The notes under the pieces are model-generated. The model had not been told where the DNA came from, searched no databases, and saw only the letters and a list, made by a program, of their open reading frames with translations. A program made the position numbers and the translations under genes. Positions 1 to 64,000 of a stretch of DNA of 64,000 nucleotides are shown here, one piece after another. Location of the stretch: assembly GCA_907165275.2 (NCBI GenBank), contig OU015662.1:10423501-10487500 (forward strand). Reading direction: 5' to 3'. This DNA is from Zygaena filipendulae. Taxonomy: Eukaryota > Arthropoda > Insecta > Lepidoptera > Zygaenidae. Each line of letters begins with the position of its first letter. Within the stretch, counting starts at the first letter, position 1.

Positions 1-674
1 GATTGTGTGTAACATGACGATTGAATCGATCTCCTATTGTAAGATTGACATAAATGGAACAATAATTGATCCTACGTGGAATAGTAGTTAACAATGTGGT
101 TTTGTATAAGGGTACATATAATATGTATTATTAGATATCGGTACGTACTGTGCCCACTATAAATAATTTAGGTACATACATATCTACACGGTACCTCTAG
201 ACCGGTACTACTGTAGATCGCGTATAGATCGAGTAGGTACGTAGACATGTGTAATTGTTTTGTGTGTACTAAATATTTATAGCATACTTTTTTTACGTTA
301 GAACAATCATGAAAGTAAAACCTTTTTAGTACCGTTTTAGTACCTACTAGTAGTAGTAGTAGTAGGTACTAGCTGTTCTACAGACAGATTCACCCACGTC
401 AAATTCAGGATTCCCTCTTGAGCTCTTAGTATTCTATCTTCTATTCCAAGGCCTAAATTATCCGAAGGCTAAATATGACTAAGGCTAAATATGACGTATA
501 AAGATTATTGTGGCAACCATACGCCTGAAACCCGGAACTACCGCGGAAACCTTTGTTCCAGGATAAAAAAGTGTCCTATGTTTCTTACCAGGTTAAAACT
601 TTTCCATCAGAATTTTTTATTATCCTCTACGAATAAACAAACAAACTTTTCCTCTTTATGATAGGTATACTTAC

Positions 675-850
675 TAGGTGTTTCCCGCGGTTTCATCCGT
701 GGTAATTTCGGAGATCCGGGACAAAAAGTACCCTATGTCCTTCTCTGAACTCCTGACAACGTTTATGCAAAATTTCAAGATGATCCGTTTAGCCGTTTAG
801 GCGTGAAAGCGTAACAGACAAATAAACTCACTTTCGCATTTATAATATTA
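675..850 (+). repeat. Interspersed repeat family 1 copy
   Basis: The segment runs from CGCGGTTTCATCCG through a phrase about pairs of C and G, ACCCTATGTCCTTCTCTG and CTGACAACG, to a tail ending CATTTATAATATTAG. The same order of words recurs at 1884-2082, 40036-40225 and, reversed, at 1676-1816, 8334-8475, 40900-41020, 43137-43347 and 44046-44240. No coding capacity is seen. It is either a short SINE-like family or truncated 3' ends of a LINE. Confidence 0.65.
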
Positions 851-969
851 GCAAAGATTGTATGAGATATAATAGGTGAGATCTTTATAAGATACACAGG
901 AGTTTTTCGGCGGAAATCAAAGATGGCGGTTCGGTCATTTATTTTCATGTAGATAAAAAATGGTTATGG

Positions 970-1150
970 ATTTTGTTGTGTTGTAAGGTGCTGTATTGGA
1001 CAATAACTTTCACAGTGACGGTTTTTTATGTGCTCAGAAAGATATATGACATTTCGAGCTGATTTCTTCGGTTTCCTCCGAGAGCTCCGAGAAAGTTCTT
1101 GCAAGCTGTAGTATCGTGGCTTGCAATTTCAAACCGTACAACGAAGCATT
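970..1150 (+). repeat. Two-copy interspersed repeat
   Basis: This stretch shares long ordered matches with 49685-49790: GTGC(A/T)(A/G)TATTGGACAATAA, CAGTGA(C/T)GGTTTTT, AAGTTCTTGCAA and GCAATTTCAAACCGTACAACG. This copy is longer. The family is not recognised. Confidence 0.55.
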
Positions 1151-1675
1151 TTAATTTTTAATAGAAAATGCATTGATCTAGTTAATTTTACTTGAAACTG
1201 GCTAAATGCCATATATGTATATGCGAAAGTCCATAAAAAAGAAGAAAGATAAGAATAAGATGCACGGTTAGAAAAAAAATACGTCATATACTATAGAGTG
1301 ATTTGGACCGAATTAAAAAAAAAAACCTTGAAATCGCGGCTTACGAATTTTTCTTTATTAAAAAGTGTGCTCCTATTTATTGCTGTAAATATATATATAT
1401 TTATGCGTCTAAGTAGATCATCGACCAACGGCATCAGCATTCGAAGCGACTGGCTGGGTACCTTATGAATATTCCTTGTCAGTCTGCACTTAAGTAGGTA
1501 TAGGTACCCAGCTAGACCGTAACGTAACTTTCGCGTAACTTGGAAATTGCGTGAGCGCACTTAAAATTAATTCGTTTGCGCAATACGATTGTTTTATTGA
1601 CTATTTTTAAAGTATCTATCTATAAATTATTCATTGAATGTACAGTCAGGAAATAAGAAAAATGCTAACGTTTAT

Positions 1676-1816
1676 TTGTATGTTTGTTACGCTGTTACGC
1701 CTAAACGGCTCAACCGTTTATCAGGAAATCTTGCATAAACCTTGTCAAGGCTACAGAAAAGGACATAGGAAACTCTAAAGTTACCGCGGGTGAAACCGCG
1801 GGGAGCAGCTAGTAAT
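1676..1816 (-). repeat. Interspersed repeat family 1 copy
   Basis: Reverse-orientation copy of the family seen at 1884-2082. It runs from TTTGTTACGC through AACGGCTCAACCG to GGTGAAACCGCGGGGAGCAGCTAGTAA. Confidence 0.6.
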
Positions 1817-1883
1817 AATAATAATTAATAATAATACACATCAAACAATAATAACAACAAGTTAGAAATCTGAAATTATTATA

Positions 1884-2082
1884 CTAGCTGTGCCCTGCGG
1901 TTTCACCCGCGGTGATTTTGGAGTTCCCGCGGGAATTCCGGGAAAAAAGGACACTATGACCTTCTCTGTACCCCTGACAACGTGCATGCCAAATTTCATC
2001 CAAATCCGTTCAGCCTTTTTTGCGTGATTGAGTAACAAACATCCAAACATTCACACTTTCACATTTATAAAATTAGTAGGAT
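1884..2082 (+). repeat. Interspersed repeat family 1, near full copy
   Basis: Starts at CTAGCTGTGCCCTGCGGTTT and ends at CATTTATAAAATTAGTAGGA. It is very close to the copy at 40036-40225, which suggests a fairly recent spread. A 62-codon frame read across it from the opposite strand is treated as spurious. Confidence 0.7.
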
Positions 2083-3650
2083 GACCAGCATTTTTTTTTA
2101 ATAACTCGAGTTCCAGATGGAATTTCGAGAAAATCGAAACATGAGTATCTAAGTCAGACCCTTAGCTATACAACAAAAACCCACATTCAATTTGGTGCAG
2201 CAGTTTTTGCGTAGCACGAATACAAATATACAGACAGACAACAGACAGAATTTCTAAAAACGGCTTCTATATCACTCATAGAGTCGCCTAAATTTATTTT
2301 TTCCTAATTATCTCCCATGTACAGACATCGACCTGTTACAATTTTATTATATTATGTATGTATAGATTGCAATACCTAATGCACAATTACCATAAAAAAT
2401 GGTATTTACCCCATTATTCTTCTGTCGATTCCTTTTTTAAATTAAATATTATAGAAGTAACTTTATTTTTAAATACCTACCAGTTACGTAAAGTGCTCTA
2501 ACTTAAAAGTCCAAAACCGTCTAAATTTGTAATTGACATGGCATGGAATGCAGGAACAAAAAGTGAATCCATTGTTCTAGAAACCAGTGGCTGCATTCTA
2601 ATCGCCTCTGTGCTTACTATGTCGTATACATATATAAATAAATAATAACATAATAGGTATGTCACGCATCGCATTGGCAATAACTTTCACCCGCTCTGTT
2701 GAATTTTTAATCATACACGTTACATCGTTACACTAAGATCAGTCATAGAGTTAAAGTTTGTTTGTTTGGTTAATCTCTAGAACTACTGAACCAATTTAAA
2801 AAAATATTTCACAAAAAGGAAGCCATAAGTTATATTATCTGTGCCATAAGCCACATTATACACACATAGGTACGAGTATCTAGGTATATAGCTTATAAGT
2901 AGCTGTACTCAACACTTGACGACCCGATTGACGTAGTAGGTCACCATGCCACTTTTCACCCCTTTTAGGAACGAATTTTCAAAACTCCTTTCTTAGTGTA
3001 CCTACACTTACGTCACTTAAGGAATATTTGTGCAAAATTTTATAGTTCTAGACCCAGCAGTTTCAGCTGTGCGTTGATCGATCAGTCAGTAAGTTTCTGC
3101 TTTTATTTTTATTTAGATGATGATGCTAAATATAAAGACAATAGAATGTAGGTAGTTAGTTACACGCTACCGTCAATAAAGGAAACAGTTTGGTTTATTA
3201 AAATCAAACCTTATTGAGAGAGACACTAGAGTTATTTAGCGTCTTTCTCGCTCACATGTTTTCATAGTGGACAACTCCAAACATAGAAATTGGATAGGTA
3301 TAAGAAACAACTGGTTTCACGAGGTTTTTTTTAATGGAAATCTCAGCAGGTGTTTAAAAGGAGAGTTGACATCATCCATGTAAGAACGGGCGACACGACT
3401 GGTAAATAAAACAGGGTATCAGCCATCTGTATCTACCAATATTATTTAGTTATAGAAGTAAAATCGGTTTGTTACTCACTTCTCTGGAGCTATAATAAAA
3501 CAAAAACTATAAAAAAAATCCGCTTCACTATTCCTGAGTAGGTTAGGTACCTAATAAAGGCGTGTTTTTAATGCAATAACAAAAATTTCCGAAAATTCAC
3601 GTAAAGCCGCGGGCTCTGGCAACAATAAATTTTATATATATCATCTATAT

Positions 3651-3966
3651 GTATACGAGTAGAACCCGCGATTCTGTACATTGAATATTTTTATTTAAAA
3701 TTGAGAAGGGTGATAAAAGAAGAGTAACCAAGTCCAAAAAAAGTTTTTAAAATTCTTTTCTGTCTGTCTGTCTGCAGTCTGTCTGTTTGCGATAATCTCC
3801 GCATCTACTGAACCGATCGTCATGCGGTTTTCAAGGTAGATTAAGCTTAGCCTACATACTTATACTTACATAATTATAGGCTTTGTTTCATTGAAATCGG
3901 ATGTCGGGAAAAAAAGTTGTTGTATAAAACCTTTCATGCGGGTGAAACCGCGGGGCATAGCTAGTT
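3651..3966 (-). repeat. Interspersed repeat family 2 copy
   Basis: Contains GATTCTGTACATTGAATATT, a TCTG-rich stretch, GATAATCTCCGCATCTACTG, GTAGATTAAGCTTAGCC and a CCGCGGGGCATAGCTAG end. The same order is found at 61431-61715 and, inverted, at 44359-44693. It is non-coding and its class is unknown. Confidence 0.65.
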
Positions 3967-5833
3967 ATATAAATAAGGCTTATTTATCATACACGATTCT
4001 TTTTTTAAATTTTATTGTTTGCCACGTGTAAGTTGTAACACCTTCAGACAGAGATGATCAGATTACCTACTCATTTTAACATTGATCTTGCAACCTTACA
4101 ATTTCATGATACCACACCTTGATAGGTAAACGGGAGAAAAACAGTAACAATTAATGCTAAATAGGAAATTACGAGTATGTTATTACCATATTCTTGTGAT
4201 AATTTGGATGTTCTTTTAGCTGCTAATTGTAACTGAGCAGAGATCGGAATGTTGGAAAAGCAAAATTTATCACTCCAACGGTTTTGATAATTTACATACC
4301 TGTTATGGCACACAACTTTGGGATCCTCCTATAGTCGTAAAACAAATATCTTTGAAGTTAGCTACAATATTTCACCAACACACGCAGGGTGTACTTACCT
4401 ACCATAGTAGTGACTAGTGTCTATGTTTTTATCATATATGTAGGTTTTCGGGACATAACTATACCTTTTTAAAGAATATTCATTTTTAACCATTATCATC
4501 GGTTGTAGTTACATTTGAGGCCATTGGGGTGGAATAGAGATTGAAGATTAGTAGCCTGACCTTAAGTAGCAGATATTTGGGACTTAAAAAAAAAGAAAAA
4601 AGAGAAATACACTTAAAAAAATAGTTCACTTAATTTTTTCGGGCGGTTGAAGTTAATCTGCGACAGATATGAATAAGTGAAAATAAACAAGTTATTACAC
4701 GGAGCGGAAACTGATAGCACGTTTCCGTCACGCTTTTGTCACATACTTAGCTACGCGCGTGCGCCTAAAAGTGTTACTTCGTATACCTAGCTTAAAATGT
4801 GCATTAGCTTGGCATCCCCTTTTCTATCAACTGATAATATGATACTGCAGTGATACTACACAGACGTAATGTAATATGTACTGTTATTTTGGGCTATTAT
4901 TCAATTGATCTAGGTCCTTTGACCTTCGAGTTAAACCTTCGAGTAGTTATTTGAGATTACCGCCAACTTTTAAGTCTAGCGTATTAGAATAATATTTTAA
5001 AGCTGTCAAGAGAATTAATAGTTGTGAGATTGTTGCGCAAATAATCATTACTCATACTTAAACAGCGTGATTCACCTGCAATACGCGTAGGTACTAATAA
5101 CTAATTATGTTACGAGTATGTTACACAAACAAGCTTATTAGCGACTATTTGTTTTGCTTAAATCTTTTAAAAAATCACTTCACACACTTCAAAATCTTTC
5201 AATGTTTTTTTTTTACTGTCTCTGCTGCTGCAGATGGCAGCTGACTCAGCATATACTGAGGACGGGACTCCTCAGTTCCCAGCGTCCCAAAGTGCGGTGC
5301 AATGAAGTAGGAAAGTACATGATAATTTGTTCACAATATAATAGTAGATACCATACATACGTATATCACATACATAAATAGAATATAAATTAGATAAATA
5401 CCTACTATGATAATGCAGAGAAAAGCGGTGTAGTTAATAAAAAAAAATCACAAGAAAAGGCAACCCACACAACTATTTCTAGTTGGTTACCAACTTTGGT
5501 ATAGATTATATAACTGGTTCGTCCAAGGAGTGGCAAAGTTACCTTGGCTCACGTTTCAAATAAAATATGTAGTTTTCCAATGATATTTAAAACTTTAAGC
5601 TTTAATTCCAACAATAAATACCTATATAATATAATATAATATAAAATTAAGCGAATTAGACCGGTCTACACAGTCGAAAATATGGGTGTTTCCTTCATAC
5701 TTTATTGAAATATGACTTGTAAATGGTAAATGTATATAACATATGTACGAGTACATATTATTACTTATTGTGTCTTGTAGTACCTATTTTTTTAATTTAG
5801 GTACTCACCGAGAAATAACTTTAATTAAACGAG

Positions 5834-6156
5834 CAATGGGGATGTTGTCGACTTTTGAAAATCATAATTCTAATTATTCCGTCAGTTAGAAAATAAAAAA
5901 ACAATGGACACGTATTTTTTATTTTTTAAATAAATGAAAATATACAGAGATGAAGCGTTTAGGGTGGGGGCTCGTGACGTCACTAACCGCTATAAGCCAC
6001 CAATACAAACTGCCCCGGTTAATGACGTCACGGGAAATTTCAACTCAATGTATCGCCGTTATTTTTTGATTACATAAAAAAAGCGAAAATACGTGTCCAA
6101 TATTTTTTATTAATCTATAAGATGGACTAAAAAAAAATTTTGTCAACAAGCCCATT
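5834..6156 (-). repeat. MITE family A copy (GACGTCA-rich)
   Basis: A roughly 320-bp element with imperfect inverted ends (CAATGGGGATGTTG at the left, ...CAACAAGCCCATT at the right). Two GTGACGTCAC-like words lie inside, flanked by TTATCTCTGTATATTTT-type AT-rich arms. Other copies are at 8831-9157, 41711-42044 and 39363-39615, with a fragment at 40608-40733. No protein is encoded. Confidence 0.7.
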
Positions 6157-6799
6157 CTTGTATATAAACCTAATTAAATTCGTGTCGGTATCTCTAACGA
6201 TGTCGAAAGACAAATTTTGTTTTTTATAAGGTTTTGCTATGTATCTATTTTAGTAGGTAGTACAAAAAAGCAGTGTTCCATGACACAAGCTTCTTAGTAA
6301 CTAAACACCTGCAGTTGAAAACAAGATTTCAATAAATATAGTATCTCAAAAGTTCTTATCAGTTAAACTTTAATAAGTTTCTTATTTTAAAAGGGACTTC
6401 ATAAGTCTGACCTCACAAATGTTTTTCCTATTTGAAACATCAAAATAGCAAATACATGTGACAACAAAAGAAAATAATTTAAATATTCACCAACCTGTAT
6501 TTGTGTTTAATACCTTTCACTTTATCAGAAGGAAGTAACTATGCTAATCTATCTATATTCTATAGTCGACAGTCGGGATTAACATGGATATTCCGGCTTC
6601 GAGGACCATTAAACCTATTTCATCGTGGTCTAATCCTAGATTTCGAAGACTTCCATGTCATGAAATAAACATAAAAGTGTCTATTATCAAAACAATCGAT
6701 AATTATTATTAAATATCTCAATTATAACTCGCGCTTTATATGCCTAGCTCTCCCGCCCGGTTTCAACCGCGATAATTTCGGAGTTACCGCGAATTGTTT

Positions 6800-7010
6800 C
6801 ATGCAAAATTGGCCCCCCTTTTTCACGCCCTTAGTTAGGGGTAAAATTGCAGAAAATCCTTTCTTATCAGATGCCTAAGTCATTCAAAGAACACACCCTC
6901 CAAGTTTAGATCTCTGCGATCAGCGGTTAAGGTTGTGTGTTGATCTGTCAGTCAGTCATTCAGGACCTAGGACAAAGCATTTTATATGTCCCTATAGATT
7001 GAAGGGTAAG
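6800..7010 (+). repeat. Interspersed repeat family 3 copy
   Basis: Shares AAAGAACACACCCTCCAAGT, CGATCAGCGGTT and CATTCAGGAC with 26265-26445. A more distant match lies near 2929-3100. Unclassified and non-coding. Confidence 0.55.
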
Positions 7011-7143
7011 CAGAGTAACTTGAAAGCAATACTCCTACCTTTACCTTCCATATACAATTTTAGGTACCTATGTATATGGGTTTGAACAAATATTTCGATG
7101 CTCGGTTTTCGATAAACAAGTCAGCTGCGACTGTCCAAACTAC

Positions 7144-7275
7144 AGGGGCTTTGAGCTGGTTGTAACAGAGGTTCAATACGGTCAAGTTGTTGCAGTTTTG
7201 GAGCGCACCCTCCTCGATATTGGCCAGCTGGTTGTGGGATATGTTCACTGCGGCCTGATATAGGTCCGTGAAGGT
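7144..7275 (-). CDS. Orphan exon of a leucine-rich-repeat protein (partial)
   Basis: On the minus strand a 132-nt block with no stop (44 codons, phase 0 at both ends) encodes just under two leucine-rich repeats. The repeats carry the pattern LxxLNLxxNQL and a preceding NISHNQLxxIxxGAL. A CAG acceptor lies directly upstream (7276-7278) and a GTAGTT donor directly downstream (7141-7143 on the reverse strand). LRR exons of this kind occur in insect cell-surface and adhesion receptors, but the particular protein cannot be named from one exon. No partner exon was found nearby. If the gene continues upstream on this strand, the Polinton at 9318-26167 would lie inside one of its introns. It could also be a decayed or retained fragment. 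Confidence 0.55.
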
Positions 7276-8333
7276 CTGTTATATTGCTTACACACGGACA
7301 TCTATACAGTAAAATTTTACGAGTATTATCTAACACTTTTCTTGTCGTGCGAAATACATTTAAAATTAGGAATTACAACGAAAAACCAAAAAATTACAAG
7401 TCATCAAAATTACATACTATTTATAACTTTCAATTATTTATTTTATGCCAAGTTACTTGACTATTTCATGAATAACTTTACAACAAGTACAAGGTTACAC
7501 GTAGGTTAATAATTCTGTTGTAATGGTTTACGAAACAAAATAAATGTATCCAATTTGAGGACATGTTTTTGGATTGAAAAAGTTTTTTTTATACATTTGT
7601 TTTATTACGTCCGGACACACATGTGTTGTTGTTACAATGCAACATAATTAATTCTTCGAAATCAAATTATAAATAGAAATACTAGTTTAAGATTTCGGAT
7701 TTGGCAATGTTTGTAACAGTTGCAGTATAAGTATTTATTAGTGGACCGTAAAGTGAAAATTTTAGGGAAATGCTATGCTAAAACGAAAAGTCATATATTG
7801 CTAGTCCTTTTGTTTTTTTTTTCTTTCTGTACCACCTAGGCATAGCTTTCACTTAGAACTAGAAAATTATTTGCGAATACAAGCGACGCGAATTCGACGA
7901 ACGTGCCTCCGGCGACTTAATTAATTTGTTATTGTTTAAAAGTTAAAAGTTAACAATAACCGATGGTTAAAAGGTCACTTTTGAATATGTAAATGTGGTA
8001 ACTTACGACGCTTGAGGAATTCGGGTCAATTTTGGAACAGCTGTTGCGAGCCGGATCACCTACCGTCCAGTGAAATTGAGGCTTCACACCTCTCAAGCCT
8101 TTTGTAGTCCTACCTAGTTTTGAGTTAAGTAGGTACCCGCTTATCCGAGCTTGGTGGATATTTGGTGTGCGTACACGCGAATCGAGTCTTGTTTACTATA
8201 GGTACGAAAGTTAATATTTGTTTCCCGCATTCCCGATCCTTAATTTCAAGTTTTTGGATTGTGTCATTGTCGAATTAAAAGGGAGTAATGGATATCAATG
8301 TCGCGTAGATTCAATGTTTATCCTTAAATGCGA

Positions 8334-8475
8334 AAGTGAGTTTGTTTGTTTGTTACGCTTACTCCGCTTAATGGCTGAACCGATCGTCACGAAATTTTGC
8401 ATAGACGTTGTCACGTGTACTACATCGAACATTTTATATTTTATCCCAGAATTCCCGTGGGAACTCCGACGTTAA
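8334..8475 (-). repeat. Interspersed repeat family 1 copy
   Basis: Runs from AAAGTGAGTTTGTTTGTTTG through GGCTGAACCGATCGTCA to AGAATTCCCGTGGGAACTCCG. It accounts for an 85-codon open frame across it, which is therefore not annotated as a gene. Confidence 0.6.
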
Positions 8476-8830
8476 TTTGACTGTACGCAATTTTATTTTT
8501 AACTAATCATCAAATTAACCGTTGAACACCAAAATTTCCTGTATAAGATAATACAATATATTTTAATATAATAATATGATGACATAACCAACCAATGAGA
8601 TCACCTAATGTGTTTTTTTCTATTAAATGGCAAACTCACCAATACGGGGCCTTATAAATTATTGTGAAATGTCAAAAACAAACTATAAATAGATGCAAGA
8701 AACTTTTGTTTGGTAACTTACTAGGTATATGGTATGAACTACATACATAATAGGTAGGAACCTCCTAAATTAGAATTTGATTTCAGTAAGTGCGTACTTA
8801 CTACTCGTAATCCCCATAAGTTCAGCAAGG

Positions 8831-9157
8831 CAATGGGCATGTTAACAATTTTTTTTTAGTCCGTCTTGTAGATTATTAAAAAATATTGGACAGGTATTTT
8901 TCTTTTTTTACGTAATTAAAAAATAACGGCGACATATTGAGTTGAAATTTCGCGTGACGTCACTATTCTGACAGTATGTATGGCAGTTTTAGCGGTTAGT
9001 GACGTCACGACCCCCTCACCCTAAACTTTAATGCGCTTTATCTCTGTATATTTTAATTTATTTGAAAAAGCAAAAAATACTTGTCTTTTGTTTTTTTTAT
9101 TTTCTAACGGACGGACAAATTAGAATTTTGATTTTCAAAAGTAGTCCACATCCCCAT
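8831..9157 (+). repeat. MITE family A copy (GACGTCA-rich)
   Basis: Begins CAATGGGCATGTT and ends CATCCCCATT, with paired GTGACGTCA words inside. It is the inverted counterpart of 5834-6156 and lies 155 bp left of the Polinton target duplication. Confidence 0.7.
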
Positions 9158-9311
9158 TATGTAATTTTTGTTGCTATTATATTTCAATTGCAATTGGAAA
9201 AATAACGTTTTTGTGATTAATTAATCATATTTAGGCAGCTTCAACTTTTGAAGTACTTATGTTTTCTTTTTTTTTATTACTAGAAAAATTATAGAAATAA
9301 AAGTTACATAA

Positions 9312-9317
9312 TAGCCC
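9312..9317. repeat. Left target-site duplication TAGCCC
   Basis: Six bases, TAGCCC, directly precede the left terminal repeat. The same six directly follow the right terminal repeat at 26168-26173. A 6-bp duplication is the known signature of Polinton integration by a retroviral-type integrase. Confidence 0.92.
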
Positions 9318-9455
9318 AGTAGGTATATATTGTATGTTCTGGACCACTTCGTTCTTTCGCAATGAGCGAGCACGTGCTCGCTCGCGAAATCACTCCGATG
9401 GTCCAGACCATACAATATATACCAATCAAAATGATTCACTTGTCGGATCGATCAT
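9318..9455 (+). repeat. Left terminal inverted repeat of the Polinton
   Basis: 138 bp, identical by eye to the reverse complement of 26030-26167. It begins AGTAGGTATATATTG; a 5' AG is usual for Polintons. The repeat folds on itself: the arm at 9322-9347 is nearly complementary to 9398-9423, with a perfect 20-bp palindrome centred on CACGTG at 9364-9383 in the loop region. Such a fold-back end could serve protein-primed replication or integrase binding (inference). Confidence 0.92.
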
Positions 9456-9600
9456 GCAAAAACAATTATCGCTCGCGAAATCACTCCGATGGTCCAGACC
9501 ATACAATATATACCAATCAAAATGATTCACTTGTCGGATCGATCATGCAAAAACAATTATCGCTCGCAAAATCATTCCAGTGGTCCAGGCCCTGGACCAC
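9379..9600 (+). repeat. 91-bp tandem repeat starting inside the left TIR
   Basis: The word CGCTCGCGAAATCACTCCG recurs at 9379, 9470 and, with changes, 9561. The spacing is 91 bp and the two first units are almost identical. The first unit overlaps the TIR and the later ones lie inside the element. The right end lacks this extension, so the array is asymmetric. It encodes nothing credible; open frames across it are repeat artefacts. Confidence 0.8.
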
Positions 9601-9779
9601 ACAATCAAAAAGATCTTCATTTGTCAGATGTCAGATCAATTACAAAAGATTTATCTGTGGAATGATAATACAGCGAAATCCATACCATGAAACGATCAGA
9701 CGTCTGGTAGTTCTCATGTTTTGACTTAAAAATAAATGTAACTAACGAAATACCACACTACTGACTTGACACGTGCATC

Positions 9780-10478
9780 ATGAAGTTTGTTAAACAGTCA
9801 CAATCGTTAAATATTGATAATGTTTTTGTCGAAGTAAAAAATACCATGTCACGTCATGGAAGTCTTCTACCTAGCACTGTACGATGCATCATTTGTGGAC
9901 CGTCGAGCTGTGGGAAAACAAATTTGATGATTGGACTACTTTTGCACGAAAACGGGTTACATTATCGAAATGTGTATGTTTATTCTAAAACATTACAACA
10001 ACCAAAATATGTGTTTTTAGAAAAGGTTTTGGAACGAGTTCCAAATGTTTTATTTGAAAAGTATCGTGATAAAGATGAAGTTTTAAGTCTACAAGATGCT
10101 AAACCCTACTCCGTGATTGTATTTGACGACGTTGCATGTGAAAATCAAAATAACATACGAGATTACTTTGCAATGGGCAGACACAAATATATTGATTGTT
10201 TTTATCTCAACCAAACATATAGTAAAATCCCTAAACAGTTAGTGAGAGATAACGCGAATTTAATTATACTTTTTAAACAAGATGAAACCAATATGAAACA
10301 TGTTTATGATGAGCACGTTAATACAGACATGACGTGGGGTCAATTTCGCGAAATGTGTTCAAAGATTTGGATGAGTCCTTACAACTATTTGGTTATAAAC
10401 AAGGATTGTACTAAAAATAATGGTTGCTATAGAAACAAATTAGACACTTTTGTGGTGTTCGACCAACAAAGAACATAA
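9780..10478 (+). CDS. ATP: Polinton A32-like genome-packaging ATPase
   Basis: A 232-aa protein of the FtsK/HerA superfamily, the class that pumps viral DNA into capsids in Polintons, poxviruses and other large DNA viruses. A Walker A motif GPSSCGKT lies at residues 40-47, and a Walker B strand with paired acidic residues (VIVFDD) at 112-117. The length is typical for Polinton ATPases. It is the first gene inside the left end, 325 bp from the TIR. The start is the first ATG of the frame, right after a stop-free leader. It would act in the nucleus or at the assembling capsid. No TATA-initiator pair like those of later genes is visible upstream. The frame is intact. Confidence 0.92.
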   Translation: MKFVKQSQSLNIDNVFVEVKNTMSRHGSLLPSTVRCIICGPSSCGKTNLMIGLLLHENGLHYRNVYVYSKTLQQPKYVFLEKVLERVPNVLFEKYRDKDEVLSLQDAKPYSVIVFDDVACENQNNIRDYFAMGRHKYIDCFYLNQTYSKIPKQLVRDNANLIILFKQDETNMKHVYDEHVNTDMTWGQFREMCSKIWMSPYNYLVINKDCTKNNGCYRNKLDTFVVFDQQRT

Positions 10479-10486
10479 ATAATACC

Positions 10487-10521
10487 TTTAAATAGAGGAA
10501 CGCATGTTTTAAACTTCATTC
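10487..10521 (+). promoter_or_regulatory. TATA plus initiator upstream of the 291-aa gene
   Basis: TTTAAATA at 10487-10494 is followed by an arthropod-type initiator TCATTC at 10516-10521. The presumed +1 A at 10518 lies 31 bp from the first TATA base. The resulting leader to the ATG at 10562 would be 44 nt. Confidence 0.5.
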
Positions 10522-10561
10522 ATTATCGGATGCTAAATCATTAACGACTCGTCCGGTTATA

Positions 10562-11437
10562 ATGGAAAAATCATTAAAAAGACGAATTGTTGATGCTGCA
10601 GAAGCAGTTAAGAAAAAGGTGCGAAAAATGAGAAATGTCGAAATTGAAAATAAACGTGCATTGGAAACCGTGTTCAAGCCGGTCACAGAACCTCTTGCTC
10701 AATTTACGAAAGCTAATGAAAAAGCAACAAAACAAAAGCTGATTGAAAAATCTGAAGGCGACACCAACCATAACACCGGTACTGTTAAAGACACCAAGGA
10801 TGAGAGCAGTGATAATTATTATACAGATAATTCAGAATCTGATTTAGACACAGACCCCTCAGTTTCATCCGTTATTGATACAACTCTCGATGATAAAAAT
10901 ACCTCGTCATGGTCTGTGTCTTCAGAGGCGTTAGATGATGTTGTATTTGGTGTTAGATCAGAAAAAGGAAAACTTATGTTAGGTTCATCTCCTATAACGA
11001 TCGGTGATCGATTTATATCTGTAGCTGGACATAAGTACGCTACCACTCTTGGCTTAAAACAATTGTTGCTTAAAAAAGATATCGATTTAAAATTAATTAC
11101 GGATAGCGACTTGAAAAATTACAAAACTATGTTAATGAACACAAACGCTCACCGTCGAGATTACGATGCAAAAAAACCCATCAAAAGTAATAAAGGACAA
11201 AAATACGTACAAATCATTAGACCTCTGTTTAATATAAAACAAACGAAAGGAGAAGGCTTACCGTCAATGAAAAAAATACGAAAAGATGTCGACTTAGTAT
11301 ACTGGGACGATCCTAATGAATTGGTGGAACGATTAAAACTATTGATAGCATCACGAGAAGCTGGTAACACCGGACTTGACAATGAAATCATTTCTATCAT
11401 AGAAGAATTGCGTGAAAGTGGACTCATTAATGCCTAA
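10562..11437 (+). CDS. Conserved Polinton protein of unknown function (DUF8207-like C-terminal half)
   Basis: 291 aa. The N-terminal third is lysine-rich with a long charged helix. Residues about 60-115 are acidic and serine-rich, probably disordered. From about residue 125 a compact domain follows with GDRF, YATTLGLKQLL, LKNYKTMLMNTNAHRRDYD and a K-G-K/Q-Y segment. I recognise that domain as recurring in invertebrate Polinton proteins; the DUF8207 label is from memory and was not searched. The role is unknown; placement between the ATPase and structural genes suggests a virion or assembly function. An AATAAA overlaps its stop codon, and a TATA-initiator pair precedes it. Confidence 0.75.
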   Translation: MEKSLKRRIVDAAEAVKKKVRKMRNVEIENKRALETVFKPVTEPLAQFTKANEKATKQKLIEKSEGDTNHNTGTVKDTKDESSDNYYTDNSESDLDTDPSVSSVIDTTLDDKNTSSWSVSSEALDDVVFGVRSEKGKLMLGSSPITIGDRFISVAGHKYATTLGLKQLLLKKDIDLKLITDSDLKNYKTMLMNTNAHRRDYDAKKPIKSNKGQKYVQIIRPLFNIKQTKGEGLPSMKKIRKDVDLVYWDDPNELVERLKLLIASREAGNTGLDNEIISIIEELRESGLINA

Positions 11438-11442
11438 ATAAA
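11437..11442 (+). terminator. AATAAA polyadenylation signal overlapping the stop codon
   Basis: AATAAA starts on the last base of the TAA stop of the 291-aa gene (11435-11437). It sits within the AT-rich stretch that also holds the TATA-like box of the next gene. Confidence 0.5.
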
Positions 11443-11443
11443 A

Positions 11444-11477
11444 TAAATATGTGCATTACTAACGATTAGTTTCATTT
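11444..11477 (+). promoter_or_regulatory. TATA-like box plus initiator upstream of the fibre-like gene
   Basis: TAAATAT at 11444-11450 and initiator TCATTT at 11472-11477, with the +1 A at 11474, 30 bp downstream. The ATG at 11518 follows 44 nt later. The box is weaker than those at 13024 and 14161. Confidence 0.4.
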
Positions 11478-11517
11478 TATATTTAGCCTCCCTAAGTAGC
11501 AGGTCCTACCTTAAAAT

Positions 11518-12063
11518 ATGAGTATAGACAAATTTGGTCATCATATTCATAAAAGAATACGTTTGTCAGAGTTTACATTTAATGACAAGGTGTTAATGAA
11601 ATCTGAAAATGGTGATTATGATCTAAAAACAGCTAGACTAAGAGGCATCAAATTTCCTATAGAAGCATACGATGCGGTTAATAAAGAGTATGTCGATCAA
11701 TTACATGATATGATTATAAAAGAACTCAATAACCTTGTTGAAAATATGCGTTCACAAATTATAATTGACATTACAAATACCGTTACATCTACTTTAAAAG
11801 CATACAATGCTTTGTTGAGATCTCATAATGGAGATTATGATTTACAAACAGCTAGACTGAGAGGCATCAAACATCCAGTAGAAGCAGATGATGCTGTTAA
11901 CAAGGAGTATGTAGACCAACTAAACACCAAGATGTTTAAAGAATTCAATGGCCTTATTGACAACTTACGTTCTCAAATTGATGAGTCTACTTTAAAAGCA
12001 ACGTCTTTAGGGTTAGTAAATCAGTTGGAAGAGAAACTTAATAAGAACGGGGTGGACAACTAG
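11518..12063 (+). CDS. Fibre-like repeat protein with two DAVNKEYVD modules
   Basis: 181 aa. Two nearly identical modules lie at residues 32-62 and 105-135. Each runs NGDYDL-TARLRGIK-P, then DAVNKEYVDQL, and is followed by a helical stretch. The motif DAVNK-YVD after a G-I/V-P turn is known from the shafts and collars of phage tail fibres, where it precedes trimeric coiled coils. A trimeric spike or fibre on the particle is therefore a reasonable inference, not a proof. There is no signal peptide. The two modules differ by few residues, so the duplication is fairly young or under strong constraint. The next gene starts 20 bp after the stop. Confidence 0.7.
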   Translation: MSIDKFGHHIHKRIRLSEFTFNDKVLMKSENGDYDLKTARLRGIKFPIEAYDAVNKEYVDQLHDMIIKELNNLVENMRSQIIIDITNTVTSTLKAYNALLRSHNGDYDLQTARLRGIKHPVEADDAVNKEYVDQLNTKMFKEFNGLIDNLRSQIDESTLKATSLGLVNQLEEKLNKNGVDN

Positions 12064-12082
12064 ATTTAAAGTGCATTACAAA

Positions 12083-13018
12083 ATGACAAAACAGGAAGTA
12101 GTCAATGAAATCCACAAAGCCGCTCGAAAAAACTTTACAAGACGTCCTGTTTTTCTTAAGGGAATCGATGATTTGTGGCAAGCCGATTTGATAGATATGC
12201 AATCTCTTCGAAAATATAACAACAACAATAAATATATCCTTATAGTAATAGATTGCTTTACAAAGTATGCCTGGGCTGAACCGTTGAAATCAAAGAAAAA
12301 ACTTGATGTAACTCAAGCTTTTAAACATATTTTAATCCGAAGCCAAAGAAGGCCATACAATTTGCAAACCGATATGGGGAACGAGTTCTACAACGATTCG
12401 TTTCAAAAGCTTATGAAGACGAATAAAATTACCCATTATTCGACGTTTTCTATAAAAAAAGCTTCAATTGTTGAACGTCTTATCAAAACTATAAAGCAAA
12501 GACTGTTCAAACACTTTAGTCTGATTGGGAGTTATAAATGGTCTGACAAAACTTTGAATAATATTATGCAGTCTTATAACACCACAAAACATCGCACCAC
12601 TGGTTTTAAGCCTGCAGAAATTAATAAAACTATAGAACCAGACGTAAAAAGAAATATTAATAAATTACACTCTTTTCCATCTGTACCACAAAAATCTAAA
12701 TTTAAGGCTGGGGATTGCGTTCGTATTAGTAAATACAAAAATTGTTTTGAAAAGGGATATACTCCTAATTGGTCTACAGAATTATTTACTGTAAAGAAAG
12801 TAAATAATACCATTCCACAAACGTACCACATTGAAGATCAACGTAAGCAGCCTATTTTAGGAAGTTTTTATGAACAAGAACTGCAGAAGACTAACTATCC
12901 TAATGTGTATTTAATAGAAAAAGTGTTGAAAAAGAAAGGGAGTAAGATATTCGTTAAATGGTTAGGGTTACCTCCTGATGAAAACAGCTGGATTGATAAA
13001 TCCACATTGTTAAGTTAA
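12083..13018 (+). CDS. INT: Retroviral-type integrase (rve) with C-terminal chromodomain-like module
   Basis: 311 aa from the ATG at 12083; the frame is open slightly upstream, but only from a GTG. The rve catalytic core shows D35 (in WQADLIDM), D97 (in QTDMGNEF) and E131 (in ASIVER), a D-D-33-E arrangement typical of Polinton and Ty3/Gypsy integrases. Residues about 195-265 form the usual small beta domain. The last ~45 residues (IFVKWLGLP...NSWI) match a chromodomain pattern, which in chromointegrases guides insertion to modified chromatin. The 6-bp target duplication around the element fits this enzyme. There is no TATA-initiator pair nearby and only 19 nt separate it from the upstream stop, so it may share that transcript. 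Confidence 0.93.
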   Translation: MTKQEVVNEIHKAARKNFTRRPVFLKGIDDLWQADLIDMQSLRKYNNNNKYILIVIDCFTKYAWAEPLKSKKKLDVTQAFKHILIRSQRRPYNLQTDMGNEFYNDSFQKLMKTNKITHYSTFSIKKASIVERLIKTIKQRLFKHFSLIGSYKWSDKTLNNIMQSYNTTKHRTTGFKPAEINKTIEPDVKRNINKLHSFPSVPQKSKFKAGDCVRISKYKNCFEKGYTPNWSTELFTVKKVNNTIPQTYHIEDQRKQPILGSFYEQELQKTNYPNVYLIEKVLKKKGSKIFVKWLGLPPDENSWIDKSTLLS

Positions 13019-13023
13019 GAAGA

Positions 13024-13060
13024 TATAAAACTATAAACAGTATCGTTACTTTAGTCATTT
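13024..13060 (+). promoter_or_regulatory. TATA plus initiator upstream of the phospholipase gene
   Basis: TATAAAA at 13024-13030, then TTTAGTCATTT with the initiator TCATTT at 13055-13060. The +1 A at 13057 is 33 bp from the box, and the leader to the ATG at 13072 would be only 15 nt. The same TATAAAAC ... TTTAGTCAT order recurs before the penton gene. Confidence 0.6.
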
Positions 13061-13071
13061 TAATACGAGTC

Positions 13072-13800
13072 ATGCATGGTGGTGGACTCGTTAACAATTT
13101 AATAAATAACTTACCTTTTGAGATTCATATACCTGGGTATAATTACTGTGGACCAGGAACAAAACTTCAGAAACGTTTACAAAGAGGTGATCGCGGGGTT
13201 AACAAGTTGGACGAAGCCTGCATGCACCACGATATCGCCTACGCCAATAACACAGATTTACCTAATCGTCACAAAGCGGATTTACAATTGTTAGACATGG
13301 CTAAAAAGAGGTTAGAAGCAAAGGATGCAGGGAAAGGTGAAAAATTGGTCTCATGGCTGGTTAGTAAAGCGATGAAAGCTAAAGTAAAATCGGGTTGGGG
13401 AGTTAAATCATTCAAACATTTTGTCACGAAAATTCGTTCACATGTTAAAAAGCTAAAACCAAAAAACCGTAAAACGCTGATAAACCTGTCTTATGCAGCT
13501 GCTAAAAGAATGATTCCGCTAGCTCGTCAAATCAAATTACCTCGAGTGATACCAATACCAAAAACCGGAGGAATATTACCACTTATCCCAATATTTGCGG
13601 GTTTATCAGCTCTAGGCGCTCTGGCGGGAGGAGCGTCTGGAATTGCAAAAACTGTGAATGATTATAAATCTGCTCAAAAGAATTTGCAGGAGACAGAGCG
13701 TCATAATAAAACCATGGAGGCTATAGCACTGGGAAAAGGCTTATACATAAAGCCTTACAAAAGTGGGAAAGGTTTATACATAAAAGCTTCAAAAAACTAA
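13072..13800 (+). CDS. Phospholipase A2-domain minor capsid-like protein
   Basis: 242 aa. A viral-type phospholipase A2 core lies at residues 20-60. It has the calcium loop YCGPGT at 25-30 and the catalytic pair H53-D54 in a C-M-H-H-D-I-A-Y context, as in parvovirus VP1 and in Polinton/adintovirus minor capsid proteins, where it opens endosomal membranes during entry. A basic linker follows, then a glycine/alanine-rich hydrophobic stretch at about 165-190 and a short duplicated GKGLYIK tail. There is no signal peptide. The frame ends TAA directly after an in-frame A-AAA-AAC heptamer, beyond which the -1 frame enters the protease. The core residues are intact. Confidence 0.88.
   Translation: MHGGGLVNNLINNLPFEIHIPGYNYCGPGTKLQKRLQRGDRGVNKLDEACMHHDIAYANNTDLPNRHKADLQLLDMAKKRLEAKDAGKGEKLVSWLVSKAMKAKVKSGWGVKSFKHFVTKIRSHVKKLKPKNRKTLINLSYAAAKRMIPLARQIKLPRVIPIPKTGGILPLIPIFAGLSALGALAGGASGIAKTVNDYKSAQKNLQETERHNKTMEAIALGKGLYIKPYKSGKGLYIKASKN
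13791..13797 (+). promoter_or_regulatory. Candidate -1 ribosomal frameshift site (A AAA AAC)
   Basis: The heptamer AAAAAAC is phased A-AAA-AAC in the phospholipase frame and is followed at once by its TAA stop. A -1 slip moves ribosomes into the frame that runs without a stop into the protease, which has no ATG of its own at the start of its conserved domain. The heptamer matches the X-XXY-YYZ rule used by retroviruses and coronaviruses. No strong downstream stem is obvious by eye; a weak one may lie around 13827-13845. Confidence 0.6.
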
Positions 13801-13820
13801 CTACGCTACCTAATCGTGCT

Positions 13821-14165
13821 TTGACAAATGTAGACATTTTGAAGTACGCTGCAAATATTCCGCATTTCCGAGGTGTTTACATGAAAGATGAATTACCCAG
13901 AAGTCCGAGGAAGATTGAATGTGGTATTGTTAACCTAGATGATTCGAAGAATGAAGGAACACATTGGGTAGCATATGCAAAACGAAATAATTATTGTGAA
14001 TACTTTGATAGTTATGGTGATTTGAAACCGCCATTTGAATTAGTGAAGTATTTAAAAAATATGAACATTTTTTATAATTATACAAGATACCAAAAATTTA
14101 ACACTGTTAATTGTGGTCATTTATGTTTAAAATATTTATGGAAATTTTGGAATAAAAAAGTATAA
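13821..14165 (+). CDS. PRO: Adenain-like cysteine protease, probably made by -1 frameshift
   Basis: 114 codons from the start of the conserved domain; the frame is open back through 13797 and beyond. Catalytic residues fit the adenovirus protease/Ulp1 class: H48 in THWVAY, D63 in YFDSYG, Q91, and C98 in NCGHLC. This family matures capsid proteins in adenoviruses and Polintons. The conserved N-terminal part begins at a TTG, and the first in-frame ATG (13881) would cut off about 20 conserved residues. Expression as a C-terminal extension of the phospholipase protein through the heptamer at 13791-13797 is therefore more likely than independent initiation. The length is short but complete for Polinton proteases. 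Confidence 0.88.
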   Translation: MTNVDILKYAANIPHFRGVYMKDELPRSPRKIECGIVNLDDSKNEGTHWVAYAKRNNYCEYFDSYGDLKPPFELVKYLKNMNIFYNYTRYQKFNTVNCGHLCLKYLWKFWNKKV

Positions 14166-14196
14166 AACATTAAATTTTGTTTTAGTCATGTCATTT
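14161..14196 (+). promoter_or_regulatory. TATA plus initiator upstream of the penton-like gene
   Basis: TATAAAA at 14161-14167 overlaps the protease stop codon. The initiator TCATTT is at 14191-14196 with +1 A at 14193, 32 bp from the box. The ATG at 14202 leaves a leader of only 9 nt. Confidence 0.6.
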
Positions 14197-14201
14197 GCAA
14201 A

Positions 14202-14888
14202 ATGTCTTTAACACTATCAATTACGGGAAACTCATCAATTTTAACTACTTATTACTCTCCCACCCTACAACTTAATGGAGAATATGAGTGTGCTCTGTTA
14301 TATTTATCTACATTTAATTCAATTCCAAATATTGACTATAGAAATAATAAATTTTACTATGGTACTAATGAAGTAATTACTCTACCGGAAGGAGCCTATG
14401 AATTGCAAGATATCAGTGACTATATAAAATCAGAAATAAAAGACGCAACATTTCAACTTCACTGTAATAACAACACATTAAAAATATCCATACACTGCAC
14501 CAAAGATATTGATTTTACCAAGACAGATTCTCTAGGAAATTTGCTGGGCTATGGAAATAAGTTTCTGAAAGCAAATAAATGGCATGTTTCACATCTGCCA
14601 GTGAACATTTTGCCTACGACCGTGGTGAGAGTCGAATGTGATATAGTGAGTGGATCATATATAAACGGTGAACCAAGCCATATTGTTTACGAATTTGCAC
14701 CTAACGTGCCGCCTGGATATAGAATCATCGAAGCCCCTAAAAACGCGATATATTTCCGAATCAATCAAAGTAATATCAACTGCATCCATATTAGATTTTT
14801 GGACATAAATAATAACTTAGTCAATTTACGTGGTGAAGAAGTGCAACTTTTTTTGCATTTGAGAAACATTAGTAAAAATAATGATTGA
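14202..14888 (+). CDS. Penton-like minor capsid protein (single jelly roll)
   Basis: 228 aa, beta-rich, without signal peptide or membrane segment. The C-terminal part carries a pattern I recognise from Polinton and adintovirus penton proteins: VECDIVSGSYINGEPSHIVY, then PPGYRIIEAP, then a closing NLRGEEVQLFLHLR strand. The mid-part has the LGNLLGY element. Single jelly-roll pentons fill capsid vertices. It sits directly before the major capsid gene, as is usual, and its stop overlaps the start of the next frame (ATG at 14881, stop 14886-14888). It is preceded by its own TATA-initiator pair. Confidence 0.85.
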   Translation: MSLTLSITGNSSILTTYYSPTLQLNGEYECALLYLSTFNSIPNIDYRNNKFYYGTNEVITLPEGAYELQDISDYIKSEIKDATFQLHCNNNTLKISIHCTKDIDFTKTDSLGNLLGYGNKFLKANKWHVSHLPVNILPTTVVRVECDIVSGSYINGEPSHIVYEFAPNVPPGYRIIEAPKNAIYFRINQSNINCIHIRFLDINNNLVNLRGEEVQLFLHLRNISKNND

Positions 14889-15105
14889 TTACAATAAATA
14901 CGTGCCTCGAAAATCAAAAACTATCAGTTCTGCGCGAGTAACCCTCAACAAAACATCTCCTTATAGGAAAAAAAATAAGTTAATTCGAAAATCAAAAATC
15001 GTCAGTTCTGCGCGAGTAACCCTCAACAAAACATCTTGTAGGAAAAAAAATAAGTTAAATAAAGATAATAAAGCATTCCTTAAATTAATCGGATTATTAA
15101 AATGA
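14881..15105 (+). CDS. Small basic protein with internal duplication
   Basis: 74 aa, about a third lysine or arginine. Two copies of a module RKSK-(T/I)-(I/V)-SSARVTLNKTS occupy residues about 10-27 and 37-54, each followed by RKKNKL. The composition resembles the DNA-binding core peptides of adenoviruses (an analogy, not homology). It overlaps the penton stop by 8 bases and the major capsid start by 4 (ATGA), so it is wedged between two capsid genes. The duplication extends to the DNA level. It could be a nucleoprotein or a spacer; the function is unproven. Confidence 0.65.
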   Translation: MIDYNKYVPRKSKTISSARVTLNKTSPYRKKNKLIRKSKIVSSARVTLNKTSCRKKNKLNKDNKAFLKLIGLLK

Positions 15106-16316
15106 ATATCTTAGACGTTTTATCTGTTCCATCTTACGACAATTCCGTTGAAGGGGTCGAATTCCATTCATATAAACCGTATGTAACAAGTTTCAACAGG
15201 AATGATGAAATACGCATTCCGATCAACCAACAAGATTTGTACATATTGCCATCAGCGAGCACTTTATACTTGGAAGGACAAGTTGATGTTAAAAAACGAG
15301 ATACTAAAGAGCAAGTAAACACTGTAAATTTTACAAATAATTCTCTTCTTTACCTATTTCAAGATATTCGGTATGAGTTAAACGGAGTTGAAATAGATAA
15401 AATAAAAAACGCAGGAATAAGTACTACAATGAAAGCGTTGGTTTCAATGAATGAGAGTGAATCTAAAATGTCAAGAGCCTGGGGCTGGGATATAGGCGGT
15501 ATTACAAATACTCACCGAGGCAGTTTCGCAGTTTCCATTCCCCTCAAAAATATACTTGGCTTCGCTGAAGATTATCAAAAAGTTGTGATCAATTGTCGGC
15601 ACGAATTGATATTGTTACGAAGCAACACAAATTTAAACGCTGTTAAACTTAACAACGATGAGGTTATTGAAGACGTAATTATAAATAAAATAATTTGGCG
15701 GGTACCACACGTAAGAGTTTCAGATAGAGAAAAGATTAATCTTCTCAAGTATTTAGAAAAAGACCGACCACTCCAGATTGTATTTAGAAATTGGGATTTG
15801 TATGAATATCCAGCTTTACCTAAAACCACTAAACATACGTGGTCAATAAAAACTGCATCTCAAATAGAAAAACCACGATATGTAATTATTGGATTGCAAA
15901 CGAACCGAAAGAACAATGCAAGTTCTGATATGGCGCAGTTCGATCATTGTAACCTAAGTAACGTCAAGGTGTACCTTAACTCAACTTACTTTCCATATGA
16001 AAATTTAAATATAAACTTTGCAAATGACAGATTTGCTTTAATATACGAGCAATACGCAAGATTTCAACAGTCGTATTATGGAAGGCGATCAGAAGCTTTG
16101 CTAAGCCCTAAGCAATTCAAAGATTTAACGCCATTGTTCGTTATCGATTGCTCCAGACAAATTGACAATTTGAAGTCAGGGCCTGTTGTCGACGTACGCG
16201 TTGAACTCGAAGCAGATTCTGAGATACCTGATCAAACTTCAGCCTACTGTCTTATACTCAACGATTGCATTATCGAGTATAAACCACTCAGCAGCACGGT
16301 GAAAAAACTATCATGA
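15102..16316 (+). CDS. MCP: Major capsid protein (double jelly-roll, hexon-like)
   Basis: 404 aa. The N-terminus (SYDNSVEGVEFHSYKPY, then NNDEIRIP-like NDEIRIPINQQDLY) and the following FQDIRYELNGVEIDK element are characteristic of Polinton and adintovirus major capsid proteins, which form the hexagonal lattice. The second half shows QFDHCNLSNVKVYLNSTYFPYENL and a C-terminal CLILNDCIIEYKPLS strand. The length is within the family range and there is no internal stop. It starts within the last codons of the 74-aa gene (ATGA), and its own TGA overlaps the ATG of the following gene in the same way. No promoter-like pair is seen directly upstream. Confidence 0.9.
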   Translation: MNILDVLSVPSYDNSVEGVEFHSYKPYVTSFNRNDEIRIPINQQDLYILPSASTLYLEGQVDVKKRDTKEQVNTVNFTNNSLLYLFQDIRYELNGVEIDKIKNAGISTTMKALVSMNESESKMSRAWGWDIGGITNTHRGSFAVSIPLKNILGFAEDYQKVVINCRHELILLRSNTNLNAVKLNNDEVIEDVIINKIIWRVPHVRVSDREKINLLKYLEKDRPLQIVFRNWDLYEYPALPKTTKHTWSIKTASQIEKPRYVIIGLQTNRKNNASSDMAQFDHCNLSNVKVYLNSTYFPYENLNINFANDRFALIYEQYARFQQSYYGRRSEALLSPKQFKDLTPLFVIDCSRQIDNLKSGPVVDVRVELEADSEIPDQTSAYCLILNDCIIEYKPLSSTVKKLS

Positions 16317-16813
16317 ATCCTGACATTATAATAGCCGATCTTCAAGGTTTTAAAGATGCGAATAATAAATTCATTGTTAAAGAAGTGGCAATTGCAACAA
16401 AATACCAAACACAAACATTTTTAGTTAAACCACCATACTCCTATAATTTTTTAACATTCGAAGAAAAAAAGCAAGTTCAGTGGTTGCAACGTAACAGAGG
16501 TATTTACTGGAATGAAGGCTATATAGATTATAGAGAGTTTCAACGAGTCATCGCTCCTTATTTAGAACATAAAAAGGTCCTAGTAAAAGGAATCGAAAAA
16601 ATCAAGTGGATCAAAGAATTATGCTCTAATTGCGAAGTTATAGATTTAAGCAAGAAACTTGAAGAAATAAGCTTTTCAAACTTTTCTACGTTACATAAAG
16701 TGTACTGTACTGATTTATTCAACCATAACTGTGTTAATCATAAGAAATATTGTGCGTTAAAAAATGTAACTTGTTTAAAATTATGTTATTTAGAAAACTA
16801 TTTTAGTAATTGA
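16313..16813 (+). CDS. Unknown 166-aa Polinton protein
   Basis: Starts in an ATGA overlap with the major capsid stop. The N-terminal pattern (ADLQGFK...FIVKEVAI) and the mid-part VLVKGIEKIKWIKEL look like alternating strands and helices of an RNase H-like fold. I recall a similar ORF in other insect Polintons, but no function can be assigned. The C-terminus is rich in cysteine and histidine (five Cys in the last ~35 residues). The position at the end of the capsid block suggests co-expression with the structural genes. Confidence 0.65.
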   Translation: MNPDIIIADLQGFKDANNKFIVKEVAIATKYQTQTFLVKPPYSYNFLTFEEKKQVQWLQRNRGIYWNEGYIDYREFQRVIAPYLEHKKVLVKGIEKIKWIKELCSNCEVIDLSKKLEEISFSNFSTLHKVYCTDLFNHNCVNHKKYCALKNVTCLKLCYLENYFSN

Positions 16814-17167
16814 AATCTATCACTTTTAATTTTTTCATTAAAAATAATTAATAATAACTTGGTTTTTTACTAAACCTTACCCTCGTATAGTACTATGAAA
16901 ACACCGATTTTATTAGACCATTGTTTTATTACGAAAACATATATGAATATAAATATAGTCATCTTACATAAACAAATAACAAATTTTACACATAGCCGTT
17001 ATACTGTCGTTGAAATTTTGTTAATTAATGCTTCAGTACCATCCAAAATATTATTTGTAGCACTTTCATCCTGAACTGGATATTGAGCCGTCACTAGCGC
17101 CATCGACTTGGATTGCCAACATACTTTGTCTTCCTCTACGTTATTTTCTTCATCTTACTTATAAATT
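16814..17167. other. Convergent intergenic stretch with a decayed duplicate
   Basis: Separates the + strand capsid block from the - strand genes. It contains two reverse-strand AATAAA signals (TTTATT at 16909-16914 and 16925-16930) suited to minus-strand transcripts, plus a degenerate copy of the neighbouring gene's 3' end at 16993-17125. Confidence 0.6.
16993..17125 (-). pseudogene. Duplicated 3' fragment of the 147-aa gene
   Basis: On the minus strand this segment aligns over its whole length with 17185-17318, the last ~45 codons of the adjacent gene. It keeps LV-AQYPV-D-SAT, IL and EALINKIS, with roughly three quarters of bases shared by eye. A single frameshift or a separate ATG start would be needed to read it, and it ends in its own TAA. 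It is most likely a tandem duplication remnant; an alternative last exon is possible. Confidence 0.6.
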
Positions 17168-17611
17168 TTACATGTATAAACATGCACTATAGCCGCATAT
17201 AGTTTTTGAAATTTTGTTAATTAATGCCTCAGCATCATCCAAAATATGATCTGTTGCACTTCCATCCTTAACAGGATATTGAGCCTTCACTAACACCAAC
17301 GAATTTTCTGGATTGCTTACGTCAGTAATGCTAAGTTTAATTAGCTTTGTTGTTTTCCTTAACGGCTCCCTGCTGGCTACGAATGTGGTGCCAAAGCTCC
17401 TCTTTTTAACACTCTGCTTGCTCAATGAACTGCATGCTCCATCTTCGTTCTTGTTAAACACCTCTTCAAAGGCGGCTTGTGTGGTTTGTGAAAGCAACGT
17501 TGGCTGCAGCTTTCTGGACTTTTTCCTTTTGCTGACTTCAGGAAATTCTTGACTAAACCCTTCTAGAGGATCTTGTGCGCATTGTTCATATATATCACTA
17601 GGAGTAGACAT
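17168..17611 (-). CDS. Unknown Polinton protein, minus strand, likely spliced 5' end
   Basis: 147 aa from the ATG at 17609-17611. The N-terminal half is serine/lysine-rich with a basic KRKKSRK patch. The C-terminal ~60 residues have LIKLSITDVSNPENSLVLVKAQ and a helix with ALINKI, and may form a small domain. No family is recognised. Just upstream of the ATG the minus strand reads a pyrimidine run followed by TTTCAG, a good splice acceptor (CTG at 17615-17617), so an upstream 5' exon is likely. AATAAA signals lie downstream. It shares strand with the polymerase, suggesting a replication-phase role (inference). A partial copy lies downstream. Confidence 0.6.
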   Translation of the reverse strand: MSTPSDIYEQCAQDPLEGFSQEFPEVSKRKKSRKLQPTLLSQTTQAAFEEVFNKNEDGACSSLSKQSVKKRSFGTTFVASREPLRKTTKLIKLSITDVSNPENSLVLVKAQYPVKDGSATDHILDDAEALINKISKTICGYSACLYM

Positions 17612-17623
17612 GATCTGAAACAA

Positions 17624-18205
17624 TCAAAAAATTATAATCGGTTCACTTATCAGAATAATAGTAGGTACTTAACAAATTAAAAATGCATGCTTACAATTCC
17701 AAATCGATACGAAGCTGATGACAGTACCTCGGTAGAGCACGTCTCGGTAATGACTGTTCGAGGAGCTAAACAAAACTACAGTGCCTATGTGTTGAAGTTT
17801 CCAAGTTGGAACATGTCTAAACATGTTACTGTTTGTACAAGCACGGAGACTGATGATCATATTTCTATGTTGTAATGTTATATGTTATTATTGTGATTAT
17901 AATGAAACATGTCGGTACATGTCCAAACAGCAACATTGTATTTGTATCAAAGTGAAAAGTCAAATAAAACTCTTGGTTTTAATGTAATTTAAAATTTATT
18001 TATATTTCAGAAAACACTAAAATTAACTTACACTGTATTCATATTTACTTAATATTAATACATATCTATTACATAATATTGCTTACAATTTCGTAGATAA
18101 TTATAATAATCATTATCCTAAGGATAATTTAAACAATCTTATTTCTACCTAATATTTTATAATACTCTATATTAATAGTTACATTCTATGAAATAGTGAA
18201 AAAAA
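17624..18205. other. Spacer between two minus-strand genes
   Basis: No supported coding region. It probably holds the intron and 5' exon of the 147-aa gene and the 3' UTR of the polymerase gene, with a reverse AATAAA (TTTATT at 17995-18000). The two ~62-codon frames on opposite strands at 17669-17875 mirror each other and have no motif. Confidence 0.5.
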
Positions 18206-21200
18206 TTAAGCAGTACAACCAAATATTGACTGATTACCCCAGGCGATGGTTGTCACCTTATCTGATTCTAACAACCGCTTATCATCATTGGCTGAAAGAG
18301 CAATTTTATTTACGGATTGAGTAAATATTTCATGCTTGATTGTTTTAAACAAAACGTTTCTTTTTCGAACGACATCACAATTGTATAAGACATGTTTATA
18401 GTCTGATGCATGCAAATTTTTAATTACATTTCGTTTTGTTCCTTTTGCTTTTTTAATCGTTCTGTCTAAAGTTTTAATACAATAAAGCTTTGACCTTAAC
18501 CCTACAAACTCCTTAACTATCTTACCACCCATTTCGTCCTTAAACAACCCAGGAATCTTTTTGTTTACAATTGGCAAACCAAACTTGTTATTGTAATCGT
18601 AACTGCTAGTATCAAAATATTTTAGAAAATTCATTTTAAAATCTCTGTAAACATCTTCTGTCTGTACATTGTAAATAAAACTATCAGTATCAGTATAACA
18701 TACTTCAATACGATTTTCGTAAAATGGCTTTATTACTGAGTAATGGAAGTCATACATATGACTTTTAGAAAGTTCGAGTACAGCAAATCCAATGTAGATC
18801 GGCTTGTTTAGAACAACCCTTGAACGTTTCATTTGTATTGCTACTAGGTCATCAGAAAATATTGATGCGCTGTGAAAATTTGGGTTCGCTATCAACTTCT
18901 CGGCACCAATAAATTTTTTTGTTTGGTTATTCATGTCTGACCACTTATTTACCAATCGTACATCTACCCATTGTTCTGTGTTTTCCAATGTTTTTCCAAA
19001 TATACTATTATTTAACAATTTAAAAAAATCTTGTTCAAAAACAGATTGAGCTCTTTGACGCAGCTCAGTATTAAGGTCTATATATTGTTTTAAAAAATTA
19101 CTTTGTTTGAAAGTTATAGCTCGATGGATTTTTCTCAAAACCAAACCATGTTCTAAGCATTTTTTAAGGTGAACGTAATGAATAACGTAGTGATATTTGT
19201 CATATAAGTTGGGTATTAATTTTTTTGTTTTTCCTGTGGGAGATTTAATTTTTTCAGGACAAAATGGAAAATCATTGTGTTGGGTGTGTAAATTTGGAGG
19301 ATAAAATAAATCAACCTCAAGAATAAAGCCATTTTCAGCGTCATCCGTAATGTGTATTATATTTAACTCTAACTTCTTAATTTCACTATCGCTTAAAAAT
19401 CTGAAGTCTGAATGAGGTAATGTTTGACACATACTATATCCGTACAAATTATTACAATCTAAATACATAATGTACGAGCTTGGCGTAGAGGGGTCAAAAG
19501 TTTCCAGATATCTATGATTAGCTTTAGCGTGTCGTTTGGAGCACATGCAAACGCCACCTCTAATACCTTGTTGTATCAAACGAAAAATTTCTAAATCACT
19601 TATAAGTTCCAACCGAACGCGAGTTTTTAAAAGCATTGCATCAAATGAAAGACTTGGTGCAGTAAGATAAAAGGCGGGATCGAGTTGATAATATTGTTTA
19701 CATGTTAATCTAAAATTTTCATAGATATCAGTCAACAAAAGGACGTCTGACTCGAGATACAAATCAGTAAATTGACCCATATTATTAATAGAAAACTCAA
19801 GCCACATCGCTCGAGCGTGTTCGTAATCTTCATCGGTAATTGACTCATTCGTAAGCGAGTTAAAAAAACGGTCTTTAGACGGTAAACAGGTATCAGCATA
19901 TCGTTCCCAACTAGACATGTAATCATATGGATACACTCCTTTTCGAGTGAGCAGATTAAAGTGTTTTTCATCAGGATAGTAAAATTTTAAGTATCTAAAT
20001 TCATCCTTTTTCATGGTTGCGGCTAACTTTTCTAAGCTTGTCCCCAAAAACTTGAATGAATCCACAAATCTTATTTGAAAATAATCTTGTCCAGAAATCG
20101 GAATAAACTTTGTGAAAGAAATATAGTTTTCTTTTGTTTTCGGTATTACCTTAATAGACCCGGGGGCTTTTCCTAATTCTTTGATAAAAAGATGACAATC
20201 ATAACCCGACAGGTTATGAAAGACAACAGGCAAGAACTTTGGTACTTGATATTTTAAATTACAGTAACTATGAGCAGCGCCACGGAACTGTCCTGTCAAA
20301 TGACAATGATCACGAACTTTATCTACTGTTATTAGACCCTCGCAAATGTGACAAGTCTCTGCGTTCTCATAATTATAAGCATCAGTATCAGTAAAAACCA
20401 TAGGCACGTTTTTATTTAATATTTCGCTGATTTTCTTTGCATCGTCACAAATAGATTTAACAAACTTATCTGCACAATCACGTCCTCTATATGAGGTTAT
20501 GTGGTTGTATCGTGAATCTACTGTACAAACGAGGTGATAGGCAAAAGCTACAGGTACATGTCGCTGTTGAGTCACTGTAGAAGATTTTAACGGATCGGGT
20601 TCGCAACTATCGTAAGTTTCGAGCATAGCTTCAAAATCTGCATAAACAACAAAAGGAACGTTTTGCTTTCGGTCATAATTTTTAAATTCTATAAAGGAAC
20701 CTTTTGGAGGTAATTCGGTAGCCACACCTCCGCAGATATGAGAACATAACTGATCGTTCGAGTTGAAAAATTGTAAACAATGATCGCAAAAGTGCAATTT
20801 GTTACAATGCTTAGTAATTTGACTTCTAACAAGACGCGACAGATCCTTTATCAAACAGTAATGCGACATATCACCTTCTTCAAGATAAAGTAAGTGAATA
20901 ACTTTTTTGTTCAATGCGTCTGATTTGTAAAGTGGACCGACCACTAACTTCTTATCATTTAAACCGTATACAAAAATACATATATGCGGATTGTTCTGTT
21001 CAAACCGAGCGATGTCTGAGAAACTCATTGGGAACGATAAGCCATCCACGTTCAACACGTCATTAAATTTAGGATAAGATGAAACTCTATCAGAATGACG
21101 TTGAGCAGGATACAAAGCAGCAGTTACTGACCATAAAAAACAAAAATTATCATTATTCTTTATATTTAAACAGGCTTTTTTTGATTTGATTAAAGCCGGC

Positions 21201-21727
21201 AACTCAATGAAACTTGAACCACGCAAAGGCTGATATTTGTTTATGTTAACTTCTAAATGGGAATTATGCAAAAATGTCCAACCACTATCACGCTCTTGAA
21301 ATTCACTTGCTTTTTTGATCAAACTGGTTTTTACCTCGAAAAATAAAGTATCAAGATTGCAATTTTGATAAAGAGTAAAATTTTTCGTGCCAAATGATTT
21401 TATCTCTTGGGAATCATTTTTTAACAAGAGAAAAACCCCAAAATATTCGAAATTGGCCTTGACACAGTGATGTTGCTTAAGTGACATTTCAATTAACGAC
21501 TTGATTTTAGTTTGTATATGATCTAAAAAACTTTCTATTGAAGTCCGATCCTCAGAATCCGATGAGGTAACTTTGTATGAGGCTATTCGGTTGCGAAAAG
21601 CGGAATTAATTTTGAAGATACCTTCACTTAATGTAGAATAATTTTTATTTTTATGATCAGTACTTCGCAAGTGACCTATCCAACGAACACGACTAACAAA
21701 AACTTTACAATCTTCGCAATACGGCAT
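18206..21727 (-). CDS. POLB: Protein-primed family B DNA polymerase
   Basis: 1173 aa, uninterrupted. The N-terminus has a C2H2-like finger (C4, C7, H19, H25). The 3'-5' exonuclease motifs are visible: Exo I DFE at D364, Exo II YD at D510, Exo III with D661. Between Exo I and Exo II lies a C-x2-C ... DHCHLTGxxRGxxHxxCN module resembling a treble-clef recombination endonuclease fold, common in this polymerase group. Polymerase motif A has D757 (DCNNLYG), motif B has N907-S908 (KLLNNSIFGK), and motif C reads YTDTD at 1011-1015. All catalytic residues are present, so the enzyme should be able to replicate the linear element from its protein-capped ends. An initiator-like TCATTC lies shortly upstream without a clear TATA. 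Confidence 0.96.
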   Translation of the reverse strand: MPYCEDCKVFVSRVRWIGHLRSTDHKNKNYSTLSEGIFKINSAFRNRIASYKVTSSDSEDRTSIESFLDHIQTKIKSLIEMSLKQHHCVKANFEYFGVFLLLKNDSQEIKSFGTKNFTLYQNCNLDTLFFEVKTSLIKKASEFQERDSGWTFLHNSHLEVNINKYQPLRGSSFIELPALIKSKKACLNIKNNDNFCFLWSVTAALYPAQRHSDRVSSYPKFNDVLNVDGLSFPMSFSDIARFEQNNPHICIFVYGLNDKKLVVGPLYKSDALNKKVIHLLYLEEGDMSHYCLIKDLSRLVRSQITKHCNKLHFCDHCLQFFNSNDQLCSHICGGVATELPPKGSFIEFKNYDRKQNVPFVVYADFEAMLETYDSCEPDPLKSSTVTQQRHVPVAFAYHLVCTVDSRYNHITSYRGRDCADKFVKSICDDAKKISEILNKNVPMVFTDTDAYNYENAETCHICEGLITVDKVRDHCHLTGQFRGAAHSYCNLKYQVPKFLPVVFHNLSGYDCHLFIKELGKAPGSIKVIPKTKENYISFTKFIPISGQDYFQIRFVDSFKFLGTSLEKLAATMKKDEFRYLKFYYPDEKHFNLLTRKGVYPYDYMSSWERYADTCLPSKDRFFNSLTNESITDEDYEHARAMWLEFSINNMGQFTDLYLESDVLLLTDIYENFRLTCKQYYQLDPAFYLTAPSLSFDAMLLKTRVRLELISDLEIFRLIQQGIRGGVCMCSKRHAKANHRYLETFDPSTPSSYIMYLDCNNLYGYSMCQTLPHSDFRFLSDSEIKKLELNIIHITDDAENGFILEVDLFYPPNLHTQHNDFPFCPEKIKSPTGKTKKLIPNLYDKYHYVIHYVHLKKCLEHGLVLRKIHRAITFKQSNFLKQYIDLNTELRQRAQSVFEQDFFKLLNNSIFGKTLENTEQWVDVRLVNKWSDMNNQTKKFIGAEKLIANPNFHSASIFSDDLVAIQMKRSRVVLNKPIYIGFAVLELSKSHMYDFHYSVIKPFYENRIEVCYTDTDSFIYNVQTEDVYRDFKMNFLKYFDTSSYDYNNKFGLPIVNKKIPGLFKDEMGGKIVKEFVGLRSKLYCIKTLDRTIKKAKGTKRNVIKNLHASDYKHVLYNCDVVRKRNVLFKTIKHEIFTQSVNKIALSANDDKRLLESDKVTTIAWGNQSIFGCTA

Positions 21728-21835
21728 TATTTATGTTAAATTACTATGAATGACAATAAAAAGTAAAACTAAATGGAGATAGGTACTCCGCAGAAGCTTG
21801 TAAAATACAGTGTAGGTGAAAATAATTTAAATTAT

Positions 21836-23325
21836 CTACTTAAAACCTTTGTCACTAAAAAATACAGGTTCGCTATCAGTAAACAGCTCGTGTGCTTTGT
21901 GCATGAACTTTTGCAAGGCTTCCCATTGCGAAGTATCCCGATTTAATTTTAATTTCAAAGCCACTTGCGCTGACCGCCACCGTTGATCTGGCTGTGCGGT
22001 CGCAGCCTCTTCAGTATTATAAACTCGTACCTCTATATAAAAATCTCCTTCCAGATGTTTATCCCGGCGAACTTTCCCGCCGGGGACTCGAGTGCTGAGG
22101 TAGGTCTGGAGGCCGGTGTTGGTAGACAGCTTATTTGTTTGTTTTGTCACCGGCTCCAGACCGAAGAGGCCTCGTTCGTATTCCGAGCTGTAAAAAATAA
22201 AAATAAAAAAATGTTACACAAATTAAGCGATATTACCCATTAACTACCTAAAAGTCTAAAATATAAAATATTATAAATAATGAACAAGTTAAATTTTAAA
22301 ATCAATTATTTAGTTTGTAACTTATAATAAGTAAGTTGGTTCACAGTAACCGGTTAATAAGGCTACTGCTGTAAAAAATATATATAAATGTATAGTATAA
22401 AAAACTCAAGCCACTACAAAAATTGTCGTGGTTCGATAGCAAAACAGATGGACAACACGGCACAACACACAAGAAATAAAGTTCAAAACAGACATTTAAA
22501 AATACTAATAGGTATTCAATGTAAAATTTCTATTTACCTACCTCGTTGAGGTCGACGCACTCCTGCTGTCGCTGCTGTGGCTATTGGTGTTAGGCTTCTT
22601 TTTGGATCTGTAAAATACATTTGGATTTTTTCATTATTGCATAAATCCCCCAGTGCAAAATCATATTAAACTAAAAAATCTTATTAAACAGTGCATAAAC
22701 TATTCTTACCTAACTGACGATGCCGAAGCCTCTAGCGCTCTTTTCGGTGTCTTTTTTTTAGGCTTTTCTACCGGCGCGGCAGCCACTGCACCCTGGAGCT
22801 CATCCGATGAATACTCAATATCCGACCTGAAATTTAAAACATTATTTGTTATAATTTTTATTTATTTATTTTTTATAGTACACAACACAGATAACATGTT
22901 CTTAAACACATTTTATCTTGCCAAACAATTTAAATCAGATGCGTATCCTAAATTATGTGTACCTAATTAGTTAACACAATGACTTTACAACAACTTCACA
23001 AAATAACTATACACGATAACTTTAAAAAACATAATATAGAACCTCCAAATTATTCTCAATAAATTAGAATAAAATGTAAATAATGCAAGTACTTACGTAC
23101 ATTTTGATTTATCCTTACTGCTTTATTACCAGCGTCGATGCACTTTAATCAAGAGATGAATTAATTATAATGCCATTTAATTGACACCTGTGTTTTTATA
23201 GAGCAAAAAAAACAAAATAAGCAAAATGTCTTTACCACAGATGATGGAACGAACTAGATATGGCATCGAGCGTAACGTAACGAATTCGGTTCTGAGTAAA
23301 AACGTGTACCCACTTACTTTTTCAT
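21836..23325 (-). CDS. Multi-exon Polinton gene of unknown function
   Basis: A spliced reading frame on the minus strand joins 22710-22826, 22542-22607 and 21836-22187 through good GT-AG borders, all in phase 2. The 5' end can be completed by an 8-nt coding exon at 23318-23325 (ATG plus five bases, then GTAAGTGG). That exon joins in frame either directly to 22826 or through a 21-nt microexon at 23097-23117, which has a strong donor (GTAAGT) but a poor acceptor. The product is about 180-190 aa: a serine-rich, lysine-rich N-terminal half (KPKKKTPKR, SKKKPN) and a C-terminal part with strands and a helix (FYIEVRVYN, VALKLKLN). No family is recognised. The basic tract suggests nuclear location. 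Exons 2-4 are well supported, the first two less so. Confidence 0.6.
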
Positions 23326-23330
23326 GAACA

Positions 23331-23399
23331 CATTGATTTGCGTTATACGATTGCAAAATAAAAGTAGATTTTCGAAATATAGGTAACCAAAATTAAAAC
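23331..23399. repeat. Direct repeat, left of the IAP gene
   Basis: An imperfect ~68-bp match to 24274-24340 in the same orientation: CATTGA(T/A)TT(G/A)CGTTAT, CGATTGCA(A/G)AATA, TTTTCGAAATATA and AAAATT(A/G)AAAC. The two copies bracket the inhibitor-of-apoptosis gene. This copy lies just upstream of the short first exon of the minus-strand spliced gene, so it may also be promoter sequence. Confidence 0.7.
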
Positions 23400-23585
23400 C
23401 TCGAAAACAGTAACTAAGTATTTGTTCCTTGAAATAAAAATATGCACAAGAGCATTTGTGTTTATAATTTCCGCTGATATCCCCTCCACGCCTCTTTCTA
23501 TTATTTTACCTACCATAAATTGCACCGACTGCCCCGACAAACTTTGAGCGTGACTCATTTGTATACAGCGTACTACACCGATAAG

Positions 23586-24158
23586 ATGGCTAAAACTCCT
23601 AGCGCCATGTCGAGTGAGGAGGAACGTTTAAACTCATTTGTAAATTGGCCACTGGCATACTTGTCACCGGAAAGTTTGGCAAAAAGTGGTTTCTATTTCA
23701 TAGGTCGCGGTGACGAAGTGCGTTGTGCGTTCTGCAATGTCGAGATAATGAATTGGTTGCAACTCGACGAACCTGACCAAGAACACAGGCGGTGGTCACC
23801 GCGGTGTCCACTATTTCGCTCCATTGCTGATACATCATTTGATCGCGACGAGTGCGGCATGTTCGGTGCAGATACCAATTATATAGACCCCCACGTTAAG
23901 ACGCTTAGGGAACATGCGCAAAAAGAGCACCACCACAACAACGTTGTCGTCAACACCACTACGCAAGTTCCTCACGAAACTGACGAGAAAATGTGCCAGG
24001 TAGACAAGTGTTGTAAAGTTTGTTTCGATGAAGAGTGCAATGTATGTTTGACGCCGTGCGGACATGTGGTTGCATGCGCCGCGTGTAGTTTTTCTATTCA
24101 TAATTGTCCAGTGTGTAGACGTCCTATTGTAAATGTTGTAAGGTTGTATTTCTCTTGA
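23586..24158 (+). CDS. IAP: Inhibitor of apoptosis protein, one BIR plus RING (Polinton cargo)
   Basis: 190 aa from the ATG at 23586; the frame extends upstream only from non-ATG codons. A single BIR domain occupies residues about 14-80 with zinc ligands C47, C50, H67 and C74. A C-terminal C3HC4 RING has C143, C146, C158, H160, C164, C167, C174 and C177 in textbook spacing. This architecture is that of insect and baculovirus IAPs, which bind caspases through the BIR and act as E3 ubiquitin ligases through the RING, blocking cell suicide. Inside a Polinton it is accessory cargo, probably captured from an insect or a large DNA virus, and would favour survival of the replicating cell. Both zinc sites are complete. 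Direct repeats flank the gene. Confidence 0.93.
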   Translation: MAKTPSAMSSEEERLNSFVNWPLAYLSPESLAKSGFYFIGRGDEVRCAFCNVEIMNWLQLDEPDQEHRRWSPRCPLFRSIADTSFDRDECGMFGADTNYIDPHVKTLREHAQKEHHHNNVVVNTTTQVPHETDEKMCQVDKCCKVCFDEECNVCLTPCGHVVACAACSFSIHNCPVCRRPIVNVVRLYFS

Positions 24159-24273
24159 ATGAAAAACAATAATTTAAAGTATTTTTTTGGTAAATACCTG
24201 TTATGACATTTTTGTTTGGATTAAACACGCTAAATATATATTATCGTTGTGTGTATTATTTATTCCCGATGTA

Positions 24274-24340
24274 CATTGAATTACGTTATGCGATTGCAGA
24301 ATACAAGTATATTTTTCGAAATATAACCGAAAATTGAAAC
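24274..24340. repeat. Direct repeat, right of the IAP gene
   Basis: Second copy of the ~68-bp repeat at 23331-23399, 115 bp past the IAP stop codon. Gaps and substitutions amount to roughly a fifth of positions by eye. Confidence 0.7.
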
Positions 24341-25486
24341 TTAAAAAATGTAAATGTACCTACTTGTTAAAATAAAATTTCAAACTTATTAAGGAATGGA
24401 CTAGATTCATAAGTTTCTCATTAATATGCCGCATCTATTATGTGTCGAGTGCAATGGTTCAATTATTTCCATTGTAACAAGTTACTGCATGCCAAGCAAA
24501 TACTTACTTATCGGTATCACCAATGATACTATTCTCATGTATTACTACTACCAGTTATTTCCTCGGTTTCGCTCACATGAATTCCAAACTCTCTCAGACA
24601 TTTTTTTTTTTACGGAATGATAAGTAGGTATGGCATTTTTGAACCCAAAGTATAAGTAGGTATATCAAATTTTATGAAAAACCTTTCAACAATTCTGAAG
24701 ATTGTTTGGATGGATAGAGATAAAAAAATATAGAACATTTAAATGGTTATTAATGTTTTTACAAATGCAAATAACACTCAGTTGAGTTTTTTAGAACAGA
24801 GTTATCTCGATATTACAGACAGAAAATCGTATTTTAGTTATATTTAGATCCAACTTGATGGGAAAGCGACGGCGCGCGATGACATTTCAGCGAATTTTAT
24901 AAATAATAAACATGCGCGGACCGTGGAACCGTGGTGATCAGCACTTTAGAGTTATGAGAACAATAAGTATACGTACTGATTGCAGAAACAGTACCTACAA
25001 ACGATAAGTGCTTGAAGTCATAAAAATTATATTTTATACCTCTTAAATATATTATAAGCAAATATTTTTTGTAAACCGCGGGAAATAGTTCCAGCTTTAA
25101 GAACTCGTTATCACTGTCATAATTTCCAAATAGACCAAAATTCATGAGTTTTCGTATTTCGTTTTTCTACATAATAATTTATGTTTTGCGTTAAATTCTC
25201 AGATTAACTGTATGTTTATTAATGCAACGTAATAAAGACATACATGAACCATTTAAACAGAAACATGTGTGGTTATTACATATTTGCTAACCGTACCGAA
25301 TGTCAAAGGTAAGTAAAAAAATAAAGATAAGTAGTAAGCGAAGCGAAGGGAAACATACAGTACAGTACAGTCTCTGCTGTTGCGATTTAGACATTGCGAG
25401 TGCTTAGAATCTTTGTGTTCACTGCGTAAAGTTATGGTGTCCTCGAGTCAATCTGATCACAAAATATGTGCTTTATTTATAACTCA

Positions 25487-25640
25487 GTGACGACTTGAGC
25501 AATCTAGCCCTAGTTTCTGATTTACAGAAGATCGTTGAGCCAATCTGGTGCCGAATTTGATTCGGCGACGACTTGAGCAATCTAGCCTGAAAATCTGAAA
25601 CTTTGAAGATCGTTGAGCCAATCTGGTACTGAGTTTAAAT
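25487..25640. repeat. 78-bp direct repeat with ~39-bp sub-units
   Basis: GACGACTTGAGCAATCTAGCC at 25489 and 25567 and GATCGTTGAGCCAATCTGGT in each unit show two tandem 78-bp copies. Each is itself two related half-units sharing TTGAGC-AATCTRG. A further partial unit (CGAGTCAATCTG) lies just upstream near 25445. Position near one end of the element suggests a binding-site array, but there is no proof. Confidence 0.7.
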
Positions 25641-26029
25641 ATATGCTTTACATAACTGTGGAGAGACACCTGACAATATAGTGAACATAATAGTTTCTAA
25701 CATAAGTATAATTCAATTATTAAATTCAAAGTTTTTACGTATAACTTGTATGTGCTTATGTGTGATGAAAATACTTAATAGTTCACATGATGGTTCCGCG
25801 GTATACAGGCAGATAGTTCAGGTATGTTTTTATTTATTCATAATTTGGTAACTAAACATGCAAACGGGTTATTATTGTTTGTTTTTTGTTGTACGATCGA
25901 CATGTGAATCTTTGCATGATCCATATGACAGATACATTTTTTAAATCAGTATATTATAATAATTATTGTTTTCACCGCTCCTGGCGAAAGAACGACATTC
26001 GTTGTTTTGTTGCATGGTTGATCAAATAA

Positions 26030-26167
26030 ATGATCGATCCGACAAGTGAATCATTTTGATTGGTATATATTGTATGGTCTGGACCATCGGAGTGATTTCG
26101 CGAGCGAGCACGTGCTCGCTCATTGCGAAAGAACGAAGTGGTCCAGAACATACAATATATACCTACT
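26030..26167 (-). repeat. Right terminal inverted repeat of the Polinton
   Basis: Reverse complement identical by eye to 9318-9455 over 138 bp, including the CACGTG-centred palindrome. Identity ends abruptly at ATCAT, after which the two subterminal regions differ. Confidence 0.92.
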
Positions 26168-26173
26168 TAGCCC
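26168..26173. repeat. Right target-site duplication TAGCCC
   Basis: TAGCCC directly after the terminal ACCTACT, matching 9312-9317 exactly. Confidence 0.92.
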
Positions 26174-26264
26174 CTCAAAGCCGAGGAAAGTCCAAGTAAA
26201 TTGACTTCTACATAAATATATATCTACATAAAGAAGTAAAGTTGCAGACGCAATTACATGATGA

Positions 26265-26445
26265 GGGCCCTCCCTTAGGGGTTGAATTTTCAGAAATCCC
26301 TTTCCTATCGGATGCCTGCGTCATACAAAGAACACACCCTCCAAGTTTCAGGTCTCTACGATCAGCGGTTTAGACTTTAGGCCATGCGTTGATCCATCAG
26401 TCAGACATTCAGGACAAAGCATTTCATATATTGTATAGACTGATG
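26265..26445 (+). repeat. Interspersed repeat family 3 copy
   Basis: Shares AAAGAACACACCCTCCAAGT, CGATCAGCGGTT, GCGTTGATC and ACATTCAGGACAAAGCATTT with 6800-7010. Confidence 0.55.
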
Positions 26446-26742
26446 TATTTTAGATAGCTACGAACAATTTAGGTAGGTACCTATGGAATAATAAATAGGA
26501 AACTTTCATCCTTGATATAAAGAGTTCCTGCGGGAATCTCGAAATTGACGCGAGTGATTACGTAGGGAGTAAGTAGCTACTAGCTACATACTACTTAGTA
26601 GGAAATAAAATGACACGGGGCGGTTCAAAATGAAATCCAATAGGTACTTGAGTGTTCGATCCGCGGATCCAATATAATAGGCACCTACATAATAGTTATA
26701 GTACCTAAAAGCTTTTTCGGCAAAATACTTATTAAGTACCTA

Positions 26743-27093
26743 TACAACGTGTTAATGAATTAACTGAAAATTAGAAAGTAGTTTGCTCAGAATCGACTAG
26801 CGAATCGATCACACTAGGTTTTAATATAGGTTATATTTTTTCATTTTTACTAGCCCATTTCTAAATTATTTATAATACAATATTTGGCCCGTACGCCGCC
26901 CGCAGCAAAAAAATTCGAACCGGTAGGCGCGGGCGTAGCGCTCGGAATTTCGTAGATAGGTCACCTCCAAACTAATGTTGAATAACTTTTAATGTATAAA
27001 TGTTTTTGACACAAAATATATTTTAATCATATTATTGTTTATTTTTTTAAATGGAGTGTATCAGGTTTTCAGTTAATTCATTAACACGTTGTA
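26743..27093. mobile_element. 351-bp MITE with ~28-bp terminal inverted repeats and TA duplication
   Basis: Left end TACAACGTGTTAATGAATTA..., right end ...TAATTCATTAACACGTTGTA. The arms match for about 28 bp, and TA flanks both ends (26741-26742 and 27094-27095). TA duplications point to a Tc1/mariner-driven non-autonomous element. No coding capacity. Confidence 0.75.
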
Positions 27094-28574
27094 TAAAAAA
27101 ACAACACTGTCTCGAAGATTTTATTAACAATTTGCGATGCAAGACGTGTTCGCCTGCTTTCAAGGCTGTGTGCTTATTCAGCAGGTAATGCTATAAAACA
27201 ACAAACCTCGCAAGGATAGGTGCCGTGGATGCATCGACCTCGCTATTGCGAAAGTACTTATGTGGTATATGCATAGAACACCTAGATTTGTATCTTTGTC
27301 CGTGCGTTTTATATTATAGGTAGGTATAGGTAGGTACTTACCGAAAAAAGTTCAATGCACTACATAGGTACCTACTTACTTAATATTTATAAAAACTACT
27401 TTTCTAAGATCTTATTTCTCCTAACATACTTTTCAAACCATATCTCAGTCTCAATCTCAGTGAGAAAAATCAATATTATAATATGTAGGTATCTATCTAA
27501 ACTATATAACTGATTGCGTTAGATAATAAGCTGTATTTAACCACGTACCTAACGAATTGAAACTACCTACACGCTAAAAAAACTTGAAAATGAACTTTAG
27601 CTCGATGGCGGTACGTGCAATCATTGTAGACGCTAAAAATAAGCTGTTAGAAAACTTATTGTTGTCATGATTAACAATAATTATGCAGTCCGATATTAAA
27701 TTACAGGTTATGTCATAGATGGAATGAATTATATTATTTATTGTTAGTTATGTAACCTGTACCTACCTATTTTTTAATCAAAACTGATAGTGAAAATATT
27801 AAATGCTATGCCGTGTGGTTTCAGTCTATACCATAGAGATATTACGAGTTATACGAGATACCGAAAACTAGCCAAGTTGTAGATATCTAAGCTCCTATGG
27901 ATTTTAAGGTTATCTACAAAAAATTAGCACCCTACATATTTAGATCTCAGTTCTTTGTCGGCGAAGTCGACAGCCAAACATAATAATAATATGCAGCATA
28001 ATATGCTTAATACTGAACTTGGCTTCCACTTTCCCAATTATGTTTTGATGGAATATTAACGTATCAAATACCTATCATTTGAAAATTTCACTAAAACCAA
28101 ATATGTACCTACTCGCACTTACTCAAGTTTTCATCCGTTTCCCAGCTTACATCAGCGGTATTTGATCAGTATGTAAAGTGTATGGCGATTTGTGACATCC
28201 ATATTTATGTATACTTGCACGCGTGTTTGTTGAGAAAGTAACAACTTGACTAACGGACTTACATATTATTTTCTATTGGCACAAGTCGTTTGTGAAGTCA
28301 TTCTAAACGATGATATCACCACAATCTATGTATTTAGTCATAGTATTTTTTTTAATTACATTTTTGCGCCCCTGTTAAATTATTTTCAGACTAATAAATA
28401 AGACTCTAATTAATCCTGAATGACTATTGGCAATTTTTTTCCCTCAGATAATAAAATCTAGAGATAAAATAATAAAATAAATTATCATAATTAAATAAAT
28501 TATCATAATTATAATGTTTTCGTCCATTCCAGAATGCCAGTTACGTGATCAACCGGCGCTATTCAAGGGGCAAG

Positions 28575-31500
28575 ATGTCACCCGTGTGCCACAACTTCGT
28601 GCAGAACGCTTGGAAGAAAGACTTCTGCTCAAACTGCTTCAAATCACGCGAAGAACACGTGAAGAAAGAGAGAGCAACCGAAAATAGTAAACATTTACCA
28701 ACTTTGATCCAAAACAGAAACACGTATTCAAAAAACACACCTCCAAGCATCCTCAGAACTCATCCAAAGAAAAAGAATAAAAGAAATGTAAAATTCCCCG
28801 AAGAAGTCTGCAGTGTTATTGGTTTTGGAGGTGACGACTGGTCTGATGGCGAGGAGTTCGAAGTTTCTGAGGACAACGACGATGAAGACACGTTCCCTGA
28901 CACAGAAGAAGAGAGAGAGCTTTACAAAATCACGAAATCAAATACAGATTTTAACACTGTGAAAGCAAATCTTTTAGGAGATTCAGTTAGCAAATCCTAC
29001 ACGTCTTTGCTTTTAGGAAAGGTGCAAACTGATTCAGATGGTAAAAAGAAAACCTTAATGGTATCCGTCACCCCTTTTGGACAAGACAATAAGAGCTCTA
29101 ACGTCAAATCACATAATCGCAAACCCGCCGTTATACATCTGTCTGATCCACATATCGAAGAAACTAAAGAAAACTCAAGTTACAGAACTAATATTATTTT
29201 ATCTAGTTACGTTCGGGAGTCTGAAACAATAATCAGTTCTGAGAATATCACAACGACAGAAGGAATATGTACAGAAAAATCATTACTGGAAGAGATATCC
29301 GAAACTTTAAAGCAAAACCGACGGTTAAGTGGAGCTTCCATTTCTAATGATCTTAATTTGACCCAAAACGATTGCACTAAGCCTATGGTGGTTGAAGAAA
29401 AAATTAAAGAAAGCATGCAAGATGATTTCGATAAAAAAGAAATGAGTGAAACCAAGAAAAACACTATCTCAAGAAAATCACCGTTACTCAAAAGCCAAGA
29501 TAGGCCCAAAGTTAATCTTAGTCGGTCTGAGTTTAAACTATGCAAGATTAACGTGGAGAATAGTAGCGTAGATTCCGCTGTAGATACCTTGAATTCTACT
29601 AACAATAACTCTTTTGCATCTGATGATGAAAGCTTTAACGGAAGAACAGATTCGGATAATGATGACAGTGGTCATTTTTCTGAAACACTCAAATGCGAGG
29701 AGACTGTAAAAATTAAGGTGTTCAATGAAGGTGATAAAAACCTTAAGTTATCTTCTATAGAAAAGCTAAGACAGCTAGATGGACAGACGAGTGGGTATTC
29801 CACATTTCAAAGTCCTATTATTGACATGCCACCGATAATACCTAAGAAGACCGAAGCTCTTTTCTCCCCCGATGCGAGTAGAGAACTAGCCGGAGAGCCC
29901 GACGGTAGAGCTGATCCTGACGATACAACTGAACCTCCAGCCTTACCTAAGAGTCCTGTTCCTACAATGGATCCACGGCCATCGTTCTTGCATGGAATGA
30001 TTTCCGATATTTTACCGTCGTCCAAACCAGCTGTGCCAGAAAAACCAAAACTGCCAGCCAAACCCCTCATGAAACTAACAAAAAAAACTATAACGTCAAC
30101 TCATCACCAACAAACAGTGACGCACATGCAACATACCATTGATAGGGATGACGAAAAACGGAGTAAGAGATCAATGAATGAGGAAAAAAATAATGAAATA
30201 ACAGAAATAAACGAAAACCAATCAGAACCCATTTATTACGCAAAACCTGTCCTCACTAAACAGGACAGTGACACGTCCCTTAATAGTCTATGTAAACGTA
30301 AGGCTCCAATACCTCCAATATCACCTTCAGTAGAAGAATATGCAAATAATCTGTACCAAAGAAATCCATGTGGATTCTCTAAGTCAGATTCACCGGTTGT
30401 TAGGGAAATGGAAAAAAAGAGAGAAAGGGCTGCTTTGTCTTTGTCACCAAAAACTAAGCATAAAGAGAACATAGCTGTTGAGGTAAAGAAAATTGAGGCC
30501 CCCGAGCCTGCACCAAGGCGAAATATATCATTATCCCACGACAACTTACTTGTCGATGAAAAACGAAAAGGAAGAATAAAGTTCTCAATTAAAAAGCTTT
30601 TGCGCATAGGGTCATCTAAAGATCTGGACAAAAAGGAACTTAACCTTCCAACAATGACCAAAGTGATACATAAAACGGAAGAAATTTACGATTTAACCCC
30701 AAAACCGAAGCCGCGACTTGTCATCATACATCCTTTAGATATAAACAGGACTAACGTTGAAGTTGTGAAACCAAACATTGATACTACGGACTTTCGACGA
30801 ATGAGTCACGATGACGTGTCCATATATAGTGGTAGTAGTTCTGCTACTGATATCGAGATACCAAGAGTCACTAACAAGCCTCCACCTCCTCCGAGATACT
30901 CCAGTGAAGATTTAAGAACTGGATTGATGCCAAAACCAGCTCGACCTCCGCCACCAAAGTCTGCTGCTTTACAAAAGAAACAAAAACAACAAGCGTGGAC
31001 ACCAACATCAAACAAAAGTGATAATATTTATGCAAATTTAGGTAACATTATCCTTAATTCATTATCATAAAAGCTACTAAAAAAATTAACACTGCGTAAT
31101 TGAACCAATTTAAATTTAATTCAAGGTCCATTAATTCGTCTATAAATTATTGAAATCTAACCTCTGGAGCTGTTTTTTTTTAGGAGAAATCCGATCAGCA
31201 CTGACGCCGAGAAAGCCGGAGCGAACAGCTAGCATGCGTGAAAGGGAAGCGCATTTAGAACTGCCGGTACGCCGAACATCTATTGACGACGATAAAGATG
31301 AAGTCGACGATGGACCTCAAGAAATAGTCCAAGCCACCAACGAACCAGTCATACACAACTACGACGATGTCTATAACACTGTGAAATATGAAGAAGAAAC
31401 CTGTGATTCGGCAAAAAATAGCGACAGTGATTACGAATACGTAAACAACGCCAGATCCAGTTCACCCGAATGTGACTCTGGCATCAAGAATGACAGCAAA

Positions 31501-33636
31501 GAGAACAGGAACGAAATCACAAAAAGTGAAACAGAAAACCGTTCAGAATTCCCTAAATACAACAACGGTGTTTTTAATAGATCGTCACTTCCTTATTGCG
31601 GCAGCGAAACAGAATCTGAAATTTATTCTCCATACAGTTTCTACAGCTCAAACGATACAATGGATAATGACACCAATGATGCTTATCACAACGATACGAC
31701 GCCAAAAACAACGACGAATAAACTCCGTATAAGAAAAGGCCGCAGCGTTGTTCATAAGAACTTGGAGGATAATTATGGTGCTGTCGTTATTGCAAATCAC
31801 GAGGCGCTAGCTCAAGTTTTAGAACAGGTAATTTATCATCGTGACTTGATAGAATTACTTATACATTTGAAATTGCTATTTCGCTATTTAACATATGTGC
31901 CATTACCGTAACACATTTAGTCATGCGAATAAAAACTAATGATTTAAACCGGTTCTTTGGATTATTAAAATCATGCATTCAAAATTAAATGTGTACATTC
32001 ACCTCACCAAAATAATTCGATGTTACCTTTTTAATGTTGAAAATTATCTAATTTCAGGTGCAACAAAGTGCTACAATGCAGCCTTCGCTCCGAGGTTTAA
32101 AAGCATGCACGAATCTCCGATGGAATGACTTTTCTATCCAGCAAACTAGTAAGACCTTTGTTAAGGCCGGTAGACGAGTTTTCTACCCAGCTATTTGGAA
32201 CTCGAGTCAAGGGCCAGTAAATGTCACTCTGATGCTGTATAAAGATCAGATGGCTTCCCAAATGGTGTGCCAGCAATCTGTCCAACCGCAGTCGTTAAGC
32301 CTTAATGCTGTTACGGAATTCTGCGATTTGTTGCCACTACAACAATTTGGGGAGGAAGGCGAAGATTTGGTACAAGGTAAACTAAATCGAGTTTTGTTCT
32401 ATATGTTTGGTTTTGGGGTATATTTGGGTTTTAATATTCTGTGATAAATATGAATACTGAAGAACCCATTCCTAGTAAGCAATAGAATATAATAATCAGA
32501 GACTAGGTACTACAGATGATGAAAGGTACCAACTTACCTACTTATTAACCAAATACTTTTTTGCAGCTACAATAGTGGTATTAGCACCAGCACAAGTGGA
32601 CACAATCCAAACGTACGGCGAAAGCCTCTACTCAGCCGAAAGTTTGGGAGCCACTAAAGAGTATCAGTTGGTCCAAACAGAACAGGTCCATGAAGCGATA
32701 TTCATGATGCTACAACTAATCAACGGAATGAAGTGCCTGCAGGCGAGGGGTGTTGAAGAAATACCGGAATCTCTGTCGTCGTTTATTGCGTTGAAGGAAA
32801 TACAGCCTTCGGTGTCGCACGGGAGCAGTCTGAACCTACCATCAACGGACGATAGACTGAACTCACTTTCGGCACCGAAAACCAACTGTTACGGAAGACT
32901 TTGCATATTACAAGGGTGAGTCTTTCTTGATCCACTTTTATAATCCACTTATAAACACTATTGATTTATAGCTATAACAATTAACAAGAGCGCTTGCAAC
33001 ACAATAGTTACACGTGACAGAAGTAAAAACTTCTTTGCACAAAAATCGTTGGGTTTGAAATTCAGGTTCGAAAACCGTTACACTCAGATTCGAACTTCAA
33101 CAACCCTTTTTTCGACTTGAGAACAGTCGTTTTTAAAAAAAATATCATTTCCTTTACAGAGTAATATTTTAGTTGTTTTTTTTTATGTTATAGTACCTAA
33201 CAGCCTTTTTTATTTAATCATCAGATTGAGCGACGAAATCAACAGTAGCAAATCATCGGACGACGAGCATCTCAATTCTCTATGTAAATGTGCCATCAGA
33301 GCTTCAGAGATCCTTCTGCCGGGCGAAAAGCTGACACCACTCCTCAAGGAAGTGTTGCAAGAGGAGCGCGCCGTTTCATTGAACCAGGCCAAGTCCATCC
33401 TCGAGTTCATGCTGTGGGGACCGTTGGACGTGGTGCAGAGAGTGCCCGTCAGCGAGAGGGAACTGTCGCTCCAGAGGTGGCTGGACCTCGAGAGGGCGAC
33501 GGTCTTACACGGCCTGGTCCGGACCAGGGTCCAACTGAACGTATTCGAACAGTTGCACCTCATGTTCTTGGTCAGATCCACAGCCAAGGCCATGTGCGAC
33601 GCGTCAGTGTTGTTGGGAAAAGCCAACGTTTATTGA
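28575..33636 (+). CDS. PEAK1/PRAG1-family pseudokinase, five coding exons
   Basis: Exons 28575-31041, 31184-31827, 32058-32376, 32567-32915 and 33225-33636 join in frame through GT-AG borders to give 1396 aa. The start is the ATG at 28575: its N-terminus (CHNFVQNAWK, then C-SNCF) matches the zinc-knuckle-like N-terminus of vertebrate PEAK1 and PRAG1. A CAG acceptor at 28531-28532 implies a 5' UTR exon. A long, disordered, serine- and proline-rich middle carries SH3/SH2-type sites (PPPPPRYSSEDL, EEIYDL). The last ~360 residues form a divergent kinase fold without HRD or DFG, followed by the dimerising helices (LLPGEKLTPLLKE, LEFMLWGP). Vertebrate members are scaffolds for cytoskeletal and growth-factor signalling. 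The insect role is inferred. Confidence 0.85.
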
Positions 33637-36529
33637 TTTTTGTTGAATTGACAATACAGAAATCACATTTTGCGATGGAAAGCGGTATTGCCTTTTACTC
33701 ATATCGTTGTATACGTTCTCGAATAGTTTTTCTTCGTATCTATAAGTACCTAATATCAGCAGATTTTTCAAATGGCCATAAATTTACATCGAAGTGGATT
33801 CTTGTAAATTCTATCTCTATCTATTGCATGCCAGATTTTTAACCGACTTCAGAAAGGGAGGAGGTTATATGTTCGGCTGTATGTATGTTTTTAAACTTAA
33901 TAAATCGCAAAAACTTATTTATAGGATTTTATCATATTCAATGTAAAGTTTGTTATCTGGTAGGTTTTAAGGAGTTTGGTAAAATTGGGTACCTAAAGAC
34001 TTATTATTATTAATAATTTCGTTATAAAAGAGTAGATTATAACATTTTTTGTTTTTTTTTATATGTACTAGAACCTGGAATTAGTTTATCCCACTTCTGA
34101 TAACCTTGAAAGACGTACGTTAGGATTCTTTTCGTTAAAAGTTATTTATTTAGAGTAAATTTTTAATTAATCCCTAATATAAACTTAAGTAATTTAAAAC
34201 ATTGCGAATTTTCGGTGCCAATTTATAAAAGGAATGAAGTCTATGAAGACTCATCGTGTAACTTATTCGGAGGCAGTGCCTTGTTTGCATGTAATATGTG
34301 TATCTAACTTATAAAAAATCCCCTATCATAGGATTACTTTTTTTTTTTAACTGTACAGTAAAACTATGTAATTTATATTGTACACTTGTAAGTCCTTGTT
34401 TTAAAGTAACTAATGTTTATAGAATTACGGATTACAAATATGAAATAAAATATACCAATTTTACAATAACTTATTTCATTTCACTCTATATCTATACCCT
34501 AAAAATTACATCAATGGTACCGACCCCCTGTAGGAATGAAATGCGTAACTATGCGATGTAATTTATCAAAATTGTATTGAGACGTATCTAAATCTAAATT
34601 TAAAAAAATAAAGTCACATAATACAATCTTTTATCCGTTTATTGTCTTCATTTTTGGATACAGACTTACAGAATTAAATATAAAGCATAAATAACATCAG
34701 ATCGAACAAGCCACTTATTTTGTATACTTTATTTTGACTGTCTGAATCAATTAATAGTCGTAGAAAACAAAGAATAGGCAATAAAATATAAAAAAAAAAC
34801 AATATCTAAAATATAACATTGATTATGTAGTTAAGTTTTCCAATAACAAATTGATATGGACTAGAATCTCTAAGATCTGAAATAGTTCTGGAGTAAAAAT
34901 ACACGATATGTATCTATTATACTAACATAATTTTTTTATATTTAAAACTAATTTGGGGATAAAATAAACATAATTTTTAAACAAACATCACTAATCTTAG
35001 TTGCGAGTAAGTACTTAATACATATAAATAATATTGGTTACATAAATGACATTGGAATGTAACTTTTATTTTATAACGTAATTTTAATGTAATAAGTATG
35101 ACAGAATGTGTCGTAAAATTTAACAAAAATGAATCAAATAATTTAGTTAGGTTTATAATACAATATAAAAAAACTTATGAAAAGACATAATGATATTCAA
35201 ACCAATGATGAATGAAGCATTAAATCTCATAAAAAAAATATATTAATATTAAAAAAATATCTTCAGAAATGTATAAGATGAAAAATATCTAAAAAAATAA
35301 TTATAAAATCAGATCTAAAACAGAGTTTCAAATTTTGAGCAAAATATTAATTATACATATACTTATACTATTAATATTCTGCATAAGATTAGTTTCTTTG
35401 AATAACTTTATTACTTTAAAGCAAGCATTCTTAACATATAGAATAAAAATTACGGAATAATGTAACGTATAATTGCACTTAACAGTTAACAAGTAGGTAC
35501 CTACTTACTACAAAATAATATTTAACAAAAATATACAATAACTCTCTATTGCGGAACTTTACCATCAGACTTCATATGGTTTATCGACCATATAATTTGC
35601 ACTCCTACACACTATGTATGGCATCTACTTTAATATCTTAATTGCTAAATACCTGTTTCAAATCTGTTATGAAAACTAATAATGCTTTTCTAAACCAGAG
35701 ATCAACAAAGTCACCCGACTCCTCGTTTCTTGATATCTATGTTGCTCTTGCAGTATTTATCCAACCTTTTGTAGTACAGACAGACAAACTCCACTCAACT
35801 CCACAGAAATTAATGAAGTTTATTATGTAAATAATAATTAAAGTTTTCTGTAAAATCCTATACAGGATGTAAGGTTCAACAAGGGTGTATGAGAATGTAT
35901 TGAAGCAGGGTGTTTGCACTTTTGTCCCAAATATGTAAAAATAAACGTGTACTTAATTTTTTACTTCAAATAATTCACTGCGCATGTTGCCGGATCATAC
36001 CCTAAGGGTAATTCATTTTTCTTTGTATTGCTACTGGGTGCCGACAAAATAAAGGAAAGGTAACGTACCCACGTAGACCCACGTTCTTATCTTAGTTTTT
36101 CTTTGCTACCTATTTATCAGTGCATCTTTTATTTAATTCTATTTTTATTAGTTACGTGTAAGCATGAATTGCCGACGGTTTCAATACGTCCCTTGTCAAA
36201 ATTGTACACCTTGTATATGGATTTTTAGAAAATACCAGCCCGCAAATAATTATCATGTGTTCAAAAATGACAATCCGATCATTAGCATATAAGTTATGGC
36301 AGTTTTACTGACGCTACTTCTATAGTAACTCGTTATTTATAGGTTACCTCTGTAAAACTTTTGACGATCACTGTCCATAGGTACACATGCAAAGAGCCGA
36401 GTGACTATTTGATCTGTGGTCTCGATTTACATAATTCTTAAAATCTTCTTTTTTTTCCTTAAACTCCAAACTCATGCCCGATGTCCTCAGAACAATGTAG
36501 TCGAGTAAATTCAGCGATACAGTTAAAAT
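33637..36529. other. 3' UTR of the pseudokinase gene and AT-rich intergenic DNA
   Basis: Several AATAAA signals follow the pseudokinase stop (33899-33904, 34444-34449 and one near 34605), so its 3' UTR may be up to ~1 kb. From ~34.7 to 36.1 kb the sequence is strongly AT-rich with no supported gene. The end near 36.5 kb is probably the 3' UTR of the minus-strand Sfxn2 gene. Confidence 0.55.
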
Positions 36530-39500
36530 TCACAGACCTTTGTTGAAATACACGTATTGTGGCGGCTTGCCACCCGTGTTCTTAAATATCACCTCGTAGT
36601 TGTCTTTCTCGAAACGCTTTACGGTGTCCGTTGATAGTTTACTGGAAGAGAGACAATATTGTTGATTATGATCCTTAAGCTATGTCAGTGTGCCTTTTTT
36701 TGTTCATCAAAGGCATGCGTCATAGCACAGTCAATAGCGCACGTGAGGCATGCCCTTAACGCATGCGCAATGACTGTTGAAAGCGAACCGCGCGCTATAA
36801 TAAAAGTTTTCCCGCGTCGGGTAGATTTCTGTGCCACAAAGCGTTCAACAACATGATGGCGGACGAAGCAAAAAGATAATACATTATAGTTTATTGAAGA
36901 CTATATCTTTATCTTCTCGTAGTTCACTCATAATCACGCTACTTCAATTATTATAATAACGAGAAAGTTTTGGATACGAATCCAAAAATTTCTCTTAGTT
37001 CTTTTTTTCTGGAATTTCTTAGACCAAGTAAGCTATATAAGTATCTCCTTAGCAGACAGTAAATCATAATTATATTTGTGCATTTATGTGTCTTAATTTT
37101 ATTATGTTTTAGTTAGTTTATTGTGTGTCTGTTATCTAATTACTTATCAAGAACTTACAAGCACCACCAAACACACTTTCTGCAGATCTTGAAGGTTGAC
37201 TGGCAGAGAATGCCACAATGGCATTAAGTCCGCCTTTTGTACCATAATGTGCAAAAAGTTTAAATAAATAAATAAGCCGCACATATTCCACCAAGCAAAA
37301 TATTCTCATCGCACACGTTTCCAAAAGCTAACAGAAACTACGACTGAACTAAATGACTACATTTGCGTTGCGTTCGTTAACGCATTCAATTATTGAAAGC
37401 GCCAAACGAAAGTTGAATAGAAAGACGAAGACGAAAGTTGAAGATGAAAAGGCACAGTGTGGACATAGCTTTACACCCCTGTAGATAATTTGTTTTTTCT
37501 TTGGCAGATGGCGGTGGCAGTTTGACAACTCAAAATTAATTCATATACAAAAAAAAACGATTGAAGAAGTTAAATAGGGTGTCACCGTAAAATTCTAAAG
37601 ATTTGTCATTTATGTGCACCCCGACATACTAGGTTAGGTATAAACTATGACCACTGTTGACGGATGGTACTGATGGTACCGATTCCTCATGCATGTGTGA
37701 GCACCCACCACCATTCATTTTCCTCAGAATTTCACAATATTGCCGCTATTTTACAAACTAACGGTTTTCACAATTTTACTGTGATATGTACAAACTGTGA
37801 TGGTTGTCGTTCAAAGAACGGTTTAAAGTTGATTTCGTAAAATTTAACCCAAAAAGTACCAAAAAGTGCTACCTTGCACTTTTCAATTAAACTCCTTTTT
37901 AAATATTTTATTATTATTGATTACATTTCAAACGGAATATAATAATTTTATAGGAAGTGGCGCTAATTTGACCCCTGTTAGGGTCGCAAGAACTCCCGGA
38001 TTCGATTCCCAGGATTCAATCAAGACGATGTGCGTTTTTAGTATTATTTTTGTATTTTGTATTTCACTCACCATCTCTGCGGGAACAGCGCACAACCAGT
38101 GGGCACCATGAAAGTTAAGCTGCAATACGAAATAGTAAATTTAATAACAAGTGCGGGAAATCTACTCTAATCACATAGTTAATTTTGGAGTTATTTTCGT
38201 TTTATATCGCCGCGCAAGCAAGTAGTCATTGTTTTCTCTTTCATACATGCAGACATATTAATACGCTACCACTGTCTCTTCACCAATAACTAACTTCCGA
38301 CAGTATAAGAATTCAACATGGTGTTGCTTGGTTTTAATCTCATCGCATCCAGTAATCACATATAGGACAGTCCGTACACGAGCTACGTGGCTATAGTTAC
38401 TCACAACATGCCCACGATCACGGTCTGCACGCCCACGTGCGCCCACCGGATCCTCTGCATCCAGGGCTTGGGCTCCAGCCGCTCCATGATGAACGGCAGC
38501 AGCAGCATGCCCGGGGCACACATCACTATCCTGAAAATGAACGAAACCAACGCCCTGTTACGTGGCGTAACGGCAGATGCGACTGTGTGGTGTTACCCTT
38601 ACCCTTACCCCTTACCATAGGCGTACCTAGCGGGAGGGGAGGCCAACTCTAGAAGTTTCTTTGCCCACCCCAGAAACTCTTTTGCTCACACTAGAAAAAC
38701 TGACATTATTGAAGATTTAGTAATTAATCGCTTTTAATTTTGAGCTTGGGCAGAGTGATGTGATGAAAGAGGCCTCATAATATCAGTGAATATAGTCACT
38801 ATGATTTATTTCTAAGCGTCATTAATTATGATCCCTCATTACAGGAATGTCAGTTCAGATAGACGGCTACCCTCTAGATAAAATCTCCTAGATAAACGGC
38901 TACCTCGAAATCCCTCAAAAACACTGCTGTATCGGGATAAACCCTATACACCCTGAACTAAGACAAATATACTGAACACCTATACACATCATATACACCC
39001 TGAACTAAGACAAATATACTGAACACCTATACACATCATATCCACCCTGAACTAAGACAAAATATCCTATACACCCTGAACTAAGACATAAGCTACCTCT
39101 TATCCATGGTTCCAGTTTTGGATTCAATAATCCATTGATTAAAGTGGAGCCTGGTTATGGATCCAAGTGGACTGGTTCCCTAGACCTTCACACAATCAGT
39201 GGTCCGTCTTGAGGTGTCCGCTCACACGATATTCATTATGCTTCAATTATGATAATTACCTGGAGGTGACAACCTGTGATATGCCTTTGATGGGGGCCAC
39301 CTGCGACTTGCCAATGATTTTGTCATTCTCGTCCATCACGTCTAAACCTGCAGGCAAAACGTAAATAGGCTATTTGACTATTGTTTTCCTTCTGATTTCT
39401 ATTTAGTCCGTCAGTTAGATAATAAAAATATACTCGGATAAAGCGCATTAAAGTTTAGAAGTGAAAGTTCGTAACGTCATATCCAGGAAGAAACTGTACC

Positions 39501-42364
39501 TGCTTGTGACGTCACGCGACTTTTCGACTCAACGTAGGTAACTCCGTTATTTTAATATTTTCTATGAATTTACAGGACGGACTAAAAACAAAAATTTAGT
39601 CAAATACCCTATTGAAAATGTAAAAGGATAACACAATGTGTCGAGAAACAGCGAAGATTATTCAATTTCCACCCGGTTGGCGCAGTAGGTCACCACGCCT
39701 GTCCGCTAAAAAAGATGTTCCGGGTTCGATTCTCGGTGGGGGTGGATTTTGTGTGACGAACACAGGGTTCCAAAACTTACGGCCGCACTCAGAGTCGTTT
39801 TAATGATTACTTAATTTTAAGTAAAGATTTTAAATACAAAACTGCTGCACTCAGAGACGTTCATTAATGTTAATTGCCAATTAATTAAGTTAAATTTAGT
39901 TAAATAACAAAATTCATAAGTTAAAATCTTTACTTAATTTTGATCATTAGAACGACTCTGAGAGCAGTGTGGGATTACTTAATCCAGATCTGTGTGTTGC
40001 GAAGTGGATTATTATTATTATTGAATATAAAAATAGTAGCTGTGCCCCGCGGTTTCACCCGCGGTAATTTCGGAGTTCCCGCGGGAATTCCGGGATAAAA
40101 ATTACCCTATGTACCCCTGACAACGTGCATGCCAAACTTCATCCAAATCCGTTCAGCCGTTTTTGCGTGATTGAGTAACAAACATCCAAACATCCACACT
40201 TTCACATTTATAATATTAGTAGGATAGCACAGGGTTTGCCTCCAAGGTTTTCCTTACTGTTAAAGATCTGATCAACATTTGATTGCAATCTTAACGTACC
40301 GTTTATGATTTCGTTCTGCCTCATGAGGGGAATGTTCACCCAATTGGCGGCCGCTACGGCGACGAACGGCACAAATCTCTGTGGAAGAATGCTAACTATT
40401 TATTTCTTTCTTTCTTTCTTTGTCACTCCCTCACAAATGAGGATCGTGACCATATGTAACGCGTCTCCATATGCTTCTGTCCAAAGCTATTTACTATACA
40501 TATACGTAAAGAAATGACACTCTCCGCCCCCCGCCGTGTCCGTGCCTCCCCGCGCCCCGCTCGCGCCTAGAGGTGGTAGTGTGGAGGCTCTTGCTGCTAT
40601 GTTTTGGACAATATCAACTTGAATGGGCATGGTGACAAGGTAAGAGGTACAGAAATCAAAATTCGACAAGTATTTTTGGCTTTTTCGATTTATTGAAAAA
40701 ATACTTAGATAAAACGCATTTAAGTTTAGGAATGGGAGGTCGCAGATGTCTCTCCACAGCAAAAGCCATCATATCAAGCGACGATAATCTAATGTATATA
40801 AATCACGTGTCACGTTGTTTGTCCGCGATGTACTTCGAAACTACTGAACGGATTTTGATAAAATTTTGTAACCATTCATAAAATGGTCCAACTTAAAAGA
40901 TAGGATAGTTTTTATCCCGGAATTCCCTCGGGAACTGAAGGACATAGAGTACCTTTTTCCCGCAACCTCCGCGGGAATTCCGAAATTACCGCGGATGAAA
41001 TCGCGGGGGACAGCTAGTAATATATATAGTCAAAGATTGTGAACGCACACTATAACACGACACAAAAATTGTCTTTCCCTCGTAATCAAAGAAGTTTCAC
41101 TGCAAAAAAATGAATTCACAACGTTTTTTATGGAATACAGAATTATAATTTCTAATATTTTGGCACCCAGAACGTTTGGGATTGCGTTTTTTGGGACACG
41201 CGTTATGGGCAAAGAATGTTCAATTCAATTCGATTTAAATTATAGGTACACTTTATTGCACACGCACAGTAGAAAACATATTTACAAAAACAGAAAAACA
41301 TATGGATACGTACAATGAGGTGACCTATATTGCTAAAAGCAATTATTTCATAGGCAACCTCCTCCGGTTGAGAGAGATGTAAAAAGAGACAGGTAGTATT
41401 GTGCGGCATTAATATACCAACTTAATACATTTAAATCTACTATCTTTAAACAAGCAATTCTTGTATATATATCTCGGAAACGGCTCCAACGATTTTCATG
41501 AAATTTGGTATGCAGGGGGTTTCGGGGGCGATTAATCGATCTAGCAAGGTTTCATTTTTAGAAAATGTCGTCATAACAATGTTTTCAGGCAATGAAAAAT
41601 TAGTGTTTGTTTTTCTATGTAAGATCAGATGGCGGTATACACAACGAGCGAAGCTCGGTGACCCAGATATTAAGTACATAATATGTTGTTGGTCGTAGTG
41701 AATAAGGGCCCAATAGGGATGTTTCCTACTTTTGAAAATCAAAATTCTAATTAGTCCGTCAGTTAGAAAATAAAAAAAAACAATAGACACGTATTTTTTG
41801 CTTTTTTATATAAATTAAAATATACAGAGATAAAGCGCATTAAAATTTAGGATGAGGAGGTCGTGACGTCACTAACCACAAAACCGCCATACAAACTGTC
41901 AGAATAGTGACGTCACGCGAAATTTCAACTCAATATATCGCCGTTATTTTTTGATTACGTAAAAAAAGAAAAAATACGTGTCCAATATTTTTCAATAATC
42001 TACAAGACGGACTAAAAAATAAAAATTAGTCAACATGCCCATTGACCGCAACAACTCACCGCCAGTATGGGGTTCCTGGCGCGTTTCTGCACCACGAACT
42101 TGAAGGTCAGCGCGGTGGCCATGGCCGCCGTGGTGGCGGACACGTACGCGACCCCCATCTGGGCGGTGGTCAGCGGCGAGTTGGCGTTGCGGTTCGTGTA
42201 GTTCACCAGCGCGTTGAACGACTGGTTCACCCACTGCCAGAACACTATCGCCGTGCCCGTCCTGCGGGAGACGGTTCGATATCGGTACAAGGCCCTCGTC
42301 CCCTATGGCCATAAGAAAGAAAGAAAGAAAGAAAGAAATAAGGAAAGAAAGAAAGAAATAAGGA

Positions 42365-42404
<40 letters not shown>

Positions 42405-44916
42405 AGGAAAGAAAACATTATTGAAGCAAAATGAGACATAACACAAATACGTCGCGTTATGACAAGAATAATGGAAGCAGCCAAATCGGCCGAGTCTTGC
42501 GCTTAGCAACAATTTAATAATTGATTTTTATTTAATACTAACTGTGTCCCACGGTTTTACAAGCGTGAGTTTCGGAATTCCCGCAGGAACTAGTTTTTTT
42601 TTTCAATACAAGTACCCTAAGTTACTCCTTATAACATCAGTTATCTGCAGGTGAAAGTCCCGTTAAAATTGGTCCAGCCGTTTCAGAGATTAGCCGGAAC
42701 AAACAGACAGACAGAGAAAAATAAAAAAATAAAATTTTTTTATGTAAGTAACGTATATATTATACTATGCATTTAGTGAAAAGCTGTTAATTTGGATTCA
42801 CAAACAGATGATATATGTTATTTATATGCATATATTATGTACTCCAGTTTAAGATATCAATGAACTAGTCAATCAATTAGCTATCAATAAACTAGTCAAT
42901 CATTGCAGGCTGTGACATTGATGTTATGGCAATCAGAATATGTATCGAGAGCGGAGGTCAATTCACTGTCCATTGCGCTCAGATTGTGACTATTAGCGTT
43001 GCAATACCTAGATAGCTAAATTGCTTCAGATATCTTTAAACGTTGTGTAAATTTTAATGCAAACTTCGCCTTATGATGGGCTAGATTTCGTTCGTTATAT
43101 CTACATACCTACACATGAAAACAGTCATCGTACTATTATAAAAGTGAAAGTGAGTTTGTTTTATCCGTTTGTTTGTTTGTTACGCTTCCACGCCTTTACG
43201 GCTCAATGGATCATCATGAAATTTTGCATACACGCCAATCAATCAGGTATACAGAGAAGGACATAGGGTACTTTTTATCCCGAAATTCCCGCGGGAACTC
43301 CGCAATTCTCCGCAATTGCCGCGGGTGAAACCACAGGGTTCAGCTAGTACATAATAGAAATCTTTTAAATTTAATCATTTCATAAAAATCTGTAATTTGT
43401 GAACTTTTTTGTTTACGACTGTAATAATAGCACAAGTAACTCTAGTTGTATTTTTTAAAATACTAACATATATCAATCGATTACACCCGGCATTCTCTAC
43501 CAGTTAACCATTAGGTAGACAGAGAGATATAGAGGGTGTGCAAACAAAAAACAATAATATAATACTAAATTGTAGGCTTAGGAATGAATTTGTGTTTATT
43601 TATTCGATCAAAAGTGACAATATGTTTGTTTCAATGCAACTCCTTGACATGTAACTTTTACAGAAGCACTTTTAGAGAATCTGGTTAAAATGTCATCATA
43701 TTAAATAGTGTTTCATTATAAAAAGTATTGGTAAAACATAATCACCTATACCACTGCAGCATGGCGCCGGTGATGAGGCATCCACCCGGCATTTGGAACG
43801 ACATGCGCCCAAACACATTCTGCAACTCACCACTGTCTGGGTGGAAAGCGGACTCGTACAGTTGTTTCGCTCGCACCAATTGTTCCCGTGTTGTGCCCGA
43901 TGGCTCTTTTCCCTCTCTGAAAGAGATACGTGTTTCATCTATGCACTATGCAGTCAGCATTAAATATCCTGTACAAGTGAAATGAAATGAAATGCAATAG
44001 AGCATACAGGTGTACACACATAAAGGCAAATACTAAAACTTTACTATTATAAATGTGAGTGTGAGTTTGTTTGTCTGTTACACTTTCACACCTTAACTAC
44101 TCACCCAATCGTCATGAAATTATCTACCTATACATTTCATCAGGGGTTCAGTGAAGTACATAGGATATTTTTTACTCGGGAATTCCCAGGAGAACCCTGC
44201 AGGAGTTATGTTAACCCGGGTGATACCTCAGGGAGCACCTATTATTATTATTTTTCAGTAGGTGTGGTGTACCCTATTTGTATAGTATGGGGATTCAAAT
44301 CTCTGGCTTAAATTATATCCAATATTTGATACCACTTTTTTTCTGCTATATTAATGAAACTAGCTGTGCCCTGCGGTTTCATCTGCATGAAAATTTTTTA
44401 TGTAATAACTTTTTTCCCGACATCCTATTTGAATGAAACAAAGCCAGGTTAACCTGAAGCTACATATAGGCTTTGTTTCATTAAGCTTAAGCTTAATCTA
44501 CCTGTGAAAACCGCATACACTCCGTTCAGTAGATTCGGAGATTATCGCGAACAGACAGACAGACAGAGAGAAAATCATTTTAAAAACTCTTTTTTTGTGA
44601 TTGGTTACTCTTCTTTTATCACCCCCTGTCAATTTTTCTTAAAAATATTCAATGTACAGAATCGTGGATTCTACTCTTTTATTATAGTATAGATAAACTA
44701 AATTTTAAGTTTTTTACGTAAAATACATGACCTTAAATTCTAATTGAGCATACATTACCTATATTTTATGTAAAGCTCTTTAGCTTCATGTAACTCCTTT
44801 TCAGGTACCAAAGATAATAGTGGGTTGGATATGAAAGCAAAGTGCTTAAAGCGGCCCACAAAAGTGCTTTGGTCCCATAGTGGCTGAGTGATATCAATTC
44901 TCTTCTCTGAGGACAT
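36530..44916 (-). CDS. Sfxn2: Sideroflexin 2, eight coding exons
   Basis: Coding exons in transcript order: 44916-44759, 43916-43746, 42261-42060, 40378-40300, 39347-39260, 38530-38405, 38119-38072 and 36641-36530. All GT-AG borders and phases agree, and the product is 327 aa ending YVYFNKGL. Sideroflexins are multipass inner-mitochondrial-membrane carriers; SFXN1/3 move serine, and SFXN2 has been tied to iron and heme handling. Signature stretches are [60 protein letters not shown] and [15 protein letters not shown]. The last of these and [14 protein letters not shown] favour SFXN2 over SFXN1/3. The first exon is preceded by a CAG acceptor, so a 5' UTR exon lies upstream, perhaps ending near 45420. 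The introns are crowded with MITEs. Confidence 0.92.
36678..37470. mobile_element. 793-bp non-autonomous element with TTA duplication in the last Sfxn2 intron
   Basis: Imperfect terminal inverted repeats (AGCTATGTC...TGTGCCTTTT at the left, AAAAGGCACAGTGTGGACATAGCT at the right) are flanked by TTA on both sides (36675-36677 and 37471-37473). A 3-bp TWA duplication is typical of PIF/Harbinger elements. No transposase frame. Confidence 0.65.
39363..39615. repeat. MITE family A copy beside an Sfxn2 splice acceptor
   Basis: Ends AATAGGCTATTTGACT and AGTCAAATACCCTATT form inverted repeats. The interior carries the family's paired TGACGTCA-type words and TAGTCCGTCAGTTAG. It begins only 15 bp upstream (in transcript terms) of the exon that ends at 39347. 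Confidence 0.65.
39671..40022 (+). mobile_element. tRNA-derived SINE interrupted by a palindromic MITE
   Basis: A pol III A-box-like word TGGCGCAGTAGG (39678-39689) and a B box GGTTCGATTC (39723-39732) mark a tRNA-derived head. The body reads GGATTTTGTGTGACGAACAC and the tail ends in (ATT)n. A palindromic element at about 39780-39968 splits body from tail. The same tail appears at 54445-54493. It lies in an Sfxn2 intron. Confidence 0.7.
39780..39968. mobile_element. Palindromic MITE inside the SINE
   Basis: GCCGCACTCAGAGTCGTT... is mirrored by ...AACGACTCTGAGAGCAG, with TAAAGATTTTAA/TTAAAATCTTTA inner arms. It is the same family as 53571-53804. Confidence 0.65.
40036..40225 (+). repeat. Interspersed repeat family 1, near full copy
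   Basis: Starts TAGCTGTGCCCCGCGGTTTC and ends ATTTATAATATTAGTAGGAT; very close to 1884-2082. It lies in an Sfxn2 intron. Confidence 0.7.
40608..40733 (+). repeat. Truncated MITE family A copy
   Basis: Keeps TTGAATGGGCATGGTGACAA, AATCAAAATTCGACAAGTAT and AAACGCATTTAAGTTTAGGA of the family and stops before the GACGTCA words. Confidence 0.5.
40900..41020 (-). repeat. Interspersed repeat family 1 copy
   Basis: TTTTTATCCCGGAATTCCC, an inner duplication of the CGGGAATTCC unit and GCGGGGGACAGCTAGTAAT identify a reversed family 1 copy. Confidence 0.55.
41711..42044 (-). repeat. MITE family A, full copy beside an Sfxn2 splice donor
   Basis: Starts CAATAGGGATG and ends CAACATGCCCATTG, with paired GTGACGTCA words. 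Its right end is 15 bp from the 3' border of the Sfxn2 exon 42060-42261, so the donor and a few intron bases are all that separate them. Confidence 0.75.
42313..42416 (+). repeat. (GAAA)n microsatellite in an Sfxn2 intron
   Basis: About 100 bp of AAGA/GAAA units with a few ATAAGG interruptions. On the Sfxn2 strand this is a CTTT run about 50 bp upstream of the acceptor of exon 42060-42261. Open frames on both strands of this tract are artefacts. Confidence 0.9.
42538..42720 (+). repeat. Interspersed repeat family 1 variant
   Basis: AACTGTGTCCCACGGTTTTA, GGAATTCCCGCAGGAACTAG, CCTAAGTTACTCCTTATAAC and CAGCCGTTTCAGAGATTA. The second half recurs at 48117-48215 and inverted near 48620-48700. Confidence 0.55.
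43137..43347 (-). repeat. Interspersed repeat family 1 copy
   Basis: Reverse copy from AAAGTGAAAGTGAGTTTG through ACGGCTCAATGGATCATCA to ACCACAGGGTTCAGCTAGTA, in an Sfxn2 intron. Confidence 0.6.
44046..44240 (-). repeat. Interspersed repeat family 1 copy
   Basis: Reverse, diverged copy (AATGTGAGTGTGAGTTTG ... GGGAATTCCCAGGAGAAC ... ACCTCAGGGAGCACCTATTA) in the first coding intron of Sfxn2. Confidence 0.55.
44359..44693 (+). repeat. Interspersed repeat family 2 copy
   Basis: CTAGCTGTGCCCTGCGGTTTC at the left, GTAGATTCGGAGATTATCGC in the middle and CAATGTACAGAATCGTGGAT at the right. It is the inverse of 3651-3966 and 61431-61715 and ends 66 bp from the Sfxn2 first coding exon. Confidence 0.65.
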
Positions 44917-44919
44917 GAT

Positions 44920-46127
44920 CTGTAAAAACTTTTGTAATGCAAAAAAATATTGTTTATAAAGCTGTCCAATAAATAGAGTAGAATTAAAACCAATACCTAA
45001 AATATACATTCAAATACTTTAGGAATATTATAAGATTTGCCAAAGAAAGCATATTATTTTATAAATTAAAAATATTGATTAAGTTAATGAATGGAATCTA
45101 CAATATTTGTATTTATACATTGGACTTAAAATAGGTGTACCAGTATCAGTGCTGTAATAATATTCATGAAATATTTTATTAATAATTATGACTCCACTAG
45201 CATACTTAACCCTCCACCTCAGACCAAATAAAAAGTTTCCACTAGCAAAAATAGTTGTTCTGTGACTGGTCAATGGTCATTGAGAAGTAGGAAGCACAAA
45301 TTAACTAGACTTATGTGTAGGAAGAACAGGATGTGAAATAGCAAAAGCCTTGTGCCACCTCATAATCGTTTTTAAGTGAATTTAAATTAGTACAATAAGA
45401 ATATTATGTACACTAATTCTTACATAATTTTGTTCACGTCTCGGTCTATTCACGTTGTTGCGTCAAACCCGCGATTTTTTAGTGTGTGCTTCGTAGTTCG
45501 TAGCAGAAGCAATGTAACAAGTTGCAGAACAACGAAAAAAACTACTAATTTCAAACCTTTGCATAAATTATTTAAAAGGAATTCTTCGGAGTTCGACAAA
45601 TTATTTGGTAGTATCGGTCAAATGTCATTTATGGTAGTCATGTCAATGTCATCGTTCTCTTATTCGTCTGTGGTAGTCATGCAAAATCTGATACTCACAA
45701 CCAGAGAGAAGGTAATCACTACGTTTTAAGAGACGGGACTTCCTTACTTGATTTTGGAATCTATTTAGCAGACCCAGCAATACCAACACAGCGAAAATTT
45801 AAATGTCAAAATACTTCATAACTCATGGGTACCAACATTAACGAGAACAATAGGGATGGCCACATGTAGTTCCTGATTAAATCGATATCGATAAATTATC
45901 ATTAGAGCATCGTGGGCTTTATACCAGGTGAATTAAATCTACAACGGGGGAAAACATTTGTCGTAAAATTGAAACAATAAATTATTATTTTTATTTATTT
46001 ATTATTATTCCAATATTTTAGTTTGTCATGATGATGATGTTATTAGATAAGATATTTATTTTCTCTTTAAAAATTACATTTACATTTTATGTCAAAGTTA
46101 AATAACCTATTTGGGAAAGTAAATGAT
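44920..46127. other. Upstream region of Sfxn2
   Basis: No coding exon supported. It probably includes the Sfxn2 promoter and 5' UTR exon; a reverse-strand GTAAGAAT donor lies near 45420. A 107-codon + frame at 45406-45729 has no motif. The word AATCACTACGTTTTAAGA at 45715 recurs at 50004. Confidence 0.45.
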
Positions 46128-46740
46128 TTACTTCGCAGTGCCTCCTTGTTGAGCCTTGTTTAAATTATCGGTAGAAATATCCTCCGAAAGCAAAAAACTT
46201 TCGTTTATCTTCCGACATTCGTTCCTTACATCTCCACAGACATATTTTATATCGTGAAGTTTTTCGATTGGAATGAAACTGTCATCATTTCCAATATTTT
46301 TTACCCATTGTCGACATCTGAAATTAAAATATCTATCAATCATGCAAGTACACTTAGAAACAAGATAGAGTATAATATAGTTCTTTATACAGAAGACGAG
46401 GTTCACTTTATTACAATACGATCATAATACTTAATGAAAACTGCAGTAAGTAATGAAAAAAGTATACGCAGCAGCAGCTATACAAAAATATTCCAAAATA
46501 TTCACTATAACAGCATCATTCATTAAAGTTTATCGACTCACTTTATCGATAGTGAAGATTTACATCACTATGGTTTACAAACATGCAAATATTTTTTCTC
46601 ATTTCAAAAAGATAGTGTATTATTTTAGTCTTGCTGATAGCTGAAGAGAACAAAATACTTTATTACTTTACTCAAGCTGTACTTACCGGTCTTCATCTAT
46701 AGGAAATTTCGTGATAAATTTCCTTTTATTTAAATTTTGT
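46128..46740 (-). CDS. THAP-like gene fragment (two exons visible)
   Basis: A minus-strand exon ~46740-46687 (KFITKFPIDEDR, donor GTAAGT) joins in frame across a 369-bp intron to 46317-46128 (CRQWVKNIG...IPIEKLHDIKYVCGD, then stop). The FP-x4-R...W...VC spacing is that of the C-terminal half of a THAP zinc finger, a DNA-binding fold often derived from P-element transposases. The canonical final His-Phe after the cysteine is missing, and the N-terminal C-x2-4-C exon was not found; the upstream frame reaches a stop without an ATG. It could be a short gene with a further 5' exon, or a decaying copy. A related exon is at 50831-50918. Confidence 0.4.
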
Positions 46741-47798
46741 CGACTCTATCTTTTTCTACAAATTACATACGTACTACACCGTCTAATCGGTGCTATTTCA
46801 CTACACAATCACAATAAAATAGTTTTTAATAGTCACACTGCACTTTTCAAAGCGTAAATCACACAAAATTTTTAAAAATCACACAATTATTTTCCCAAAT
46901 AACAACATGCGTCGCCATGACAAACAGATGACAGATTGTAAGAAAGATTCAGAGACAAAAGACTGAAATAGCATGTGAGGCCATCTTTGATGCCATGAAA
47001 AAAAAATTAAAAAAAAAATGAGTGCTAAATACGAACAAAATTTAATTTGTTCCTAGTTGCGTTAGACTGCTCACAACTAGACTTATGGTTGTTGACGAGT
47101 GAAAGCCGTATCGAAAACACGTGTGTCACGTTTTTCGTTATTTCAGTCACTTTTCAGCATCTATTTTGGACCCTGAGCAGGAAACTGACTTTCAAAAGAG
47201 CCATGTTGGGGAAAAATCTAACATTGTCATTGGCGATTCGCCATAATTGAAGAAGTAGATGAAGAGATTGTTATTATTAAGAAACATTGTCATTGGCAAA
47301 TTATAATTATAGACGCCATTATTAAAGAAGAAGAAGAAGAACTAGACTTATGTCTAAACTGATACTCCATTTGTAAATATACTTGGAAAATTCTTATGCG
47401 ATAGTAAAATAATAACTTTAACGTGGTTTTTCAGTTAGTTATTTTTTGGCAAATAGATACCTACTTAAGTTTTTTGTATAATTTATAAAGTTGTTGGTTG
47501 TATATTGTTAAATATAGTAGTTAGGTGTGAAAATTTTTTCATTGCTTAGTTCTTTATTTTATTTTGGAAATCTCATTATTTCAAAATATATCGTGTTTTT
47601 TTACTACAATCGCCAATTGTCATTGGCACAATTATTTAAAAGTTACCATTTTACCATTTAATAAAAAAGAAGAAGAAGACCAAACAGAGACACTGCCGTC
47701 CACAGATAACTATATATAAGTCAGAGACTGCCGTCTGAAGTTTGACTGACAGTAAACACTGACCACAGACGAATAAGAGAACATACTCTGACGGTACA

Positions 47799-48944
47799 AT
47801 AGTGATGTGACTTGAGCCGTTTTTTACTCGAGTGAATTTGTCAAATTCTTATTCGAGTGAAAATAAATTTGACTCGAGTTCGTTTGCACTCGAGTTACCT
47901 AGTCAACTCGGTGCGCCGAGTAGATTCGGTAAGCGCTACGCTAGATGTCACTACGTCACTACGTTGGGGACTTTACAAGTTCAAACCCGACGCGTAGCAT
48001 CGACGCGTGTACGAAGGTTGCCGAAAATGTATGGCGGAGACTTCCAAGCATCGCATATGATACCCGTATGACGTATCATACTCGAGTCGCGAGCGAGTCG
48101 ACATATGGACGAAGGGCCTAAGTTACTCGTTATAACATCAGCTACCTGCCAGTGAAAGTGCCGTTAAAATCAACCCAGCTGTTTCAGAGATTAACCGGAA
48201 CAAACAGACAGACAGCCATAGAAATTTTTATTTTTTTTATTTTTGATATTAGTATCATATATAATTTTGTATGCATTTAGTAAAAAGCTGTTTATTTGAA
48301 ATTACAAACAGACACTTAAATTTTATTTGTATGTCTAGATATCCGCCCATCTATAGTTATAAGATATAAACAAAAGCCTGACTTAGTCTGAAATTATAAC
48401 TTCTTTATTCTTCTTTGTTGTTTGATTAATGACAAGGTAAATATTTTTATGTATTTTATTTCATATTACCAAATATTACTAATTAAATAGAAAAAAAATA
48501 ATCTATACAGATAAATAAAATTAAAGTGTCTGTTTGTAATTCAAAACTAACAGCTTTTCACTAAATGCATATTATGACAGCATATACGGTATTTACATAA
48601 AAATAAAAATTTTAAATTTTTTCTCTGAAATGGCTGGACAGATTTTAACGGGATTTTCACTGGTAGATAGCTAATGTTATAAGGAATAACTTAGGCTATT
48701 TTTATACCAGAATTGTTGCGGGATCTCTGAAATTAACGCGGGTTAACCCGCAGGGCACAGCTAAACTTAACTAAGTAAGTTCGAGTGATAAATTCTTACT
48801 CGAGTTGTAAGGAATGTAAAATTCACTCGAATGACTCAAAAACTCGAGTACAACTCGAGTAACGTAGTAAAATGACTCGAGTGACTCGAGTCACAAAATC
48901 CCACTCGGGTCGCATCCTCAGTCTTCTGAGGTCGCATCACTACT
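47799..48944. mobile_element. CTCGAG-rich non-autonomous element with inverted ends
   Basis: The left end CAATAGTGATGTGACTTGAG is mirrored by the right end GGTCGCATCACTACTG; both ends are flanked by TA. Clusters of ACTCGAGT words lie inside each end. The middle holds inverted copies of a repeat (48117-48215 against ~48620-48700, sharing GTTATAA and CGTTAAAAT-type words). Boundaries are approximate. Confidence 0.5.
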
Positions 48945-49182
48945 GTACAACAATCGTAGACGGAGAATGAATTGAAAGAAGAGTCCCAAGCGGTCCACAA
49001 ACTACTTAGAGATACTAACGTCAAGCGGTCCCAAGGGTCCTATGGATCGTGCGTGAAACAATAGAGTCTAGCTAGAGGCAGCACTAGCGCCGAAGTAAGC
49101 GCTCTCAGCATAAATTTTTAGCTAAATAACACAGATTTCAGAAAATTAAGCTCATAAATTTGTGACTGCGCTATTCACTTAG

Positions 49183-49407
49183 GGCTTGCACACAAAACGG
49201 CCGACGTCGCATCGCAAAAAACCTGCGAGCTCGCACGTTGCGTCGCAAGAACTTGCGAATTGGTTCGAATGGAATTAAGGAATGGTCTTGGTCACCTTGT
49301 CGTAGAAGGGAGACGACTTGCCGCACGAAATCGCATCGTAGCAATTCGTGTCGCTTTCTGCGTTGCGAATTCACATCGCGTCGCATCGCAGTTTTGTGTA
49401 CAAGCCA
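49183..49407. mobile_element. 225-bp MITE-like inverted repeat, GCGTCGCA-rich
   Basis: GGCTTGCACACAAAAC at the left pairs with GTTTTGTGTACAAGCC at the right. The interior is full of GTCGCATCGC and TTGCGTCGCA words in both directions. Target duplication not clear. Confidence 0.6.
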
Positions 49408-49684
49408 TATACTAAATTCAGTACTTTTTGTGTAATGATATTTTTCGTTTCGAAAAATAAAACTTTACCATAAATCATTTTTCATTGCAACGATTTTTTT
49501 GCTCGCTGGAATAGTCCTAAGCATTCGGATTGTATATAACATAAGCTTTTTTATATTTTTAGTTATAAGTTCTCAATATCATGTTCGAAATAACTTTACC
49601 GAAAAAATTAGGCAGAGGGTTTTTGAAAGGCATCAAAGATTTTCGTGTCAATAAAAAATTGTGAATAGTGGAATTTGTGTGAGA

Positions 49685-49790
49685 TGGTGCAATATTGGAC
49701 AATAATTTTTTACAGTGATGGTTTTTGAAAGTTCTTGCAATCAAGTAGCATGGGTTTGCAATTTCAAACCGTACAACGATGTTAAATGCT
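49685..49790 (+). repeat. Two-copy interspersed repeat
   Basis: Shorter copy of the repeat at 970-1150: ATATTGGACAATAA, CAGTGATGGTTTTT, AAGTTCTTGCAATC and TTTCAAACCGTACAACGATG. Confidence 0.55.
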
Positions 49791-50830
49791 AGGATATTAT
49801 ACATTCTAATTTATTGGCTGAATGAATTTATAGGTACAGGCGGAAAGTCTTGCTGCTAGACTAGTGCTTACATAATACGGGTAGCAGAGCACTAGGCTGT
49901 AGGCAGAGCACCATAGAGGTAAGCAGAGCACCCATTATAGGCTTAATAATATTAATCTGTGAAATTATCCAAACCGTTTTTGACAGTTTACAAAGATCAT
50001 ATAATCACTACGTTTTAAGATATGGGAAATGGAATGACGCGAATTGTCAAAATTTTCGCCCATGCAATCATGGCGGATTTCCACAAAAATAGTGCTGTTC
50101 TGCTTATTTAAAGCGAATGGTCGATATATCGATATCGATAAGAAATCAGGAATTCTACGGTTCTTCAGTTTTTTTTATTTTATTTTATAGCTACGGAAAA
50201 AAGCACCTGCGATGGCTTAATTGCTGTCGGTTAAGTATATTTAATATCGAACAATGTATAGGTACATTGCCATCATTGGTGCCTTTTTCAGCTGCCTCAA
50301 ATATGGAAAGTAGCTGGTTAGAATTAAGATAGATTTATTTGAAAAAGGTATTTTTTGTATTTATTGAAACACCGTCTTGTGAAACGTGGTCAAGTAGACC
50401 ACTTGACTAATACGGGTCACGGTTTTTCTTTTTGTGCGTGGGTGCGCAGCAGTTATTTTCCAAAGGTTTGTTTTTGTCAACCGGTCACTCGATTAATGGA
50501 ATAAATTAAAAAACTCTAAATTCAAGAAAATAAAATCAAATGTAGCATAAACAAATCGTTAGGTTTATAATCAATATCGGCAAGCTGCAATTTTATGCAC
50601 CCTGACTCCTAAGTAAGCAACTGATTCTTGCAGTAAATCAAGGGTCCAGCTGAGAGAGAACACTTAAACATATAACTTAGCCCATAGTTTAAAACTATTT
50701 CTATTATTATCAGAATCATTACATGGTCGCCCGGTAAAAACAGCACGAATAAAAAATACTTACTTAAATAATTATTGACTTTGGCTTATTTTTTCTAACT
50801 CAATTTGCACTATTTTATTTTTATCTGCAT

Positions 50831-50918
50831 TCAACGGCTGTATTTTAATTGATGGAGTTGTTCGTTTGGTAAATAGGCCAAATCTTTTTTACCGGTAGCC
50901 TTAACCCAACTCTTGCAC
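50831..50918 (-). pseudogene. Second THAP-like exon, truncated
   Basis: After a TTTTAG acceptor the minus strand reads C-KSWVKATGKKD...YLPNEQLHQLKY and stops at 50831-50833. It aligns with the exon at 46128-46317 (C-RQWVKNIG...PIEKLHDIKY), has the acceptor at the same place and phase, but ends right after KY. No upstream exon was found. Probably a duplicated, decayed relative. Confidence 0.45.
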
Positions 50919-51509
50919 CTAAAACAAAAATAAAGGATTTATCGATATCTGTAAAAAAAATTTGGTATAGGTATTTTCCGCACTATTCACATATTGTTTC
51001 AAATCACTTAATAAATTTTCAAAACAGTATTTTTGTTATTTTAAGCACTGAATAAGAATAAAAACAACTATAAATTGAATAAAATTTTCGTAACGGACTG
51101 GATCAAGAGGAAATATTGAAATAAAAGTCCTTTTTACACCATTTTCATTCTTCGATTTTACTCCGCAAATTCACACGTTTTATAAGACATCTTATTCGAT
51201 ATTCGATATATTCTTATTCAGTTCACTTACAAGACAAAACAAACGTACTAAACTAAAAAAAACACTGAAATACTATTAAATTAACAAATAATAACACAAT
51301 AACAATTAATTTTTCTTTCAATTGAACCAGGCGCCAAAATTTTTACCGCTAAGACAGCGACTGACTAACATTGCCATAGACTATAGGGCGAGAAGATCGA
51401 ATGCCACCATTTGAACGTGGACACAATCCATACATTTTTTCTGAAGTATGGAAGTTGCGACAGCCTGACAGTTTATCTATTTTGTTTATGCTAGAATTCG
51501 CTAAAAAAA

Positions 51510-54289
51510 ATGGCGGCTGTCGTCTCAACAGCCGCTAAAATAATGACAATTCAAAAGAACTCACAAATATTAGTGAATGTAGAAGAAGCTCTTACAGATC
51601 TAATCGTTGTTTCTTATTCTACTGAAGAAAAAACATTTCAAGGAGTTTTATTAGATTCAAACAAAGGGTCAGTACAATTGTTTCGGAGAGTACCTATCAC
51701 TGGGAGTGTCTAATCGATTCCCATTTGATTTCTTAGTTTTTTTATTTTTCTATTCGTTTTTTTTCAGCAATTTACCATTTGGAGTTTACAATCTTCATCC
51801 GGCGTTTTCCAAAGAAACTTTATCCGCTGATAACAATGACGACAAATTACATTCCGTTAGTAAAAGGTTCGCCTATCAAGAGCCACAGTATGCGAGTGAA
51901 AACGTACAAAGGTCAAAGAAGCCAGGTCCCAAGGGCAAAACGCAACCGCGACCAAAGATGACGGTGCGTTTGAGGGCCCGGAAGGTTCTGTGCTCCAACT
52001 GCCAAGGCATTTGCAACGAAAACAGTGAGAACGTGGATGTAACCAAGAAACGGAAGCTAGATTCCGATGATGACATTTCCGAGACGGCTCGGTCGTCAAG
52101 AATTGAGAAAAAATATCTCATGGGCAGTACGCTTATACCGAAACTTTCAAGGCTGCAACCAAGTGAAATATCTAGTGCTATTAAAGGCACAAGCAAAATT
52201 AGTAAGGCTAGTGATAAATCTTCAAACAAAGACATTAAAAGTGAGAGTGCTCGTAGTGACAAACCTAGACAAGATTTAGCATTTGTTAGTGTATCTGATG
52301 AAATAGATGGCAATGATAACCAAGAGCCAAAAGATTTATTGACATTCAACTCTACATTCTCTAGTGCTCGGACACTTAAAATTTGTTTTGGTGAAGGTGA
52401 AGGCACAGTAGTTAAAATCCCACCGATCACCGGTGATTTTAATGAAGATTCTGGTGTTTCGTGTGATATGAATAAACCAGATTCCAAGGCTGCCAAAAAG
52501 GCTTTAAAAAAAGCACGGAAAAAGCAAGCAAAACATGTAGCTGATGAAGAAATGGACATGGGTAGGTTACCAAAGCTCATAGGTGCTTTGTCACCACATA
52601 ATAATGTATCTAGCTCACTGCCAGACCCTTCAGCGAAAAAGCATAAGCATAAATTAAAACATAAAAAGAAACATAAATCACAAAATAAGGCGGACGAAAA
52701 TACCAGCAAATGTACTGACAGCGAATCTATAAATTACTTTAGTGATATCAAGGACCAATGTGGGAATCAAAAACTGGCAATAAATTTAAGAAGATCAAAA
52801 AGTAATTCTTATGAAAGACTTAGTGAGCTAGATGAAAGTGGCTCAGACTGTGAGAGTGAAGCAGTACCCAATTTCCCGGTGAATAGTCCAAAAGGTATTG
52901 GAGGTAGAATATTGTGTGTTTCACCTGGTGACATTGTCTGGGGTAAAGTGATTGGATTCCCTTGGTGGCCAGGACGTGTGCTCAGTGTCACATCTAGTAA
53001 AGCTCATGTTTCATGGTTTGCTTCTCCAACAACTTCAACAATACCGTGTGACAGTTTAAGTCCATTCCTAGAAGATTACAAGGTAGGTGACATCCAAAAT
53101 TTGTACCCATAGTCATTGTACTAATACTATATAGTATATTGTGTCTCAGCCCTTCCAGATTGTATTTCATCATAGAAAAAATGCAAAGGTAATAAACATC
53201 TGTAGCATGGGGTACAAGTTGCAAAAAATAAACAAAAAGGTCTCCTTTTCCCCATCATGTGCCCAGTGCCAGGCACCAAACACATTTTTTTACCTGCTAC
53301 TTGTCTGATTTAATTTGACCTCAATATGCATGTAGAAATGATGTGTAAAATTTTATGTAGGTACCTAATTATTTGCATAGAATGGTTGTTGGTCATATTG
53401 AAACAAGACCCTGCGGGGCTAAGATGCGCAACACGATAAAATTATATCGAGCCATTTTATCGATTCTCGTCGACAAAACCATACAATATTTCGACGAGGA
53501 TCGATAAAATGGCTCGATAAAATTTTATCGTGTTGCGCATCTTAGCCCCACTGGACCCTTATTCACTATCGGCCGCACTCAGAGTCGACTTAAATGATTA
53601 CTTAGTTAAGTATAGATTTTTAAAACAAAACTGCCGCAACCAGAGACTTTCAGTAAATTAATGTTAATTGGAATTTAATGAGATGTAACTTAATTAGTTA
53701 AATGCCAATTAACATTAATTTATTAAACTTGTCTGATTGCGGCAGTTTTGTTTTGAAAATCTATACTTAACTAAGTAATCATTAAAGTCGACTCTGAGTG
53801 CGGCGGTATGACCAACAACATCCCAAAAATACAATCCCAATTACTTCAGATGCCAATTTACTAGCTGTTCCTTGCGGTTTCACCTGTGGTAATTTCTGAG
53901 TTCCTGCAGACTCCAAGTAATAATATATACTACATAGTTACTATAGATTTGTAAGATGCAGATACAACTTCCTAAGTACTTAATCCTACTGAAGGCCTAA
54001 GAGACTTTAGCATTTTTGCTTCATAGCAAACAATAACTAAAACCAGCTTTTTTATCTAAGATACACAGTTATTTCCTTACTAGCTGTTCCTTGCAGTTTC
54101 ACCCACGATTCTATTATATATGTTACAGTTACGATATAACAAGAAAAAAAGAGGTCCATACAAGGAAGCTGTCAAACTAGCCACCATGGAAGCAAAGAGA
54201 AGTGAATCTCACGATATGAAAGACCCATTGGCAAGTCCCACTCATAATAACTTGGCCAATGTCTCACCCCATCCTATTGATGTGTTCTC
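51510..54289 (+). CDS. PWWP2A: PWWP2A/B orthologue, three exons seen, 3' end missing
   Basis: Exons 51510-51667, 51768-53082 and 54129-54289 join in frame (phases 2 and 0) for 544 codons plus two bases. The N-terminal ALTDLIVVSYS...GVLLD element and the VRLRARKVLCSNC zinc-knuckle-like motif match vertebrate PWWP2A/B. A PWWP domain follows at residues about 445-510 (GDIVWGKVIGFPWWPGRVL, then WFASPTTS), closed across the last intron by RYNKKKRGPYKEAV. PWWP2 proteins bind methylated H3K36 and H2A.Z nucleosomes and recruit a NuRD-like deacetylase module. The middle is lysine- and serine-rich, with an HKHKLKHKKKHK run. A GTAAGT donor ends the third exon; a further, probably short, coding exon was not identified. 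Confidence 0.85.
53415..53549. mobile_element. Near-perfect palindromic MITE in the PWWP2 intron
   Basis: Arms of about 58 bp starting GGGGCTAAGATGCGCAACAC pair with their complement ending at 53549, with about three mismatches and a short loop. A strong foldback of RNA or DNA is expected. No coding capacity. Confidence 0.8.
53571..53804. mobile_element. Palindromic MITE in the PWWP2 intron
   Basis: GGCCGCACTCAGAGTCGACT... is mirrored by ...AGTCGACTCTGAGTGCGGC, with inner arms TAACTAAGTAATC and GCAGTTTTGTTTT. Same family as 39780-39968. It begins 22 bp after the previous palindrome. Confidence 0.75.
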
Positions 54290-55736
54290 GTAAGTTAACC
54301 TGTAAGTAGGCCTGATAGACCTGAGCATTCACTTGTATAAGAACATTGGAGTTCCCTTTACCTTTAATTATTTAATTGTAATAATAAGTAGTATACATAT
54401 ACCACGTTCGCTTGGTTTCCATGACACAAGCTTATAGCTTAGTGTGGGATCAAGTGGATGTGTTTTGCGAAATGGATTATTATTATTATTACATATTATT
54501 TACTTGCCGAACTTGAGATTTCTCACAGTCAGTGACCTTTCTCTTTTGTAAATATAGATTTTGTCAAATTGGTAAGTAAATAGAAAGTCAGCAACACATC
54601 CTCAGTCAAATATATTATTATATTCTGAAAGATTTGAGACGGTCACGAATGTGACTTATTATTGTCTTATAAATAAAACTAGTAATAGTTTTTAATATTT
54701 ATCATTGCAAGGATGCTGCTATTCGATCAAATTCTCATGTTGTGTGAGGATTTGTAAAGTAGAAATAAACTAGAATACTCAGGTTTATCTTGCCGCCTAT
54801 AAATACCGAATTATGCAAATAATAACAATTAATATGGAAATCATGTGATATTTTATGAATATTTTGTTGCACAAGATTTTGATGGCCATTTTTATTTAGT
54901 GCCTTTAGTACTGAAAATGAAAGGGCACTAAAATAGTATACCACCATTTTGTGATTATTCAATATTCATTGATAATAACATAAGTTGCTACATTTTAAGT
55001 CAACAGTTTTAAATATTTTTCCTACTTGTGCAATAAAATTGTACTTATTTTCATTGTTCAAGTCAGTGGTTCCCAAAGTTGACTGCATCGCGACCCACCT
55101 AACAAAAACATCTAAACTCGGGACTCACCACAAATTTTTATAATCAGATGCTATTATCAATTTGAGTTGATTTTAATCTCAATTAATTTGATGCATCCAT
55201 TCATTATGGCATTTTCGATTTTCAGTCACTCACGACCCATACTTTGAGGGCTACTGGATTAAGTAACTGGCATCAGTTCATTGGCAAGTTAGATAATAAT
55301 TTTCGGTCTACCAGGGATAAAATGCTGCTATATAGATTGTTTCTAAATGGTAGCAAATGCGGTGTTGGAGCCCAAAAAACTTAGCCGCTGAAGTGCTAAT
55401 GAACTGATATCAGTAACTTGGTCAATGGCAATCCATCTTTGTTTTAAGTTTATCTAGGGCCCTTGTAAGTTGTTTGTCTTCATACAAACAAACAGATGGC
55501 ACCATAATCTTAATATTTTTTGGTGTTACGTAGATGTTAATGTTATATTCTATGATTTTAAGAGGAGCTTAACTTTTCAAGGTTTAAATTGAATTTTATT
55601 AGCACAATCTATGAGTTATTTGTTTTTGTAACTCAATTCCTCACTAAGCTCGCTGATACCCATCTCCATTCGTTAGCGGTCCATAGTCACGGTAAAAATA
55701 AGTAAGCAGTATTATAACTAAGTAAGCAGTATTATG

Positions 55737-57687
55737 GGCGGTTTACACGGGCTTCGTAGCTAAGCGCTTAGTACTTGTCACTAATACTAAGTCCTCATGT
55801 GTAAACACGCTGATTAGTGCTTAGTATTAGTATTTGTGAATAGTGCAAGTGAATATAAAACGATCCTATTTACTAAGCGACAAGTTGATACCCCCACCAC
55901 GATTTACTAAGCACTTGTCGCTTGCTGACCGTGTGTAAACGGCTCGACAAGTTAGTTAGTAACAAGTTGTACCGGGAAGTGAAAACACGTGTTTACTTAC
56001 GTATTTTATGTGATCATGGCTGCGGAAATAATAATCTTTGAATATTGCTTATAGTACGGACCGCCAAGAGGGGATTTGTGGATTAGCTAAAGCGCGTCAG
56101 ATGAACATAAGGGGGGTACCTTGCACCATGTTGAGTACCTCCATCAAATATAGGCCCTCTACACTGGTGGGTGCGTCTAGAATAACCGATCAGATTAGTA
56201 AAAAAAAATCGATAACTCGAAATACTCGAGCGCGTCAGATTAAGATATGGTGGGTTAATTACATAGTGAGAAGTATGTATATGAATAATCTGACCATTTG
56301 AACGTGACGTAAGGGAGTTAGAGGATCACAAACTTGCAAAAAAAAAACGCAACTTCGACATTCTCGAGCGCAGTTGATTTATTTTTTATTTTAAAGTAAA
56401 TAACTCAAGGATAGCGGGAAAAATATAATCTGCCGATTTTCATAAGCCGAAGAAACAAAAATCGTCTTCGAATCGAACGAGCAGCTGCAGTGAAACATGT
56501 ACCTATTCATATCTCTGTCTTTCTTTCTCTTTTACTTTTTCTCTATCTCTCACTCTCTCGCACCGTCCTCACACTACCTTCCGTCGCCATAACGTCATCA
56601 CAGTATATCACGGCGCTAAACGTGTCAAATTATAACTTTTTTTGGTCGGTTAAAATACATATTAAAATAAGTTAAGGTAAGTATTACATCAAACTATAGG
56701 TTCACCTATAACCTTTCACTTTAATGTAATTATATATATATTATATAATAAAGCTCATCACAAAACAACGCGTTCATGTTATTATATGTAAAACGCTCTG
56801 ACTTGTTTGTGCTTTAAAGTTAGTTTTGTGAATAATATTTTGTGAGCTTTTACATATTTCATAGAAATATAAAGTGTGTTTTTTGTGAACAAGAAATAGC
56901 TCATAAAGTTATTAGACTTACGTCAGAAAGAAAAAAAAATCTTAAAAATAAATCATAATTTTTGTTTCTAACAGTCAGATTAATAATACCCCTCAAAATT
57001 ATTGTCAGATTTTAAGCCAACATAACTTGGAGTGCAAGCTGAACCTTCTGTAAAATAATCTGACACGCTCGAGTATTTCAAAATTGAGATTTTTTTTTGC
57101 ATTTTCAAAAATTCGCTACTACCTTGCGTCACCTCCAAATTGGCAGATTTTCGAAGGGGAGCATTTTTAGGGCTCACTTAACATCCCCTTTGAATATCTG
57201 ACGCGCTGGAGTAAATGTTTTTTTTTTTTCATTTTCTCCACTTCCGGATGGCCACCCCCACCACGCAAATCGGCAGATGAATATATTTTCGATATCAGAG
57301 ACACCTTGGAGTATCTAAACTACAATATCTGACGCGCTCGAGTATTTCCATTTTAATATTTTTTTTTACATTTTTGAAAGCCTGTAGAAGCTAAACCCAC
57401 CGGTGAATGAAAAAATATCATATGACCTTATTTTGTTTATATCTCCTAATCTTCAAAACCCAATAGGTCCCGACGACGCTCGAGTCACTCCCGAATTAGC
57501 ATCGGTATCTCCCGTACTATTAAACACACTGCGTAAAATCAGGCGGCGTCGCTCCATTTCGAATGTCTGGTCACTAATAACTTTTACTGGCTCCAAAGTG
57601 TAAACGGTTACTTTTCACTTGTCATATTGAGGCTTAGTATAGTGACAAGTACTAAGCGCTTAGCTACGAAGCCCGTGTAAGCCGCCC
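55737..57687. mobile_element. 1.95-kb non-autonomous DNA transposon with ATTAT duplication
   Basis: Ends GGGCGGTTTACACGGGCTTC and GAAGCCCGTGTAAGCCGCCC are inverted repeats of about 45 bp continuing through AGCTAAGCGCTTAGTACTTG. ATTAT flanks both ends. Inside, the word GACGCGCTCGAGTA recurs in one direction (57061, 57198, 57329) and as its complement (56091, 56220), giving a second inverted layer. No transposase frame is present; the superfamily is not assigned. Confidence 0.7.
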
Positions 57688-59688
57688 ATTATAACGGCCG
57701 TGTCCTTGAAATAAATGACTACAGCTGCAGCCGCGCGATACGTAAACGTGCGATAGGGCTGCCCGCCTCCAGCATTTTAATTACATTTGCCTACTTTGTG
57801 TTTCCATTTAGTTTTGTGATTGTAAATATACTTTTTTTATATAAAAATAATATAATACTTTTTGAATTGAATAGGAAGTGTTCAATAAAAATGTGTGTTG
57901 GTTTTTGATTGGTAGATTTAAGCACAATATATCCTACTCGTCATATTAAATATGTACTTGAAATTATTTTTAGTGAAAAAATCGCGCGGTTATTGTTAAA
58001 AAAAAAAACAAAACACCGTCCGTTCGTCACTGCGGCCACGCGGCCCGGCACACTCGCGACTGTCTGCATCCGGAGTGCACGCAGAGATCGAGGTGCGTAG
58101 GTATAGCTCGCGCTTCGTCCGTTTGTATGAAGTTGGAATACTGCTTACTTATTTTTACCGTGCCATAGTAGAGTAAAATAATTGAAGTTCACATCACCTT
58201 TTTATTTTTTTTTATTTAAATGAATTTGCCGTAATCCATTCAACTGCAAAGTTGGAAGTTCGTTTTTAAGTATAAACAAAAATATCTAAATATCTTACTC
58301 ACTAAATTTAATTTTTTTAATTTCAATTCACCTGTTTTTTCCTCCTATACTTATATCTTGATGGGAAATAATTTTTGTTGATGTAATGTTTGGTATATTA
58401 ATATTCCCCATAGTTTAACAAAAATATAAAATACATACTTTATATTTTAACTTCTTTAATAGGTACTGAAGAATATAATTTCGTGAAAGATTATTGTTAA
58501 TTATTTTTAAGCAGTTAATTTTTATATTTAGCTTTTATCTTGTATTTTTAGTCAAAAATACTTTTACCTACCATATTATTTAAACTAGTTTTAATATTAT
58601 TTTGTTAAATAGTTTTTTTAACATAGTTTTTAAAGCATTTATATATTTATTTACTTATTTTTGTGCAGGGATTTTAGCAATAAAGAGAAAATATAATTTT
58701 GTTTTAATTTCAGGGTAATTATAAAAAAGCTTTTAAACCTAGATTTTATTTGAAGAAACCTACAATCATTAATTAATACATATTGAAGTCGAAATTTCGT
58801 AGTTGTTGGTTACTTGAATGCATTTTTAGGTAATGGTACCTAATAATTATAAATTATGATTTTAGGATTTTATAAGTCCTTACGAACATAATTATTGCAT
58901 TACTGTTTTGTCTCTGGAAAAAAGGATTTGTCGTAGTGACGTTTCATTACCCGGATCTAAGTGAAGGGGGCACCGGGGTTCCCGCCCGGGCGGCAGTTAC
59001 ACGGGGCGCCAAAATCATAATAAAATATGATTAAAAATAAAAAAAAAACTTGCTCCACAAAGCGCCTAGCATACGAAAGCCTGGTTGGCTCACCGTCGAG
59101 TTGTAAGAAAAAGGTGCCACGCAGGTCGACATCATAAGTTAACGATATACATAGGGGTAGGTATTGTAAGTTTTTGTAATTTATATCAAACGCTAAAGAG
59201 AGGGGCGCCACTATCAAGTTTCTGCCCCGGTTCGAAATAATCATCGATTCGGGACTGTTTAATACAACTAATACCATCGTCCACTTTGAAGTTGTGACGC
59301 GGCTCAACACCTGTTAAAAGTAATACCTACATTTTTAAATTGGCAGTGCGTTGTTCTCTCTTTGGATTAAATAATGGCGAGCGCAAAAACGCCCTTAGTA
59401 ACATTTTATAAAAAAAATTGCGAGTCTATACCGTCATCAAAAATCTGTTTTTTAAAGAAGCAAAATGACCTTACACTGATATATTTTGAGTCAACAAGAG
59501 ATGGCGTTAGTAATAAGTTATTGCAAAACTTAATTCAAAATCTATTTTAATATGAACGGCCTAAGTTGGTTGATTATATAAGACAAATTACTACTATTAT
59601 AATAGGCCGTTCTTGCTCTCGCGGCCTCGCATAGAATGATTTGTTTTTTTTTCTCACCATGTTAGTGAAGAATTCACTGCCTATGTAA

Positions 59689-60052
59689 CGGTGCGTACAG
59701 ACTATGTAACATGTTAGATAACTTATGTTATATGTATAACACGTCCACACTGTGTAACATTGTTATTCAACATTGCAACATAAAACAAGAGTGTTGTGAA
59801 CATTAGAATGTTATATAACCATTGTCGTTTCTCGTTCTTCAGTGGTGTGCTATCCACAATGTCGTCGCTACTTTTACTAGCTGCGGCAGCGACTGCTGTA
59901 CTTTTAAATAACAAAAGAAAATACAAAAAAAACTAACGTAATTCCCTACTTTGTTAAAATGAATGAATAAATAAATAAAAAAATTGTAACATTCAGTGTC
60001 CACATTATCTAAAACATGTTATATAACATTTTGTTGTAGTCTGTACGCACCG
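59689..60052. mobile_element. 364-bp Harbinger-type MITE with TAA duplication
   Basis: CGGTGCGTACAGACTA and TAGTCTGTACGCACCG form the terminal inverted repeats. TAA flanks both ends (59686-59688 and 60053-60055). GTTATATAAC-like words are repeated inside. A 3-bp TWA duplication is the PIF/Harbinger hallmark. Confidence 0.75.
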
Positions 60053-61430
60053 TAATATTATATTGGTAGGTATACTTAGTTTAGTAACATAATATTTAGC
60101 ATTTTGTTTGTACTGTCATGGTCCTCTACTCGTTTCTGCTGAAAGCTTGAAGGAATTTTAGATCTAATTGTATTCAGCCAAAGATTCATATTTAACAATA
60201 TTATGATCTTTGTTACTTATACGTACCTATATGTATATCATTCATAGGTTAGAGATTTTTATTTTAATAGATTTGTATTTGACTGATGGTGGTTCATTGA
60301 TGATCGACGATTATTTTAATCCTTTCAAAATGGGAGTTCAATACAGCTTCGTCATAATATCTATGTAACTACATAAAAGTAATTATAAAATGGGTAACTT
60401 AGTAGGTACCTATATAATGTTAAATGTACCTATATGTATTTTCATTAAAATGTAAGTATCTAGTTGCAGGCGACACGGTACTTGACTTTGACTTGAAGCT
60501 GATAACTTTTTGACTATTTTGGTGAGTTGAGAATTTTGTTATCAGACTTAAAAAATCGTTTAAGATTATTAATAAGACAAAAAAATCGTCAACTGTACCT
60601 ACCTACCTACCGACGAACTCTAATACATACACAGACATCATGCATCAGAGCCGTCCCTGATTTATTAACTAAAATACAGATTAGGAGCATTCGTTCTTCG
60701 CTCACACCAATGCAATGATATTAAAAGTATTAAACGAGGTACCTACTTAAATATCATTGGCTCACACTACAAAGTAACATTATGAGCATTAGGAGAGTTA
60801 GCTAAACAGCTTAAGTACTTATGTCATTGTTTTATCTAAGACTTATCTCAATAAAGTGTTCCATAATAAAAAAATGTTATAAATAAATCTTTTCTAGCAA
60901 TATCAAATATGTATCTGGATTTTCTTTGTGTAATCCCTTTATGCAAACGTAGGACAATACCAGGCTAGTCTACAACCAGCTAGTGGTTCAGCCATACAAA
61001 ACTAACGTAGTACGTACTAGTACTTATAGTATTATATTATCTGTGACTAACGTAAGCTAACGTAGGTATTGTCTTTTTAAAATTATTTAAATATTTTCTT
61101 TAAAACTAAATATTGATAGAAATGTGAGCCGGGACAGCCAGGCCTGCTTCCAATACAATTTATGAGGTGATAACTACTTATGGGAGGATAAACCGCTTCG
61201 TTACGTAAAGCATGGGTCCATTTATATCTACCTACAGACATCGTATTCACATCTATCGCAACACGGCCGCGCAGACGCGGACAGACACGGGCCGTACCCG
61301 GCCGGTACCTATTCGCGGAAAGAATGTTGTCTGCGCGGTTCATGTCTGTACGTGTCTGTGGCTACATGCCAAGCAGTGTGAATAGAGCATCGTCGGCACC
61401 GTGCAGATGTCTTCTATCTATCTATACCTA

Positions 61431-61715
61431 CTATATCCTAATAAAAGAGTAGAATCCGCGATTCTGTACATTGAATATTTTTAACAAAAACTGACAGGGG
61501 ACGATGAAGGAAGAGTAACCAACCACAAAAAAGGGTTTTTTAAAATCTTTTCTGTCTGTCTGTCTGTCTGCTCGCGATAATCTCCGAATCTACTGCACGG
61601 ATTGTCATGCGGTTTTTACAGGTAGATTAAGCTTAGCCTGGAGCTACATATAGGTTTTGTTTCATTGAAATCGGATGTTGGGAAAAAAGTTGTATAAAAA
61701 CCTTTCGCGCGGTTT
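61431..61715 (-). repeat. Interspersed repeat family 2 copy
   Basis: GATTCTGTACATTGAATATT, (TCTG)n, GATAATCTCCGAATCTACTG and GTAGATTAAGCTTAGCCTGG; parallel to 3651-3966. Confidence 0.65.
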
Positions 61716-61921
61716 GTAAATAAACGGTGTCGGTCGGCTTGACACCGACGCGAACGTTGCTGCGCTGCGTCTGTCGGCCACAAATTAACTAGACTTATGT
61801 CTAAAGACTGTCGGCGTCTGTCAGGGAACGTGTCTGGCACGCTCAATGTCAGATATTTATAAACCAGAGATTCTCAAACTTGTTTCTTTTACCGCCCCTT
61901 TTGAAAATCGACGATGAAATC

Positions 61922-62053
61922 GTTGCAACTCAAACGAGTAAAATTTTAACCGAACAACTGCGCCCAAACCCACGGAACGCACACTTGGTTGCAACTCAAA
62001 CGAGTGAAATTTTAACCGAACAACTGCGCCCACACCCACGGAACGCACACCTA
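61922..62053. repeat. 66-bp tandem duplication
   Basis: GTTGCAACTCAAACGAGT begins at 61922 and again at 61988; the units differ at a handful of bases. It lies about 290 bp upstream of the last gene and reads as open frame in both directions by chance. Confidence 0.8.
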
Positions 62054-62340
62054 AATTGCCACCAGCTCCCTAGCTATTAGCATTTTTCTGTCATCAGTCA
62101 TTGGCCCATAGACAAGAGAGTAACTTATTTATCATTGGCCATCGTTTGTTCAATTTTGTTTATTTTCGGGATTGTTGTGCTGGTCACAATAGAAGCCAGA
62201 AATAAAGAAAATATGAAGTATTTATTCGAACTTCGGCTTTTCATGTCGTGATAGTGAGATTTCCTTTCTTGTAAAAATATAATATTGGGTCTATAGGTAG
62301 CTACTTCAAAATAAACGGTATCGTGATTCGTGATGCTAAC

Positions 62341-64000
62341 ATGAGACGGACTTATAAATCTAAGAAGGAAACTGGTGGTGGTTTGGACCACAGAGATGTG
62401 TTACAAAATATCGACGAAAAATGTTCTGTTTTCGATGCATTCTTCATAAAGAATATTAAACAAGCTAAAAGAGAACTATCGAGTATTAGTTCAGCTTATC
62501 ATTATGATGGCAAATCCGATAAGGTTTGCAGGAAGAAGTATGTAAAGCGGTTAGTTAGAAACAAAGTTATGAGTCCTAAGGAGTCTCTGTCGCCACTAAC
62601 ATATTTGACACCGGATAAGTCGATGCACGTTAAGAAAGCTCCTGATCTGTTTGATCAGCTGCTTAACTCCTCAAACATGACCACTGGAACACCTATAGGA
62701 AGTAATTTTGATTCCTTTGATCAACTGCTAAACACCTCAAATGTCACCTCGGCTACAACTAAAATGAGTAACATTGATCCGTTTGATCAACTGCTAAACT
62801 CCTCAAATGCCACCACGGCTCCAACCAAAGTGAACAACATTGATCCCTTTGATCAATTGTTGAACTCTACAACCACAACCACGGAACAGTGTAAAGCGAG
62901 CCACATCAATCTCTCCAGGGGATTTCCAGGAAAAAGGTGAATATAATACACAAGTGTGGGTGAAAGTTTAATAAAGATATTTTGATACATTCATTAGTTA
63001 CCTATATTTTATTGTTTTTTAGAGTAACCAGGGCCTTTAGAAGAAAGAAACCATCTAAGATGAAAAGATACAATTACAGCAGTGATAGCAGTGGTACGTT
63101 TAGGGTTTAAGGTTTATGAAACAAATAAGTAGGCAACAATTTCAAGAAGGTGTTAGAAAGTTCAACATATTATTTTATTTTACAGATTCTGAAAAAGAAA
63201 ATACGTTCAGCAACAAAACATGCAACATATCGGATATAAAAACACACAACTTGGTGATAGAAAAAGAAATTAAAACTAGTCCAAAACAGTTCGATGAGTC
63301 CATTGCTAATATTGTTAAAAATTTACCTAAACTAAACAGTGTCAATGGTCACCAAAGCTTTGATAATTCTTTAAAAAATAATCTTAGATATAAAATAAAC
63401 AGATTATCTAGGAATATAAAATCGCCAACATCGAAGAATTCACCACTAAGTAGCACTCCATTCATAGTAAAGAGTAGAAGCAAATCTATTTATAAGATTT
63501 CACCTATTAAATTTGATTTAGATAAAAGTCCTAACTTTGTGACTATACAAGAAAATGTAAATGATAAAGATATGAAAGTAAATTGTAGTAATGATTCAGT
63601 TACTGTATCATTACAAGAAAATACAGTAGAATCTCCAATCATTCACTTATCAAAAAAAAGTCTGAAAATAAAAAATGACCGTACACAACATAAAATTTCA
63701 AGTATTGGCTCAACACGCTTAAGTCATGATAATGCCACAAAAAGTAATGCCACCAAATCAGAAAACATAATTTTTGTTGAAGACTCTTTCCAGGTGACTG
63801 AAACTGAACCATTTCTAGGATTTACTGATGTTAAACCCTCTAATGATAACAAAGATTTGAAGGCTTCTGTTGTATGTGAAACTGAAAACATAATGAAAGT
63901 GAAAAATTGTAGTGAAACATCTTTAGCTGAGTCAATGCTTAGTCAGCCTTTCTTAGGTTTCAGTATAGCTGATTCTTATGTTGATATTAGTTCTGAAAGT
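62341..64000 (+). CDS. Unrecognised gene with FDQLLN repeats (5' part, runs off the window)
   Basis: Exons 62341-62936, 63023-63093 and 63186-64000+ join through GT-AG borders with agreeing phases for at least 494 codons, still open at the window end. The ATG at 62341 is the first in frame. The N-terminus is basic (RRTYKSKK). Residues about 98-185 hold four copies of a (D/S)-x-FDQLLN-(S/T) module; the middle is Ser/Lys/Asn-rich and probably disordered. Two FLGF motifs (PFLGFTD, PFLGFSI) lie near the end of the visible part. Short FxF or FGF-like motifs and a KTY-type start occur in chromosome-cohesion regulators such as WAPL, and a basic disordered leader also precedes the kinase of haspin. 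Neither identity can be supported. The C-terminal domain lies outside. Confidence 0.7.

What the first reader, a model, noticed from the sequence alone, without database searches (positions are those of the whole stretch)
9312..26173. Intact Polinton with identical ends and a perfect 6-bp duplication
The sequence shows matching TAGCCC flanks, 138-bp TIRs that read as identical, and all core genes (polymerase, integrase, ATPase, protease, penton, major capsid) without a stop or frameshift. Old insertions normally decay, so this copy is probably young and could be mobile or produce particles.
Basis: partly seen in the sequence, partly recalled or inferred. Interest (0 to 1): 0.88.

Follow-up and report, generated by a model that had tools for sequence, protein, structure and literature searches.

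The report
Recently spreading Polinton with frameshifted protease
A moth or butterfly genome carries many nearly identical copies of a 17-kb virus-like mobile element that spread very recently, and a conserved "slippery" site suggests that it makes its maturation protease by shifting the ribosome's reading frame at the end of a capsid gene.

Summary
It belongs to a large recent burst in a lepidopteran genome. All 40 scored TIR hits (of 259 candidates) are identical. All 103 scored capsid-gene hits (of 173) are 99-100% identical, 102 without a stop. All 18 identical-TIR end pairs carry perfect 6-bp TSDs, each different (window included). Three other copies differ from the window at 1-2 of about 6,150 compared bases.

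Two claims need correction. The penton is assigned by position only. The protease frame has no start codon before its conserved N-terminus and lies at -1 to the upstream PLA2/minor-capsid gene, which ends in A_AAA_AAC directly before its stop. Of 120 listed homologues of that protein, 115 end in Lys-Asn and 5 run 1-2 residues past it. I infer -1 frameshifting that fuses the protease to the PLA2 protein. This is untested; some relatives have possible starts of their own. I saw it described in no paper searched. The TIR also folds into a T-shaped hairpin (z -9).

The parts
9312..9317 (.). target site duplication TAGCCC, left
   Evidence: same 6 bp at 26168-26173
9318..9455 (+). left terminal inverted repeat, 138 bp; folds as a T-shaped hairpin (arms 9322-9346 / 9399-9423, inner palindrome about 9364-9383)
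9469..9559 (+). tandem second copy of a 91-bp subterminal unit (first at 9378-9468)
   Evidence: 100% identity
9780..10478 (+). ATPase (ATP), A32-like packaging ATPase, 232 aa
   Evidence: Pfam Pox_A32 23.9 bits, cut-off 22.8; P-loop motif
10562..11437 (+). ORF2, 291 aa, function unknown; positionally like ORF2 of Sf Mavericks
   Evidence: position; no family match
11518..12063 (+). fibre-like protein, 181 aa with an internal duplication; not among the 8 small ORFs listed for Sf Mavericks
   Evidence: PHROGs tail/tail-fibre families, best E 1.9e-8; no PDB sequence match
12083..13018 (+). integrase (RVE), 311 aa from ATG, chromodomain-like C-terminus
   Evidence: Pfam rve 43.3 bits; Chromo 23.1 bits, under its 25.1 cut-off; D,D,E motifs
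13072..13800 (+). CAP: PLA2-domain minor capsid protein, 242 aa, ends ...SKN*
   Evidence: Pfam Phospholip_A2_4 51 bits; calcium-binding and HD motifs
13791..13797 (+). slippery heptamer A_AAA_AAC in CAP phase, directly before the CAP stop codon (13798-13800)
   Evidence: same site in 20 of 20 other copies fetched; Lys-Asn end in homologues
13791..14165 (+). PRO: adenain-like cysteine protease in the -1 frame to CAP, 124 codons from the heptamer; no Met before residue 58 of the stop-to-stop frame 13710-14165
   Evidence: adenain by profile E 2.1e-5 and by fold E 1.9e-6
14202..14888 (+). ORF6, presumed penton, by position only
   Evidence: no family match; fold model uninformative
15102..16316 (+). 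major capsid protein (double jelly roll), 404 aa
   Evidence: Pfam DJR-like_dom 379 bits; 80% identical to Spodoptera moth adintovirus 1 hexon
16313..16813 (+). ORF8, 166 aa, function unknown
   Evidence: position as Sf Maverick ORF8
18206..21727 (-). type B DNA polymerase, 1173 aa, with endonuclease VII-like and OTU-like stretches
   Evidence: exonuclease and polymerase motifs read in the frame (motif names recalled); Endonuclease_7 below cut-off
23586..24158 (+). inhibitor-of-apoptosis protein, one BIR plus RING, 190 aa from ATG
   Evidence: Pfam BIR 69 bits, zf-C3HC4_3 41 bits; open in 17 of 20 fetched pieces
26030..26167 (-). right terminal inverted repeat, 138 bp
26168..26173 (.). target site duplication TAGCCC, right

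Best explanation
This is an integrated polintovirus (Polinton/Maverick, adintovirus; family Eupolintoviridae) in a lepidopteran, probably ditrysian. It belongs to a family that has recently multiplied to at least about a hundred near-identical copies. Shown: precise insertion with 6-bp TSDs at many different sites, near-zero divergence between some copies, and open frames for the core genes. Inferred from the family: PolB copies the linear element from its ends and the RVE integrase inserts it. The mainly synonymous differences between copies in capsid, protease and presumed penton genes suggest, but do not prove, passage through particles. In this family the protease most likely has no start of its own. 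Ribosomes reading the PLA2/minor-capsid gene reach A_AAA_AAC just before its stop; a fraction slip back one base and continue into the protease frame, making a CAP-PRO fusion. That would fix the ratio of protease to CAP and carry the protease into the assembling particle with the membrane-active protein, as retroviral Gag-Pro does and much as adenain is tied to pVI in adenoviruses (both comparisons recalled). The slippage and this role are inferred.
For: Burst: 40 of 40 scored TIR hits identical; 103 of 103 scored MCP hits 99-100% identical, 102 without a stop; 39 of 39 scored PolB hits at least 99% identical, 38 without a stop; 18 of 18 identical-TIR pairs with different perfect TSDs (window included) and 5 of 5 further copies with both ends found, of ten tried. 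One insertion interrupts a dispersed repeat whose uninterrupted paralogue matches the joined flanks across the junction (94%). Copies C6, C8 and C11 differ from the window by 2, 1 and 2 substitutions over about 6,150 bp. Selection, synonymous/nonsynonymous against the window, summed over 8 of the 20 copies: CAP 28/13, PRO 12/5, ORF6 22/7; MCP over 12 copies 57/37, PolB over 8 copies 85/39; shared changes are counted repeatedly. Frameshift: PRO is -1 to CAP with A_AAA_AAC in phase at the CAP stop. 115 of 120 listed CAP homologues end in KN, the other 5 have KN plus 1-2 residues. The residue before KN is one that an NNA codon can encode in 120 of 120. In 5 of 6 testable CAP/PRO pairs the two protein readings fit one DNA only if the site is A_AAA_AA(C/T). 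64 of 120 PRO homologues are predicted only from a Met inside the conserved region; for 54 of them that Met lies after the first helix and strand of the fold. 20 of 20 other copies fetched have the same site and no Met between it and the conserved internal Met.
Against: No RNA structure beyond chance lies just downstream of the heptamer (z -0.75 to 0.42; pseudoknots not tested). Of 120 listed PRO homologues, 36 have a Met close before the conserved LPxRxL and 18 more have a predicted start farther upstream, overlapping the CAP tail, so an own start is possible in them. One of 20 other copies (C52) has a Met in the -1 frame upstream of the heptamer. One of six pairs was inconsistent, perhaps a chance match of contig length. 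The NNA control is mixed: at the 2nd to 8th residues before KN, 27, 31, 8, 107, 2, 3 and 32 of 120 are not NNA-encodable, so low values also occur at conserved positions. No DNA of another species could be read. No expression or particle data exist here. Homologues are related, so counts are not independent.
Confidence: 0.76

Rival explanations
1. PRO is translated without frameshifting: by reinitiation after the CAP stop, from a start inside the CAP tail, or from a non-AUG start codon. The conserved Lys-Asn tail of CAP would then be a protein signal.
For: 36 of 120 listed PRO homologues have a Met close before the conserved LPxRxL and 18 more have a predicted start overlapping the CAP tail; the frames abut; non-AUG starts are known in parvoviruses (recalled).
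Against: 64 of 120 homologues have no predicted start before the conserved region. The residue before KN is NNA-encodable in 120 of 120. Two-frame readings force A_AAA_AAY in 5 of 6 pairs.
Confidence: 0.22
2. Transcriptional slippage on the A6 run adds or drops a base, so that part of the mRNA encodes an in-frame CAP-PRO fusion.
For: An in-frame CAP-PRO fusion protein exists in the database (P0225). A runs can cause polymerase slippage (recalled).
Against: Six A is short for this (recalled). The X_XXY_YYZ phase is not required by this model.
Confidence: 0.04
3. The family spreads only inside germ-line nuclei as a transposon; capsid genes are passengers.
For: The copies whose ends were fetched are integrated; no particle data; some copies carry broken genes (C31c broken in CAP, C47 without the CAP start and with a shortened PRO); in 3 of 12 MCP copies nonsynonymous changes outnumber synonymous ones.
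Against: Capsid, protease and presumed penton differences between copies are mainly synonymous, 102 of 103 scored MCP frames have no stop, and the IAP gene is open in 17 of 20 pieces.
Confidence: 0.3
4. The window holds one old, preserved relic or a chimera of several elements.
For: None found for the window copy.
Against: Three other copies are nearly identical over all pieces compared; perfect TSD.
Confidence: 0.01

Closest known systems
Sf Maverick 2 of Spodoptera frugiperda (PMC5803895, passages seen) and Spodoptera moth adintovirus 1
   Same: Same order of small ORFs with POLB on the opposite strand, as described in the passages. MCP 80% identical. The S. frugiperda CAP (P0253) has a PLA2 domain, is 78% identical and also ends in Lys-Asn.
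   Different: Here complete ends, TSDs and a genome-wide burst are shown. There is an extra fibre-like ORF and an IAP gene. The paper gives PRO as a separate ORF; in the passages seen there is no mention of a CAP-PRO frameshift.
Adintoviruses as surveyed in PMC11071296 (passages seen)
   Same: PolB, RVE integrase, DJR capsid, adenain; the survey notes anti-apoptotic genes in most mammal-associated members, possible slippery sites near the end of some penton ORFs, and potential hexon-adenain fusions.
   Different: The junction here is between the PLA2 minor capsid gene and the protease, with an A_AAA_AAC site at the stop codon whose conservation is inferred from many relatives.
Retroviral gag-pro -1 frameshifting (recalled)
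   Same: Heptamer of the A_AAA_AAC type, protease in the -1 frame of a structural gene.
   Different: DNA element; an adenain-type cysteine protease; heptamer abuts the stop; no strong downstream RNA structure found.
Parvovirus and bidnavirus termini (recalled)
   Same: Terminal sequence folds into a T-shaped hairpin; PLA2 domain of the parvovirus VP1 type.
   Different: Integrating element with DJR capsid; no rolling-hairpin initiator was recognised among the ORFs. The hairpin's role is unknown.

Membership tests
Polinton/Maverick (Eupolintoviridae, adintovirus) | terminal inverted repeats and 6-bp target site duplication | tested here: met
   18 of 18 identical-TIR pairs (window included)
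[quoted passage not shown]
   polymerase and exonuclease motifs in one 1173-aa frame; no Pfam polymerase match, so the call rests on motifs, size and position; protein priming itself not tested
Polinton/Maverick (Eupolintoviridae, adintovirus) | RVE integrase | tested here: met
   rve 43.3 bits, cut-off 32.6; D,D,E motifs
Polinton/Maverick (Eupolintoviridae, adintovirus) | C-terminal chromodomain of the integrase | tested here: inconclusive
   Chromo 23.1 bits against a cut-off of 25.1, E 6.9e-5
Polinton/Maverick (Eupolintoviridae, adintovirus) | double-jelly-roll major capsid protein | tested here: met
   379 bits
Polinton/Maverick (Eupolintoviridae, adintovirus) | penton (single jelly roll) | tested here: inconclusive
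   ORF6 by position
Polinton/Maverick (Eupolintoviridae, adintovirus) | packaging ATPase and adenain-like protease | tested here: met
   Peptidase_C5 itself below its cut-off
-1 programmed ribosomal frameshifting | X_XXY_YYZ heptamer in phase with the upstream gene | tested here: met
-1 programmed ribosomal frameshifting | downstream frame lacks its own start | tested here: inconclusive
   met in the window and in 19 of 20 other copies; of 120 listed relatives 64 lack a start before the conserved region, 36 have a Met close before it, 20 begin farther upstream
-1 programmed ribosomal frameshifting | stimulatory RNA structure downstream | tested here: not met
   pseudoknots not tested
-1 programmed ribosomal frameshifting | fusion product observed | not testable with these tools
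   needs mass spectrometry or ribosome profiling; works-like claim only

The most novel reading that the evidence does not exclude
In lepidopteran polintoviruses the adenain-type protease is made by -1 ribosomal frameshifting as a C-terminal extension of the PLA2 membrane-lysis capsid protein, at an A_AAA_AAC site whose adjacent stop codon may itself supply the pause. This would be a Gag-Pro strategy arrived at independently by a double-stranded DNA virus, in a family whose recent burst would let it be tested in living insects.
Probability: 0.68. Interest if true: 0.78.

Novelty: new variant of a known kind. Interest (0 to 1): 0.73.

Why it matters
Whether animal Polintons still form virions is a long-standing question. 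A host with at least about a hundred near-identical copies, capsid differences that look selected, and intact frames is a setting in which that can be observed directly. A frameshift-made protease would explain how the protease is dosed and brought into the particle, link the membrane-lysis protein to the protease as in adenoviruses (recalled), and give a simple molecular sign (Lys-Asn end of CAP beside a start-less PRO) to look for in other lineages.

Tried and rejected
Protease start lost in this copy only: rejected, since 20 of 20 other copies fetched have no Met between the heptamer and the internal Met; one (C52) has a Met in the -1 frame upstream of the heptamer. Copy C31c as a diverged test of heptamer conservation: rejected, because its differences lie upstream of a breakpoint near 13,490 and the rest is the common sequence. 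In one search the CAP of C52 looked broken; this was a register error of mine, and one search shows 242 residues. Viral contig scans with the MCP, the PRO alignment and the MCP alignment gave no confirmed relative, so no foreign DNA could be compared. Downstream RNA structure for the frameshift: nothing beyond chance. Penton fold: uninformative. Fibre-like ORF in PDB: no match. Rfam: no match in the window at gathering threshold. My first TIR comparison for small contigs reported 'differs' because stretches were too short; the repeat showed a TIR variant with a one-base length difference in the inner hairpin. The PRO classes were loose (its 'KKL' class counted 22, three of them wrong); one search recounted them, and there P0234 fell in the wrong class and is moved by hand (64/36/20 of 120). 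In one search contig lengths were typed for 53 of 120 PRO and 41 of 120 CAP rows; 37 pairs matched by length, of which 6 could be tested. The mutation rate used for dating (2.9e-9 per site per generation) is recalled. The host was placed in ditrysian Lepidoptera from the Met-Ile-Gln tRNA order of contig C56 (meaning recalled) and the moth and butterfly names of close relatives.
Full report
What is there. The window holds a complete integrated element from 9318 to 26167 (16,850 bp). Its two terminal inverted repeats match over 138 of 138 bases and it is flanked by TAGCCC on both sides. On the left a 91-bp subterminal unit is present twice in tandem with 100% identity.

Genes. In order: ATPase, ORF2, a fibre-like ORF, RVE integrase, a PLA2-domain minor capsid protein (CAP), an adenain-like protease (PRO), ORF6, the double-jelly-roll major capsid protein (MCP), ORF8, and on the other strand a 1173-aa DNA polymerase B; farther right an inhibitor-of-apoptosis gene with one BIR and a RING. 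Profile matches are clear for rve, PLA2, DJR capsid, BIR and RING, and just above cut-off for the ATPase. The polymerase has no Pfam polymerase match and is named from its motifs. PRO is below the Pfam cut-off for the adenovirus endoprotease and is named from a profile match to adenain (E 2.1e-5) and from its predicted fold (best Foldseek hit adenain, E 1.9e-6). ORF6 is a penton only by position. The order, with POLB on the opposite strand, is that of Sf Maverick 2 from Spodoptera frugiperda (PMC5803895, passages seen). The fibre-like ORF is not among the ORFs listed there. The MCP is 80% identical to the hexon of Spodoptera moth adintovirus 1, and 84% to the best unnamed hit. Eupolintoviridae is the current family name as given in a passage of PMC12567637.

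Host. The window lies in an unnamed assembly of 365.9 Mb in 56 contigs. Contig C56 is 15,550 bp, 20% GC, with 25 mitochondrial tRNA calls including Met, Ile and Gln in the order typical of ditrysian Lepidoptera (the meaning of the order is recalled).

A recent burst. With the 138-bp TIR as query, 40 of 259 candidate places were scored and all 40 are identical over 138 bases. They include 18 pairs in inverted orientation 16.7 to 24.0 kb apart. I fetched both ends of the 17 pairs other than the window: 17 of 17 have a perfect 6-bp TSD, all different; with the window this is 18 of 18. Of ten further copies on small contigs both ends were found in 5, and 5 of 5 have a TSD; in the other 5 one end was not found in the stretch. 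With the MCP as query, 103 of 173 candidates were scored: all match over essentially the whole protein (one from residue 3) at 99-100% identity, and 102 have no stop. With PolB, 39 of 238 were scored, all at least 99% identical, 38 without a stop. These are lower bounds. For one copy (C19) the joined host flanks match an uninterrupted paralogous repeat elsewhere in the window across the junction at 94%, an empty-site paralogue.

Age. Identity of the window's own TIRs only bounds their divergence at about 2%. Comparison with other copies is sharper. In 20 other copies the CAP-PRO-ORF6 piece (1818 bp) differs from the window by 0 to 15 substitutions in 19, and the twentieth (C31c) is broken at about 13,490. 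Copies C6, C8 and C11 show 0 of 1818 there, 2, 1 and 2 substitutions in the right-arm piece of about 1830 bp (C11 also two short gaps), and none in the 2.6-kb accessory piece, which overlaps the right-arm piece by about 100 bp. At a recalled rate of 2.9e-9 per site per generation this is tens of thousands of generations, so ongoing activity is not excluded. The right-arm piece was badly out of register in several other copies, so it was used only for those three. Some copies are decayed: of 20, CAP is full length with its start in 18 (not in C47 and C31c) and PRO is open over 124 codons in 19 (not in C47, 116).

Selection. Synonymous/nonsynonymous counts against the window, summed over 8 of the 20 copies, are 28/13 in CAP, 12/5 in PRO and 22/7 in ORF6. 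The clearest single case is C30: 5/1, 2/1, 5/1 and 9/1 in MCP, 4/3 in PolB. Without selection about three nonsynonymous per synonymous change are expected (recalled). Of 12 MCP copies compared, 7 have more synonymous than nonsynonymous changes, 2 have equal numbers and 3 have more nonsynonymous, among them the broken C31c with 5/10; of 8 PolB copies, 7 have more synonymous and 1 equal numbers. IAP comes in at least three length forms (188, 190, 193 aa). It is open in 17 of 20 fetched pieces (one of them cut by the end of the stretch), frameshifted in 1 and not in the stretch in 2. dN was below dS in all six comparisons of four IAP alleles. These comparisons share history and are not independent. 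They suggest that the virion genes and IAP have mattered for spread.

The protease has no start of its own here. The PRO frame runs from 13710 to 14165 but its first Met is residue 58, while the conserved region and the predicted first helix and strand of the adenain-like fold lie before it (residues 40-58 at pLDDT about 90). The frame is -1 to CAP. CAP ends TCA AAA AAC TAA, so the heptamer A_AAA_AAC sits in phase directly before the stop (13791-13797). All 20 other copies fetched have the same site and no Met between it and the internal Met; one (C52) has a Met in the -1 frame upstream of it. By base composition an in-phase A_AAA_AAC somewhere in the 30 overlapping codons has a probability of about 1%.

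Conservation in relatives. Of the 120 CAP homologues listed (out of 2652 found), 115 end exactly in Lys-Asn and the other 5 have Lys-Asn followed by one or two residues. The residue before Lys-Asn is Ser, Pro, Thr, Gln, Leu, Ala, Glu or Lys, all encodable by a codon ending in A, in 120 of 120. At the 2nd to 8th residues upstream the numbers not so encodable are 27, 31, 8, 107, 2, 3 and 32 of 120; the low ones are conserved hydrophobic or glycine positions. Of the 120 PRO homologues listed (out of 319), 64 are predicted only from a Met inside the conserved region, 36 have a Met within 8 residues before it, and 20 begin farther upstream; of these 20, 19 read Lys-Lys-Leu at the place where heptamer and stop would lie (18 with a predicted start of their own overlapping the CAP tail, and P0225, an in-frame CAP-PRO fusion) (P0234 moved by hand). 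Predicted starts may be ATG, GTG or TTG. Where CAP and PRO lie on contigs of equal length and PRO extends upstream (6 pairs), one DNA can encode both readings in 5, and then the site must be A_AAA_AAC or A_AAA_AAT; the sixth pair does not fit. The published S. frugiperda CAP (P0253) also ends in Lys-Asn.

Mechanism. The simplest reading is -1 ribosomal frameshifting that makes a CAP-PRO fusion. CAP carries the PLA2 catalytic motifs and is probably the membrane-lysis protein. Joining the protease to it would dose the protease and carry it into particles. The duplicated Gly-x-Gly-Leu motif near the CAP end is a possible cleavage site (inference). No downstream RNA structure beyond chance was found. 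The stop codon directly after the heptamer may provide the pause instead (inference). Own starts, by reinitiation or otherwise, remain possible, above all in the relatives that have a nearby Met.

Ends. Each TIR folds as a T-shaped hairpin of -38.2 kcal/mol against -13.3 for shuffles (z -9.0). A second TIR variant in the same genome keeps the outer arms and the inner stem while differing in the inner loop and by one base in length. Its role is unknown; recognition by the replication machinery is the natural guess.

Known and new. Membership in the Polinton/adintovirus family is met on the tested features except the penton and the integrase chromodomain, which are inconclusive. In the ten paper searches and the passages read, a 2024 survey mentions possible slippery sites in penton ORFs and potential hexon-adenain fusions (PMC11071296). 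I saw no description of a CAP(PLA2)-PRO frameshift; the adintovirus founding paper is not held. Enrichment of Mavericks on a lepidopteran W chromosome is in print (PMC11064298, passages). In this genome 67 of 103 scored MCP copies lie on the small contigs C30-C56, about 12 Mb at most if the four contigs whose length I did not fetch are no larger than their neighbours, roughly 55 times the density elsewhere; whether these are W-linked was not tested.

Noticed in passing
contigs C30-C56 of G000: 67 of 103 scored MCP copies lie on small contigs totalling about 12 Mb at most (four lengths assumed), about 55-fold denser than on the large contigs; possibly W chromosome fragments.
   Followed up: partly
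window 9318-9455 and 26030-26167: Each TIR folds as a T-shaped hairpin (z -9.0), reminiscent of parvovirus termini (recalled); two TIR variants exist in the genome.
   Followed up: partly
window 23586-24158: BIR-RING inhibitor-of-apoptosis cargo gene in at least three length forms (188, 190, 193 aa), open in 17 of 20 fetched pieces.
   Followed up: partly
window 11518-12063: Fibre-like ORF with phage tail-fibre profile matches and an internal duplication, not listed in Sf Mavericks.
   Followed up: partly
window 17001-17109 and 17197-17305; 25484-25558 and 25562-25636; 14907-14975 and 14985-15053: Short direct repeats inside the element, function unknown.
   Followed up: no
window 28545-33842: Host-side ORFs up to 841 aa; four of them scanned gave no Pfam match; possibly another repeat or gene.
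   Followed up: no
starts of contigs C33, C34, C35, C45, C46, C48, C52: MCP hits lie within 4-9 kb of the contig start, so these contigs probably begin inside or near a copy; C35 and C45 carry MCP at identical contig coordinates.
   Followed up: no
G000:C50 copy at 228086: A 711-aa ORF lies where the accessory region is expected, probably a nested insertion.
   Followed up: no
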